From assembly GCA_963921795.1 (NCBI GenBank), contig OY997655.1, forward strand, positions 9,728,054-9,792,053: 64,000 nucleotides of DNA, given 5' to 3'. Positions 1-64,000 of this stretch are shown here, piece after piece. The notes under the pieces are model-generated. The model searched no databases. It saw nothing but the letters and a program-made list of their open reading frames with translations, and was not told the DNA's origin. The position numbers were made by a program, and so were the translations under genes. Every line of letters begins with the position of its first letter. Within the stretch, counting starts at the first letter, position 1. Origin of the DNA: Nannobrachium achirus. Its lineage: Eukaryota > Chordata > Actinopteri > Myctophiformes > Myctophidae.

Positions 1-111
1 ATGCTGGTTTGTTTACTGTTGAGTGAGAAAACAACGTTGCACATTAAGTTAATCATCTGGGGACCCCCAAAAATAATTTGGGTCCCGACCCACAGGTTGA
101 GAACCACTGGT
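1..111. mobile_element. hAT-like element, 3' end
   Basis: The sequence ends in GGTTGAGAACCACTG, the inverted terminal repeat of the CAGTGGTTCTCAACC family that occurs complete at 37824-38157. The left part lies outside the window. The interior motif of repeated GGACCCCC with an AATAATTTGGG context matches the other copies. Non-coding. Confidence 0.6.
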
Positions 112-199
112 ATAGAGGCTAGAGAAAGCCGGACGTACCACGGTGGATTCCAACCCGCAACCTCCTTGGTGGTGGGTTGGCTCTTTAGTCTTTACCACT

Positions 200-404
200 C
201 TTTACTCACTCAATCACAACACCAGAGGCAGCTCCACAGACCACGTCCAACCCAGATTTGGCCCAAACAATGGGTTTCCTGCTATGCCGCAAAGAAATGT
301 GGAACTCCCTACCGAAGACCTTAAAACCTATAGCCTCCTTTAAAACCGCTCTGAACAGTCACTTACATGAACTGTACCTTTTCCTATACTATGCAAACTT
401 CTAA
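200..404 (+). pseudogene. LINE reverse-transcriptase C-terminal fragment
   Basis: Conceptual translation gives HNTRGSSTDHVQPRFGPN and then, after a frame change, EMWNSLPKTLKPIASFKTAL followed by a stop near 404. The pattern WNSLP...SFKTAL is typical of the very C-terminus of non-LTR retrotransposon polyproteins of the CR1/L2/Rex group. The same NTRGSSTDHV block recurs on the minus strand at 58983-59143, so both come from one LINE family. The frame change and missing upstream domains show it is a dead 5'-truncated copy. Confidence 0.6.
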
Positions 405-868
405 TATAGTCCTCGATCAAACAATCCTCCAGCCGAGAGCTATTATAATAATAAGACACATTAATCAAGAGCTGTGCTCCCTTCAGTCCACCCATAGAAT
501 ACCACAGATTCAATTAGTCTGCTAGCAAACCATTCAATCCTTCTATAGAGCAAATTGAGTTAAAAGCAAATACTAAACTTTGTAATAAATATATACAGCC
601 GGTGCGTTTTAAGAGGCATGGCTGCCGGGGATGATAAATGACTGACTTCAATATCTCAAAACACAGAGGCATGCGAAGAGCTTTAATATATTTACACAAC
701 ACTACTGGAAGCACAATGATTAAAACACTATAACTTTATATACAAGGGAAAAAAGTGAAACTAATTATTTGGCAGTATTAAAAACACAATAAGAAAGTTT
801 CACCTCAAACGCAAGGATGAAAGAATCGACAGGCATTGAAATGATGCAAACGAATGAAGTTGGATGAA

Positions 869-869
<1 letters not shown>

Positions 870-948
<79 letters not shown>
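870..948. repeat. (GA)n microsatellite
   Basis: Nearly uninterrupted GA dinucleotide repeat of about 79 bp. The RERERE and SLSLSL reading frames across it are artefacts of the repeat. Confidence 0.95.
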
Positions 949-952
<4 letters not shown>

Positions 953-1989
953 GAATTCTCACTTCTTTTCCAAGAGACTACAGTGATTTATGAGAGCGCT
1001 ACAGTTATTTGTTCAGTGTCTTTGTGTTTGCCATCAGGTGAGAGGGATTTCTGTAAGCTTGGGATTTCGGCGGTGGGGGTTTATCACCTGCAGCCATTAC
1101 TAATTTGTTGTTACAGCGTTTTATATCATTGTGCAAATTAAACCAACAGCTTTCACCGCCCATTCATGTCGAACAAGGATTCACACTTCATTATAGTTTT
1201 ACAACAAGAAGCCAAATTAATAGCGTTAAAAAGCCAGCAGCCTCAACAAGCAAAGCAAGCATTGTGTCCTCTTTTTTATCGGATAAACAAACAGAAGCTT
1301 GTTTGTTTTGGGAAACTAAACGGTGCTTCAGTATCTCATAGTGTCTTAAGTTAAGACTAATGCACTTGCATGATAAAGTATATACGGGCATGGCCATTCT
1401 AGCTGTGCACAACTCCTTGAGCCCATATTGCCTTGCTTGCATGCAGCTTGATTAAGAAGACAAGTGTTACAGCTACATCCTCTATCACGTTATGCCACAC
1501 ACAGTCTGCACAGATGGCAAGGTTTGAGAAATCCTAGTAGCAATTTCAACAAGCTAGTATCTCCCTAACCACCTCCTAATTAACCCAATCGACCGTCTAG
1601 TAACTCCCAATCCACCAAATAACTCCCTCGCCACCAACTAGCCACTCCCAATCATCACATAGCCAAATCCCTAGCCACAGTCTAGCAACTCCCACTCCAC
1701 CACTTACAGTAGCCAACTCCCTAGTCACCAGCTAGCAACTCCCTATAGCCACAATCTGGCCTAGCCACCATACAGTAGGAACTATAGGAATCCTCTTTTC
1801 TTCTGCCCAGGGTGCATGGATGGAATCAAACAGTGCTTTCCGTTCTCTTCTACAAACCCCACCCAGGGGTTTCTGTGTGACAACTTCAGTCACACAGACA
1901 CGATACAACAAACCTTCGGGAGCGCACGGCTATGAAGAATAAAGAGACTGACGCCGGCACTCATGTTCTGTTCTTCAGGCACTGATTAT
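949..1989. other. no gene seen; degenerate ACTCCC repeats inside
   Basis: No convincing coding sequence. Around 1555-1775 there is a run of irregular, strongly diverged units of roughly 40 bp built on CTAGCCACCA and AGCAACTCCC, which looks like an old decayed tandem repeat. The rest is unrecognised. Confidence 0.5.
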
Positions 1990-2300
1990 TTTGTTTTGTT
2001 TTTTATTTTTTATTGTATTTTTTATTTGAACTATAATTTTTATCCCACGATTTTGTAACCCATTTTCACCCAGTGCCAATTGCCCATGTAATCCTGGGCT
2101 CTGCTCTCCCTCTGCCACGCCTGGGGAGACAACGGACTGACCTCATGCTTCCTTCAGTGCATGAGGAGTCTAAGTTGCTTCTTTTCACCTGGCAGTGGGG
2201 ATTTCCCCGGTTTGGACATAGCACGTGGAAGGAACACATAATTCCAACCAATTCCTTTCCCATCCATCAGGCGCCCCGGCTGGCCAGGGGGAGACACGGG
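1990..2300 (-). mobile_element. tRNA-derived SINE, 3' part
   Basis: Read on the minus strand this shares the 3' body of the SINE at 23232-23619: a GGCAGAGGGAGAGC block, then an AAAATGGGTTACAAAATCG block and an A-rich tail, seen on the plus strand as a T-rich run at 1990-2040. It is more diverged than the 23-kb copy, and its tRNA-like head is missing or decayed. Confidence 0.55.
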
Positions 2301-2432
2301 GAGAAGCTCATTAAGTCTTGAAAACAATGAAAGGTAGATAATGTTGCCATACTGACTGAATGGGAAAAAAAGCTTTTATTTAATTTTTTTACTCATTTAT
2401 CAATGGCGTGTAAGAAACAGCTTATTGCTTAA

Positions 2433-3076
2433 AGGAGGCATACAGACCAAAATAGGACCCCCCCTGAATGAGAATGTTTCCCCAGACCTTCTTACCTGGT
2501 TAGGTTGATATGTCTCATTTCTGCCCCTGTTCTGAGATCTGTAGAATAGTCCCCACTGCTAAAACGGGCGTATCACCTCTATCCAAAAGCGCACATTTCG
2601 GCCGCTTCAAAAGATTTTTTTTTTAATGAATCGTCCAGACATGCTTCCTAGACATACCAGACACGCTGTTGTAGCCTGTGAAGGGTTAATAGCCTGTTTA
2701 CCAGGGCTAAGGAAAGCAATGCTGCCTCGAGCTCTCGCGAGATTTCGCGAGACTTCCCCTCTAGCTCTCAGACCTGAGGCAGGAAGTGGCCGTTCTCATT
2801 GCTTTGTTTACATCAATGCACGGAGCGTCTCGCTAAATCACTGTGTGTGGTGACTGTAGGAAGCATGTCTGGATGATTCCTCAAAGATTTTTTTGTTTGG
2901 AAGCGGCCAAAATGTGCGCTTTTGGATAGAGGCGATACGCCCGTTTTAGCAGTGGGGACTATTCTACAGATCTCAGAACAGGGGCAGAAATGAGACATAT
3001 CAACCGAACCAGGTAAGAACATCTGTGGAAACATTCTCATTCAGGGGGGGGTCCTATTTTGGTCTGTATGCCTCCT
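2433..3076. mobile_element. TTAA-inserting element with long inverted ends
   Basis: A 644-bp element is flanked by TTAA on both sides (2429-2432 and 3077-3080). The ends AGGAGGCATACAGACCAAAA and its complement begin inverted repeats that run about 220 bp inward. The centre (about 2640-2860) is unrelated sequence with no transposase. TTAA duplication with purine-rich AGG termini fits Kolobok- or piggyBac-type non-autonomous elements; which one cannot be decided here. Confidence 0.8.
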
Positions 3077-3080
3077 TTAA

Positions 3081-3529
3081 GTGACATTTATCAACGCATT
3101 CTAAACAGCCAATCCTAGCATACATTTGATCTCAGCGTTGCCGGCTGAAACCTAGCGTCATTTAAATCCCACGCCCTGAAAATATTCTCCGAAACGCCCA
3201 CGATTTTACTACCAGAACAATCGGAATACGACCTAACGATCTAAGCTATAGAAGATTATACTTATTAATAATTAATCAAACATTGTCATTCTATGATGGA
3301 TAGTCATCAGGGCAGGTCACCTCATAAAGATCCATTACACTGCTCTGGTGAAGCCAGTCAGTGATATCCATGCACTCTGGATGCACTCAGAGCAGACTAC
3401 ATTTGAAAAGCGGTAATTCTAAAGTGGTGATTAAGCCCAAACCACTCTTTATCCCTCGTCCTCCTCGGTGTGTGTTCCCTTGGAATTGGAAGCTTTTTTT
3501 ACCCCCTCCTCCAACGCTCCTCTCCCGAG
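3081..3529. other. no gene seen
   Basis: AT-rich unique-looking sequence to about 3300, then mixed sequence. No coding signal or recognised repeat. Confidence 0.4.
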
Positions 3530-4186
3530 CAGAGCTCCAGCAGCGGTTGCATGCATGCGCTCTGCTCCGCACAGCTCTGAGAATCAGGGGTGTCGCACCA
3601 AATTCTGGGCCCTGGGTACAAGGATTCAGTGTGGGACCCCCTGTGCTTTAACTATTGAAAAATAGCAGATATACAAGCTCACAGCGCGGCACCGAGTGCC
3701 GCGCTGCGAGCTTGTAAATCTGTTATTTTTGAAAAAATCGTGAAAATCTTTGAATATTTCAAATCCTTTTTTGAAAACCCTATGTTTCTATGTTAGTAGT
3801 GCTCAAGCTTTTTCACGTGAAGGACCCCCAAAAATGATAATGTATTTGGCCACGGAACCCCCATCTCAAAATATTTAGTTCCAGAGGCAAAGTTTGACTG
3901 ACAAATGTTCGCTTAAAAATTACATAATATATTCAAAGACTTGCACATAATTTTTCACGACTTTTCAAAAATAGCAGATCTACAAGCTCGCAGCGCGGCA
4001 CTCGGTGCCGCGCTGTGAGCTTGTATATCTGCTATTTTTCAATAGCCAAAGTATGAAATAATTAAGGCCCCTCCTCCACCTCCGGCCCTAGTAACTCAGT
4101 CCCACTTTTCCCCCCCTCGTGACGCCCCTGCCTGAGCTCCAGTAGTGGTTGCATGCATACGCTCTGCTCCGCCCAGCTCTGAGAGC
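3530..4186. repeat. 54-bp direct repeats flanking the hAT element
   Basis: The segment with GTTGCATGCATGCGCTCTGC at 3530-3583 is repeated with about 90 percent identity at 4133-4186, on the two sides of the element at 3585-4130. It is too long for a transposon target duplication, so a short tandem duplication before insertion is more likely. Confidence 0.65.
3585..4130 (+). mobile_element. composite hAT-like element with two hairpins
   Basis: The ends are CAGGGGTGTCGCACC and GTGACGCCCCTG, a short imperfect hAT-type inverted repeat. Inside are two hairpins of the recurrent family in opposite orientation (3657-3731 and 3963-4040), separated by a GGACCCCC-rich hAT-like stretch. Six further copies lie at 33157, 35352, 38510, 42530, 43852 and 51975. 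No clear 8-bp target duplication is seen here; instead the element sits between direct repeats of about 54 bp (3530-3583 and 4133-4186). Confidence 0.7.
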
Positions 4187-4485
4187 ATTGTACGTACACT
4201 ATATTGATAGTTCCTTCATGGGCTGAGGGCTCCTGCTGACAAGCCCATCAATAACAATAAGCCCAACACCTCTCCTCCCACCGGAATATGGAACGCAATT
4301 CCTTTAGCCGACACCAGGAGCCTGCAGGGGTTTGCGTGCACATTCCACCGGGGCAGGGGTCTCTGGACCCACTAGGGTGGGGTGGGGGGATTGGGGCGGT
4401 GCTAAATCTTTGTGTGATAGATGTATTTATTTTCTATTTTCTATTTTTTTTTACTTTAACTACCTGTACCATAGCAACCCCTAGC

Positions 4486-4930
4486 ACTGGTTCCCAAACA
4501 CGGGTCGTGGACCCATTTTGGGTCGCGGACACATTTGTATGGGTCCCTTATTTATTTTTTTCCCCCTACATTTTGTATTTAATTATTATTATTTAAAAAA
4601 ACATATCAAAAAACATTCACCACAAAAGCTAAGATTTCCAAGAATGTCTAAGTAAATTCATTAAGGACTTTTTAATACCTCTAAATTGACAAATTAAACA
4701 TTGGCCAAATTGTCAAATATTAGAGGCAGAAATTGTGAAAATAGCAGATCTACATGCTCAAAACGCCTCGCGTTTGCGAGGCGTTTTGATCATGTAGATC
4801 TGCTATTTTCACAATAGAACCATGTTATACAAAATGTAATGTCTCAACTCTTGGTGCTCGTGGGATGGGGGTCCCCAGTTGAAATATGATTATTTTGGGG
4901 GTCGCAGCCTGAAAAGGTTGAGAACCACTG
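4486..4930. mobile_element. hAT-like element with hairpin
   Basis: It starts with CACTGGTTCCCAAACACGGG and ends with GGTTGAGAACCACTG. The left end resembles the 37498 family and the right end the 37824 family, so it may be chimeric. It holds a strong hairpin at 4732-4815 with outer stem ATTGTGAAAA and TTTTCACAAT and inner stem AACGCCTCGC. No clean target duplication was found. Confidence 0.6.
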
Positions 4931-5112
4931 CTATAGAAGAGTGTTGTTTGCAACAGTTCTCTTTTGAACGAGGTTTAAATCCAGTAAATATGCATCGTGC
5001 CTCCTCCGTGCCTTCTGTCCACTGTGCTGCCTCGTTAGGACCCGATGATTAAAACATTATGAAGTGACCTTTAAAGTTCCAGTGGTCTGCTGGTTGTTCT
5101 ACTTCCAACTCT

Positions 5113-5193
5113 CTCTCTGTGTGTGTGTGTTTGTGTGTGTGCGTGTGTGCGTGTGTGCGTGTGTGCGTGCGTGCGTGCGTGCGTGCGTGCGTG
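5113..5193. repeat. (GT)n/(GTGC)n microsatellite
   Basis: GT repeat grading into GTGC units. Frames through it are artefacts. Confidence 0.9.
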
Positions 5194-5385
5194 GCTGAAG
5201 TTGTGTAGCAGTTCATTTCAGCGTCGCCTGACCACTTGGTCACCCAGGCCTGCCACTGGTCACCCAAGCGGTATTGCAGCTCAGGGTACATTACAAAGTT
5301 ACAAACATGCATAGCTAAATACAGACGCAGTCACACAGGAGGCGGTGTGACCACCGCTCAAAAAAGAAAGCTTGTGCACGTGTAC

Positions 5386-5556
5386 CAGAGTCCTGCACGG
5401 GTCCAACTTTTAGAACCCGCGCCCGCCCGTCATTAATCAGATCCGTGGACCACCCGTCTACCCGTGATTATATAAAAATCAAAACCAGATCCGGCCCGCC
5501 CGTTAAAAAAAGGACCCGTCGCCCGCCCGCCCGCCCCGACCCATTGCAGGACTCTT
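5386..5556. mobile_element. short hAT-like MITE
   Basis: A 171-bp element with the perfect 8-bp target duplication ACGTGTAC at 5378-5385 and 5557-5564. The ends AGAGTCCTGCACGGG and CCATTGCAGGACTCT are inverted repeats. The interior is GC-rich with repeated CCGCCCG. No coding capacity. Confidence 0.8.
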
Positions 5557-5839
5557 ACGTGTACACAACACATTACACACACCTGGAAATAGTGCATGGC
5601 ATTCCAGCTTTACTTGAGTGTTTCTAGATGGTGGTATTTTGCTAGTTTTACTTCTACCTCTACCTCTGACTATCACTCATAGCGGCGTTACCATTACCAT
5701 TCTGTGTGTTCTCTATCTTGGGAGCTCTGATTAAAATCTTTCCACATCAATTACAACAGCCATTAACTTAAAGCCAAGCCGTCGTTCATCTTAATCACGA
5801 GAGTCCAAACCAGCTCTTACAAAGTTCTGGATACTATTA

Positions 5840-6100
5840 TGGTCGTTTGTCGGGCGGAAACCTCGTATCTCCAAGTTTCAAATGTGTACGTTCTTCCGCA
5901 AAGTAAAGTCCTGGCTGCTTCATCATACAAGGCCGTCGCACAAAAGTAGTGAAAACAGCAGATCTACAAGCACACAACGCCTCGCACCGCGAGGCGTTGT
6001 GTGCTTGTAGATCGGCTGTTTTCACTAGTTTAAATCATTTTTAAAATGAAAAATGCAAAACGAACGGTTTTGGACATATACAAGGTTTTCACCCAACAAC
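5840..6100. mobile_element. MITE of the CGTC-TIR family with perfect hairpin
   Basis: The ends CGTTTGTCGGGCGGAAACC and its counterpart near 6085-6100 are inverted. The middle is a strong hairpin (5947-6027) with arms GTGAAAACAGCAGATCTACA and its complement, inner stem CAACGCCTCGC. The same element is nested inside two different hAT families at 32.4, 34.9, 57.2 and 57.9 kb. Its right end abuts an (AT)n tract. Confidence 0.7.
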
Positions 6101-6102
6101 GA

Positions 6103-6103
<1 letters not shown>

Positions 6104-6154
<51 letters not shown>
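6104..6154. repeat. (AT)n microsatellite
   Basis: Uninterrupted AT repeat of about 51 bp. Confidence 0.95.
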
Positions 6155-6157
<3 letters not shown>

Positions 6158-6537
6158 AAAAATCATGATGATAATCTGCAATCTTTACAAAGCCTCAAAC
6201 AAACACCTAAGAAGGCAGCTCTCTTTATCAGACTTACATTCATCTTTGTGACTTAATTAGCTTTGCCTTTTTCTTGTCGTGGCCACGGGATGGATGAGCA
6301 GATATGATCGCTCGGATTCACAGATACGGAACGAGGCAGGAGCCAAATGAAACGCATAAATAAATATAGTAAAAAAAAAGCTTTAAGAACTAGGAAGAGC
6401 ATCAGCCAGCGAGGTGGAACAGTCCGGTGCTTCTCAGATAAAGGGCAATACGTTGCAAACTGCAAACAAAGTTGTAAGCAAGGTTGGTGGGGCACTGCCC
6501 ATAAGTCCGAAATCTCATTAGTTCGAATTTAGTTAAG

Positions 6538-6710
6538 CCTCGAACAGAGTCGGGTCCGCGTGTAGTGCGGTGTAGTCTTTTTGAGCGTTAACGTTGTAGT
6601 GTTATGACTCAAAAAGCCTACACCGCACTACACCGCGGCGCGGACGCGACTCTTTTCGAGGCTTTAGGGTTAGGTTTTAGGGTTAGGTTTAGGCATAGTT
6701 TTACTGAGGT
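6538..6710. mobile_element. fold-back element with telomere-like tail
   Basis: Arms containing GCCTCGAA, GTAGTGCGGTGTAG and CTTTTTGAG are repeated inverted, forming a hairpin of about 125 bp (6538-6662). It is followed by degenerate TTAGGG-like repeats (about 6664-6730). A smaller element of similar design lies at 48960-49110. No coding sequence. Confidence 0.5.
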
Positions 6711-6931
6711 TATGGTTCGGGTTTGGGTTAGGTTTAGGATTTCGGACCAATGCCATGGCACCAGGTTGGTTGGTGTCTTTTTAGAGATTAATGTTTAGAA
6801 CTGACCACTGGGAACATATATTGTCTCGGTTCAAACTGAGCTGGTTCAGTGTTCCCGCTGTCACGCTTTGACATTTTCTCATCCAGTTCACCTCACTCGC
6901 TCTGTTTTTTGTGTTGTAGTTTTGTCTATTG

Positions 6932-7240
6932 CAGTGGTTCTCAAGCTTTTCAGGCCGCGAACCCCTAAAATAATCATATTTCAACTGGGGACCCCCCCCC
7001 CCCCACCCTGACGAGCACTAAGAGTTGAGACATTACATTCTGTTTAACACGATTTTAGAGGTATTAAAAAGCTCCTTTAATTATCACTATAGAAATGTGC
7101 AGACACCCTGTATACACTTAAACTTTGTGTTGGTTTATTTACGGAAAACACTTGTTGCACATTAAGTTAATCATCTGGGGACCCCCCAAAATAATATGGG
7201 GACCCCCCTGTGGTCCCGACCCACAGGTTGAGAACCAGTG
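6932..7240. mobile_element. hAT-like element without hairpin
   Basis: The ends are CAGTGGTTCTCAAGC and GGTTGAGAACCAGTG. The target duplication is GTCTATTG at 6924-6931 and GTCTACTG at 7241-7248, seven of eight matching. It belongs to the same family as 37824-38157, but the internal hairpin is absent. Confidence 0.75.
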
Positions 7241-7372
7241 GTCTACTGGAAGGGAAGGCAGCCCAGTTTGAGATGTCACAGCTGTCACAGCAGGGCTGGG
7301 TGACATGGCTTCCATTACGATCAACAAAATGATTACAAAAAAAGATTTTAATGTTTTAATGTGGATTCGTTA

Positions 7373-7443
7373 TTTTTTTTTTTTTTTTTTGGGGGGGGGG
7401 GGGGGGGGGAGACTGTTGACTGTTGTAAAAAAAAAAAAAAAAA
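7373..7443. repeat. poly-T/poly-G and poly-A tracts
   Basis: About 18 T are followed directly by about 19 G (7373-7409), then a short spacer and about 17 A (7427-7443). The G run could form a quadruplex. Long homopolymers are also error-prone in sequencing, so exact lengths are unsafe. Confidence 0.85.
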
Positions 7444-7444
7444 G

Positions 7445-7570
7445 AAAGCTCAATGGCCTTGTGGTTAGAGTGTCCGCTCGAGACTGGGAGGTTGGGGTTC
7501 GATCTCCCTGCTTGGTAACTCAAATTGCATTGATTTTAAGACCCATAAATGTATTAAAGTATATATATAT
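7445..7570 (+). mobile_element. tRNA-derived SINE head
   Basis: GGCCTTGTGGTTAGAGTGTC resembles a tRNA A box and GGTTCGATC a B box, at tRNA-like spacing. This is the usual head of a fish SINE. The body is short and ends near an AT repeat at about 7561. Confidence 0.55.
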
Positions 7571-8265
7571 AAAGATGGGCATTGTGGATGTTTTGGTACC
7601 AAGTACATGTCTGTATCTATTACGGTTCTTGAGATACAGCATATCGTCGGAGAAGAGGCTAATTTCATAAGAATCGTTCACTTCGTGATGCAAGCACGAC
7701 ATTTGGCACACTCTTAAGGAAAAGGGCACTGACCACTCAAATTTCCAAGATGGCGACCGTTTTCTTCACCTTTTCTTTTGCGTAGCCAGAGTGGTATTTG
7801 AAGAGTATATGTACCAAATGTCATGCTTGCATCACAAAATGAACGATTATTTCCTTAAACTGCTTCACTAAGGGGGTGTTCTTGTACATGAAGCTGCCTC
7901 ACGCTACAGAAACAGGAGATAGGCTCCTTCCCTATGGGTCACATGGCTTAGCGAGGCTAGCCTGGAATCAGACGAATCCGCCGGTAAAAACATGTTTTGC
8001 CCTGGGCAGATTTGGGTCTGGCCCGCTCAATTGTGAATCCATTTCTTTCCCCCCGAAGTGTTGGGTGACCAATCATGGCCCAATATTGGTCTGGTCTAAC
8101 CAGTTTGTGCAGGGCCATTTTCTTAACGCCCCTTAAAAAAAAACTCTGCAAAGAAGTACCAGATTCATCTCCACGCAGTGATCTAGTCTGGCTACGCAAG
8201 GCTTACTGTACCGTTGTTTCCTGTCCTGCACATTTGGCACTTATGTAATTTACACTAAGTCTTGC

Positions 8266-9357
8266 TTATTGGCAGTCAATTGCATTCAGTTCATTGGCAT
8301 TCATGGGTGCCAGTTCCCACCTGATGTTGTGTGGGAGTCCAGACTGCTCCAGACCGTACCGAATAACCGCTAGCTCGCATAGCGTCTTCAGCGCCTTCAG
8401 CGTCTTCAGACTAGGACTCAAGTCTAAGATGTACAGGTCTGAGTCTCCAAAAATCACCAGGCAATCTCCCACCATGCAACAGCACATCCATGTCATCTGA
8501 GACGGGCCTTTGCCCTTGAGCGTAACCCTCTCCCACCTTCTGGTCTGTGGAGTGTATTTCCACAGATATTTCCACATCCGAGTACCCCATATGCCACATA
8601 CATACAGCTCTCCATTATAGGCAAAGGCTGTATGACACCTGTGTCCTTTTGGACAAAATGGTGCAGAAGTTGAGAGCTGCCAGCTGTTGGTCTCTGTGTC
8701 AAACACACTGATTCTGCTGTAGTTGCGCTCATCTCTCCCAAATACAAACGTCTTTGTCCCAATGATGGTGGTAGAGAGATCTGACAAAGCAGGTGGTGTA
8801 ATGCCTGTGCTGTTAACTGAAGACCAGACCATTGTGGTGGTGTCCAACTTGTAGATCTCATTAGTGCAATAAGTGCGCTGCTTTTTGTATCCTCCAACAA
8901 CATACATGATCTTCCCCAAGACACAGGCGGAGTGGTGCTTCCTCCCCCTTGGAACGGTCCCAGAAACTCTGGGCTTAAACCATGTGTGGGCGTTGACGTC
9001 AAAGGCATAAAGAACATTGCAGCACTCCTCAGACTCGCACTCCTCAGACATACATCCTCCCCAGATGTAGGCGACATCTTCTATCAGCACGGCTGTGTGC
9101 ATCCAGCGCGTGGAGGGAACCTCACCCCTTCCTCTTCCAGTCACGGGGGGCAACGTCACCCAGCGCAAAGTCACTGTGTTGAACACGGACACCTCCATCT
9201 GGTCCTCAGAGTGCCTGCAGGGCGTTCCAAAGTGGTACACCTTGACACCCGAGACAACATACCTGCCTCCCTTTGATCCTTGTTTAAGGTGCACGGTCCA
9301 ACGGAATTTAAGGCGCACGGAAAAAATGCGTAACCTCTGTATCCTTTTTCCCGCCAT
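8266..9357 (-). CDS. klhdc3-like: klhdc3-like intronless kelch protein, copy 1
   Basis: An uninterrupted 363-residue frame matches KLHDC3 from its second residue (RWTVHL) to near its end. KLHDC3 is known as a kelch-propeller receptor of CUL2 ubiquitin ligases that reads C-terminal degrons; the family is about 380 residues. Visible here are FGTP (43-46, kelch GG lost), WGG (99-101), VGG (154-156), FGRD (206-209, GG lost), CGIW (254-257, lost) and FGDS (303-306, lost), so several blades have decayed glycine pairs. The C-terminal BC-box-like LKTLCELAV (323-331) and LPHNIRWEL remain. A six-residue KALKTL expansion precedes the BC box. The lack of introns indicates retroposition. The start was chosen at the ATG at 9357-9355, which has G at -3 and G at +4; it adds an 18-residue leader not in KLHDC3. 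No poly-A remnant or AATAAA was found. It may be a functional retrogene or a young retropseudogene. Confidence 0.7.
   Translation of the reverse strand: MAGKRIQRLRIFSVRLKFRWTVHLKQGSKGGRYVVSGVKVYHFGTPCRHSEDQMEVSVFNTVTLRWVTLPPVTGRGRGEVPSTRWMHTAVLIEDVAYIWGGCMSEECESEECCNVLYAFDVNAHTWFKPRVSGTVPRGRKHHSACVLGKIMYVVGGYKKQRTYCTNEIYKLDTTTMVWSSVNSTGITPPALSDLSTTIIGTKTFVFGRDERNYSRISVFDTETNSWQLSTSAPFCPKGHRCHTAFAYNGELYVCGIWGTRMWKYLWKYTPQTRRWERVTLKGKGPSQMTWMCCCMVGDCLVIFGDSDLYILDLSPSLKTLKALKTLCELAVIRYGLEQSGLPHNIRWELAPMNANELNAIDCQ
8380..8410. repeat. 9-bp coding repeat before the BC box, copy 1
   Basis: Alternating GCGTCTTCA and GCGCCTTCA units, read on the minus strand as repeated LK(T/A) codons, add six residues relative to KLHDC3. 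Copy 2 has one more unit at 12645-12682. Confidence 0.75.
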
Positions 9358-9398
9358 TTCCGCCTCATCCTTTCTCTCCTTCTTTGATTGTGTACTTC

Positions 9399-9421
9399 TT
9401 ATATAAGCTGCTCTTACGTCA
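9399..9421 (-). promoter_or_regulatory. possible TATA and CRE-like sites, copy 1
   Basis: On the minus strand TGACGTAA (9421-9414) lies just upstream of a TATA-like TTATATAAG sequence (9407-9399), about 42-50 bp before the chosen ATG. Both are kept in copy 2. The pairing of a CRE-like site and TATA box is suggestive only; the resulting 5' leader would be very short. Confidence 0.35.
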
Positions 9422-9489
9422 ACACACAACACCCGACTAAAGCCCCATTTATGATTTCCTTTTCTCTACTTCTTTTTTTAGCTATAATT

Positions 9490-9640
9490 CCAGGGGTAGC
9501 CTGGGCCATGGTCCAGCCTCCGAGGCACATAAGCAGCTTTTGCATCGTGGGTTCGAGTCCCGTTCCCCACAGTCTTTACAACATGTCTCTCTACTTCTGT
9601 CTCTTTTCCCCTGTTTCCCGTCTCCACTTTCAATAAAGGA
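9490..9640 (+). mobile_element. tRNA-derived SINE, unit 1
   Basis: GGTTCGAGTCCCG at about 9549 matches a tRNA B box, followed by a pyrimidine-rich body (CTGTCTCTTTTCCCCTGTTTCC) and CAATAAAGG. Orientation is opposite to the kelch frame. The same SINE is at 13750-13900, so it predates the duplication. Confidence 0.6.
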
Positions 9641-9715
9641 AAAAATAGATAATAATCAAATAATAAAAGAAAGACCACACCTAGTGTGAAGTGATCGAGC
9701 GGTGCTACGAGTTAA

Positions 9716-10490
9716 AGGACCAGGTCACCTCTGGGACAACCAGATCTTATTTTATTGTTGTGTGGGACACAATCCTGAGTTATTTTTTGTGTTCAATCTG
9801 TGTTTTTATATATTTTAGTATTTCAGCCGATTTCAGCATGCTACAACTGGTCATACTGTATGATGCAAAATTCATCATATGACCAGTTGTAGCATGCTGA
9901 AATACTAACATATCTAAAAACACAGATTGAACACAAAAAATCAAACCTCGGTTCGAAATAAAGCGGTGAACTTTTATTCTATGTGTTCTAAAGTTATGAA
10001 CTCTGTGATCTATACATTCTTTATATATTCTGAATTCTACATTCTTTATATATTCTGAATGAATGAATGATTTTATCTGGAGGGCCGAATTATCATGTGA
10101 AGCTTGACCAATCCTCAAAGTATCCAATCATCAGACCGGGAGGGACACTACACACATATTCTGGACGTACAGGATAGATAAAACCTGTTCATTCTGAACT
10201 GAAATGGCCATATATGGACATGGGACACACATTTTGTTTTTGAAAAAACCTGTTCATTCTGGACTGAAATGACCATATATGGGCGTGGGACACACAAAGC
10301 CACTCATTGGAAGCGGTTTTCACCGCTTCAAAAACCTGTTTATTCTGGACTGAAATGACCATATGGGCGTGGGACACACAAAGCCATTGGAAGCGGTTTT
10401 CACCGCTTCAAAAATAATTCAGGATTGGGTTGATCGTGTCCCACACAACAATAAAATAAGATCTGGTTGTCCCAGAGGTGACCTGGTCCT
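9716..10490. mobile_element. palindromic TTAA MITE with 474-bp insert
   Basis: Flanked by TTAA at 9712-9715 and 10491-10494. The ends AGGACCAGGTCACCTCTGGG and its complement begin arms that pair over about 150 bp each. Compared with the intact copy at 13974-14277, this one carries an extra segment at 9941-10414 made partly of about three tandem units of 70-80 bp with GCGGTTTTCACCGC. Confidence 0.8.
10182..10413. repeat. about three tandem units of 70-80 bp
   Basis: Units start with CCTGTTCATTCTGGACTGAA and contain GGGCGTGGGACACACAAAGC and the short palindrome GAAGCGGTTTTCACCGCTTC. They are part of the unit-1-specific insert. Confidence 0.75.
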
Positions 10491-10861
10491 TTAATTACCT
10501 GCGCCACAGAGTGCGCAAGTACTGTGTTTGATTGCGTATCTGTTTTGTGTTTACGCCCATAGCCAATCAGGGACCAGCATTCCTGGTGAGGTCACCAAGC
10601 ACAGCCAATGAGGGACCAGCATTCTTGGTGATGATGTCACCATCAACAAGTGCGACTGGTGCACATTAAGTAGGCCACATACATGGCCACGGGTGCACAA
10701 GACTCAAGTTGGCACCTCGACAGAGTGCAGTCGAGTTGGTGCCAGCGCTGCTCCCTCATTGGCTAGTAGGTGCCACACACACACAGGTTGAGTTTAAAGC
10801 CCCTGCTCCCTCATTGGCCAATTGGTGCCAGTGCTTCTCCCTTATTGGCCAATTGGTGCCA

Positions 10862-10900
10862 CATACATACATACAGACAGACAGACAGACAGACAGACAG
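10862..10900. repeat. (CATA)n(CAGA)n microsatellite
   Basis: CATA units followed by about seven CAGA units. In unit 2 (14661-14690) the CATA part is longer and the CAGA part shorter. Confidence 0.85.
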
Positions 10901-12529
10901 CACTCATCACCCTACTTGCTAGCCTGGCCAGCCAGCCTCATACTGTGCATTCACTCACTCGTTCCTTCCCACTATGTGAGTCTGGACTTTGGGCTAGAGG
11001 CAGCTTAAAAAGTGTGTGGGAGTACTAATTGCCTTGACAGACAGACTCCTCTAACCAATCAGCGTAGCAAAACATCTCTCAGCCAGTCAGAAGAACGGCA
11101 AACAAACACGTCTTTTCGGCCGATGAACTCTGCTATAGCGCACACTTATCGCTTGTTTTATTGTTTCAGCGTTAACTGTTACACTTGTTGCATCGAGGGC
11201 AGCCATGTTGTTTTGAAAATGCTGCAGCAAGCATCTAAGTCCCGATCTACACATGGACCAATCAGGGGAAGCTTTTCACTTGTTGTGCGGACAGCAGTTG
11301 AAACGCAGTCACTGATTGGACCTGATCAGAAAATGACAAGTCCAGACCTCATACTGAGGAATGAGTGAACGCAGTATGAGGGATGGCCCGCCAGGCTACC
11401 TACTTGCATGCTCTGCTGGCACAAGTATTAATGGTTAATGGGGATAAAATGGAAAGTGACTCGGATGTTTTTCAGGTCTTAAAGGGTTAAAAATACCTGT
11501 CCTAATCGTATGTCAGTCATCTCTATATTTGGGAAAATATGGCCACATTTCGTCCAACTTAGACAACCAACCGCGACGCGAGTCACACTTGAAAATGAAT
11601 TCCGTCCTTGTACCTTTTATGCCCATATATGGATATCCCTGATGTCATCAATTATTATAGTCCATATATCTAGGAATTCCCATACAGGATATTATGGGCA
11701 TATTGTGTCGGTCTCTGTTGTTTCAGCCCCTGTTTTGGGGCGTCTTACTGATATAGAACAATATGACAAATATTTTCTGTTTTTATTGCACGGTCGTAGT
11801 TACTATCAAAACCTCCACCGGCTGTCTGTCAGTCTGTCAGTCTGTCTGTCTGTCACATGCCACATGTCACACTTTTGCCCTACTCATATCTCCGCCACCG
11901 TTGCCCCGATCCATGCCAAACTTTGCACACACACTCCTTGGCTGCCAAACCACAACCACGACCCCTCATTTCTCACATGGCCCTCTTCTAGCGCCACCAT
12001 GAGGCAGATTCTTGCAAGACACATTTTTGGACACTGCTCCTACAGATTTAGAGTTATCTCCCGATTTAGGGAGTCTTACTGGTTATTTCTATTTGACTGT
12101 TGTCTCAATCATTGGGTGCCCCCTCACTGACTGCAAGGCCCCCCGGGGCCCTCTCTCCATGTCATGCTGTGTGTGTGTAATCCTGCCCTGTGCACGGCTC
12201 TACAAAGAGCCCTGCTGTAATCCTGTTGTCCTATTCTCCAGACAAATGTCGCACTGAAAAAAAGAAAAACAGAGATCAGAGCGTTTTTTTCGGTGACACA
12301 TGAATGATGATGTGTTGACTGAGAATAACAAGAGAAAAGTAACAGATTGTGATGTGCAAGTTCGGAGCACGTGCAGGGCCATTTTCTTAACGCCCCTTAA
12401 AAAAAACCTCTGCAAAGAAGTACCAGATTCATCTCCACGCAGTGATCTAGTCTGGCTACGCAAGGCTTACTGTACCGTTGTTTCCTGTCCTGCACATTTG
12501 GCACTTATGTAATTTACACTAACTCTTGC

Positions 12530-13582
12530 TTATTGGCAGTCAATTGCATTCAGTTCATTGGCATTCATGGGTGCCAGTTCCCACCTGATGTTGTGTGGGA
12601 GTCCAGACTGCTCCAGACCGTACCGAATAACCGCTAGCTCGCATAGCGCCTTCAGCGTCTTCAGTGCCTTCAGCGTCTTCAGACTAGGACTCAAGTCTAA
12701 GATGTACAAGTCTGAGTCTCCAAAAATCACCAGGCGATCTCCCACCATGCAACAGCACATCCATGTCATCTGAGACGGGCCTTTGCCCTTGAGCACAACC
12801 TTCTCCCACTTTCTGGTCTGTGGAGTGTATTTCCACAGATATTTCCACGTCTGTGTACCCCATATGCCACATGCATACAGCTCTCCATTATAGGCAAAGG
12901 CTGTATGACACCTGTGTGGAAAAAATGGTGCAGAAGTTGAGAACTGCCAGCTGTTGGTCTCTGTGTCAAACGCACTGATGTTGCTGTAGATGTGCTCATT
13001 TCCCCCAAATACAAACATCTTTGTCCCAATGATGGTGGTAGAGAGATCTGACAAAGCAGGTGGTGTAATGCCTGTGCTGTTAACTGAAGACCAGACCATT
13101 GTGGTGGTGTCCAACTTGTAGATCTCATTAGTGTGATAAGTGTGACGCTGTTTGTATCCTCCAAAGATATACATGATCTTCCCCAAGACACAGGCGGAGT
13201 GGTGCTTCCTCCCCTCTGGAATGGTCCCAGAAACCCTGGGCTTAAACCATGTGTGGGTGTCGACGTCAAAGGCATAAAGCACATTGCAGCACTCCTCAGA
13301 CTCGCACTTACACCCTCCCCAGATGTAGGCGACATCTTCTATCAGCACGGCTGTGTGCATCCAGCGCGCGGAGGGAATCTCACCCCTTCCTCTTCCAGTC
13401 ACGGGGGGCAACGTCACCCAGCGCAAAGTCACTGTGTTGAACACGGACACCTCCATCTGGTCCTCAGAGTGCCTGCAGGGCGTTCCAAAGTGGTACACCT
13501 TGACACCCGAGACAACATACCTGCCTCCCTTTGATCCTTGTTTAAGGTGCACGGTCCAACGGAATTTAAGGTGCACGTGCAA
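12530..13582 (-). CDS. klhdc3-like: klhdc3-like retrocopy 2, start codon disrupted
   Basis: The frame is open from 13582 to the stop at 12530 and aligns throughout with copy 1. It keeps better kelch signatures in places: IFGGY where copy 1 has VVGGY, and FGGN where copy 1 has FGRD. The ATG equivalent to copy 1, at about 13615, is followed after five codons by TAG where copy 1 has CAG. The next in-frame ATG is at 13456 (MEVSVFNTV), which would give 308 residues and lose about 50 N-terminal residues including the first blade. Differences in length from copy 1 are 9, 6 and 9 bp, all in frame. The BC-box-like LKALCELAV follows a nine-residue expansion. It could be a gene with a later start, or a recent pseudogene whose body has not yet decayed. 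Confidence 0.6.
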   Translation of the reverse strand: MHVHLKFRWTVHLKQGSKGGRYVVSGVKVYHFGTPCRHSEDQMEVSVFNTVTLRWVTLPPVTGRGRGEIPSARWMHTAVLIEDVAYIWGGCKCESEECCNVLYAFDVDTHTWFKPRVSGTIPEGRKHHSACVLGKIMYIFGGYKQRHTYHTNEIYKLDTTTMVWSSVNSTGITPPALSDLSTTIIGTKMFVFGGNEHIYSNISAFDTETNSWQFSTSAPFFPHRCHTAFAYNGELYACGIWGTQTWKYLWKYTPQTRKWEKVVLKGKGPSQMTWMCCCMVGDRLVIFGDSDLYILDLSPSLKTLKALKTLKALCELAVIRYGLEQSGLPHNIRWELAPMNANELNAIDCQ

Positions 13583-13656
13583 AATGCGTAACCTCTATAT
13601 CCTTTTTCGCGCCATTTCCGCCTCATCCTTTCTCTCCTTCTTTGATTGTGTACTTC

Positions 13657-13679
13657 TTATATAAGCTGCTCTTACGTCA
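13657..13679 (-). promoter_or_regulatory. possible TATA and CRE-like sites, copy 2
   Basis: Same arrangement as copy 1: TGACGTAA at 13679-13672 and TTATATAAG at 13665-13657 on the minus strand. Conservation may only reflect recent duplication. Confidence 0.3.
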
Positions 13680-13749
13680 ACACACAACACCCGACTAAAG
13701 CCCCATTTATGATTTCCTTTTCTCTACTTCTTTTTTTAGCTATAATTCC

Positions 13750-13900
13750 GGGGATAGCCTGGGCCATGGTCCAGCCTCCGAGGCACATAAGCAGCTTTTG
13801 CATTGTGGGTTCGAGTCCCGTTCCCCACAGTCTTTACAACATGTCTCTCTACTTCTGTCTCTTTTCCCCTGTTTCCCATCTCCACTTTCAATAAAGGAAA
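13750..13900 (+). mobile_element. tRNA-derived SINE, unit 2
   Basis: Duplicate of the SINE at 9490-9640 with B-box-like GGTTCGAGTCCCG and terminal CAATAAAGG. Confidence 0.6.
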
Positions 13901-13973
13901 AAATAGATAATAATCAAATAATAAAAGAAAGGACACACTTAGTGTGAAGTGATCGAGCGGTGCTACGAGTTAA

Positions 13974-14277
13974 AGGACCAGGTCACTTCTGGGACAACCA
14001 GATCTTATTTTATTGTTGTGTGGGACACGATCAACACAATCCTGAGTTATTTTTTGTGTTCAATCTGTGTTTTTAGATATTTTAGTATTTCAGCCGATTT
14101 CAGCATGCTACAACTGGTCATATGATGCAAAATGCATCATATGACCAGTTTTAGCATGCTGAAATACTAACATCTAAAAACACAGATTGAACACAAAAAA
14201 TAATTCAGGATTGTGTTTGATCGTGTCCCACACAACAATAAAATAAGATCTGGTTGTCCCAGAGGTGACCTGGTCCT
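13974..14277. mobile_element. 304-bp palindromic TTAA MITE, intact
   Basis: TTAA duplication at 13970-13973 and 14278-14281. Almost the whole element is one inverted repeat: arms from AGGACCAGGTCACTTCTGGG inward to CAGCATGCTACAACTGGTC pair with the right half, around the centre at about 14127. It is a fold-back of the Kolobok or piggyBac type by target site, without coding sequence. Confidence 0.85.
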
Positions 14278-14965
14278 TTAATTACCTGCGCCACAGAGTG
14301 CGCTACTTGCGCACTCAGAGTGCGTATCTGTCGCGCATCTGTTTTGTGTTTACGCCCATAGCCAATCAGGGACCAGCATTCCTGGTGAGGTCACCAAGCA
14401 CAGCCTATGAGGGACCAGCATTCTTGGTGATGATGTCACCATCAACAAGTGCGACTGGTGCACATTAAGTAGGCCACATACATGGCCACGGGTGCACAAG
14501 ACGCAAGTTGGCACCTCGACAGAGTGCAGTCGAGTTGGTGCCAGCGCTGCTCCCTCATTGGCTAGTAGGTGCCACACACACACAGGTTGAGTTTAAAGCC
14601 CCTGCTCCCTCATTGGCCAATTGGTGCCAGTGCTTCTCCCTTATTGGCCAATTGGTGCCACATACATACATACATACATACATACAGACAGCACTCATCA
14701 CCCTACTTGCTAGCCTGGCCAGCCCTGCACAGTATGAGGCTCATACTGTGCTTTCACTCACTCGTTCCTTCCCACTATGTGAGTCTGGACTTTGGGCTAG
14801 AGGCAGCTTGAAAAGTGGGCGGGAGTACTTGCCTTGACAGACAGACTATAGCGTATACTGAAATAACTTCACTTATCGCTTGTTTTATTTTTTCAGCGTT
14901 AACTGTTACACTTGTTGCATCGAGGGCAGCCATGTTGTTTTGAAAATGCTGCAGCAAGCATCTAA

Positions 14966-15296
14966 AGCCCTTTGCACACAGGACAGTTGCGTTTTTTTTT
15001 TTTGTTTGCTGCATGAATAAAACGCATTGGATTTGGTGTGCAATGCTGTGCGGAATCGGCGCTGCGGATCCCAGAAGGAGTCATAAAAGGAGCGATGAGT
15101 TTTTTACCGCATGCGACAAGACCCACAAATCGAACTGGGTTCGATCGAGAAAAAAAACGCACGGCCGCAGCCACTCGTCGCACGGCTAATTCGGATCCGG
15201 TGTGCATGAGGTCGTAGAGAATCATTGTTTTCTTTTTAAGAAAATGAAATTGTCCGTTTTATCCGTGCGGATAAACGCGCCTGTGTGCAAAGGGCT
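14966..15296. mobile_element. Harbinger-like MITE, unit 2 only
   Basis: 331 bp with 16-bp perfect inverted ends AGCCCTTTGCACACAG. Unit 1 provides the empty site (CATCTAAGTCCC at about 11231-11242). Flanks are TAA on the left and TTA on the right, consistent with a 3-bp TWA duplication carrying one change, as in PIF/Harbinger elements. No transposase. Confidence 0.75.
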
Positions 15297-16079
15297 TTAG
15301 TCCCGATCTACACATGGACCAATCAGGGGAAGCTTTTCACTTGTTGTGCGGACAGCAGTTGAAACGCAGTCACTGATTGGACCTGATCAGAAAATGAGAA
15401 GTCCAGACCTCATACTGTGGGAAGGAGGAATGAGCGAACGCAGTATGAGGGATGGCCCGCCAGGCTACCTACTTGCATGCTCTGCTGGCACAAGTATTAA
15501 TGGTTAATGGGGATAAAATGGAAAGTGACTCGGATGTGTTTGAGGTCTTAATGGGTTAAAAATACCTGTCCTAATCGTATGTCAGTCATCTCTATATTTG
15601 GGAAAATATGGCCACATTTCATCCAACTTAAACAACCAACCGCGATGCGTGTCACACTTGAAAATGAATTCCGTCCTTGTCCCTTTCATGTCCATATATG
15701 GATATCCCTGATGTCATCAATTATTATAGTCCATATATCTATATTATATATCTAATTCCCATACAGGATATTATGGGCATAATGTGTCGGTCTCTGTTGT
15801 TTCAGCCCTCTGTTGTTTTGGGGCGTCTTACTGGTATAGAACAATATGACAAATATTTTTTGTTATTATTGCACGGTCGCAGTTACTATCAAAACCTCCA
15901 CCGGCTGTCTGTCAGTCTGTCTGTCTGTCACACGCCACATGTCACACTTTTGCCCTACTCATATCTCCGCCACCGTTGCCCCGATCCATGCCAAACTTTG
16001 CACACACACTCCTTGGCTGCCAAACCACAACCCCTCATTTCTCACATGGCCCTCTTCTAGCGCCCCCATGAGGCAGATT

Positions 16080-16320
16080 CTTTTTGGACACTGCTCCTAC
16101 AGATTTTGCCCTAAAATCACACAAACCGGTACAGAGTATCTCTACAGTCATGTCATCAATATGCATCTGTCCCATCTAGCGCCACCATCTGGCGATTTTT
16201 GAAAAACACATTTTTGGAACTGCTCCTACAGATGTTGCCCTAAAATCACGCAAATAGCGGTACACAGTATCTCTACAGTCATGTCATCAACGTGGATCTG
16301 TCCCATTTCCCATATTTCCT
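16080..16320. repeat. two tandem units of about 115 bp
   Basis: Units contain ACTGCTCCTACAGAT, TTGCCCTAAAATCAC and ATCTCTACAGTCATGTCATC. Unit 1 of the large duplication has lost this segment by an internal deletion. Confidence 0.7.
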
Positions 16321-16885
16321 CCTGATTGGCTACCATTGCCTTCCAAAGTTTGTGTATAGGACCTGACAGTCGCTTATCCCCCTATTTAGGGAGTCTTACT
16401 GGTTATTTCTATTTGACTGTTGTCTCAATCATTGGGTGCCCCTCACTGCAAGGCCCCCCGGGGCCCTCTCTCCATGTCATGCTGTGTGTGTGTAATCCTG
16501 CCCTGTTGTCCTATTCTCCAGACAAATGTCGCACTGAAAAAATAAAAACGGAGATCAGAGCGTTTTTTCGGTGACACATAAATGATGATGTGTTGACTGA
16601 GAATAACAAGAGAAAAGTAACAGATTGTGATGTGCAAGTTCGGAGCACGTTGCGATGCGACACGCAAGCTTGTCGATGGGCTTTTTGACCACTCCAAAGA
16701 CAGTGTGTAGAACAAAATTGCATCTTTCTAGTCGTCACCTGGAAGTGAAGGTGACAATTTGATAGCGAGTGTCAATTGCTTTAGACATAGTTTTTTTCTA
16801 GACGTTGTGCTGTGTGCCAGGTATACTCCCTAAGTTATTATTAACATCTAAGTACTGCCATCCTTATCGTCAACATCTAAACCAG

Positions 16886-17045
16886 TGGTTCTCAACCTTT
16901 TCAGGCCGCGACCCCCAAAATAATCATATTTTAACTGGGACCCCCCCACCCTGACGAGGACTAACAGTTACTAAGAGTTATGAATTACATTTTGTATAAC
17001 AGTCCTATTGTGAAAATAGCAGATCTCGACCCACAGGTTGAGAAC
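16886..17045. mobile_element. truncated hAT-like element
   Basis: CAGTGGTTCTCAACC starts it. The interior jumps from the left hairpin arm (AATAGCAGATCT at about 17016) directly to the right terminus GACCCACAGGTTGAGAAC, so the right half of the hairpin is deleted. Confidence 0.65.
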
Positions 17046-17257
17046 AACGCTGAGGATAGTAGTGGTAGCTTGTGTACATAATATTACTGTATATGCTGCA
17101 GCACAAAAACTCCTCTGACTCAGAAGCTATGCAATGGAACTCTGTCCTCATAGAACCAATAGGCATCTGCACTGCAGCCATATTGGAAAGACACTGGGCT
17201 CTTCCTTACTTCCTTCTTAATTAACAATGATATTAATGAAGTCTCTGATCCATTTAG

Positions 17258-17690
17258 CACAGTGGTTTTCAATGTTTTTATTTCAAGGACCCCCATAACT
17301 CTGAGAGTGTACAAATGGAACCAAATTGGTTACACGCCTGTAAGGGTCCATATGGGGTGGCAATGCGGCATAGCTCAGGGGTAGAGAAACCGTTATTAGA
17401 GCACGAAGGGTTCCCAGTTCGAATCCGGGCTCCCCCTGAGTTAATGTCGAAGGGTCCTTGGGCAAGACTCTGAACCCCTAGTTGCTCCCGGTGAGTAGGC
17501 TGGTGCCTTGCATGGTTTCCTCCGCCACCGGTGTATGAATGTGTGCGTGAATGGGTGAATGTAATGCACAATCTCTGTAAAGCGCTTTGGATAAAAGCGC
17601 TATATAAATGCACAATTTTATTTGGAACCCCTCTCAAGGAACCATGAGGGTCCCATCACACTTTGAGGGTGTAGCAGAGTGTTTCCAGTG
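17258..17690. mobile_element. hAT-like element split by a SINE
   Basis: CAGTGGTTTTCAATG begins it, with an internal CTCTGAGAGTGTACAAATGG motif that recurs at 24940, 25010, 26865 and 46268. It is interrupted by the SINE at 17365-17610 and continues with GGAACCCCTCTCAAGGAACC. The right end is uncertain. Confidence 0.5.
17365..17610 (+). mobile_element. tRNA-derived SINE with LINE-like tail, copy a
   Basis: The head GCGGCATAGCTCAGGGGTAG and the B box AGTTCGAATCC are tRNA-like. The tail GTAAAGCGCTTTGGATAAAA with GCGCTATATAAATG is the widespread L2-type 3' end of fish SINEs. Other copies are at 26553-26828 and, reversed, at 62615-62740. Confidence 0.8.
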
Positions 17691-17976
17691 AGCCAACATG
17701 TCACGATATGTTTGAGCAGAATGGAACGGAGCCTTCATCAGTATCATTGGTATCACCTGTGAAGGAGGTCCAATTTCATTCCTGCTGTGAATAGAGCCAA
17801 GCCAATAGCACTGTTGCTGGAGTGTTTGTTTGGGAATGTGGTTTGTTTGAGGTTTGTTTCTGAAATGTCCGTTATTTTAACAAATTATTCTCTTTTTTCT
17901 TACATGTTTGCTGCTCTGCTTCACTGCTTCAACCTCTGCCATGCTCCATCTCAACAGGTAAGTGAATTCAAGACTT

Positions 17977-18122
17977 CTGTGTGTGTGTGTGTGTGCGTGT
18001 GCGTGTGCATGTGCGTGTGCGCGCGTGCGTGCGTGCGTGCGTGCGTGCGTGTGCGCGCGTGCGCGTTTGTGCGCGCGTGCGTGCCGTGCCATGCGATCGA
18101 GCGCACACGTGCGTGCGTGCGT
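17977..18122. repeat. (GT)n/(GTGC)n microsatellite
   Basis: Mixed GT, GTGC and GCGC repeat of about 145 bp. Cys/Val and Thr/His frames over it are artefacts. Confidence 0.9.
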
Positions 18123-18463
18123 CAACACATGCCTACGTTTATGTGGCCGAAGCTTGTGTTTGTGACCAGATGTTTTGTTGCAATTTATGTTAATGCTGGG
18201 TCCGGCTAGATATTGATTCTGTATTCCAATGCATATATAATACATATTAAAAAAATAACCTGATTTACAGTACTTTACAGGACTTTACAATCAATTTCAA
18301 ATTAAACTGCCAGCCAGGGATAAGTGTTTTCTTTTTTGCTAAACCTCTAGATGCAAACAGCTACCTTTCTTATATACAGTATGGGTACAGTAAAGAACTC
18401 TATCGATGATAATGCCGCAGAGCATAACATGTCCAATGAAAAGTAGTAAAAAGCCCTTTGGTC

Positions 18464-18514
18464 AAAACCTCCTAACTCCACTTGAAATGAACATTTTGGA
18501 GTTAGGAGGTTTTG
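18464..18514. repeat. hairpin of unknown type
   Basis: The 18-bp arms AAAACCTCCTAACTCCA and its complement are separated by about 15 bp. A SINE begins directly after the right arm. Confidence 0.6.
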
Positions 18515-18775
18515 TGCCCGGGTAGCTCAGTCGGTAGAGCTCTCGCCTTTGTACCGCAAGGTCATGGGTTCGATTCCGGGCACCGCCAACTCAGCGTATG
18601 AGTAGCACGGCTTGGCAAGTCGTGCGGCAAGTACTGGGAGCTGATGGTAGGTGTGGCGCTCCACCTCAGCAGTCCATCTCCCAGGGGTCTAGCGCATTGT
18701 AACGGGGACAGACTCCCGCGTGTTACCGGCTGATACCGACAATAAGCCACTCCCGACCTACTTGTTTCGGCACGA
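18515..18775 (+). mobile_element. tRNA-derived SINE family 2, copy a
   Basis: The head GCCCGGGTAGCTCAGTCGGT with anticodon-arm-like sequence and the B box GGTTCGATTCC is a near-intact tRNA-like module, followed by a body with GGTGTGGCGCTCCACCTC and GTTACCGGCTGATACCGACA. Copy b lies at 56536-56778 with the same body, which proves an interspersed family, not a lone tRNA gene. Confidence 0.8.
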
Positions 18776-19335
18776 CAGCAGAGATATAAAGGTATTTTTC
18801 AAATTCTCTTGGCTTAGTCAACTGTACATGAGTTGGCTCTGTAGCTTCTTTTCTATTCAAAATCAAATCTCTTTGCCAAAAATGACAGCTGCTTATGGAC
18901 GATGTTCCTCTAGGCTAATGAATATGGATGCTGGGGTTCAACTGGTTAAAACCTTGTAAATTAAACAACCTTACAGTTCCATTGATCGTTGCATTAAGCG
19001 TGCTCTGAAACATGCACGCGGCCCACACACGTGCAGCCGGATGTTAAGTGGTCGTCTTCCTCGAAGATGTTCAAGTTGGCCCCGATCCAGAAAAGGAAGT
19101 TGGAATATCCTCTAAAGGCAAAGCTTAGACAGTACCGTAAAAACACATGAGAATACACATGAGCATAATGTACTTACCTATACAAACATGTATGCATAAG
19201 CAACCCTGTGTAGGCGCACACATGCATGCATAGACACACGTGCATGCATGTGCCCACACATGACCTACATACTGTAGAAACATGCTGAGTGCACGCCCAC
19301 ACACACTGACCTCCACATTGCAACTATTGCTTTAT
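18776..19335. other. no gene seen
   Basis: No coding signal. Around 19160-19260 there are scattered ACATGCATG-type alternating purine-pyrimidine stretches. Confidence 0.4.
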
Positions 19336-19339
19336 TTAA

Positions 19340-19945
19340 TCCGTTCAGAACGGGTACACATTATAGTGTATTATTATTTTATGCTTTAACTATTGAAAAA
19401 TAGCAGATATACAAGCTCACAGCGCGGCACCGAGTGCCGCGCTGCGAGCTTGTATATCTGCTATTTTTGAAAAATCGTGAAAAATAGAATTTTGACCCGA
19501 TTCTATAAGTGTCTTTTGAATCCTTCTAAGATTTTTTTAAAAACATATATGTTTCTATGTCAGCAATCTGGCCAGCCATCGTCAAAGAAAAAGGTCCTTT
19601 TCACTTCAACTGGAGCTCAGTTAGTCTGTTCTTGAGAGACTACTATGTCAGTGGTTCTCAAACCTTTTCATTTGAAGGACCCCCAAAATGATATGAATTT
19701 GGCTGACGAACCCCCATCTCAAAATATTTAGTTCCAGGGACCCCCTCAGAAGCAACATTTGAGTTACAAACATTCGCTTTGAAAATGCATAATATATTCA
19801 AAGATTTTCACACATTTTCACGACTTTTTTTCAAAAATAGCAGATCTACAAGCTCGCAGCGCGGCACTCGGTGCCGCGCTGTGAGCTTGTATATCTGCTA
19901 TTTTTCACCGGTTAAAGCATTCAATAATTCGAGGCCCTAAATGGG
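19340..19945 (+). mobile_element. TTAA element carrying the two-hairpin core
   Basis: Flanked by TTAA (19336-19339 and 19946-19949). The right end GGCCCTAAATGGG and the left end TCCGTTCAGAACGGG are of the CCCATTT type. Hairpins at 19393-19470 and 19831-19906 flank a hAT-like GGACCCCC core. Interior sequence matches the composite hAT elements such as 38510-39073, although ends and target site differ. Confidence 0.75.
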
Positions 19946-20186
19946 TTAACGGCCTACAGACCTCCAGAGAAGCACATGAACCCTGGATAACACACAGTGC
20001 TCCAGTGTGTCCCTGGTGTTAATCAGTGCACCTTCTTCTACTACGCTGTTCTTCCCTTGGATGAGATGATCCTTGCCGCAGCTTATTTCCATTCCTTGAA
20101 TGATATCCGTTATGCCAGTATTATCTCCATTATCTTCTTAATCCAGTTTGACCTGGTTGGAACGCTTCCGTGGGAACTCTAGATTT

Positions 20187-21089
20187 TTAACCACTTTAAC
20201 CGTTATTTTCGAAGCTACTGTTTGAGCTTGTAGATCTGCTATTCTTGGAAAATTGTGAGAATCTGTGCAAGACTTTGAATATTTCGACCCGATTTTATAA
20301 ATAATTATGTCTTCTAAATGCTTCTAAGGTTTTTTTTGAAAAACTCATGTTTCTATGCCATCAGTGGTTCTCATACTTTTTTTCATGTCAAGGACCCCTT
20401 GAATTATTATTATGTATTTAGTAAGGCTGGGACTTTAACTGATTAATTGCGATTAATTAATTACAGAAAATTAACGCGATTAAAAAAATTAACTCATTTT
20501 AATCGCACTTAGTTTTTCCACCACAGAACCTTCAGTTTCGGGCATACCGATCATAGCGATGCACCAACCAAGAAGAGACAACAAACGCAAAGGGAGAAGT
20601 AGCCGATCAGAGCGCTTTGCTTGGCCCAGTGGATGAGAAATTTAGATTTAAAAATCTCACTTGTTGATTCACTCGTACAACAAAATGTGTTTTACTTGAA
20701 AAAAAAATGCTTCTCAGGTCAAATATCGATGTGCGATTAAAATGCGATTAATTGCGATTAATTAATCACAGAGCCTGTAATTAATTAGATAAAAAACTTT
20801 AATCGCATCCCAGCCCTAGTATTTAGCCACCGACCCCCCCATGACAAAATAATATATATCAGGGACCAAACAAAAATCCGAGATTTGAGTTATAAAAGTT
20901 TGCTTTGAAAAAATATATTTTCGAAGACTTGCACGTGATTTGACCAAAATAGCAGATCTACAAGCTCACAGCGTGGCACCGAGTGCTGCGCTGTGACATT
21001 GTAGATCTGCTATTTTATTTATTTTTTTATAGCTTAAAATAATGGTTAAAGTGGTTCAAATCTAAAGTGACATTCCCGGCCTCGATGAG
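20187..21089. mobile_element. TTAA element copy, left end truncated
   Basis: The right end CCGGCCTCGATGAG abuts TTAA at 21090-21093. It contains one hairpin arm at 20223-20247 and a complete hairpin at 20945-21017, with a different hAT element inserted between them at 20422-20818. Confidence 0.65.
20422..20818. mobile_element. hAT-like element, GATTAA-rich
   Basis: 397 bp with perfect 8-bp target duplication GTATTTAG (20414-20421 and 20819-20826). Ends TAAGGCTGGGACTTTAA and CGCATCCCAGCCCTA are inverted. The interior is rich in TGCGATTAATTAAT. Nested in an older TTAA element. Confidence 0.85.
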
Positions 21090-21486
21090 TTAACATGATG
21101 AATGCTTGAATGTTTGAGTTGGCCTGCCAACCGCTTTGGTGCTAATCCTGTTAGCAGCAGTGAATGAGAAGGAACTCACAGATAAGCCTTACTTTGGGTT
21201 ATTGGGGGGGAGGGGGGAAATCGAGTGCAAATTCACTTTGAAGTTCTCCTCGTATTCTCCCAGAGACAGAGGAGAGATGTTGCTATCTGAAGGAAAAAAA
21301 GAAAATGTATAATTGAAAACTATTAACATTCATTATTCTTCAGATTGTCTCTCGTGAACGGCGCAGGCTCTTCCTCGTTGTCTTGATAAACCTTTGATTT
21401 AAAAAAAAAAGTTCGTATATTCTACCATGCCCGAAGCGAGACTTCAAAAGGTGGTGGAAATGCGGCGGTGAACAAAGTATTATTAA

Positions 21487-22076
21487 CCCATTTAGGCCTA
21501 GAATTATTGAATGCTTTAACCAGTGAAAAATAGCAGATATACAAGCTTGCACCGCGGCACCGAGTGCCGCGCTGCAAGCTTGTAGATCTGCTATTTTTGA
21601 AAAAGCCGTGAAAATGTGTGCAAATCTTTGGATATATGTATTTTCAAAGCGAACGTTTGTAACTCAAATTTTGCTTCTGGGTGGTCCCTGGAACTAGATA
21701 TTTTGAGATGGGGGTCCGTGGCCAAATACATATCATTTTGGGGGTCCTTCACATGAAAAGGTTTGAGAACCTCTGACATAGTAGTCTCTCAAGAACAGAC
21801 TAACTGAGCTCCAGTTGAAGTGAAAAGGACCTTTTCTTTGACGATGGCTGGCCAGATTGCTGACATAGAAACATAGGTTTTTTTCCAAAAATCTCAGAAG
21901 GATTCAAAAGACACTTATAGAATCGGGTCAAAATTCTAATTTTCACGATTTTTCAAAAATAGAAGATCTACAAGCTCGCAGCGCGGCACTCGGTGCCGCG
22001 CTGTGAGCTTGTATATCTGCTATTTCTTTTATATTTAAAGCATAAAATATTGCGTCATAATGTGTTCAGGCCTATA
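21487..22076 (-). mobile_element. TTAA element carrying the two-hairpin core
   Basis: It begins after TTAA (21483-21486) with CCCATTTAGGCC. Hairpins are at 21523-21600 and 21954-22028. The hAT-like core is in the opposite orientation to 19340-19945. The right end is decayed and is followed by a hAT insertion at 22085. Confidence 0.65.
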
Positions 22077-22084
22077 TCTACAGA

Positions 22085-22402
22085 CAGGGGCGTGGCCAGG
22101 ATTGACCAACTGGCTAGGCCTGGCACAAAGTGGGCGGGCACAGATGCCAGCTTGTGCATCGGCTATTTTAAAATAGCGAACATTTAAATATTTACAGGGA
22201 CAAAATACAGTTAATTTTAGAAATCACTTCATAATTGACTGAGCTATGATCAAATCAAACTGCGGCGTCTTTCTTTGCTTCCTAGATAGCCGTGCATCGC
22301 CTCATCGCGCCGCACGTGTTTTAGTTATTTTTGGGTGGGCACGAAAACGAAATGGGTGGGCCTAGGCCTTTCCATGGCCCACCCTTGGCTACTACGCCCT
22401 TG
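22085..22402. mobile_element. hAT-like element, CAGGGGCGTGGCC type
   Basis: 318 bp, ends CAGGGGCGTGGCCAG and CTACTACGCCCTTG, target duplication TCTACAGA and TCTACACA (seven of eight). No coding sequence. Confidence 0.7.
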
Positions 22403-22757
22403 TCTACACATGCATTGTCCTTTTACATACGAGGCAACTATTGTGCTTTTTTAACTCCACTGCAATTACTTTGACAGCTTTAGTTGCTGTAGTTATCATG
22501 CAGATTTTGATTATTAATTCTAAAACATACATTATTCACCCCGAGCCCTATTTTATACTTTGCCTATAAGATAGGCCGATCTGCAGGCGCTCATGTGACT
22601 GTTGAGAGCCATTCCTCAAATTGTAGCCTATATCTCTGTGCCAATTGCACATAAGTAGTGTCAGCGAATGTGTTTAGAATTTCAAGTGATTGCAGCATCT
22701 CTGTGTACCGGCAAAACACAACCTGAGGAAATGATTACCCACCCCCATACGCGCTCT

Positions 22758-22910
<153 letters not shown>

Positions 22911-23231
22911 GCTTGCAGAATGGAAAAGCAAAACACCACAGAACTTGTGAATTGCCAAGTCCACTCATTTGCGAGTTGCGGGAAAAGAAATATTCACAAG
23001 TGGCGGCTTGCAGGGTTTTGGAGCTTGTTAGGAAAGCCGAAGCAGCGATTGGTGACAGTCATTGGGTGACAGTCTGCTCTCTACAGTCGTATATTGTTTC
23101 ACAGTAGCTTTCGGGCACCAGATGCAGATGGCTATTCATGACTGTTCTATTCATGACTGCTGCGTTCGTACAGTACAGTATATTGCTGGTTGAAACCAGT
23201 AACCGAAATGTTAGTAGAAACCTAAGGGCGA

Positions 23232-23619
23232 GGGGCACGGTGGTGCAGTGGTTAGCACTTCGCCTCACAGTTGGAAGGTCCTGGGTTCGATTCCCGCCGG
23301 GGGAAGCTGTGGGCGCTGGGGGCGTGTTCCTCCACCCGCGTCATCAGCACCCACACCCTAGGGTGGGGTTGGCGATGGGGCCTCTCTGTGGTGAGTTTGC
23401 ATGTTCTCCCCGTGTCTCCTTGGGCATAGGCCCCCACACAAAAACATGCAGTAGTCCTGGTTTCTATACTATCCCTAGCCAGCCGGGTGCTCCCCAATGT
23501 CCCCTGCGGCGCGGCAGGGGGAGAGCGGAAACCAGGACTACAGGTTAAGGTAGTCACCGGGTGAGGAAAAATGGGTTGCAAAAATCGTGGGATAAAAAAC
23601 ATAAAAAAAAAAAAAAAAA
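23232..23619 (+). mobile_element. full-length tRNA-derived SINE
   Basis: Head GGGGCACGGTGGTGCAGTGG with B box GGTTCGATTCCCG, a long body, and a terminal poly-A run. A perfect 15-bp target duplication GAAACCTAAGGGCGA lies at 23217-23231 and 23620-23634. The intact duplication and tail indicate a comparatively recent insertion. Confidence 0.9.
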
Positions 23620-23746
23620 GAAACCTAAGGGCGAAAAAGACACAATCTGTCTTGCCATCTTTCTTGGCCATATACAGATTCTGTTAGTGTGGTTTTCCTA
23701 ACAGGGCATCATCAGGGATACAATCCCTTTTATGCCCATATATGGA

Positions 23747-23802
23747 GATAACAGAATCCCTTTTATGTCCATATAATATATGGGCATAAAAGGGATTCTG
23801 TT
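23747..23802. repeat. hairpin, ATAACAGAATCCC arms
   Basis: ATAACAGAATCCCTTTTATG is repeated inverted around an ATATAATATATGGG centre, giving an almost perfect 56-bp palindrome. Next to it at 23847-23882 is a second palindrome built on CATCACTGTGATGTCAC. Confidence 0.7.
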
Positions 23803-24009
23803 ATATTATATCCATATTATGGAGATCCCTGCTCTGAGTTTCTGACATCACTGTGATGTCACCTGTGAAGTCACAGTGATGTGTCAGGGTAACCACGTCC
23901 AGACGACCAGACAGACACGGACGGACAAGCAGTGACGGTTCTGATAGTAAACTGCGACCTACGGTCGCAATTCATTGTAATTAAATAGCCTATCGTTGCT
24001 GTGTCTCGT

Positions 24010-24070
24010 GGAAACAGATCTACAAGCTCACATCACGACACATTTTGAGCTTGTAAGATCTACTATTTCT
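24010..24070. repeat. solitary hairpin of the recurrent family
   Basis: GAAACAGATCTACAAGCTCA pairs with TGAGCTTGTAAGATCTACTA around a short centre. No surrounding element was recognised, so this may be a lone copy. Confidence 0.6.
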
Positions 24071-24231
24071 GCCGTTTTTGTGTGGCATTGTAATAATGTG
24101 AGTTTGTTGTTTTGGCTTGTTTGACCAGAATGGAACAGAACCTTCATTAGTAGTAGAGGTAAAACCCTCCACAAACAGAGTCAGGGTGCTGATATTGTTG
24201 CATGTTGGCTCACTGGAAACACTCTGCTACA

Positions 24232-25045
24232 CCAGTGGGTCTCAAAGTGTCCTTGAGGGGGTTCCAAATGCCCCCTTACCCCAGGGCTCCACTGGCGGCG
24301 TCGCGTTGCTCTGCGTCTTGACGGCGTCATTGACGCCGTCACATTGACATCCGACCGGCTCCACCGCAGCGCAGCGGCTGTGACTGTGAGGTATTCATTC
24401 TATGGCCAATATAGCCCATTTCCAAAACAACATGAAAATCACTTTCAAACAGGAATAAAACTATTTGTGACCTGAATGTGAACGTATAGCGCACACTATG
24501 TTCACAGCAGAGAGCAGCAATGCACCACTGACCACTTTGTTTTGTCATGATTATAGCCTGTTGTAGCCTACATCATTTTATCAAAGTAGACCGCTGTAAT
24601 TACATAAAAACATATGCTAGGATTTTTGGGACATCTAGTCACCCTTGTGAATGGATAGCCAACAGCAGAAACGCACGTACAGTATATAGCCTACATTTAA
24701 ATATAGCCTACAATGCATGTATTCATATTTTATACATGACTGGACGTTGTGGACGCCGCCAAAAAAATGAACCGGGGCGATTTTCGAGTTTGGACACGTC
24801 ACCGGAGCGTCCGACGTTGACGTTACCGTCGGCAGTGGAGCACCCTTCATTGATTAAAACGGGAGCGTTCCCAGCGTTGACGTTGACGCGACGCTCGACG
24901 CGCCCGGTGGAGCCGGGGGGTTATGGGTCTATAACTCTGAGAGTGTATCAAATGGAACCAAATGGAACCAAATGGACCCGTACGGGTCCATTTGGTTCCA
25001 TTTGTACGCTCTCAGAGTGAAATCAAAATGTTTGACAATCCCTGT
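24232..25045. mobile_element. nested hAT-like elements
   Basis: The outer part begins CAGTGGGTCTCAAAGTGTCC and contains the CTCTGAGAGTGTA hairpin at about 24942-25018, with arms pairing around CGTACG. Nested in it, CAGGGCTCCACTGGCGGCGTCGC at about 24284 and GACGCGCCCGGTGGAGCC at about 24896 form the inverted ends of a second element of about 630 bp. Neither codes for protein. Boundaries are approximate. Confidence 0.5.
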
Positions 25046-25435
25046 GCTACACTAAAAGGGATTCTGTCACCTAAAGGGGTACTGTCACTTTAAAAAAAAT
25101 CATCTTAAAATATGAGTTAATTTTTCTATGATGTCATTGTGGGAATGCGCAATTATAACCAATCAAATTAATTGACTGTACTTAGACTACTTACTGTACT
25201 GGTCAGCTGTTGTTGGGGGTCGAGGGGCAGATTACACTGTGACATGAGTTTCAGACTATTTCAGGCAGTTTTCAGAGAGACCATGTGACCTAATGTATCA
25301 TACTATTATAATTTCGGGGCGTGTCAGCGGGCCTTTAATGGAACCGAGCCTTAGTCAGACTCATTGAGTCAGCATCATGTGTATTTGAAGCCCATTTCAT
25401 GCATTGTGATGGATAAACAATAATCCCTGTTATAA

Positions 25436-25709
25436 GGCGCCGTACAGACATCTGCGTCACGCATCATCATCTTATCGTCTGAGAATGGCCACTGGGAGCG
25501 CCGTACTAATGCATTCTCAATGCAAGGTTGTTTGGTGTTTTGTCGTTGCCGTGTCTCTTCAAGAGCGTACAGGCTGCGGTTGAGCTAGAGACACGGCAAC
25601 GACAAAAAACCAAACAACCTTCCATTGACAATGCATTAGTACGGCGCTCCCAGTGGCCATTCTCAGACGATAAGATGATGATGCGTGACGCAGATGTCTG
25701 TACGGCGCC
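25436..25709. mobile_element. 274-bp near-perfect palindrome, Harbinger-like
   Basis: The arms begin GGCGCCGTACAGACATCTGC and pair over about 120 bp with very few mismatches; the loop is about 30 bp near 25557-25588. Flanked by TAA at 25433-25435 and 25710-25712, a 3-bp duplication typical of PIF/Harbinger MITEs. No coding sequence is believable because any frame here is mirrored by the other arm. Confidence 0.8.
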
Positions 25710-25712
25710 TAA

Positions 25713-26480
25713 AGGGTTTGGACATAAAAGGTAGGATTCCTCGGCAGTTTCTCTCTCCTGACAGATCCTCTCTGACTGCAGGTTTAATGGTAATGGATCT
25801 GGAGGGCTCTGTGGCCTTAGTAGTACATTATATATAATAATCCATAATAGTGTATTGATAACAAATAGTCTTCCACCAAGAAATGTAGTTGACATTTAAC
25901 ACCATGGTTTCCATGCAACACTTACCGTAAACCCTATAATTAGGATTGAGTTTAAATGGTTAACAATTGATGTAATTATTAACATTTATCTGGATTTCAC
26001 TATTAATTGTGTTTTTTAGTTTTTTGAGCGGTGGTAAACCGCTCCATAGAGTGGCTGTGCGTGTGTCTGTAGCCTTTTTCCTCAGCGTTTTGCCATAGTA
26101 AAACGTGTGTGTGTAGCATAGCCTCTACATCCTAGACTTAAATCCTAGTCTGAAGACGTTATGCAAGCACGACCACCGCTCACTTCACATTGGGTGTGAT
26201 TTTTTTGTTTTTAATCTACTTCTATCCTGCCCAGTTCTTAGCCCTGTAATTTCTAAACAAAAGTTGATGTTTTGGAACAATTAGTTTGGTGCAGTAATAG
26301 CCTACTGATGTACTGAGGTCGCAGGTGTGCGTTTATTGAGTATTTTACAAATGCTTTGAACATGGCTCAACCAATTACCATCACAGACTGGAGCTATCTA
26401 TTCTAGAACAACATAGTTGTAGTGGCTACATTCCAGAGTGTTGTCTTTCAGGTGTGTCTTATACTGTATTTGAACCACTA
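25713..26480. other. no gene seen
   Basis: Mixed sequence without coding signal. CACCGCTCACTTCACATTGGGTGTGA at 26172-26200 resembles pieces at 9675, 13935 and 53590 and may be a fragment of another repeat. Confidence 0.4.
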
Positions 26481-26552
26481 TAGTGCAGGTGTTTTCAACC
26501 CGTGGTCCGGGGACCACCAGTGGTCTTTGAGGGGACCCTTATGGGTTAGGGG

Positions 26553-26828
26553 GGCGGCATAGCGGCATAGCGGCATAGCTCAGGGGTAGAGAAACCGTTA
26601 TTAGAGCACGAAGGGTTCCCGAAAGGTTCCCAGTTCGAATCCAGGCTCCTCCTGAGTTAATGTGGAAGAGTCCTTGAGCAAGACTCTGAACCCCTAATTG
26701 CTCCCGGTGAGTAGGTTGGTGCCTTGCATGGTTTCCTCCACCACCGGTGTATGAATGTGTGCGTGAATGGGTGAATGTAATGCACAATCTATGTAAAGCG
26801 CCTTGGATAAAAGCGCTATATGCACCAT
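26553..26828 (+). mobile_element. tRNA-derived SINE with LINE-like tail, copy b
   Basis: Same family as 17365-17610. The 5' end shows three tandem GCGGCATA units. The target duplication TTATGGGTT is visible at 26539-26547 and 26836-26844, inside a hAT-like remnant. Confidence 0.8.
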
Positions 26829-26962
26829 TTACCATTTATGGGTTCATTTGGTTTCATTTCACGCTCTCAATAGTTACATTGTTGTGAAACACCTGCAGAT
26901 TATTTAATTTGCAAGAAGTCTACACGGTTAGAGAATGTAGAAGAATTGTTATCTTGCACAAC

Positions 26963-29035
26963 GTTGGCCTGTTATCTCTCCTATGATACCAACATCAATA
27001 CAGCATGGAATCCTATCCAACCTGTTATCTCTCCTATGATACCAACATCAATACAGCATGGAATCCTATCCAACCTGTTATCTCTCCTATGATACCAACA
27101 TCAATACAGCATGGAATCCTATCCAACCTGTTATCTCTCCTATGATACCAACATCAATACAGCATGGAATCCTATCCAACCTGTTATCTCTCCTATGATA
27201 CCAACATCAATACAGCATGGAATCCTATCCAACGTTGGCCTGTTATCTCTCCTATGATACCAACATCAATACAGCATGGAATCCTATCAACGTTGGCCTG
27301 TTATCTCTCCTATGATACCAACATCAATACAGCATGGAATCCTATCAACGTTGGCCTGTTATCTCTCCTATGATACCAACATCAATACAGCATGGAATCC
27401 TATCCTGTTGGCCTGTTATCCCTCCTATGATACCAACATCAATACAGCATGGAATCCTATCCAACCTGTTATCTCTCCTATGATACCAACATCAATACAG
27501 CATGGAATCCTATCCAACCTGTTATCTCTCCTATGATACCAACATCAATACAGCATGGAATCCTATCAACGTTGGCCTGTTATCTCTCCTATGATACCAA
27601 CATCAATACAGCATGGAATCCTATCAACGTTGGCCTGTTATCTCTCCTATGATACCAACATCAATACAGCATGGAATCCTATCAACGTTGGCCTGTTATC
27701 TCTCCTATGATACCAACATCAATACAGCATGGAATCCTATCCAACGTTGGCCTGTTATCTCTCCTATGATACCAACATCAATACAGCATGGAATCCTATC
27801 CAACGTTGGCCTGTTATCTCTCCTATGATACCAACATCAATACAGCATGGAATCCTATCAACGTTGGCCTGTTATCTCTCCTATGATACCAACATCAATA
27901 CAGCATGGAATCCTATCAACGTTGGCCTGTTATCTCTCCTATGATACCAACATCAATACAGCATGGAATCCTATCCAACCTGTTATCTCTCCTGTGATAC
28001 CAACATCAATACAGCATGGAATCCTATCAACGTTGGCCTGTTATCTCTCCTATGATACCAACATCAATACAGCATGGAATCCTATCAACGTTGGCCTGTT
28101 ATCTCTCCTATGATACCAACATCAATACAGCATGGAATCCTATCAACGTTGGCCTGTTATCTCTCCTATGATACCAACATCAATACAGCATGGAATCCTA
28201 TCCAACCTGTTATCTCTCCTGTGATACCAACATCAATACAGCATGGAATCCTATCAACGTTGGCCTGTTATCTCTCCTATGATACCAACATCAATACAGC
28301 ATGGAATCCTATCCTGTTGGCCTGTTATCTCTCCTATGATACCAACATCAATACAGCATGGAATCCTATCCTGTTGGCCTGTTATCTCTCCTATGATACC
28401 AACATCAATACAGCATGGAATCCTATCAACGTTGGCCTGTTATCTCTCCTATGATACCAACATCAATACAGCATGGAATCCTATCCAACGTTGGCCTGTT
28501 ATCTCTCCTATGATACCAACATCAATACAGCATGGAATCCTATCCAACCTGTTATCTCTCCTGTGATACCAACATCAATACAGCATGGAATCCTATCCAA
28601 CCTGTTATCTCTCCTGTGATACCAACATCAATACAGCATGGAATCCTATCCAACGTTGGCCTGTTATCTCTCCTATGATACCAACATCAATACAGCATGG
28701 AATCCTATCCAACGTTGGCCTGTTATCTCTCCTATGATACCAACATCAATACAGCATGGAATCCTATCCAACCTGTTATCTCTCCTGTGATACCAACATC
28801 AATACAGCATGGAATCCTATCCAACCTGTTATCTCTCCTGTGATACCAACATCAATACAGCATGGAATCCTATCCAACGATAACAAAATATTCTAAGTCT
28901 GTTATCTCTCCTATGATACCAACATCAATACAGCATGGAATCCTATCCAACGATAACAAAATATTCTAAGTCTGTTATCTCTCCTATGAAACCAACATCA
29001 ATACAGCATGGAATCCTATCCAACGCACGATAACT
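26963..29035. repeat. minisatellite of 53-59 bp units, about 36 copies
   Basis: Each unit contains CCTGTTATCTCTCCTATGAT and ACCAACATCAATACAGCATG. Units are nearly identical but end in four connector forms, giving lengths of 53, 57, 58 or 59 bp (CCAA, CCTGTTGG, CAACGTTGG, CCAACGTTGG). The last units near 28876-29035 are longer, with an ATAACAAAATATTCTAAGT spacer. Many short open frames arise from the repeat and are not genes. Confidence 0.95.
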
Positions 29036-29077
29036 AAATATTCTAAGTCTTGGGTCTGAGAGGCTAAATCTCATTAA

Positions 29078-29643
29078 CCCATTTGAACGGGTACACATTT
29101 TGTGTATCGTTATTTTATGCTTTAACTATTGAAAAATAGCAGATATACAAGCTCACAGCGCGGCACCGAGTGCCGCGCTGCGAGCTTGTAGATCTGCTAT
29201 TTTTGAAAACTCGTGGAAATTAGAATTTTGACACGATTCTATAAGTGTCTTTTGAATCCTTCTAAGATTTTTGGAAAAAACTGTCAGCAATCTGGCCAGC
29301 CATCGTCAAAGAAAAGGTCCTTTTCACTTCAACTGGAGCTCAGTTAGTCTGTTCTTGAGAGACTACTATGTCAGTGGTTCTCAAACCTTTTCATGTCAAG
29401 GACCCCCAAAATGATATTTATTTGGCCACGGACCCCCATTTCAAAATATCTAGTTCCAGGGACCACCCCAGAAGCAAAATTTGAGTTACAAACGTTCGCT
29501 TTGAAAAATACATATATTCAAAGATTTGCACACATTTTCACGACGTTTTCAAAAATAGCAGATCTACAAGCTCGCAGCGCGGCACTCGGTGCTTGTATAT
29601 CTGCTATTTTTCACTGGTTAAAGCATTCAATAATTCTAAATTA
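29078..29643 (+). mobile_element. TTAA element carrying the two-hairpin core
   Basis: Starts after TTAA (29074-29077) with CCCATTTGAACGGG. Hairpins are at 29129-29205 and 29549-29614; the second has lost part of its inner stem. The right terminus is decayed. Confidence 0.65.
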
Positions 29644-30180
29644 TTAAATGGTGGTTCCATGGCACACATGCAGAATAAATCATGGACCTTGCTGTGAAAA
29701 GGGTTGAAAACCACTGCTATATATAGTATAGTGGCTGGAAGGAGGATTTGTTTTGACACCAGTGCTTCTCAAACCTTTTCATGTCAAGGACCCCCAAATT
29801 GACAGCTATTAGCCCATCACGGACCCCCATTTGAAAAGATATGCCAGGCACGGACGGCTCTAGCGGTGATTCCCAACCATTTTAATTCCAAGGACCCCCA
29901 GTTTGACATGCATTAGGCTACGGATCCCCATTTAATGGCATTTCTATCTCTGAGACCCCAATCTTTATTGTAAAATCAATGTTGATTTAACTCAGAGTGT
30001 ACAAATGGAACCTAATGTCCATTTTTGTTAAATGTTTAAACTCTGTGAGTTATAGACAGTGTTGCATTGCTGATTCAATGTATGAGGGTACACGCTTTTC
30101 ATGACGACGTACGCAAGTCGCACCTACTTTACAGGTCTATTGATATGCATTACAGGCTTGTTTCTGTTGTGACACTAAAG

Positions 30181-30659
30181 CATACATGGTCAAAACTGGC
30201 GGCCCGGGGGCCACATGTGGCCCCCACCTTCACTTAATGTGGCCCGCAGGTTGATATTGGATTACTGTTATATTACTGATTTCAGCCGTTACAATTCTAA
30301 ACATGGAAAAATTACCCGCTTTAATTACTTCAGTCTATATCAGTAGCTTAATGACTAGTATTAAAATGTTATTGTATTTTTTATGTCCAATGCATTTGTA
30401 TTTAAGTTCATAAAGTTAACATACCGTAAGAACATATGAAAGCATTTGAATGAATGAATAAATAAATAAATAAATAAATGAATACATACAAGTTAGTTTT
30501 CAGCATTACAATTCAAAAATAGCAAAAATTGCAGATCTATACAAGCTCAAAATTTGAGCTTGTAGATGGGCTATTTTTGCTATGTACATGCATTGTGGCC
30601 CTCTGGGGTGAGTGTGGAAATATAGTGGCCCTCTCCATCATTACAGTTGCCCACCCCTG
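30181..30659. mobile_element. hAT-like element, GGCCCG-type, with hairpin
   Basis: 479 bp between perfect 8-bp duplications CACTAAAG (30173-30180 and 30660-30667). The right end TTGCCCACCCCTG and the interior GGCGGCCCGGGGGCC are of a common vertebrate hAT type. At 30514-30580 it holds a hairpin with arms ATTGCAGATCTATACAAGC and TTGAGCTTGTAGATGGGC, in which the outer stem is also self-complementary. Confidence 0.8.
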
Positions 30660-30667
30660 CACTAAAG

Positions 30668-31662
<995 letters not shown>

Positions 31663-31982
31663 GACTGAATACAAATGTATTTTGTCCAATTTGTATGGTA
31701 GGTTATGTTAATATATTCCTTATACAATTGCTGTTTGTATATAAACAGATTATAAGTAAATATTATTTCCTTGTAAATATGTTTTATAGGGCTTAATTGG
31801 TTAAAGTATGTTTTGGATTAAATCTGCTAAAGTAACTGTCATATAATTGTAGTGGAGTAAAAAGAAAAGTACATAATTTGCCTCTGAGATGTCATGGACT
31901 AGAAGTATAAAGTAGTGAAACATGGAAATACTACAGTAAAGTAAAAGTACCTCACAATGTACTACAGTACATAACTATAGAA

Positions 31983-32215
31983 CTGCACTCTGTTGAGGTG
32001 CCAACGTGCGCCTTGTGCACAAGTAGGCCATGTATGGCCTACTTGTGCGCCAGCAGAGAGCGCCATGAGGTGCGCTCACCACTGGCATCACCACTGGCAA
32101 TGTCAGTGACATCACCAGTGGCATCACCAGGAATGCTGGTCCCTCATTGGCTGTTAATGATGATATTGCCAGAAATGCTGGTCCCTGATTGGGCTACGGG
32201 CTTAAACACATACGG
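31983..32215. repeat. repeat shared with the retrogene duplication
   Basis: GCATCACCAGGAATGCTGGTCCCTCATTGGC and the GTAGGCCATGTATGGCCTAC palindrome correspond, inverted, to 10560-10700 and 14360-14500, so this is an interspersed repeat of unknown class. Confidence 0.5.
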
Positions 32216-32243
32216 CTAACCTACCTACTGTACCTACTGTACC

Positions 32244-32637
32244 CAGGGACGTGCTGGCCATTGGGAAAAGCTCCAACTCCAGAGCGGCCGGTTCATTCCT
32301 GGCCTGTCCAGGCCGGCTATTAGGAAAAAAATTAAATTAAATGTCGGCCTTCGTTCCATTTAAGGGGCTGGGTGGCCAACAAAGTAAATCGTCACTGTCG
32401 GGCAGAAACCTTGTATCAAGTTTAAAATGTATAAATTTTTTCGCAAAGCAAAGCCCTGCTTCATCATATAAGGCCATTGCACAAAAGTAGTGAAAACAGC
32501 TGATCTACAAGCACACAACGCCTCGCACTTGTGTGCTTGTAGTTCGGCTGTTTTCACTAGTTTAAATCTTTTTTTTTTAAATCATTCATTCTACAACTCT
32601 TTTTCCCGGGCCGAATCAGGGGCCCAGCATGTCCCTG
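32244..32637. mobile_element. hAT-like element, CAGGGACGTGCTGG type, copy a
   Basis: 394 bp between perfect 8-bp duplications ACTGTACC (32236-32243 and 32638-32645). Inverted ends are CAGGGACGTGCTGGCC and GGCCCAGCATGTCCCTG. It contains a shortened CGTC-TIR MITE and its hairpin (32488-32560). Confidence 0.85.
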
Positions 32638-32645
32638 ACTGTACC

Positions 32646-33156
32646 TATTGTACGTACGCAGCCGAACGCAGTACTTGCACGCTCTACTTGCAAGTAAATA
32701 TACTTATTTGTTTCCACCACTGCACTTCACTGCCACAGCAAATGTACTCTCAGCCTCACGGAGATTGCTTTCACATCAAACTGTGCTTCTCGTCAATTCC
32801 CCAGCAAAACCGCTCAAATCAATCTAATCTTTAAGAAGCAAAAAAAACATTCATTTTCGTTCTGTGTCTTGGGGCTTGTTTGGTTATTACGGCACGCAGA
32901 AATATAAACAGATGGAGGTGGTTTTGGATTTCATTAAGCATCGGCGCGGTACGTACAGCACAGTAAGAGCAGATGTGAAATGTGCCGTTTTGCAAACAAT
33001 GCAGTTACAGTGGGTTTGTGCAGAATGCAGATTGCATGACATCTGTGCATTTAGCACAACTGGGCTAATGCACCAGGCTGCCACTTGTTGTGGATAAACA
33101 GAGTAAAGGGGATCAATAAGGGTGGCCCTATCTCTCCACACAACGTTATTAGACTG
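32646..33156. other. no gene seen
   Basis: Unrecognised sequence; short frames on both strands show no family similarity. Confidence 0.4.
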
Positions 33157-33672
33157 CAGGGGCGTCACAAGGGGTAGGAAAGTGGGACTGAGTTACCAGA
33201 GCCCAAGGTGGAGGGGCCCTAGTAACTTTATCTATCGAAAAATAGCAGATATACAACAAGCTCACAGCGCGGCACCGTGTGCGAGCTTGTAGATCTGCTA
33301 TTTTTGAAAAGTCGTGAAAATGTGCGCACATCTTTGAATATATGTATTTTTTAAGTGAACATTTGTTACTCAAATTTTGCTTCTGGGGGGGTCCCTGGAA
33401 CTAAATATTTTGAGATGGGGGTCCGTGGCCAAATACACATCATTTTGGGGGTCCTTCACATGAAAAAGTTTGACCATCACTGACATGGAAATATAGGTTT
33501 CTTGCACACATTTTCACAATTTTTCAAAAATAGCAGATCTTCAAGCTCGCAGCGCGGCACTCGGTGCCGCGCTGTGAGCTTGTATATCTGCTATTTTTCA
33601 ATAGTTAACATTCATGGGGGGCCCACAGTGAATCCTTGTACCCAGGGCCCAGAATTTGGTGTGACGCCCCTG
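33157..33672 (-). mobile_element. composite hAT-like element with two hairpins
   Basis: Starts CAGGGGCGTCACAAGGGG and ends GTGTGACGCCCCTG; orientation opposite to 38510-39073. Hairpins at 33235-33307 and 33524-33601. No clear 8-bp duplication. Confidence 0.7.
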
Positions 33673-33989
33673 CTTTCAATCACCCCTCATCGTGTCAGAG
33701 CGTCGCGCGGTATGGATTACATACGGTGCGTGATGTAGATTTTTGATCTCTCTCTCTCTCGTTGCATGGGGGACGCCGGCCGGCCCGGGGTCTTTGTGTG
33801 ATGTTGTACAATGATCTGGTTGGAATTGAAAACAAACAATATGCCCCGTATAGCTATAAGCCCACCGAGGCTTAGCGCGGGTCACAGAAAGCAAGGGAAA
33901 ACACACACATGGATCGTAGGTAGATATCATTGAGCTGCTACTGCATAGCAAAGAGCTCTCAGTCTGAGAGGATGGGAAGCATTCACATG

Positions 33990-34343
33990 TAGACCTGTCA
34001 CAATTATTACATAATCGTCTAATCACAATTATTTGACATAATCGCAATTGTTTTTTTCATAATCGTCATAATCGTTTCCATGCTGAAAAATGTTTTCAAA
34101 CTTTTTTTTTAAATAGTGGAAAAGCTCAAGCTTGTAAATCGACTATTTCCACTTTTCCGTGTCATTTTTTAAGTATAAAGTTGTCTCTTTGTATATTTAG
34201 GTTATGTGTCATACAGTGATCTGCCATGTGCAACTTCAAAGCCTAAAAGCCAAACAGATAATTCTCAACGACAAAAACACAATTAAATTGTTAATCACAA
34301 TTATTTGAGTGACAATTAATCGCCATGTATCGTGACAGCCCTA
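33990..34343. mobile_element. hAT-like element, CACAATTATT type
   Basis: 354 bp with perfect 8-bp duplication TTCACATG (33982-33989 and 34344-34351). Ends TAGACCTGTCACAATTATT and CGTGACAGCCCTA. It contains a degenerate hairpin of the recurrent family at 34111-34160 (AAGCTTGTAAATCGACTATT). Confidence 0.8.
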
Positions 34344-34455
34344 TTCACATGTCCGGTCGTGATGAAACCAAAATATAGGTCGGGGGCGATATGACTTCAA
34401 ATCAACATCGCGGTCATCATTGCAAACATTCGCCTCGACCGCCAACAATGAACTA

Positions 34456-34545
34456 TTGTAAAGAAAATTGTGAAAAACAACAGCTTTACAAGCTCTACCG
34501 TCACAATGCGATGTGTTGTAAGCTTGTAGATCATTTTGTTATCGT
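34456..34545. repeat. degenerate hairpin of the recurrent family
   Basis: CAACAGCTTTACAAGCTC and TTGTAAGCTTGTAGATCATTTT can pair imperfectly. No enclosing element was recognised. Confidence 0.4.
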
Positions 34546-34731
34546 CTATGCCTGTGTCCAGACAACTGGCCCAGGTGCATCGTGCGTGCGTGAGTCTGTG
34601 TGTGTGCGTGCATGCGTGCGTGCTTGTGTGTGTTCTGGAATGTTTTGCAGGGTAGATTGCACCTGGACCAGACAGTCTGGAGTCTGGACAACAGGCTCAG
34701 ACCATAATGAATGGTCAGCCCCACACAGGTC

Positions 34732-35260
34732 CAGGGACGTGCTGGCCATTGGGAAAAGCGGGACAACTCCCGAACGGCCGGTCTAGGAAAAATATAAAAA
34801 TAAAATGGCGGCCTTCGTTCCATTTTGGGGGCTGGGCGGCCAACAAAATAAATCGTCACTGTCGGGCAGAAACCTCGTATCTCCAAGTTTCAAATTTGTA
34901 CATTTATTTCGCAAAGCAAGGCCCTGCTTCATCATACAAAGCTGTCGCACAAAAGTAGTGAAAACAGCAGATCTACAAGCACACAACGCCTCGCACCGCG
35001 AGGCGTTGTGTGCTTGTAGATCGGCTGTTTTCACTAGTTTAAATCATTTTTTTAAATGGTTTTGGACATACAAGGTTTCCACCCGACAATGACGAAATAT
35101 AACTCATATAATTGGCCCACTGGCTTGTCACTTGTCATGATCTGAAATGACACATCTTTGAGTAGCAGCAGCGCTATAGAGAGATCTCTCTCTATAGCGT
35201 GCAATGAGGGCCTCTCCAACTCGTTTTCCCAGGCTGAATCAGGGGCCCAGCACGTCCCTG
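34732..35260. mobile_element. hAT-like element, CAGGGACGTGCTGG type, copy b
   Basis: 529 bp, target duplication CACAGGTC and CACAGGGC (seven of eight). Carries a full CGTC-TIR MITE at about 34854-35090 with a near-perfect hairpin at 34956-35036, and a second palindrome GCTATAGAGAGATCTCTCTC at about 35170-35200. Confidence 0.8.
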
Positions 35261-35351
35261 CACAGGGCTGTGTTGCTGCAGCAGGGCTTAGAGGACAGAG
35301 CTGCTGAATGGGAGCAACAGAGGCTCCATCCAGAGTCCTGGCTCCTGCTAT

Positions 35352-35757
35352 CAGGGGCGTCACACCAAATGATGGGCCCCATGGGTACAGGGATTCACTG
35401 CGGGCCCCCCATGAATGTTAACTATTGAAAAATATCGTGAAAATGTGCGCAAGAAACCTATGTCAAGGACCCCCAAGATGATATGTATTTGGCCACGGAC
35501 CCCGATCTCAAAATATTTCGTTCCAGGGACCCCCAGAAGCAGAATTTGAGTTAGAAAAAAAATACATATATTCAAAGATTTGCGCACATTTTCACAACTT
35601 TTCAAAAATAGCAGATATACAAGCTCACAGCGCGGCACTCGGTGCCGCGCTGTGAGCTTGTATATCTGCTATTTTTCAATAGCTAAAGTTACTAGGGCCC
35701 CTCCACCTTGGGCCCCAGTAACTCAGTCCCACTTTCCTACCCCTTGTGACGCCCCTG
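35352..35757 (+). mobile_element. composite hAT-like element, one hairpin lost
   Basis: Ends CAGGGGCGTCACACC and GTGACGCCCCTG. Flanks CCTGCTAT and GCTGTTAT match at six of eight positions. The left hairpin is missing; the right one is at 35603-35681. Confidence 0.65.
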
Positions 35758-35879
35758 GCTGTTATCTGCCAGTTGGTCTTCCATTACTACTGTACGGCAC
35801 TGACACACAGCTGCTAGATAATCTGCCAGGATACTCTGTCTCTGTCTCTCTCTCTGTCTCGGTTTCTCTATATCTGTCA

Positions 35880-35882
35880 GCC

Positions 35883-35914
<32 letters not shown>
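35880..35914. repeat. (TCTG)n microsatellite
   Basis: About eight TCTG units next to CT-rich sequence. Confidence 0.85.
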
Positions 35915-35915
<1 letters not shown>

Positions 35916-35964
35916 TTCTCTCTCTGTCTCGCTCTCTCATATTTGCACTAAGCCATTTGAGAAC

Positions 35965-36141
35965 TGGATTCCTGGTTCAATTTCCATCTCTTCTTGGCTT
36001 GCATGCCCAGGTGTCCCTGAGAAATACACTGAACTGCATGGTTGCCTCTGCCGTCTATGTGTGAATGTGTGTGTGTGAATGAATGGGTGATGCACATGAA
36101 TAATGTAAAATGCTTTGGTTAAAGGCGCTAGAGAAATGCAG
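35965..36141 (+). mobile_element. SINE 3' part, unit A
   Basis: GGTGTCCCTGAGAAATACAC and the tail GTAAAATGCTTTGGTTAAAG with GGCGCTAGAGAAATGC match a fish SINE with LINE-like 3' end. Its duplicate is at 39278-39485, where a central part missing here is preserved. Confidence 0.6.
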
Positions 36142-36744
36142 ACGTTGAGATAAAATCAACCTGCAGGCAATGACAGGAGACAGTAGCGGGGAAATAGGAT
36201 GTAAGTTGGTTTGGATCAATTTGAATTGATTGTTTATGGACGAAGAAGAAGGGGGAAAAATGTGTTTAAGTGACTAGTAGGACATGAATGGTTATAGGTT
36301 TCATAATTTTGATGTTTCCATCTGTTTGCTGTTACAGTATATGAATACTATTTGCATTAAAACTCTGCACCTAAGTTCCTAGTGTCTTAAGGTACTCAGA
36401 AAAGTGCTATACTGTATAAACTCAAGAAATGATGTTAAGTTCTATGGCTTCATTTGCGTTAGCAAACGATACAGTAGCTAACAGGCTTCCTGACACCATG
36501 TGATGTGCTATTTATTCACTATAGTTCACATAATCTTAAAATGAAGAGGGCTTTTCCTGAGCAATTTACTCCACGTCTACGGTGGTGCGTCTGCAAAGGA
36601 AAACGACAATAACAACAACCATGTGACTGCCATTAAAAATCTTCACAGCCAGCATGTTATCTAGAAGGATGTTGCTGTAAACTCCTCAGCAGTGGATCAT
36701 TACTACTGTCTGCTGCAGCACTCACACACTGGTCTGCTGATGGT

Positions 36745-36970
36745 ATATTGTACATCATAGCTATAGGATCTGACTCCACACCTGCTGATAACATCTTGTA
36801 GCTACTGTAGTGACTATAGACATGCTGATGTAGATCATAGCTATAGGATCTGACTCCAGTAGTATCTGACTCCACACCTGCTGATAGCATCTTGTAGATC
36901 ATAGCTACTGTAGTGACTATAGACATGCTGATGTACATCATAGCTATAGGATCTGACTGCAGATATCATC
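36745..36970. repeat. 40-bp-type minisatellite, unit A, few copies
   Basis: About five irregular units with GCTGATGTAGATCATAGCTA and TAGGATCTGACTCCA. It is the unexpanded counterpart of 40321-41475. Confidence 0.75.
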
Positions 36971-36978
36971 GTGTAGAT

Positions 36979-37430
36979 CAGTGTTTCTCAATCTTTTTTG
37001 GCTTGAGTACCCCCTTTTGCAGATTTTTGAATCCAAGTACCCCCTTTACGCGACAACACATTTTCCCAACTGCAATTAAACCCATAACTAGCGGTATATG
37101 ATAACCCCCCTTTTCAAGAATATAACATCACAACAAATTAAAAAAGCGAGTGAGAGTTTCAACATTGTGGCCATAACATTTCAGTCCAGTTTTCATGTCA
37201 ATAACTTACATTCAAACACATACCAGTTGCCTGGTACCATGGAATTTGGGTTGGCAACTATCAGGCTCACAACAAGTTTCTGATTCAATTGTAGTTAATT
37301 ATTTAATTATGAATAATAGTATCATGATTTATACTTCTATTTTTCTTTTGGGGGGGCATTATCTTGAGTACCCCCTCCAGTACCTCCGCGTACCCCTAGG
37401 GGTACACGTACCCCCATTTGAGAAACACTG
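36979..37430. mobile_element. hAT-like element, CAGTGTTTCTCAA type
   Basis: 452 bp with perfect 8-bp duplication GTGTAGAT (36971-36978 and 37431-37438). Ends CAGTGTTTCTCAAT and ATTTGAGAAACACTG. The interior has repeated GAGTACCCCC. It inserted into the minisatellite of unit A and is absent from unit B. Confidence 0.9.
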
Positions 37431-37497
37431 GTGTAGATCATGGCTAGTATAGGATCTGACTCCAGACCTGCTGATGATCTTGTAGATCACTGGTTCC

Positions 37498-37797
37498 CAA
37501 TCACTGGCTCGGGGCCCATTTGTGGGTCGCTGATTTTTAAGGGTTTTTGTTTCCTACATTTTGTTTTAAAATATAATTATTTAAAAAAAAAAAAAAATTG
37601 CCAGAAAAGCAAAGCAAAAAACAAATTCAATGATTGTTTTCTTCAATCAAAAACTAGTGAAAAATCTACAAGCTCACAACGTGGCGCGAAGTGATGCGTT
37701 GTGTGCTTGTAGATCTGCTTATTTTCACTAGTTTTGGTCCCAGGCTCACGTCTTTTTTTTGGGGGTCTCGACCTGAAAAGCTTTGAAACCAGCACTG
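37498..37797. mobile_element. hAT-like element, CACTGGTTCCCAA type, unit A
   Basis: Target duplication TTGTAGAT and CTGTAGAT (seven of eight). It holds a hairpin (37651-37732) with outer stem CTAGTGAAAA and TTTTCACTAG. The duplicate in unit B is at 41479-41807. Confidence 0.8.
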
Positions 37798-37823
37798 CTG
37801 TAGATCATAGCTACAGTATATGG

Positions 37824-38157
37824 CTGTGGTTCTCAACCTTTTTAGGCCGCGACCCCCAAAACAATCATACTTTAACTGGGGACCCCCTCCCTGACGAGCA
37901 CTAAGAGTTGAGGCATTACATTTTGTATGACACGGTTCTATTGTGAAAATAGCAGATCTACATGCTCACAACGTATGTAGATCTGCTATTTTCGCAATTT
38001 CTGCCTCTAATATTTGACAATTTGGCCAATATTTAATTTGTAATTTTAGAAATGTGCAGATACCCTCCATACACTTATGGTTGAGTGAGAAAACAATGTT
38101 GCACATTAAGTTAATCATCTGGGGAACCTCACCCGACCCACAGGTTGAGAACCGCTG
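37824..38157. mobile_element. hAT-like element, CAGTGGTTCTCAACC type, unit A
   Basis: 334 bp with perfect 8-bp duplication GTATATGG (37816-37823 and 38158-38165). The hairpin at 37939-37998 has outer stem ATTGTGAAAA. Reference copy for fragments at 1-111, 6932, 16886 and 41834. Confidence 0.9.
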
Positions 38158-38509
38158 GTATATGGATCTGTCTCCACACCCGCTGATAACATCTCACAGA
38201 TCATAGCTACAGAATGACTCCAGACTGGTGGACGTACTGTACGGTATATCCAGTCATTAATCGATGCTGTCTTAGCCAGACAGTGGGATTAGTATATAGA
38301 ATGATAGCAGATTTACAGTAGGGGAGATATCCTCCTGAGTCTTGACCTACAGTATGAGAACACATGTCTCCTCAGGCTACTAATACTTCAGCCAGACAAT
38401 ACAGGGTGACTTACAGTAGTTTAAGGGTCAGAGTGCAGCCAGGGGTCACGGGGGGGTTGATGATGAAACACATGTAGGAACAGAACATGAGAGACATGAA
38501 CAACACAAT

Positions 38510-39073
38510 CAGGGGTGTCGCAGCAAACTCTGGGCCCCGGGTACAAGGATTCACTGTGGGGGGCCCCCTGTGCTTTAACTATTGAAAAATAGCAGATCTA
38601 CAAGCTCACAGCGCGGCACCGAGTGCCGCGCTGCGAGCTTGTAGATCTGCTATTTTTTGAAAAATCATGAAAATCTTTGAATATTTCAAATCCTTCTAAG
38701 GGTTTTTTGAAAAATCTAAGTTTCGATGTCAGTGGAGAGCTCAAACCTTTTCATGTGAAGGACCCCCAAAATGATATTTATTTGGCCACGGACCCCCATC
38801 TCAAAATATTTAGTTCCAGGGACCACCCCCAGAAGCAAAATTTGAGTTACAAATGTTCGCTTAAAAAAATACATATATTCAAAGATTTGCACACATTTTC
38901 ACGACTTTTCAAAAATAGCAGATCTACAAGCTCGCAGCGCGGCACTCGTGCCGCGCTGTGAGCTTGTATATCTGCTATTTTTCAATAGCTAAAGTATAAA
39001 ATAATTAAGGCCCCTCCACCACCTTGGGCCCTAGTAACTCAGTCCCACTTTCATACCCCTTGTGACGCCCCTG
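38510..39073 (+). mobile_element. composite hAT-like element, unit A, reference copy
   Basis: 564 bp with perfect 8-bp duplication AACACAAT (38502-38509 and 39074-39081). Ends CAGGGGTGTCGCAGC and GTGACGCCCCTG. Hairpins at 38581-38660 and 38908-38984 lie in inverted orientation around a GGACCCCC-rich core. Confidence 0.9.
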
Positions 39074-39151
39074 AACACAATGACCTGACTCAGAGGCGGA
39101 TTAGCACCCCGGAGAGCCCCCGGGCACCGCCGAGCTGGGGACGTCCCCCCA

Positions 39152-39160
<9 letters not shown>

Positions 39161-39187
<27 letters not shown>

Positions 39188-39211
39188 GCACACACACACT
39201 ACACACACACA

Positions 39212-39273
<62 letters not shown>
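39161..39273. repeat. (CA)n microsatellite, unit A end
   Basis: CA repeat with a few interruptions, lying at the unit A/unit B junction. Confidence 0.95.
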
Positions 39274-39277
<4 letters not shown>

Positions 39278-39889
39278 TGGATTCCTGGTTCAATTTCCAT
39301 CTCTTCATGGCTTGCATGTCCAGGTGTCCCTGAGAAATACACTGAACCCCAAACTGCTCCGATGAGCAGGTTGGTGTTGGGGCCCTGCACGGTTGCCTCT
39401 GCCGTCTATGTGTGAATGTGTGTGAATGAATGGGTGATGCACATGAATAATGTAAAATGCTTTGGTTAAAGGCGCTAGAGAAATGCAGACATTGAGATAA
39501 AATCAACCTGCAGGAGACCGTAGACGGGGAAATAGGATGGACGTCTAAGTTGGTTTGGATCAATTTGAATTGATTGTTTATGGACGAAGAAGAAGGGGAG
39601 AAACGTGTTTAAAAACTGTAGGACATGAATGGTTATAAGTTTTATCATTTTTATGTTTCCATGTTACTGTATCTGTAGGCCATTATATGAATACTACTGT
39701 ATTTGCATTAAAACTCCCCACCTACAAGTCAAGTTCCCAGCGTCTTAGGGTACTCAGAAAAGTGCTATACTGTATAAATTCAAGAAATTATGTTAAATTC
39801 CATGGCTTCATTTGTGTCAACAAACGATACAGTAGCTAACAGGCTTCCTGACACCATGTGATGTGCTACTTCTATTTGGGGGTGGCCAT

Positions 39890-40110
39890 AGCTGAATGGT
39901 TAGGGAGCCTGCCTGGGGAACCAGTTCCCCTGGTTGTCCCTGGTTCGATTCCCGGCCAGGATAGCAATGTCGATGTGTGTCCCTGAGCAAGACTCTTAAC
40001 CCCTAATTGTTCATGCACTCCTTGTGGGCTGCGAAGCAGCTGGATTGGGCTGCAAATACTGAATTTCCCTCGCGGGAGGAGTAGGTAACTATTATTATTT
40101 ATTATTATTA
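39890..40110 (+). mobile_element. tRNA-derived SINE, unit B only
   Basis: Head GTGGCCATAGCTGAATGGTT, B box GGTTCGATTCCCG, body ending in (ATT)n. Unit A has the empty site (GTGCTATTTATTCAC at about 36507-36521), so insertion followed the duplication or was lost from A. Confidence 0.8.
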
Positions 40111-40320
40111 CTTATTCACTATAGTTCACATAATCTTAAAATGAAGAGGGCTTTTCCAGAGCAATTTACTCCACGTCTTGGTGGTGCGTCTGCAAAAGGA
40201 AAACGACACTAACAACAACCATTTGACAATGACACTTTACAGCATGTTATCTAGAAGGATGTTGCTGTAAACTCCTCAGCAGTGATCATTACTACTGTCT
40301 TGCTGCAGCACTCACACACT

Positions 40321-41475
40321 GGTCCAAGATGGTACATCATAGCTATAGGATCTGACTCCACACCTGCTGATATCATCATGTAGATCATAGCTACAGTATC
40401 GGATCTGACTCCAGACATGCTGATATAGATCATAGCTAATAGGATCTGACTCCAGACCTGCTGATGTAGATCAGAGCTATAGGATCTGACTCTAGACCTA
40501 CTGATGTAGATCATAGCTATAGGATCTGACTCTAGACCTGCTGATGTAGATCATAGCTATAGGATCTGACTCTAGACCTGCTGATGTAGATCATAGCTAT
40601 AGGATCTGACTCTAGACCTGCTGATGTAGATCATAGCTATAGGATCTGACTCTAGACCTGCTGATGTAGATCATAGCTATAGGATCTGACTCTAGACCTG
40701 CTGATGTAGATCATAGCTAATAGGATCTGACTCTAGACCTGCTGATATAGATCATAGCTATAGGATCTGACTCTAGACCTGCTGATGTAGATCATAGCTA
40801 TAGGATCTGACTCTAGACCTGCTGATGTAGATCATAGCTATAGGATCTGACTCTAGATCTGCTGATGTAGATCAGAGCTATAGGATCTGACTTTAGACCT
40901 GCTGATGTAGATCAGAGCTATAGGATCTGACTCTAGACCTGCTGATGTAGATCAGAGCTATAGGATCTGACTCCACACATGCTGATGTAGATCAGAGCTA
41001 TAGGATCTGACTCCACACATGCTGATGTAGATCAGAGCTATAGGATCTGACTCCACACCAGCTGATGTAGATCATAGCTATAGGATCTGACTCCAGACAT
41101 GCTGATGTAGATCAGAGCTATAGGATCTGACTCCACACCAGCTGATGTAGATCATAGCTATAGGATCTGACTCCAGACATGCTGATGTAGATCAGAGCTA
41201 TAGGATCTGACTCCACACATGCTGATGTAGATCAGAGCTATAGGATCTGACTCCAGACATGCTGATGTAGATCAGAGCTATAGGATCTGACTCCAGACAT
41301 GCTGATGTAGATCAGAGCTATAGGATCTGACTCCACACATGCTGATGTAGATCAGAGCTATAGGATCTGACTCCACACATGCTGATGTAGATCAGAGCTA
41401 TAGGATCTGACTCCACACATGCTGATGTAGATCAGAGCTATAGGATCTGACTCCACACCTGCTGATAATCTTGTA
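40321..41475. repeat. 40-bp minisatellite, about 28 copies, unit B
   Basis: Unit GCTGATGTAGATCATAGCTA plus TAGGATCTGACTCTAGACCT. Two sub-blocks exist: the left one has CATAGC with CTCTAGACCT, the right one CAGAGC with CTCCACACAT. Unit A has only about five units, so this array expanded after duplication. Confidence 0.95.
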
Positions 41476-41478
41476 GAT

Positions 41479-41807
41479 CACTGGTTCCCAAACACTGGGT
41501 CGGGAGCCATTTGTGGGTCGCTGATTTTTAAGGGTTTTTGTTTTGCTACATTTTGTTTTAAAATATAATTATTTCAAAACATTGTCAAAAAATATTGCCA
41601 GAAAAGCAAAGCAAAAAACAAATTCAATTATTGTTTTCTTCCAGTAAACTCACGAAGAAATCAAAAACTAGTGAAAAATCTACACGCTCACAACGTGGCA
41701 CGAAGCGATGTGCGCTTGTAGATCTGCTTATTTTCAGTAGTTTTGGTCCCAGGCGAAAGTCTTTTTTTTGGGGGGTCTCAATCTGAAAAGCTTGGGAACC
41801 AGCACTG
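41479..41807. mobile_element. hAT-like element, CACTGGTTCCCAA type, unit B
   Basis: Duplicate of 37498-37797 with flanks TTGTAGAT and CTGTAGAT. Hairpin at 41668-41740, more diverged. Confidence 0.8.
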
Positions 41808-41833
41808 CTGTAGATGATAGCTACAGTATATGG

Positions 41834-42189
41834 CTGTGGTTCTCAACCTTTTCAGACCACGACCCCCAAAATAATACTTTAACTGGGGAGCCCCCCACCC
41901 TGACGAGCACTAAGAGTTGAGGCATTACATTTCGTATAACACGGTTCTATTGTGAAAATAGCAGATCTACATGCTCAAAGCGAGGCGTTGTGAGCATGTA
42001 GAATTTCTGCCTCTAATATTGACAATTTGAATTTGGCCAATGTTTAATTTGTCATTTTAGAAATGTGCAGATACCCTCCATACACTTTAACGTTATGTTG
42101 GTTTGTTCACTGTTGAGTCAGAAAACAACGTTGCACATTAAGTTAATCATCTCGGGAACCTCCCCCGAACCACAGGTTGAGAACCACTG
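41834..42189. mobile_element. hAT-like element, CAGTGGTTCTCAACC type, unit B
   Basis: Duplicate of 37824-38157 with GTATATGG on both sides. The hairpin (41949-42001) has lost its right outer arm. Confidence 0.8.
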
Positions 42190-42529
42190 GTATATGGATC
42201 TGTCTCCACACCCGCTGATAACATCTCACAGATCATAGCCACAGAATGACTCCAGACTGGTGGACGTACAGTATGGTATATCCAGTCATTAATCGATGCT
42301 GTCTTAGGATTAGTATATAGAATGATAGGAGATTTACAGTAGGGGAGATATCCTCCTGAGTCTTGACCTACAGTATGGAACACATGTCTCCTCAGGCTAC
42401 TAATACTTCAGCCAGACAATGGAGGGTGACTTACAGTAGTTTAAGGGTCAGAGTGCAGCCAGGGGTCATGGGGGGGTTGATGATGAAACACATGTAGGAA
42501 CAGAACATGAGAGACATGAACAACACAAT

Positions 42530-43060
42530 CAGGGGTGTCGCACCAAATTCTGGGCCCCGGGTACAAGGATTCACTGCGGGGGCCCCCGTGCTTTAACTAT
42601 TGAAAAATAGCAGATATACAAGCTCACAGCGCGGCACCGAGTGCCGCGCTGCGAGCTTGTAGATCTGCTATTTTTGACAAAATCATGAAAATCTTTGAAT
42701 ATTTCAAATCCTTCTAAGGTTTTTTTTTTTTAAATCTATGTTTCGATGTCAGTGGAGCTCAAACTTTTTCATTGAAGGACCCCCAAAATGATATGAATTT
42801 GGCCACGGACCCCCATCTCAAAATATTTCGTTCCAGGGACCCCCAGAAGCAAGTTACAAATGTTCGCTTAAAAAATACATATATTCAAAGATTTGCACAC
42901 ATTTTCACGACTTTTTAAAAATAGCAGATCTACAAGCTCGCAGCTTGAGCTTGTATATCTGCTATTTTTCAATAGCCAAAGTATAAAATAATTAAGGCCC
43001 CTCCACCACCTTGGGCCCTAGTAACTCAGTCCCACTTTCCTACCCCTTGTGACGCCCCTG
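42530..43060 (+). mobile_element. composite hAT-like element, unit B
   Basis: Duplicate of 38510-39073 with AACACAAT on both sides. The second hairpin (42915-42975) has lost its inner stem but keeps the outer arms. Confidence 0.85.
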
Positions 43061-43139
43061 AACACAATGACCTGACTCAGAGGCGGATTAGCACCCCGGA
43101 GAGCTCCCGGGCACCGCCGAGCTGGGGACGTCCCCCCAC

Positions 43140-43166
43140 CACACACACTACGCACACACACACACA

Positions 43167-43245
<79 letters not shown>
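43140..43245. repeat. (CA)n/(CGCA)n microsatellite, unit B end
   Basis: CA and GCAC repeats; frames through it are artefacts. Confidence 0.9.
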
Positions 43246-43257
43246 TACACAGCTCAG

Positions 43258-43820
43258 CCATGATTAAACCCCACTTTCATTATTTTTGAGCTTCCAGTCA
43301 GACTGGTGAACCAAATCCAGACCATCATCATCATACGACTATTGCTCAAAAAGTCCATTTGAGATTGGCATCCATGTACTGTAGGCTATGCCAACAATTC
43401 TTGCTATCTCTGCTATTTAAAAAAAATCCAGAACATTTGTTTCTATGATCAGTGGTGCTCAAACTGTTTAATGTCAAGGACCCCCAGAATTATATGTATT
43501 TGACCGCGGACCCCCGTCTCAAAATATTTTGTTCCAGGGACCCCCCAGAAGCAAAGACTTTAGTTAAAAATGTTTGCTTTAAATATATATATTCAAAGAT
43601 TTGCATACATTTCAACGTAAAAAAAAAAATAGCAGATCTACAAGCTCATAGCGGGGCACTTATCTGCTATTATTGAATGAAAATAAAAGGTTAAAGTGAT
43701 TTCGTGACACAGATGTGCTCCCATTGTTAACAGGTTAAACCCCACTTTCATTATTTTTGAGCTCCCAGTCAGATTGGTGAATCCAAATCCAGACCACCAT
43801 CACACAACTATTGCAGTCCA
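43258..43820. repeat. 85-bp direct repeats flanking a TTAA element remnant
   Basis: AAACCCCACTTTCATTATTT with its downstream 60 bp occurs at 43258-43345 and again at 43733-43820. Between them (about 43405-43726) is a core-type element with a reduced hairpin at 43621-43675, ending near TTAA at 43727-43730. Confidence 0.65.
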
Positions 43821-43851
43821 GCTAAGAATGGAGTCTATGGCTATGTATGCC

Positions 43852-44254
43852 TAGGGGCGTCACGGGGGGGCTCACAGCCGCACTGCGAGCTTGTAGATCT
43901 GCCATTTTTGGAAAGTCGTGAAAATGTGTGCGAATCTTTGAATATAATGTATTTTTTAGCATAGGCCTAACTCAAATTTAGCTTCTGGGGGGTCCCTGGA
44001 ACGAAATATCTTGAGATGGGGGTCCGTGGCCAAATACATATCATTCTGGGGGTCCCTCACATGAAAAGGTTTGAGCACCACTGACATAGAAACATAGGTT
44101 TGAAATATTCAAAGACTTCAAAAACTTCAAAAATAACAAATCTACAAGCTTGCAGTGGCTGTTATATCTGCTATTTTTCAATAGTTAAAGCTTTCATGGG
44201 GGGCCCACAGTGAATCCTTGTACCTAGGGCCCAGAATGTTGTGTGACACCCCTG
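43852..44254 (-). mobile_element. composite hAT-like element with decayed hairpins
   Basis: Perfect 8-bp duplication TGTATGCC (43844-43851 and 44255-44262). Ends TAGGGGCGTCACGG and GTGTGACACCCCTG. Hairpin remnants at 43870-43910 and 44127-44181. Confidence 0.8.
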
Positions 44255-44654
44255 TGTATGCCAACACATTCAATACAGACAGTCCTGTATTCAGTTTCGT
44301 AGACCAAATGACATTTCTTCTCTCGCGAGGTAAACCATGGTTTCATCCTGAACAATTCTATGGCTGCCAAACAATAATGCAAAGATACTAACGCAACACA
44401 GGGAAAAGGGCTTACAACTAATAGTAACCGACATACATATTCAAATTGGCTTAATTAGAAATAGAATTTTAATGATGTTGACTGACCTTAGTGTAATTGC
44501 AACTCCATCTTGTACTGTATACAACACATTCACTCGCTCAGCAGCAGTCGCCACTTTACCAGCCTTATTAGCAATAAAAGGATCAAATATTTGTCTATCT
44601 AATATTATCGTTTTATGTTTACATTTATTATAATATTATAATTATAATATATTT

Positions 44655-45900
44655 ACATTTATCCACAGAACTGCCACAGCTCCATACAATCTATCCCACA
44701 CGCTGCAAGAAAAAAACTCAGAACATCATCAAAGATAGCAGCCATTCCGCCCATACCCTGTTCTCACTCCTCCCATCCAAAAAAACGTTACCAGAACATC
44801 AAATCGCCGTTTCAGTAATATATATCTATATATTTTTGCCCAGGCAGTCAGGTTGCTCAATGAAGGGTTGAAACATAGGCACTGAATGCACTTTTAAAGT
44901 GTACACTGTTACACTGTATGGTATTGTATGTTGTGTTTGTTGGGTCTTGTTTTTGTGTGGCCTGCATGGTATGTGGGTCCACATGGTATGTGGGTCCACA
45001 TGGTATGTGGGTCCACATGGTATGTGTGTGGCCTGCATGGTATGTGGGTCCACATGGTATGTGGGCCCACATGGTATGTGGGTCCACATACCATGTGGGC
45101 CCACATGGTATGTGTGTGGCCTGCATGGTATGTGGGTCCACATGGTATGTGGGCCCACATGGTATGTGGGTCCACATACCATGTGGGCCCACATGGTATG
45201 TGTGTGGCCTGCATGGTATGTGGGTCCACATGGTATGTGGGCCCACATGGTATGTGGGTCCACATACCATGTGGACCCACATGGTATGTGGGTCCACATG
45301 GTATGTGGGTCCACATGGTATGTGTGTGGCCTGCATGGTATGTGGGTCCACATGGTATGTGGGTCCACATGGTATGTGGGTCCACATGGTATGTGTGTGG
45401 CCTGCATGGTATGTGGGTCCACATGGTATGTGGGTCCACATGGTATGTGTGTGGCCTGCATGGTATGTGGGTCCACATGGTATGTGGGCCCACATGGTAT
45501 GTGGGTCCACATGGTATGTGGGTCCACATGGTATGTGTGTGGCCTGCATGGTATGTGGGTCCACATGGTATGTGGGTCCACATGGTATGTGGGTCCACAT
45601 GGTATGTGGGTCCACATGGTATGTGTGTGGCCTGCATGGTATGTGGGTCCACATGGTATGTGGGTCCACATGGTATGTGGGTCCACATGGTATGTGTGTG
45701 GCCTGCATGGTATGTGGGTCCACATGGTATGTGGGTCCACATGGTATGTGGGTCCACATGGTATGTGGGTCCACACTCTTGTCGGTCACTGTGACCTTGT
45801 CTTTGTGTAATAAGGCTGAGAATGCTCTTACTTGTTCACAAGCATTTCATTGTATCTATACTTGGATGTGTGACAATAAACCTGAACCTGATTTAATTCC
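44655..45900 (+). pseudogene. LINE 3' end with minisatellite in its 3' UTR
   Basis: At about 44703-44800 one frame reads KKTQNIIKDSSHSAHTLFSL and then, shifted, KKRYQNIKSPF. This matches the C-terminal pattern of fish LINE polyproteins (KA.NIIKD..HP...LF.LLPSGRRYRS). Downstream, CACTGTTACACTGTATGG and the terminal ATTTCATTGTATCT...GACAATAAACCTGAACC are typical LINE 3' UTR. A 17-bp tandem array (44956-45775) has grown inside the UTR. Frameshifts show the copy is dead. Confidence 0.65.
44956..45775. repeat. 17-bp minisatellite, quasi-palindromic
   Basis: The main unit is GTCCACATGGTATGTGG, in which CCACAT and ATGTGG pair around GGT; TGTGTGGCCTGCATGGTATG units are interspersed. Because neither strand has a stop in the unit, long frames of 280-378 residues exist on both strands; they are artefacts. 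At about 45083, 45171 and 45262 the loop reads ACC instead of GGT. Confidence 0.95.
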
Positions 45901-46027
45901 GATAGGTAGGGTTCATCGCCATGCTGGCATGTGGTGGACATTTTTGTCAAAATTAGATTTGTGTGGCGGAGAGAGTCGCAGCCCCAGCCTGAAGCCTCAA
46001 AAGTCTAGTATCTGCCCTCGCTCCATA

Positions 46028-46105
46028 GGGATATTCCTTTGGAGTAATGGTTAAGATATTGGACTTTCACGCGGGAGACCCGGGTTCAAAGCCGGGTGCG
46101 GAGGT
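46028..46105 (+). other. tRNA-like sequence (Asp/Glu-like), probably pseudogene or SINE head
   Basis: GGAGTAATGGTTAAGATATT resembles a D arm/A box, CTTTCACGCGGGAGACC resembles tRNA-Asp or tRNA-Glu anticodon and variable regions, and GGGTTCAAAGCCGG is a B box with T stem. CCTTTGG and GCGGAGG can form an acceptor stem, but the anticodon stem TTGGA/GCGGG does not pair, which argues against a working tRNA. Confidence 0.45.
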
Positions 46106-46195
46106 TCGGATCACCTCCGTTACACATACAAACGAGCGGACAATAATGTTACCAGAGACACACAAAGAGCCAGCCCTAAATGTGTACTAGCGCCG

Positions 46196-46347
46196 TGGCT
46201 CTCAAAGCGGGTCGAGAGGGACCTTCGGGTTCCTTGAAGGTGGTCCAAGTGGACCATTACAGGTCTGTAACTCTGAGAGTGTGCACATTTGTACACTCTC
46301 AGAGTTATGGGGATCCTTGAGAATAAAACGTTTGAGAACCACTGTTC
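46196..46347. mobile_element. short hAT-like element with CTCTGAGAGTGT hairpin
   Basis: It contains the palindrome AACTCTGAGAGTGTGCAC and its complement (46268-46306) and ends TTTGAGAACCACTG. Related internal motifs occur at 17290, 24940 and 25010. Confidence 0.5.
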
Positions 46348-46732
46348 TAGTGGACTCCCTAATGTGCCATAGCGTCATGCTGTAGCAAATCAGTGTTGTA
46401 CATATTCTGGCAAAAACCTGGAGAATGACATTCAGCAATTGGGTCTCATTATGATCAAAATGAGAACATTATATTGTCGTGGAAAAACAACATAAGAAAT
46501 GGGCCACGGGCAAGGACAAGTCTCGCTACGGACACATTTATCCATGATGTACGGACATTATTGATGACCCCTACCGATTGGATCATTATCAAGATCAAAA
46601 TAATGGGTGATATTTCTGTGGAGAAATGAGACCATTATATTGTGATGTAAAAACAAAATAAGAAATGGGCCACGGTCCAGGGCAAGTCTCGACACATACG
46701 CACGTATCCAAGTACTGTAGCTCACAGCTCAA

Positions 46733-47158
46733 AGCTCACAGCGTGGTGGAGTGCTGCGCTGCAAGCTTGTAGATCTGCTATTTTTTAATATTTTTGTCTT
46801 CTAAATTCTTCTAAAGGTTTTTGAAAAATGCATGTCTCTACCTTCATTGGTTCTCAAACTCTTTTCATGTCAAGGACCCCTAGAAATATATGTATTTGAC
46901 CACAGACCCCATCTCGAAATATTATGTGTCGGGGACCCCCACAGAAGCAAATATTTTAGTTACAAATGTTCACTTTACAAAAGATATATTCAAAGATTTG
47001 CAAATATGTCACGATTTTACAAAAATAGCAGATCAACAAGCACTCGGTGGCAGCGCTATGAGCTTGTATATCTGCTATTTTTGAAATGCCAAATTATTTA
47101 AAAAAAAAGAATCGTTAAAGTGGTTACATGATACAGATGCGTTCCCGGCCTTAATGGG
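46733..47158 (+). mobile_element. TTAA element copy, left end lost
   Basis: The right end CCGGCCTTAATGGG joins TTAA (47159-47162). Hairpin remnants at 46733-46786 and 47019-47083 flank the GGACCCC core. Confidence 0.6.
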
Positions 47159-47249
47159 TTAAAGACAGACGAGATGGACGAGATAATATCAGACGTGATC
47201 AGTGTAACATCGTGATCTTATTACTATGGCAATCATATAGGCTATTATA

Positions 47250-47382
<133 letters not shown>

Positions 47383-47576
47383 CAAGGTTGCGGTGTAGAT
47401 CATTGTCAACCTTCATTCTGTATCAAATTGCAATGAGCGTGAACCGGGGGTCAGTTTGAGAGCTGTTAGGAGCTCCATTGTCACCGAAGGCCACACAGTG
47501 TTGACAACATGTCACCGTGCTCAGCATGCTGCCACTCACTGGATAGAAACATAAACTATATCATCATCCTCATCAC

Positions 47577-47960
47577 CAGGGACGTGCAGAGAATGTTATA
47601 GAGGCAGGGACTGCAATTTCTAAAAGGGTCCTTTTGGTGAAAATATAGAAAATAGCAGACCTCCAAGCTCACAATGTGTCGCTCTGCAGTGCGTTGTGAG
47701 CTTGGAGGTCGGCTATTTTCGGTGCTTGATACCACACTGAACTAAGCATGATCAAGTCAATACTGGAGATGTGGCGTTACGGCATAAGATGCTGCATTCA
47801 AGTTCAGGAGAGTTTGGAAAAGGCAATTCTCTTGAATCTCTTAAATGCTGCCTTCAGGTATGGCATGGAAAGAGGGCATTTGGCATTTCTTTCACCAAAC
47901 TGCATTCTTCATGGTCTGGAGAGGGCACTTTTTACAGACGGATAAAAGGGCAGGGGCTCA
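47577..47960. mobile_element. hAT-like element, CAGGGACGTGCAG type
   Basis: Left end CAGGGACGTGCAGAGAATG; the right part with CACTTTTTACAGACGGATAA and GGCAGGGGCTCAAGCCCCCTTT is shared with 51612-51695, where the terminus GCACGTGCCTG is preserved. The hairpin at 47648-47720 has changed arms that still pair (CAGACCTCCAAGC and GCTTGGAGGTCGG). Confidence 0.6.
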
Positions 47961-48321
47961 AGCCCCCTTTGATGTTCTTAAAACAGTTGCAATCACGGTT
48001 AAAAGGTACATTGCACTGAACTGTCCAAAATGATTACAAGGAGCTCAGTTTTAAAGACATCTGGAGTTCATTCCAAGACCAGCCGTTGGGCCGCTGACAG
48101 AGAAAAGCTGCCTTTTACCAAACTCTGTCTGAGCATTATAGGAACCCATAATAATATAATAATCACGGCATATCCATCCGTGAAAGCAGGAAAGATGCAC
48201 TGTGAAAGAGTTCTAGAGAGAGTGAGACAGACTGACTGAACAGGATTGGTAAGTTAAAGGAAAAGGCAGTTTGGGAGGGTTGGGGGGGGGCGGCCTATCG
48301 GCTCCCAGGGATCAGAGCTTA

Positions 48322-48717
48322 AGCCAATAGCATTAAAGTAGAGGACAGGGCTAAGTCCCCTGGGCAGCCAATAGCATTAAAGTAGGGGACAGGGCTAAGT
48401 CCCCTGGGCAGCCAATAGCATTAAAGTAGGGGACAGGGCTAAGTCCCCCGGGCAGCCAATAGCATTAAAGTAGGGGACAGGGCTAAGTCCCCTGGGCAGC
48501 CAATAGCATTAAAGTAGGGGACAGGGCTAAGTCCCCCGGGCAGCCAATAGCATTAAAGTAGAGGACAGGGCTAAGTCCCCTGGGCAGCCAATAGCATTAA
48601 AGTAGAGGACAGGGCTAAGTCCCCTGGGCAGCCAATAGCATTAAAGTAGGGGACAGGGCTAAGTCCCCCGGGCAGCCAATAGCATTAAAGTAGGGGACAG
48701 GGCTAAGTCCCCCGGGC
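48322..48717. repeat. 44-bp minisatellite, 9 copies
   Basis: Unit AGCCAATAGCATTAAAGTAG plus GGGACAGGGCTAAGTCCCCTGGGC. Copies differ by single bases (GGGG/GAGG and CCCCTGG/CCCCCGG). Each unit holds a CCAAT motif and a GGGAC...GTCCC inverted pair. Confidence 0.95.
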
Positions 48718-48762
48718 AGCCAGCTGCTGCAGAGGACTATGTCCCCTGCTGGACTAGTTTTA

Positions 48763-49440
48763 ACCAATATCGACCGGGATCGCATCATTTAACCACCTTA
48801 ACCAATTGTTTTATGCTTTAGCTATGGAAAAATAGCAGACATACAAGCTCACAGCGCGGCACCGAGTGCCGCGCTGCAAGCTTGTAGATCTGCTATTTTT
48901 GAAGGGGAAAAAAAGTGAAAATGTGTGCAAGTCTTAGAATATATTGACCCGATTCTATAGGGTGTCGCTCTCCATTCCGACATGTCGCCACTCCGAAATT
49001 GACTTCTTGTTGTCGGAGTGGCGACACTTCCATAGGGGTTAAGTTTAGGGTAAGGGTAGAGATAGGGTTAGTGTCGGAAAGGAGACATTTCGGAATGGCG
49101 GGGTGTAAACGATTCTATACATTTCTTCTAAATCAGTGGTTCTCAGACTTTTTCATGTCAAGGACCACCCAAAAGGACATGTATTTGGCCGCGGACCCCC
49201 CGTCTCTAAATATGTTGTTCCAGGGACCCCCCCAGTAGCAGAAATGTGAGTTAACAAACGTCTGCTTTGAAAAATATATATTCAAAGATTTGCACAATTT
49301 TCCAAAAATAGAAGATCTACAAGCTCACATCGCGGCACTCGGTGCCGCGCTGTGAGCTTGTATATCTGCTATTTTTCAATAGCCAAAGTATAACATATTG
49401 GTTAAAGTGGTTCAAATCTAGCATTCCCGCTCTAAATGGC
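48763..49440 (+). mobile_element. TTAA element carrying the two-hairpin core
   Basis: Flanked by TTAA (48759-48762 and 49441-49444). Hairpins at 48826-48901 and 49302-49378. A 151-bp fold-back element is nested at 48960-49110. Confidence 0.75.
48960..49110. mobile_element. fold-back element with 9-bp target duplication
   Basis: GATTCTATA is duplicated at 48951-48959 and 49111-49119. Ends with CCATTCCGACATGTC and GACATTTCGGAATGG are inverted, an inner hairpin CGCCACTCCGA...TCGGAGTGGCG is present, and telomere-like TTAGGGTAAGGG follows. A 9-bp duplication suggests the Mutator-like class; that assignment is inference. Confidence 0.7.
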
Positions 49441-49767
49441 TTAACTGCATGTTCACTGGCCCAAGACCACAGCGGGTCTTCTCTTCATCCCATGCTTAGA
49501 AAAGACACAGAGATCACAGCACAGCTCATCAGTCATCCTCATCCCACGCTCAGAAAGAGACAGAGAGAGATCACACCCAGAGCTATCGATGTTCCTGTCC
49601 ATGCACATCCCTACACAACAGACACGCTCCCAGTGAGACACTGAGGATTTGTCCGTTGGCCGTTCAGGTTCTTTCTCTCTTGTCCAGTGATGTTGAGTTC
49701 ATTTATTTCACGGTGTCAGGAAGACAGAAGAATAGAGTGCAGTATGCGTACGGTTGTCCTTTTAATC

Positions 49768-49817
49768 CGCTGCGATGCTGTGATGCGTTGTGAGCATGTA
49801 GAGCCGCTGTTTTCAAA
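49768..49817. repeat. half hairpin of the recurrent family
   Basis: GCGTTGTGAGCATGTAGAGCCGCTGTTTTCA is the right arm only, inside AAAGTACTTTT-type repeat sequence. Confidence 0.5.
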
Positions 49818-49979
49818 AGATTTGTATACATTTTATACATTTGAACATGTGTGAAAATGTGACATTCTGCATAATCAGAACGTTCTACTTTTGGTACTTT
49901 TAAGTACATTTTGACTTTTACCAGTTTTACCTTGCAAAATAGTATTTATTTCTACATTGCAGTATTGATATTTTTACTC

Positions 49980-50815
49980 ATGTAAAAAAAACACACCTAT
50001 TGTGAAGTGAGCAGTGCTATTTACAGTATGAGTTAATATCATCAAGTGTCCCGCTAGCCAATCACAGCGCATCCTGCGAAGCTTGGCCTAACCACAATAG
50101 GCGATGTAAATGGCATGAATCTACAGGCACCGGAAGTGCTGGTTAACGGAAGTTACCTCATGCGTTGCAGTCTTCAGGTGAAATTCTCCCGGCGGAAGTA
50201 GCACTGTTTCATGCCGTTTCAGCCTATGGTCGTAACCAGGCTTTTCTCTTCGCAGATGAGTAAGCCTGGCTACGCGAGGCTAATGGGACCCTGGGCGTAC
50301 AACAAACCTTGGCCACGGAATCTTTTTACACGTTTTTCCCCCCCAGTTTTTGACCGTACATTTTACATAAACTTTGAGGTGTTTGTGCCAAGATGTAGGC
50401 CATATCTCGGCCAGATGTAGCCCGCGCTTCAGTTTACATAAGCCCCGGACATTTTTTTAACACGTTTTTCCCTTTGGTTTTTTCCTTTTGGTACTTTTTC
50501 CAGAACTGCTTTCTTTACCCATCGATGGCCGGTTTATTATTGCATGGGTGAAATGGGCTCTCTCTTCCTCTGTCTCCCTGTCATGGTTCCATCACTATTT
50601 TTTTGCACGCCGCTATTTTACAGCAAAGCATAATACAGGGGCTTAAGTTATTGTTCAGACTAACAGATGTATTCTGTGTATCTATTAACACAACGTTTGA
50701 ATCATGTGGATTCGTTGATACATTGAAATCAATAGCAAAAATCTAAAATCAAATTAGCTTGCTTTTCAATCGTCCAAATGAACGACATCGGCGAGTATTA
50801 AGCCGGATTTTGGTT
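49980..50815. other. no gene seen
   Basis: Mixed sequence. An inverted pair CCAGGCTTTTCTC.../...AGTAAGCCTGGCTACG at 50233-50283 resembles the GCTAGCCTGG motif near 7950. No coding signal. Confidence 0.4.
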
Positions 50816-50840
50816 CTAAATGTCGGTTTCGATAAACAGC

Positions 50841-51021
<181 letters not shown>

Positions 51022-51280
51022 ATGGTCCCTTTTGAGGACAGGCAGACTCCTGGTGATTACAGCTTAATCCTGTCTGCCATATCGTGTGCATCATGACCGC
51101 ACCAGGGATCACCAGGGAGACCGTCCCATCGCCGGGGGAGTCTGTCCCATCACCAGGAGGGAGGGATGAAGGGACCCACCGGGCCGTGAGGCATATATTA
51201 TCTCTCTGCTATAAAACGGCACATTTTAACCACGCTCTTCCCCCCTTTTTAATCACTCTGCCCCCCCTCCGTCTTTTCAT

Positions 51281-51500
51281 CTCTCTCTCTCTCTCTCTCT
51301 NNNNNNNNNNNNNNNNNNNNNNNNNNNNNNNNNNNNNNNNNNNNNNNNNNNNNNNNNNNNNNNNNNNNNNNNNNNNNNNNNNNNNNNNNNNNNNNNNNNN
51401 NNNNNNNNNNNNNNNNNNNNNNNNNNNNNNNNNNNNNNNNNNNNNNNNNNNNNNNNNNNNNNNNNNNNNNNNNNNNNNNNNNNNNNNNNNNNNNNNNNNN
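51281..51500. other. (CT)n tract running into a 200-base assembly gap
   Basis: CT repeat from 51281 ends at 51300; 51301-51500 is N. The round size suggests a gap of nominal length. Any reading frame across it is meaningless. Confidence 0.95.
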
Positions 51501-51611
51501 ATGTACTTCTTAAAATAAATGTATCATGCCTGTTGCTAAGGTACGGCAACATGACTGGTGTCTTGAACGCGCGCCTTCATACCTTAGCTTTTTCTGAACT
51601 GACGCCACTGG

Positions 51612-51695
51612 TCTGGAGAGAGGGCACTTTTTACAGACGGATAAAAGGGGCAGGGGCTCAAGCCCCCCTTTGATGTCCGTGTGCGCACGTGCCTG
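51612..51695. mobile_element. hAT-like element, right-end fragment
   Basis: Shares CACTTTTTACAGACGGATAA and the GGGGCTCAAGCCCC palindrome with 47577-47960 and keeps the terminal GCACGTGCCTG. Confidence 0.55.
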
Positions 51696-51754
51696 CTCAC
51701 CCTCTCTCTCATTGTGCGACTGTGGTGTTTGGCTGGCTGGATTGCTTTTGGCTG

Positions 51755-51822
51755 GAGGAGAGGAGAGGAGAGGAGAGGAGAGTAGAGGAGAGGAGAGGAG
51801 AGGAGAGGAGAGGAGAGAGAGG
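51755..51822. repeat. (GGAGA)n repeat
   Basis: About 13 GAGAG-type pentamers with one GTAGA variant. Confidence 0.9.
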
Positions 51823-51974
51823 ATCAGTGAGAGGATTAGTTCTGTCTGCAGTTTTACTGATGGATCAGAGTGTCATCTCTGTGGTTGTCCTGCTCTAATG
51901 GGGTGCAGTGACATCAGTCACAAAGCTCTGGGCTGACCCAAACCCACCCTGCTTGATGAGTCGTTTAGTGGACT

Positions 51975-52542
51975 CAGGGGTGTCTCACAAATTCTGGGCC
52001 CTGGGTACAAGGATTCACTGCGGGGGGCCCCTGTGCTTTAACTATTGAAAAATAGCAGATACACAAGCTCACAGCGCGGCACCGAGTGCCGCGCTGCGAG
52101 CTTGTAGATCTGCTATTTTTGAAAAAATCATGAAAATCTTTGAATATGTCAAATCTTCTAAGGTTTTTTTGAAAAACCTATGTTTCGATGTCAGTGGTGC
52201 TCAAACCTTTTCATGTGCAGGACCCCCAAAATGATATGTATTTGGCCACGGACCCCCATCTCAAAATATTTCGTTCCAGGGACCCCCCCAGAAGCAAAAT
52301 TTGAGTTACAAATCTTCGCTTAAAAAATACACATATTCAAAGATTTGCACACATTTTCACGACTTTTCAAAAATAGCAGATCTACAAGCTCGCAGCGCGG
52401 CACTCGGTGCCGAGCTGTGAGCTTGTATATCTGCTATTTTTCAATAGCTAAAGTATAACATAATTAAGGCCCCTCCAACACCTTGGGCCCTAGTAACTCA
52501 GTCCCACTCCCCCCCCCCCCCCCCCCCCCTTGTGACGCCCCT
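51975..52542 (+). mobile_element. composite hAT-like element with two hairpins
   Basis: Perfect 8-bp duplication AGTGGACT (51967-51974 and 52543-52550). Hairpins at 52045-52122 and 52367-52445. A run of about 22 C lies near the right end. Confidence 0.9.
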
Positions 52543-52564
52543 GAGTGGACTTCTCCCCAGGACA

Positions 52565-52565
<1 letters not shown>

Positions 52566-52612
<47 letters not shown>
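52566..52612. repeat. (GA)n microsatellite
   Basis: GA repeat with ATG interruptions. Confidence 0.9.
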
Positions 52613-54462
52613 GGATTAGCAGAGAGTACTGCATTATGTCTGCCATGCTAATACAACCCTGCGTATCTCTCTCTCTGTCTCTGTCTTGCATCCAGATGTA
52701 CTATAATATGTTGCATGATATTGATTTGTTTGGCTGATTTCGGTGCAGATTAATTGCACGGTAAAATCGACTGACACAGATTCCAATACCGACATTGCAA
52801 TACAAGTTTCCCGTAGGCTTTACCTAAAAGCTTTTATACAGGAAAGGTCCTTGCACATTACTGTTTTTTTTTCTTTTTCTGCAAATATCTGAGCGAATTT
52901 GGGAGCACTTAGAAGAAAAAATCTACCTCATGTTATGTCAATCACGTTTGCACATAGCTCTGGTCCATAGCATTAGTGGAGTTCTCCCTAACACTATTTT
53001 ACTCTACCTCCGCTCCGGCTTGGCAAAACCAGAAAACCCGCTCGTCTGGTCCGAAAATAACACAAACTGTTTCGCCCCTCACCAAACCAAAGGTATCACT
53101 GGGGAGCTGAAAGCTTACTCTACTTAGTGGACGCAGTCTGAGCCCCCCACCACACGCTTCAAATACATTTCTAGGGCGAAATGAAAAATATTTCACCGGA
53201 TGGAGACACTTTTCCTGGTTGAAGACTGCTTATACGGATTTTGAAAATGCAAAGTAAAAATCGCAGCAATGTGCAAGGACCTGAACTATGATGCTGGGTA
53301 TTCTTATTACCTGATTTATTTGGTATTTTAATCCATTTACAGTACATTATGACTTCAAACAACGAAAACGTAGTAGTTTTACTTAACGTTGAATTGAATA
53401 TGCATTCTTTTTCACCCCAATATGCTTTTTCAGCTTCAGATAACCAGTATTTCGTTAATTATATGATATCGGTTTGGTACCGATAATGTGTTTTGAGCAT
53501 GCTCCTACAGTACATCTGACTTTGTCTATATGTACTGTATGTCCGTCCCGCCCTGTCCCACACGCTTAATGAAATTTACTCATAAAAGGCACCTCTCACT
53601 TCACACTGGGTGTGATTTGTTTTTAAGGCAGATATTGTCGATACCATCTAATATGTGTCCCAATTTGGCTGGGAGCCAGTCATTGGATTTTTATTCATTT
53701 TCATTTTTTCATTTCATTTGAAAGCTGGGGATCATAGCTACAAAATGATATATTGGTTGTGGAGATTGACCCAACAGTTTTGAAGATATGGCTTATAGAA
53801 TGATGCCATGCTGAAATACTACTTTTGAGATATTCAAGTTCTAAATAAATTTCTAACCTGCAAATGACCTGACGATCTCTCACATTAATTAAAAAAAGTC
53901 TTATTTACATGCAGAGTTAAGCTCTGGCGTTTAAGTGAAATGTAGCCTGAAATTTATGAAATGCTTTAGTGGCTTTATCACATTTTAGTGAGGAAAAAAA
54001 AAAGGTATTTTCAGTCCCTGTCTAAAGCTGTACTTTCCGAGATGACTGGCTCTCAGTGAGATTGGGACACATATATTTATATAGGCTATACAGAAGTGCC
54101 ATTTCAAAACTTCACACGTCCTGCCATTGCCAATACAGTAGATTTCCAGGGGATTTGCAGAACATTGAGCTCGTAGATCAGCAGTTTTTTTGTATTTTTA
54201 TGACCTTCTTTGACTTTAAATCTACCTATGAAGGTGGATTTTGATTTTCAATGGGAATGGAGCGTTTTTTTTCCGTGTTTTGGCAAAAATATGCTCCATT
54301 CTTCATAAGGCAAAACAGGGAGAGAAACATGTGGAAAAAATGCTTTTGCAGGAAATGTTCATGAAAAGATCAGGAAATACTGAAGAGTTGAAACAGCACA
54401 TCTGTACCTGTATAACATTGTATTTCTACCACTTTTTGTGGTCGCATGTTCAGATACTGGAT
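52613..54462. other. no gene seen; mostly unique sequence
   Basis: This is the longest stretch without recognised repeats. No frame resembles a known protein. CACTTCACACTGGGTGTGATTT at 53598-53620 resembles pieces near 9675 and 26180, and a half hairpin (GAGCTCGTAGATCAGCAGTT) is at 54167-54187. Confidence 0.4.
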
Positions 54463-54469
54463 TCTGATT

Positions 54470-54700
54470 GGCTTAAAACAGTGGTAAATCAGTCAACAAC
54501 CTTGAGTTGGCTCATGGACCCCGCCCACTGTTGTGTTGCGGTTGTAACATTTCCAAGATCAATGCAAGTTACAACTGTGTTTTCTTTCATTTGGAAGTGG
54601 TAGAAAAGCAATTTACCATTTGAGGGTCGTGGGTTGTTCGTCGTTGGCTGATTTACCCTGAAACAGTGGTAAATCAGCCAACAACCCACTCCCTCTCATG
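54470..54700. repeat. inverted repeat, GTGGTAAATCAG type
   Basis: ACAGTGGTAAATCAGTCAAC at about 54479 recurs as ACAGTGGTAAATCAGCCAAC at 54663. Within 54635-54690 TTGTTCGTCGTTGGCTGATTTACC and GGTAAATCAGCCAACAACC form a hairpin. Probably a decayed DNA transposon. Confidence 0.5.
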
Positions 54701-55129
54701 GTAAATGTCTTACATAATCAATGTGTGAAACACTGGATGCCTGATGTTTTGTCCCTGTGATGTTCTGGTGTCTCGTTTCCTCGCGATGCTTTCCCGGCAG
54801 GTGGAGAGACGATAATATTTATTTGTCCAAGTTCATTGCTATTATATAACAGACCAAACAGACAGCACTCATTTGGTTCCTGTTCTGCAATAAATGTTTC
54901 CAGAGGTGTCCGTGAGATGTTTAATTACTCCCCTTTCCCTGGCCTGTCGACTATAAATCTATGATATTCCATTAGAGGCTCTCTCTCTCTCTCTCTCTCT
55001 CCCTCACTCTGGGTTGTAAATCCAGCTTGATATAATTGCACGGATGGAGAAGCCAGAGCCCTAAAGCTAAAAGGGAGGCAAGAGACGGTACAATTCTGAA
55101 GCAAATGGTTTATAGCAGTGCATGGCAGT

Positions 55130-55490
55130 GGTGGGGGAAAAAGTACTCAGATGTTTTACTTGAGTAAACGTTTCAATACTGCAATGTAGAAATACTTCTT
55201 TAGGGTGCCCACACACCAAAATACCTATGAGAGTGGATTCCTGATTCCACCAATCTATTTCTACGGGAATGGAGTGGTTTCCTGCCAGTAAAGGATTCCT
55301 GCAAAAAAATCTCATTGAAATACATTGGTGGAATCGGGAATCCACTCTCATAGTTTGGTGTGACTCTACCCTTGCTACCCCTTAAGTAAAAGTCTGTAAT
55401 AAAAATGTACTTGAGTAAAACTAGAAAAGTATTGTAATCAAAATGTACTTTAAGTACTAAAAGTAGAAAGTACCCATTATGCAGAATATC
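55130..55490. mobile_element. AAAGTACTT-type element with nested insertion
   Basis: The outer sequence CAGTGGTGGGGGAAAAAGTAC...AAAGTACCCATTATGC is a repeat also seen at 31850, 49880 and 61060-61780. Nested at about 55200-55372 is an element with ends TAGGGTGCCCACACACCAAA and TTTGGTGTGACTCTACCCT, with an inner GAGAGTGGATTCC inverted pair. Confidence 0.55.
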
Positions 55491-55678
55491 CCAGTTTTCA
55501 AATGTGAAGCACAGAAATATTAAAAATAAATAAATAAATAAACATATTTGCATTGTAAAAATTCTATTATAATCCATATTAGATGACTAGACTACCTTAA
55601 AGCAGCTGGCTGAGAAGTTGTGGTTCTAGTGGTCTCTCGTGGATGACCGGCCACCCGTCTGAGAAAACTCATGTTGGC

Positions 55679-56522
55679 TGCTTGTATCTGCATCTTAGTC
55701 TTTATGCTTGTATCTGCATCTTAGTCTTTGGGTCATGACAGATACTGTGGTAATAATAATGAATTGCATTTTTATAGCTCTTTTCCAAGTGCTCAAAGCG
55801 CTTTACAATGGTTCATTCATTCATTCATTGGGAGGTGAAGCGGCGAACATTCGACACCAGCGTCCTCTCTTCCCACATTCACACACCAATGGTGGCAGGC
55901 TTTCACCAACCAACTCATTGGGGGCAACGTGGGGTTCAATGTCTTGCCCAAGGACACTTCGACATGTTGACAGGAGGAGCCAGGATTTGAACCTCCGACC
56001 CACCGATCTTTGGCCAACCCGCACCACCTCCTGAGCTACAGCCGCCCCATGTAGTAGGTCCTGCTGTGCATTGACTTATGATTTATGTTTACAGTATACA
56101 CTGTAAAGTATCTGCATCTTAGTCTTTGGGTCATGACAGATACTGTAGTAGGTCCTGCTGTGCATTGACTTATGATTTATGTTTACAGTATACACTGTAA
56201 AGTATCTGCATCTTAGTCTTTGGGTCATGACAGATACTGTAGTAGGTCCTGCTGTGCATTGACTTATGATTTATGTTTACAGTATACACTGTAAAGTATC
56301 TGCATCTTAGTCTTTGGGTCATGACAGATACTGTAGTAGGTCCTGCTGTGCATTGACTTATGATTTATGTTTACAGTATACACTGTAAAGTATCTGCATC
56401 TTAGTCTTTGGGTCATGACTGATACTGTAGTAGGTCCTGCTGTGCATTGACTTATGATTTATGTTTACAGTATACACTGTAAAGTATCTGCATCTTAGTC
56501 TTTGGGTCATGACTGCTGTGTA
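55679..56522. repeat. 94-bp minisatellite, about 5 copies, split by a SINE
   Basis: Unit begins GTATCTGCATCTTAGTCTTT and contains GGGTCATGACAGATACTGTA. The first partial units (55679-55752) are separated from the main array (56050-56522) by the SINE at 55753-56049. Confidence 0.9.
55753..56049 (-). mobile_element. tRNA-derived SINE with LINE-like tail
   Basis: On the minus strand it runs from GGGGCGGCTGTAGCTCAGG through a B box AGGTTCAAATCC to GTAAAGCGCTTTGAGCAC and GCTATAAAAATGCAATTC. Flanking TGTGGTA and TGTAGTA suggest the target duplication inside a minisatellite unit. Confidence 0.8.
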
Positions 56523-56535
56523 TTGACATATGAAT

Positions 56536-56778
56536 TGTGTCCGGGTAGCTCAGCCGGGTAGAGCTCTCACCTTTGGACTACAAGGTCATGGGTTCGATCC
56601 CGGGCACATGCCAACTCAGCGTATGAGTAGCAAGGCTTGATTGTGGCCTGATGGTAGGTGTGGCGCTCCACCTCCGCAATCCATCTCCCAGTGGTCTAGT
56701 CTAGCGCATTGTAACGGGGACAGACCGCGTGTTACCGGCTGATACCGACAATAAGACACTTCCGACCTACTTGTGTTT
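56536..56778 (+). mobile_element. tRNA-derived SINE family 2, copy b
   Basis: GTCCGGGTAGCTCAGCCGGG head, GGTTCGATCCC B box, and the body shared with 18515-18775. Confidence 0.8.
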
Positions 56779-57035
56779 ATGTAAAGCGTGCACTCGCTCG
56801 TTTGCGTGCACACGGCAGCATTTTAAACATTCTGTGGTGTTCTTTTAATGAGAACACAGATTAAACAGTGTGTAGTGTTCTATAATGAGAACACAGGGGA
56901 GTGTAGCACGCATAACACAGATGATAAACAATTGATTGCAAACACACAGCATGCCTTAATGATCCAGTGATTTCCATACTTGGTGTTTGTGGTCTGATGA
57001 CCAAAGTGGCTGAGGTTTCTAGAGACAGACGGAAT

Positions 57036-57577
57036 CAGGGACGTGCTGGCCATTGGGAAAAGCGGGACAGCTCCCGAACGGCCTGTAATTCCCGGCCTGG
57101 GTCCAGGCCGACCATTAGGAAAAAAATAAAAATAAAATGTCGGCCTTCGTTCCATTTTTGGGGTTGGGTGGCCAACAAAGTAAATCGTCACTGTCGGGCA
57201 GAAACCTCGTATCTCCAAGTTTCAAATGTGTAGATTTCTTCGCAAAGCAAAGCCCTGCTTCATCAGACAAGGCTGTCGCACGAAAGTAGTGAAAACAGCC
57301 TGCGAGGCGTTGTGTGCTTGTAGATCGGCTGTTTTCACTAGTTTAAATCATTTTTAAATGATAAATAGTACATGTATAACAAACGGTTTTGGACATACAA
57401 GGTTTCCACCCGACAACGACAAAATCTAACTCATGTAATTGGCCCAGTGGCTTGTCGCTTGTCATGAAATCTTTGAGTGGCAGCAGCGCTATAGAGAGAG
57501 ATCTCTCTCTATAGCGCGCAATGAGGGCCTCTACAACTCTTTTTCCCGGGCTGAATCAGGGGCCCAGCACGTCCCTG
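57036..57577. mobile_element. hAT-like element, CAGGGACGTGCTGG type, copy c
   Basis: 542 bp with target duplication GACGGAAT and GACGGATT (seven of eight). Contains a CGTC-TIR MITE whose hairpin has lost its left arm (57287-57340), and the GCTATAGAGAGAGATCTCTC palindrome at about 57488-57520. Confidence 0.8.
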
Positions 57578-57640
57578 GACGGATTTCCGACTTCCCACAC
57601 AGCTTTTAGAATCTGCATCAGACTAGAAATGATCTTTTGT

Positions 57641-57725
57641 GCATGCTCCATCATCATTATGCAGGTTTCAGGCTCCATCATCATTATGCAGGTTTCAGGC
57701 TCCATCATCATTATGCAGGTTTCAG
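57641..57725. repeat. 27-bp tandem repeat, 3 copies
   Basis: CTCCATCATCATTATGCAGG plus TTTCAGG, three near-identical units. Confidence 0.9.
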
Positions 57726-57774
57726 GGGGAAAAAAGAGGGAGAGCGAGTGACGGCAGAGAGAGTGCTGATAGAG

Positions 57775-58326
57775 CAGGGGTTCCCGAACCTTTTTGTCTC
57801 AGGGCACCCCATAAATATTGTTTTAATCCGAGGCACCCCTACATTATAATTTTCACTCCCAGCACCTTATATTTATAGCATATCGTCGTTGTCGGGTGGA
57901 AACCTTGTATGTCCAAAACCCTTCATTTTGTATTTATCATCTATAAAATGTACTAAACTAGTGAAAACAGCAGATCTACAAGCACACAACGCCTCGCATC
58001 GCGAGGCGTTGTGTGCTTGTAGATCGGCTGTTTTCACTAGTTTTGTGCGACGGTCTTGTGTGATGAAGCAGGGCTTTGCTTTACCAAAAGAAGTACACAT
58101 TTGAAACTTGGAGATACAAGGTTTCTGCCCGACAGTGACCGTATTTTAGTGATTATGTTGCGGGGGAAAACGTTAAGATAATAGCCATTTTGCTTAGAAC
58201 TGAGATACTAAATATTTTTTTTAAGTGTCCAGATAAATTCCAAATATTATCAAATTATCTCGCGGCACCCCTGGACTGCCGTCGCGGCACCCCAGGGTGC
58301 CCCGTCACCCACTTTGAAGACCCCTG
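57775..58326. mobile_element. hAT-like element, CAGGGGTTCCCGAACC type
   Basis: 552 bp with perfect 8-bp duplication TGATAGAG (57767-57774 and 58327-58334). Ends CAGGGGTTCCCGAACC and TTTGAAGACCCCTG. Nested inside (about 57886-58140) is an inverted CGTC-TIR MITE with a near-perfect hairpin at 57957-58041. Confidence 0.9.
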
Positions 58327-58444
58327 TGATAGAGTGATGGCAAGGAGAAAAAAACGTACTGTAGGAAAGCCTCTTGTTAGAGTGGTTGAAGTATTTATTA
58401 GAGGTTTGCATAGGAAGAAGGTACAGTGTCATGACAGTACAGTT

Positions 58445-59150
58445 AGATAGATAGATAGATAGATAGATAGATACCTTTATTATCCCAAGGGGGAAATTTA
58501 GTTGTCCAGTAGTAGCACAGCAGTATACAGTTATTTACAAAGTTACAGAGACGTAAGAAAGATAGATAAGAGGGAAAAAAACAAAACAAAGACAAGAGCA
58601 GTACAGTACCAATAAGGAGAAGGTGCATCAATAGAGGGGGCGAATAATATATAAGAATATATAGATAAAGTGTCTTGCAAAAGAGACCATAGCAGTCAAT
58701 GCTAGTTAGTGCAAACAAGTATCTCACTGTCAATGTTAAACAAAGCAAAAATACTCAGAAACTACCAACACTAACAACCTAATAGTGCAGTGTCAAAAAT
58801 CAGTGCGAAAAAAAGAAGAAACTAGGAAGCGTGTCACTGGTACAAGGTCAACCAAAAGGATACGCTCGGGAAAGCACTTGGCTTATTTACATTGAGATCC
58901 TTTTTTTACACTTATATGTATAACATTGAATGACAGACAGAACACAGTACTATCAGTAAAAAAAAATATTTACAATAGAAGGGTCAGGGTGAATTTGAAC
59001 CTTTGTTTGAGCCGAATCTGGGTCGAACATGATCTGTTGAGCTGCCTCTGGTGTTGTAATTGTGGACGTCCTTGATGTTTTGGAAGTATTTTGTCAGGTA
59101 CATGGGTATCTTAGTGGTGTAGTGTATCTTGTACACCAGGCCCATTGGAC
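58445..59150 (-). pseudogene. LINE C-terminal and 3' UTR fragment
   Basis: On the minus strand 59143-58983 reads IHYTTKIPMYLTKYFQNIKD then NYNTRGSSTDHVRPRFGSNK, matching the fragment at 200-404. The 3' end carries CCCCCTTGGGATAATAAAGG followed by (TATC)n at 58445-58472, the usual tail of fish LINEs. Upstream domains are missing. Confidence 0.65.
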
Positions 59151-59509
59151 TTATGTCCAATCAGACAGGATTGGTCAATTAAGCTTCACATAACATCACA
59201 ATATTTAATATAAATGATAAGACAGAATTCATTAGGTCAGTACACTTTTTCCCCATCAGCGGATGCCTTGTATCCCTCCGACCGCAACCCGTGACTCACT
59301 GCAGTGCAACCACAATTGCAATTTCCCAGGATTGCACCTTTCTAGCTAACTTTTACCATAGTTTTGGGGATTCCATTAAATAAACATTGCGATGTGTGAA
59401 TAGAGTTTACAACACCAAACGGCGGCGTCAAACGGTCGATGTTGTTTGACCGGGACGAGTCAAGCGAGACGTGAGGCAGAAGGGAGCAACAGCTGCTACA
59501 GTGGCCTGG

Positions 59510-59660
59510 CCTGTCTGTCAAGCCTCTGCTCCTCCATTAGACTGCTGGCCTGTCCTGTCAACCCTCCACTCCTCCATTAGACTGCTGGCCTGTCCTGTCA
59601 ACCCTCCACTCCTCCATTAGACTGCTGGCCTGTCCTGTCAACCCTCCACTCCTCCATTAC
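59510..59660. repeat. 40-bp minisatellite, about 4 copies
   Basis: Unit CTGGCCTGTCCTGTCAACCC plus TCCACTCCTCCATTAGACTG; the first unit is diverged. Confidence 0.9.
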
Positions 59661-59945
59661 TGTCAATGAGGCCGTGGTTCCACAGGGAGACAGACGCCAT
59701 CAGCACCTCATTGACACCTCAAACACGTCACCGCCCCTCTGCTGACACCACACACCTCCTGCAGTGTGCCGGCGTGTGCATTACTGTATCCTATTACTAA
59801 TTGTGAGGGTAGTAGGAGTTGTAGGATTTGAGGAATGCGTGGTGCATTCAGGGCCGCTGCTGCAACCCATTTTGGTGCCCTACGCACAACTGGCTGTTGG
59901 GGTATGCCCCCCGCGACGACAAATTACACTTCATATTTAATCTTT

Positions 59946-60352
59946 ATCTCTAGGTGGGCCTCAGACAAGCCTTCCATCGTCGCTTCCAGTCATCCCGGTT
60001 CTCCATACATCTGGCCAGCTCGCTGGTGCTTTGCACTCCTGCGTCTTTCTTGAGTTCATCCACATATGTTAGTATGGGACGTCCTCGTGACCAGTGCCCA
60101 TGTGTTGGTTCCCACAGCACCAGTTTGCTGGCTGGCAGCTCTTGGTGTCTTTGGCAGTGTCCTGCAAGTCTCATTCTCCTGACTGCTATTTTATCGCTCA
60201 CCCTTAATATTCCAGCATACAGATTCTTGTCGGTGACATGTGTACTCTTGCTGATGTCGAGCACTACACATAACATTCTGGTGTAGCACCCGTCTAGAGA
60301 CTTCTGCAGAGTTGGCTTCAGGGTCCAGCATTCACTGCCATATAGGAGAACA
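59946..60352 (-). pseudogene. LINE reverse-transcriptase C-terminal fragment, second family
   Basis: Minus-strand translation includes LLYGSECWTLKPTLQKSLDG, MLCVVLDIS, AVRRMRLAGHCQRHQELPAS, VLWEPTHGHWSRGRPILTYV and ENRDDWKRRW. This is the post-RT C-terminal region of RTE/R2-like fish LINEs, whose canonical form has DHVTN.ELYG, RRMGLAGHCQRHPEL and GRRGRGRPTLTYVD. The frame is open for about 135 codons but the polymerase is absent. Confidence 0.75.
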
Positions 60353-60359
60353 GACTATA

Positions 60360-61055
60360 CCGGAAACAAAAACCTTGAAAGCCTTGATTGAACCTCATAT
60401 TTGTCTTTTCCTCTAGCAACCCTCCCTTTGTTTTAAAAAGACCTTATTTCAGCATAAGGGTATTATTATAATAGTAGTAATTGTATGTAACTATTGAATT
60501 ATGATAAAGCATGCCAAGGTACGTGGCATGCTCAGCATACGTTATCTGAATGCAAGCAGACATTTTGTACAGTATGTGTTTAATATGAAAATGTAACTTT
60601 TCATTTCAGAACAGAGACATTCAAATCGTGGCTCAGCTGTACAGCAAATAAGACAATACTACACATTGTATGCGATGCATTACCAAATAGATTGTTTACT
60701 AAAATGTAATTTGCTTCCCTTAATTAATTTGCCCTTAATTAATTATTTGATCAAGCTCTTAATTAAGCTTTCAATTAATTAGGCCTATCTTTTTCAGCTC
60801 ATCTCATTTAAATAAATCATCAATATAAAGTACGTTTAGCCAATTATCGTGCAGCAATTATAATGTATGCATTTAAAACACATACTCTGTCAACATCCTG
60901 CATAAAGCAGTCAATTTCATGGTGATTTGTGGTGTAGGCTACTGTAGCCATGGTAATAATACTGAAAATGATCCTCAAGACAGAAGCTCATAATATACAG
61001 TACACATAGAAGACTCAGTAATGTTCTTAATCACACCATCCAATACAGTAGATGC
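60360..61055. other. no gene seen; AT-rich
   Basis: AT-rich with TTAATTAA-rich stretch at 60715-60785. No coding signal. Confidence 0.4.
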
Positions 61056-61059
61056 AGTG

Positions 61060-61800
61060 GTGGAAAGGAATTAAGTACATTTAAGCTGGTTGCACACTGC
61101 TTGTTTTTTTGCAGCGTTTTGGAAATTAGTATTCGCAAAAAAAAAATTCAGGCTAAGGAGAGAGATTAGAGAGAAAGAGAGAGAGAGAGAGAGAGGGAGC
61201 AAGACACCCCAGTGCTGACAGTTGCGAAAATCTGAAAAAAATCAACCCTCCGAAAATAAATACGAAACGGCCGGCAGTGTGCAAAGGTGATTGACATAAC
61301 GTGAGGTCGATTTTTGCTCAGAAATTTGCTCCAATATTCAGCCGAAAATAACACACCAGTGTGCCTTTAAAGACCTTTACTCAAGTACTGTACTAAAGTG
61401 CAATTTTTCTTTACTCGACTATGTCCAATTCTCAGTACTTTTACTTCTAGTTCACTACATTTCAGAGGCAAATATTGTACTTTTACTCCACTACAATTAT
61501 TTTACAATTTCAGTTACTAGGTACTTTTAGGATTTTGATTATTATTATTGGAAAAGATACTTCGGCCCTATATTCAACTCAGCCATTTGAAAATAGCCGA
61601 TCTACAAGCTTCTGAGCTTAGTAGTGAGCTTGTATTTTCAAAAGTATGAAATGGTACATTCTGCAGAATGAGTAGGCTTTCTACTTTTGGTACATTTTGA
61701 TACTAATACATTTGTACTTTAATTAAATTTTGCATTCTGGACTTTCAACAGAGTATTTCTATATTGCAGTATTCATACTTTTATATAAGATAAGTTTCCC
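61060..61800. mobile_element. AAAGTACTT-type element with nested sequence
   Basis: TAAGTACATTTAAGC and later TTTACTCAAGTACTGTACT and GTACTTTTACTCCACTACAA are the same repeat as 55130. Nested at about 61087-61370 is GCTGGTTGCACACTGC...CACCAGTGTGCCTTTAA. A hairpin of the recurrent family is at 61587-61644. Confidence 0.5.
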
Positions 61801-62600
61801 ACTTGATCCTCATACAGGAGCTCATAATAACATCCACATGCTGCATAGAAGCCTCAGTAATGTTCTTAATCACACCATCCATTACAGTAGAAGTCATTCT
61901 GTTCACGGTGCAAAGCAAAGCTAACCTGATTCGTGTCAATAATACCAACCGTGGGTCTGATAGAAATGCTTTATCTCCATACCTGCAGACGGAGTCTGAC
62001 TCCCAAGCAGAATCGATGACAGTAATTATTTTCGTATTTGCTCAGCCCTTTGTCACAATCAGAACCAAAGTCTAATACTATGCAAACAAGCTCTGCAAAA
62101 CCCAGTCGTCTTGCACGCTCGATTACGGCTTCACGTCAAACGAGAAAATGCCAGTGGAATTAAGCTTTATGACTGATTGGGAATTGAAGTGTGGCTCATT
62201 GTTGCACGGAGCATTGAGCTTGATGCCTGCTAAAGGGCCGTAAAGACTAAGAGTTGTCTTGCATTGTAATCACTTCTTGATTATTGTTTTGTTAACGCTG
62301 TGAGGGATAGTATTGGGCATGTCACATGATAACACACATGTCATGAGTCATGTTCTACATGAGTCTTGTTCCCTCCCCGTCCATCAGTCTATCGGCTGCC
62401 GTTTTGTTAAAATAACATCATTGAGCTCATTTTCCTACTGATATTGATCCCAACTGACTGATGGTCTCTTTGCAGAATTGCCCCTGTCGATCAGTGTCCC
62501 CAGCAGACCCCAGCTGCCCTCATAGCATACCATAAGCATATCTCTACTTCTACAGATCCATCTAAACATAATAGAATATTGTGTAATATAATATATATAT
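61801..62600. other. no gene seen
   Basis: No coding signal. Part of 61850-61900 (TGTTCTTAATCACACCATCC) repeats 61022-61042. Confidence 0.4.
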
Positions 62601-62614
62601 AATATCTGTAATAA

Positions 62615-62740
62615 ATGGTAAATGGTAAATGGTGCATTTATATAGCGCCTTTATCCAAAGCGCTTTACAGAGATTGTGCATTACATTCACCCATTCACGC
62701 ACACATTCATACATCGATGGCGGAGGAAACCATGCAAGGC
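62615..62740 (-). mobile_element. SINE 3' end, copy c (reverse)
   Basis: Matches the tail of 17365-17610 on the minus strand: GCACAATCTCTGTAAAGCGC and GATAAAGGCGCTATATAAATG. 5'-truncated. Confidence 0.75.
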
Positions 62741-63039
62741 ACAAAAAAATTTCTTCTCTTGTTGTTGAAAGGAAAGTGGTAGAATTATACTTTAGTGATT
62801 ATTTTTGTCTCGGATCTGTTGAAATAGCGAGGGACAGATATTGACAATAAATCTGCTTGGAGGTCTGACTACAAAATGATATCACGGCTTAAAAGCCCCA
62901 TGGAGCTGATCACAAAACACTGCATGTTGATGCGATGAAGCAGGATCAGGAAACAGAGAAATAGGTGTTTTCCTTTTTCCTTTTTTTCCCCTCTTTTTTT
63001 TCAGAGGTTACATTAGAATGAAACTACAATTTCAATGTA

Positions 63040-63110
63040 GGCACATAGCATACACTCTTATCCAGAGCGACTTGCAATACGCAAGGTAACACGCTGTAGA
63101 GTGCAAAATA
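63040..63110. repeat. ACTCTTATCCAGAGCGACTTGC retro-tail fragment
   Basis: ACTCTTATCCAGAGCGACTT is a common end motif of fish SINEs/LINEs. Only the fragment is seen. Confidence 0.4.
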
Positions 63111-63551
63111 AATCTGTACTTGAAACTGCAGGATACCTTCTGAACCTGGCTAGCATCAGACTCTAAAGAACACACTATCAGAATAACAATCTTGTACATT
63201 GGAACTACAGGGTACCAAGTAAACAATGAACCTATAGGCAGCATCTGTCTAAACAACATGCATGCTATCGCAGAATGCCGATCTTGTACGTCGAAACCAC
63301 AGGGATAATACCAGGTAAACAATGGGCTGCTACTAGAGCATCTGTTTAAATCAACAGGGGAAATCAGAGTGGAGGTGTAGATGAGATGAGAATGTTTAAG
63401 GGTACATATACAGATGAACCTTCCATGCTCCGTAGGTCTCCCGTCCTCGGCCTGTCGGCTCATGTTTCGTCCCCCCGGCGCAGAGAGCATAGCATTATGT
63501 ATGGGCTCAAGGTCAAGCAAGCGTGCCGGGGCGTGTTTGGAAATGGATTAA

Positions 63552-63993
63552 CCCGTCAAAACCGGGAACGCATCTCTTTTAGAATTGAACCACTTTAACC
63601 ATTATTTTATGCTTTAACTACTAAAAAATAGCAGATATACAAGTTCACAGCGAGCAATTTGTGCAAGACTTTGAATATGTTGATAAACATCTTCTAAATC
63701 CTAAGGTTTTTGAAAAACACATGTTTCTATGTTCATTGGTTCTCAAACCTTTTCATGTCAAGGACCCCTAGAATTATATGTATTTGGCCACCGACCACAT
63801 CTCAAAATATTTGTCTCAGGGACCCCCCAGAAGCAAATATTGGAGTTACAAAATGTTCTTCAAAGATTTTCACACAAAAAAATCCAGACTTTTCAAAAAT
63901 TGAGTGCCGCGCTGTGAGCTTGTATATCTGCTATTTTTCAATAGCTAAAGCATAAAATAATGGTTGAGCGTCTAACGCGATGCGTTTGAGGTA
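63552..63993 (+). mobile_element. TTAA element with reduced hairpins
   Basis: TTAA at 63548-63551 and 63994-63997. The left end CCCGTCAAAACCGGGAACGC preserves the family terminus well. The left hairpin has lost its right arm and the right hairpin its left arm; the GGACCCC core remains. Confidence 0.7.
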
Positions 63994-64000
63994 TTAATGC

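Follow-up and report, generated by a model that had tools for sequence, protein, structure and literature searches.

The 64,000-nucleotide stretch of Nannobrachium achirus DNA analysed here (the window) holds a series of transposon-like elements carrying variants of one hairpin (Table 1). Its arm, AAATAGCAGATCTACAAGC, is matched 72 times at up to 3 mismatches, against a mean of 0.04 across 100 shuffles, which rejects a chance origin of the motif, and a search at up to 5 mismatches yields 80 arms against 2 in one mononucleotide shuffle. These fall into 31 pairs and 18 lone arms, hence 49 places, so the initial annotation was right to speak of about 45. At ten of its eleven coordinates an arm begins 2-12 bases further on, whereas at the eleventh, 37651, the right arm alone passes the threshold; the sequence that it placed after the arm, CTCACA(A/G)CGC, needs correcting, as the letters following ACAAGC are TCACA(A/G)CGC and the literal CTCACA string has 0 matches. 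The palindromic core is about 69 bp long, reaching about 90 bp in some families, and the predicted hairpin folds are real, with folding z-scores of -6.3 to -15.5 in all nine stretches folded (eight in the window, one in locus L053). Across the 1.66-Gb genome the 21-base arm has 384,748 near-exact matches (192,531 + 192,217) and its reversed control zero; the background density in a 200-kb sample is about 0.9 arms per kb, which, if that sample is typical, would amount to roughly 1.5 million looser matches genome-wide. Searches of the window against Rfam at the gathering threshold and for tRNAs gave 0 matches each, as did two exact 21-base patterns in IMG/VR viral contigs, and six motif strings are absent from print as far as the open-licence literature shows.

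Table 1. Hairpin-bearing elements and individual hairpins in the window.
Feature	Position	Strand	Basis
CAGGGGYGTC...GACGCCCCTG MITE (A-hAT); two inverted hairpins, 3660-3728 and 3969-4037	3585..4130	+	arm map, flank comparison; copy not picked up by duplication scan
A-hAT copy; two hairpins, 42605-42673 and 42919-42967; 8-bp duplication AACACAAT on both sides	42530..43060	+	arm map, duplication scan
A-hAT copy; two hairpins, 52050-52118 and 52371-52439; 8-bp duplication AGTGGACT	51975..52543	+	arm map, duplication scan
TTAA-type element with A interior; two hairpins, 19398-19466 and 19835-19903; left end degenerate (TTAATCCGTTCAGAAC)	19336..19949	+	ends by eye; outside TTAA-scan list
TTAACCACCTTAACC... 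element with A interior; hairpins 48830-48898 and 49306-49374; right end GGTTCA, one base off TTAA	48789..49414	+	arm map, end scan
CACTGGTTCCCAA...GGTTGAGAACCACTG element (family C); hairpin 4739-4808, palindrome 4732-4815	4485..4930	+	arm map, fold; none found by duplication scan
CGTC-type MITE (family B); hairpin 5953-6021, palindrome 5948-6026	5844..6104	+	arm map, fold; ends by eye
CGTC MITE (family B); hairpin 34962-35030	34854..35094	+	end scan, family comparison
CGTC MITE (family B); hairpin 57965-58033	57884..58140	+	end scan
CGTC MITE (family B); hairpin partly deleted (57316)	57186..57421	+	arm map, end scan
hAT MITE, GCGGCCC end; 8-bp duplication CACTAAAG; diverged hairpin 30526-30576	30181..30659	+	duplication scan
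CACAATTATTACATAATCG family; decayed hairpin ~34110-34155; better copies L010:3628 and L048	33996..34260	+	ends approximate
Family O, element ending GGGGGTCTCGACC...CACTG; hairpin 37651-37731; 3' end related to that of family C	37560..37800	+	arm map, flank comparison; extent approximate at 5' side
Family C hairpin, centre deleted	37939..37999	+	arm map
Family E, CAGGGACGTGCAG element; hairpin 47650-47718	47578..47968	+	arm map; 3' boundary provisional
A hairpin, left member of A-hAT element (duplication 7 of 8); right member 38913-38980	38587..38655	.	arm map, duplication scan, fold
A hairpin; partner 21957-22025	21528..21596	.	arm map
A hairpin; partner 29553-29609, centre deleted	29134..29202	.	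arm map
A hairpin; partner 33528-33596	33240..33303	.	arm map

Carriers of the hairpin range from long transposons down to tiny defective copies. Perfect 8-bp target duplications of hAT type flank the window elements at 30181-30659, 42530-43060 and 51975-52543 and likewise L027:6884-7366, whose ends are uncertain by a base; the scan picked up no such duplication around the 3585 and 4485 copies. TTAA at both ends together with inverted repeats encloses 2-4 arms each at L001:1016-1615, L002:1407-1593, L021:3753-3943 and L026:1333-1542, and the end scan places a CGTC-ended MITE among the carriers. The diversity of termini and duplications described in the initial annotation thus stands for the 30181, 42530 and 51975 duplications and for the TTAA and CGTC ends; the CACTGGTTCCCAA copy at 4485-4930, for which the scan gave no duplication, and the 33990 and CAGGGACGTGCAG families are only putative hAT elements. 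hAT domains are abundant in the genome (150 scored of 1653 candidates), and among 12 hAT transposase loci examined, arms at up to 3 mismatches occur in L029 and L040 only, with uncertain membership in hAT elements, while L034 and L035 contain a diverged family-B copy instead.

Comparison of hairpins of exactly 69 nt, with flanks of at least 60 bases, in 13 context groups, of which 10 are single copies, gives an identity of about 0.6-1.0 within the arms that falls to about 0.2-0.4 just outside them. This collapse rejects one common ancestral element for all families and bears out the earlier judgement that simple descent from a single element is insufficient. Between the CGTC MITE (family B) and R (L009:4714), 7 contiguous bases agree to the left of the hairpin, 57/69 inside it, 10/10 to its right and 31/100 further out; what the two have in common is a unit of about 86 bp that includes the hairpin, and nothing beyond it. 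By eye, the CAGGGGYGTC and TTAA families have their interior in common, as well as about 15-24 bp beyond the hairpin, and therefore count as one acquisition; the 3' ends of the families at 37651 and 4485 are also related (79% over 38 bases). The at least seven unrelated families first proposed accordingly become six or seven independent contexts in the window. Judged by eye over flanks longer than 40 bases, A and C each have a single inner flank joined to at least two different outer ends, the breaks falling about 10-24 bp beyond the hairpin.

The better-sampled families each have their own hairpin variant, as if each had acquired the hairpin once and then passed it on vertically; of the loci sampled, L001-L008 were chosen by motif matches and are biased, and L009-L028 are unbiased. 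Pooled within-family divergence amounts to 48/1298 sites in the arms and 194/2968 in the flanks (odds ratio 0.55, p about 2e-4; counts recomputed from rounded rates, sites non-independent), with B alone individually significant and A3, C and D not; the pool comprises copies that cover the reference in full, 2 to 10 of them per family, and the two-copy A5 set stands outside it. Among hairpins of at least 48 nt in families A-D, 3 compensatory changes within copies were seen against about 0.7 expected, which rejects within-copy arm correction as the main homogeniser.

In 3/3 piggyBac families with open frames examined, the motif lies at a fixed place beside the transposase domain, usually in repeated units, a new observation of the present analysis. 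All six listed copies of the 541-aa family have, 333-336 bp behind the domain, a 141-bp stretch in which one arm only passes the threshold, and five of the six have units 75-80% identical to it about 2-3.1 kb upstream. The hairpin stands 357 bp upstream in 6/6 listed copies of the 562-aa family, whose 572-aa relatives have units spaced 671-673 bp apart, and the 589-aa family has 2-4 units at 746-752 bp spacing in 8/9 copies listed, the unit consisting of partial arms and no full hairpin. Given the background density, the arms near these three families are not an enrichment, and residence in piggyBac is argued solely by their fixed and repeated placement. TTAA ends are the one feature that would tie the long piggyBac elements to the TTAA MITEs.

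Element D (TTAACCACTTGAACC...GGTTCAAGTGGTTAA), a TTAA element, is nested inside a longer shared repeat. One genomic place holds the joined D host sequence with a single TTAA at 2 mismatches, the sole match at up to 3, and with a longer D-host query 3 of the 40 scored places span the junction, at lengths of 102-132 against 119. Together with the unit shared by B and R, this nesting supports the repeated capture that the initial annotation had considered. Hairpin-less copies were found for D, F and B. The D junctions differ at 10/10 aligned loci, including the query copy L041 (which duplicates the L024 stretch and was kept here but removed from the divergence, duplication, end and family counts), and little or no arm remnant is left at L041, L042 and L046. 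F has 32 hairpin-less copies with 17 gap lengths, the commonest in 5/32, and arm remnants at three of the four junctions whose letters were read, most others being known from lengths; for B, 15 rows span the junction, at lengths of 116-186 bases where the query has 143, and the junctions are known from lengths only. These varied junctions therefore resemble recurrent deletions, not empty sites, and yield no single pre-insertion sequence of the kind that an earlier suggested check for empty sites had sought. Loss rather than original absence probably accounts for the hairpin-less copies, a minority of which may be true empty sites; the searches used hairpin-less queries and scored 40 places (the F pattern search excepted), and do not give the frequency of loss.

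We favour, with a probability of about 0.5, a reading in which the palindromic cassette is a passenger in DNA transposons, probably at home in TTAA/piggyBac elements, rarely captured by other MITEs and amplified by its carriers. Its likely home would be non-coding sequence beside the piggyBac-type transposase domain, often repeated, together with short TTAA-ended elements. Rare entry into an unrelated MITE may have followed either of two routes, insertion of a hairpin-bearing TTAA element whose remainder was later lost, or recombination at the palindrome; thereafter the host family's own transposase would have multiplied the hairpin, and deletion, to which the palindrome would be prone, would have produced hairpin-less copies. 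Transfer presumably ran from piggyBac to the others, a direction that is unrooted. No flanking TTAA pair was recognised by eye in B, C, E, F or the elements at 30181 and 33990, and nested insertion is therefore only putative in those. The data suggest that mobile elements can acquire and spread a common building block across transposon classes, a modular exchange between DNA-transposon superfamilies on the very large scale of 384,748 near-exact arms in 1.66 Gb.

A possible, if clearly less probable, account makes the hairpin a crossover site rather than a passenger: the palindrome would break or stall replication, and template switching or repair involving two hairpin copies would join the interior of one element to the ends of another. 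The single inner flanks and different outer ends of A and C fit this account, as does the B/R unit, sharp on both sides without TTAA; the lower divergence of arms than of flanks is what conversion would give, and the inverted extension past the hairpin edge, averaging 4.1 bases in 20 family representatives against 1.6 in 380 controls, is expected of template switching across a palindrome. Within-copy compensatory changes are few, however, and exchange needs a pre-existing hairpin on both sides, so that the first entry of the hairpin into a family goes unexplained.

Rather unlikely is a hyperparasitic cis-module, a piggyBac-born hairpin that any MITE could acquire and that would let its carrier reach a higher copy number; the genome's most successful MITE families, whatever their transposase, would then be its captors. 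If the hairpin does help its carriers, it offers a testable cause of MITE success, and if it gives them no help, a marker of how transposons capture each other's pieces; either way, a repeat classification of this genome built on shared sequence alone would wrongly unite families that are unrelated.

We consider it more doubtful still that the hairpin is a selected cis-element, retained for a putative benefit to its carrier, which might come from binding a host protein or the C-terminal domain of a transposase, or from giving rise to small RNAs; this proposal is compatible with the passenger reading. No single transposase is known to serve both hAT and TTAA ends, the position of the hairpin varies between families, and hairpin-less D, F and B copies are easily found, though with hairpin-less queries; on the other side stand the repeated units beside piggyBac transposase domains, the strong predicted folds and, in the available text of PMC11707139, the binding of palindromes at piggyBac/piggyBat ends by C-terminal cysteine-rich domains. 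Those subterminal palindromes, as described there, are about 14-19 bp long and lie no more than about 120 bp from the tip; like the hairpin they are palindromic repeats in piggyBac elements, whereas the hairpin measures about 69-90 bp, lies beside the gene and occurs also in hAT-type MITEs. The available text of PMC6887750 reports that the V domain, a highly conserved domain of SINEs, is also present in MER6, a Mariner-derived MITE, and hence is, like the hairpin, a short conserved module in unrelated non-autonomous families, with MER6 crossing element classes. As with such SINE domains, the same hairpin module recurs in families of different origin; it differs from the SINE domain of the Mariner-derived MITE, so far as that text goes, in residing in DNA transposons with at least two end types and beside piggyBac transposase domains. 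Literature searches for a hairpin or common module within hAT or piggyBac elements listed no matching work.

Least probable is a self-mobile hairpin, a palindromic mini-transposon inserting into other transposons as the initial annotation had envisaged: the sharp edges in 13 context groups, the roughly 20 contexts and the extra arm bases common to some family groups (at least 10 of 14 matches in 16/800 comparisons against 2 in shuffles) speak for it, but the longest direct repeats bordering the hairpin measure 3.45 bases on average in 20 family representatives against 3.24 in 380 mismatched controls, no excess that would indicate a target duplication, the D, F and B junctions vary, with arm remnants in F, and the family-specific variants suit one acquisition per family with vertical spread.

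Short abundant palindromes scattered through a genome are known as Rickettsia palindromic elements and mitochondrial double-hairpin elements, and MADE1-like solo-TIR MITEs and teleost Angel elements are short palindromic DNA. The yeast mitochondrial mobile DNA family and bacterial REP elements are, in the source text available on them, likewise short, abundant and scattered; from all four kinds of mobile palindrome, as far as such text permits comparison, the hairpin differs in that its copies are spread inside transposons with no sign of independent insertion. It differs from MADE1-like MITEs and Angel elements in showing no target duplication at its edges (20 representatives), and clean pre-insertion sites of the MADE1 kind were likewise not found in D, F and B. 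At 45.0-45.6 kb of the window, inverted repeats that are not the hairpin form part of an unrelated minisatellite.

The recurrent hairpin described by the initial annotation is real: 72 arm matches lie within the window at up to three mismatches against 0.04 expected from shuffles, and at up to five mismatches 80 arms resolve into 31 pairs and 18 lone arms. The window is not exceptional: 179 arms (up to four mismatches) occur in a sample of 20 stretches of 10 kb (about 11 kb of N in all), one from the 3.00-Mb position on each of contigs C1-C20. Genome-wide (1.66 Gb), a 21-base arm at up to one mismatch yields 192,531 forward and 192,217 reverse matches, and its reversed control none. The core spans about 69 nt, with two arms of about 33 nt and a tiny loop; among the 106 paired hairpins at the loci examined, 61 measure 69-71 nt, 5 are longer and 40 shorter, many of the short ones lacking the centre. 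Folding of nine stretches gave, in every case, a stability far above that of the shuffles. In 20 representatives the inverted run continues past the hairpin edge by a mean of 4.1 bases (0 to 11) versus 1.6 in controls, with family-specific letters (ATTGTGA/TCACAAT in family C, the type of 4485-4930; ATGCTGA/TCAGCAT in F, a further carrier; CTTTGCCAA/TTGGCAAAG in D, a TTAA-ended element), so that the palindrome often extends slightly beyond the stretch common to all families.

To compare contexts, the flanks of the 106 hairpins were clustered into groups, 13 of which were compared using 69-nt hairpins only: A (CAGGGGYGTC hAT MITE and TTAA elements, 36 copies), B (CGTC MITE, 6), C (5) and ten groups of one copy each, at least two of which resemble relatives of C and A. 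Across the 78 group pairs, the arms are for the most part 0.6-1.0 identical and identity is down to about 0.2-0.4 by two or three bases past the edge, bearing out the proposal that one hairpin occupies differing element contexts. Among 20 representatives and one piggyBac arm, at least 10 of 14 bases outside the edge match in 16 of 800 between-family arm comparisons versus 2 in shuffles, an excess explained by extra arm bases common to a few groups of families. The clearest pair, B and the element at locus L009:4714, agrees at 57 of 69 hairpin positions plus 7 bases to the left and 10 to the right, and further out at 31 of 100 positions. The cross-superfamily hairpin module is both real and unusual, and searches within open-licence papers, mostly abstract openings, found no prior description of it in print.

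The carriers had also been said to differ in termini and target duplications. This stands for four carriers that behave like hAT elements, as judged from 8-bp duplications on both sides, for TTAA-ended elements (see table) and, as regards termini, for family B, whose listed hairpin-bearing copies of 230-257 bp end in CGTC...GACG; it does not extend to the copy at 4485, where a scan for target duplication gave none. The families of 4485, 33996 and 47578 (family E) presumably belong to the classes that their ends resemble, an assignment made by ends because the duplication is missing in the first and the scan was confined to other carriers for the latter two. The CAGGGGYGTC hAT and TTAA elements of family A represent a single acquisition with swapped ends, since they have in common an interior, the hairpins and, by eye, some 15-24 bp outside them. 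Family C likewise has two different outer ends (by eye), and its 3' ends are related to those of the 37651 family.

The best-supported mechanism is that of a passenger module, which would rarely be captured by carriers and then be amplified vertically. Family D (TTAACCACTTGAACC...GGTTCAAGTGGTTAA) is one example of a hairpin carried into another repeat: its outside flanks recur among copies, so this hairpin-bearing TTAA element sits in a larger repeat that was multiplied together with it. The D host sequence is joined by a single TTAA at one genomic place (2 mismatches in 29; control none), and with a longer host query 3 of 40 scored rows span the joint, at lengths of 105, 132 and 102 versus 119. 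No such TTAA scar was recognised by eye in families B, C, E and F or in those at 30181 and 33990, so these may have captured the hairpin by recombination. A hairpin function benefiting the carrier is possible. Within families, arms are less diverged than flanks (48 of 1298 versus 194 of 2968 sites, counts recomputed from rates over interdependent sites, with family B alone significant singly), and compensatory changes within single copies are rare.

The anticipated carriers without hairpin do exist in families D, F and B, but their junctions are varied rather than uniform. Searches with hairpin-less queries, whose counts do not measure the frequency of loss, gave ten D loci with ten different junctions, most retaining differing lengths of outer arm and three (L041, the query copy, L042 and L046) little or no remnant; in F, 39 of 40 scored places begin at base 1 and cross the joined flanks (151-179 versus 164 bases), and in B 15 of 40 span the joint (116-186 versus 143 bases). 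Among 32 F copies recovered by an exact-flank pattern that allowed gaps of 2-32, the gap takes 17 different lengths between 9 and 32, the commonest in 5 copies, and three of the four junctions printed hold arm remnants. The hairpin-poor C copies examined look like partial or larger deletions. The simplest reading of the varied junctions is that palindromes were lost repeatedly, and a minority of the hairpin-less copies may be true empty sites. Self-transposition of the hairpin is unsupported, given these varied junctions and edge direct repeats (longest, mean 3.45 bases in 20 representatives) in no excess over the 3.24 of 380 control pairs joining the left flank of one family to the right flank of another, and hence no sign of a target duplication.

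The passenger module probably has its home in piggyBac-type elements. Of 116 piggyBac domains scored with Pfam, 105 contain no internal stop, and the motif is present in all three transposase-domain families read in part, which were picked for having several near-identical copies. In all six listed copies of the 541-aa family an arm-containing stretch follows the domain at 333-336 bp, and five of the six also have units of 75-80% identity some 2-3.1 kb upstream; the 562-aa family has a full hairpin 357 bp upstream in all six listed copies, and its 572-aa relatives have units spaced 671-673 bp. In the 589-aa family the units are partial arms, not whole hairpins, numbering 2-4 at a spacing of 746-752 bp in eight of nine listed copies, the ninth (contig C3) having one nearby and two about 5 kb away. 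Because arms occur at a background of about 0.9 per kb everywhere, their mere presence by piggyBac domains is weak support; what is informative is their constant position in the listed copies and their repetition.

Hairpin carriers and other features. Bare coordinates refer to the window, L-numbers to other loci and C-numbers to contigs of the same genome (G000).
Location	Strand	Feature	Observation
30181-30659		Carrier	Perfect 8-bp duplication (duplication scan)
42530-43060		Carrier	Perfect 8-bp duplication (duplication scan)
51975-52543		Carrier	Perfect 8-bp duplication (duplication scan)
L027:6884-7366		Carrier	Perfect 8-bp duplication; ends uncertain by one base
L001:1016-1615		TTAA at both ends	Inverted repeats TTAACC..
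L002:1407-1593		TTAA at both ends	Inverted repeats TTAACC..
L021:3753-3943		TTAA at both ends	Inverted repeats TTAACC..
L026:1333-1542		TTAA at both ends	Inverted repeats TTAACC..
L013:4060-4420		Family E hairpin piece with flank	Three tandem repeats (TTAGCTGGAGGTTGGCTATATTC...)
G000:C2:71346413-71843994	+	16 listed piggyBac transposase domains	Same strand throughout, within about 0.5 Mb; 15 in open frames >500 aa
G000:C18:60345001-60346080		piggyBac domain	In 2461-aa open frame; fusion possible
C1:82177671-82178753		piggyBac domain	In 3951-aa open frame; fusion possible
2458-3050		Long inverted repeat	155-nt arms (95%)
25435-25710		Long inverted repeat	124-nt arms (98%)
44965-45775		Minisatellite	17-bp unit CATGGTATGTGGGTCCA, 46 copies; each strand has three stop-to-stop frames of about 300-390 aa crossing it, six in all
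8266-9465	-	Long uninterrupted frame, 399 aa	KLHDC2/KLHL20/DRC7-type kelch repeats, E about 1e-90
12530-13594	-	Long uninterrupted frame, 354 aa	KLHDC2/KLHL20/DRC7-type kelch repeats, E about 1e-90; apparently forms a pair of kelch genes with the preceding frame
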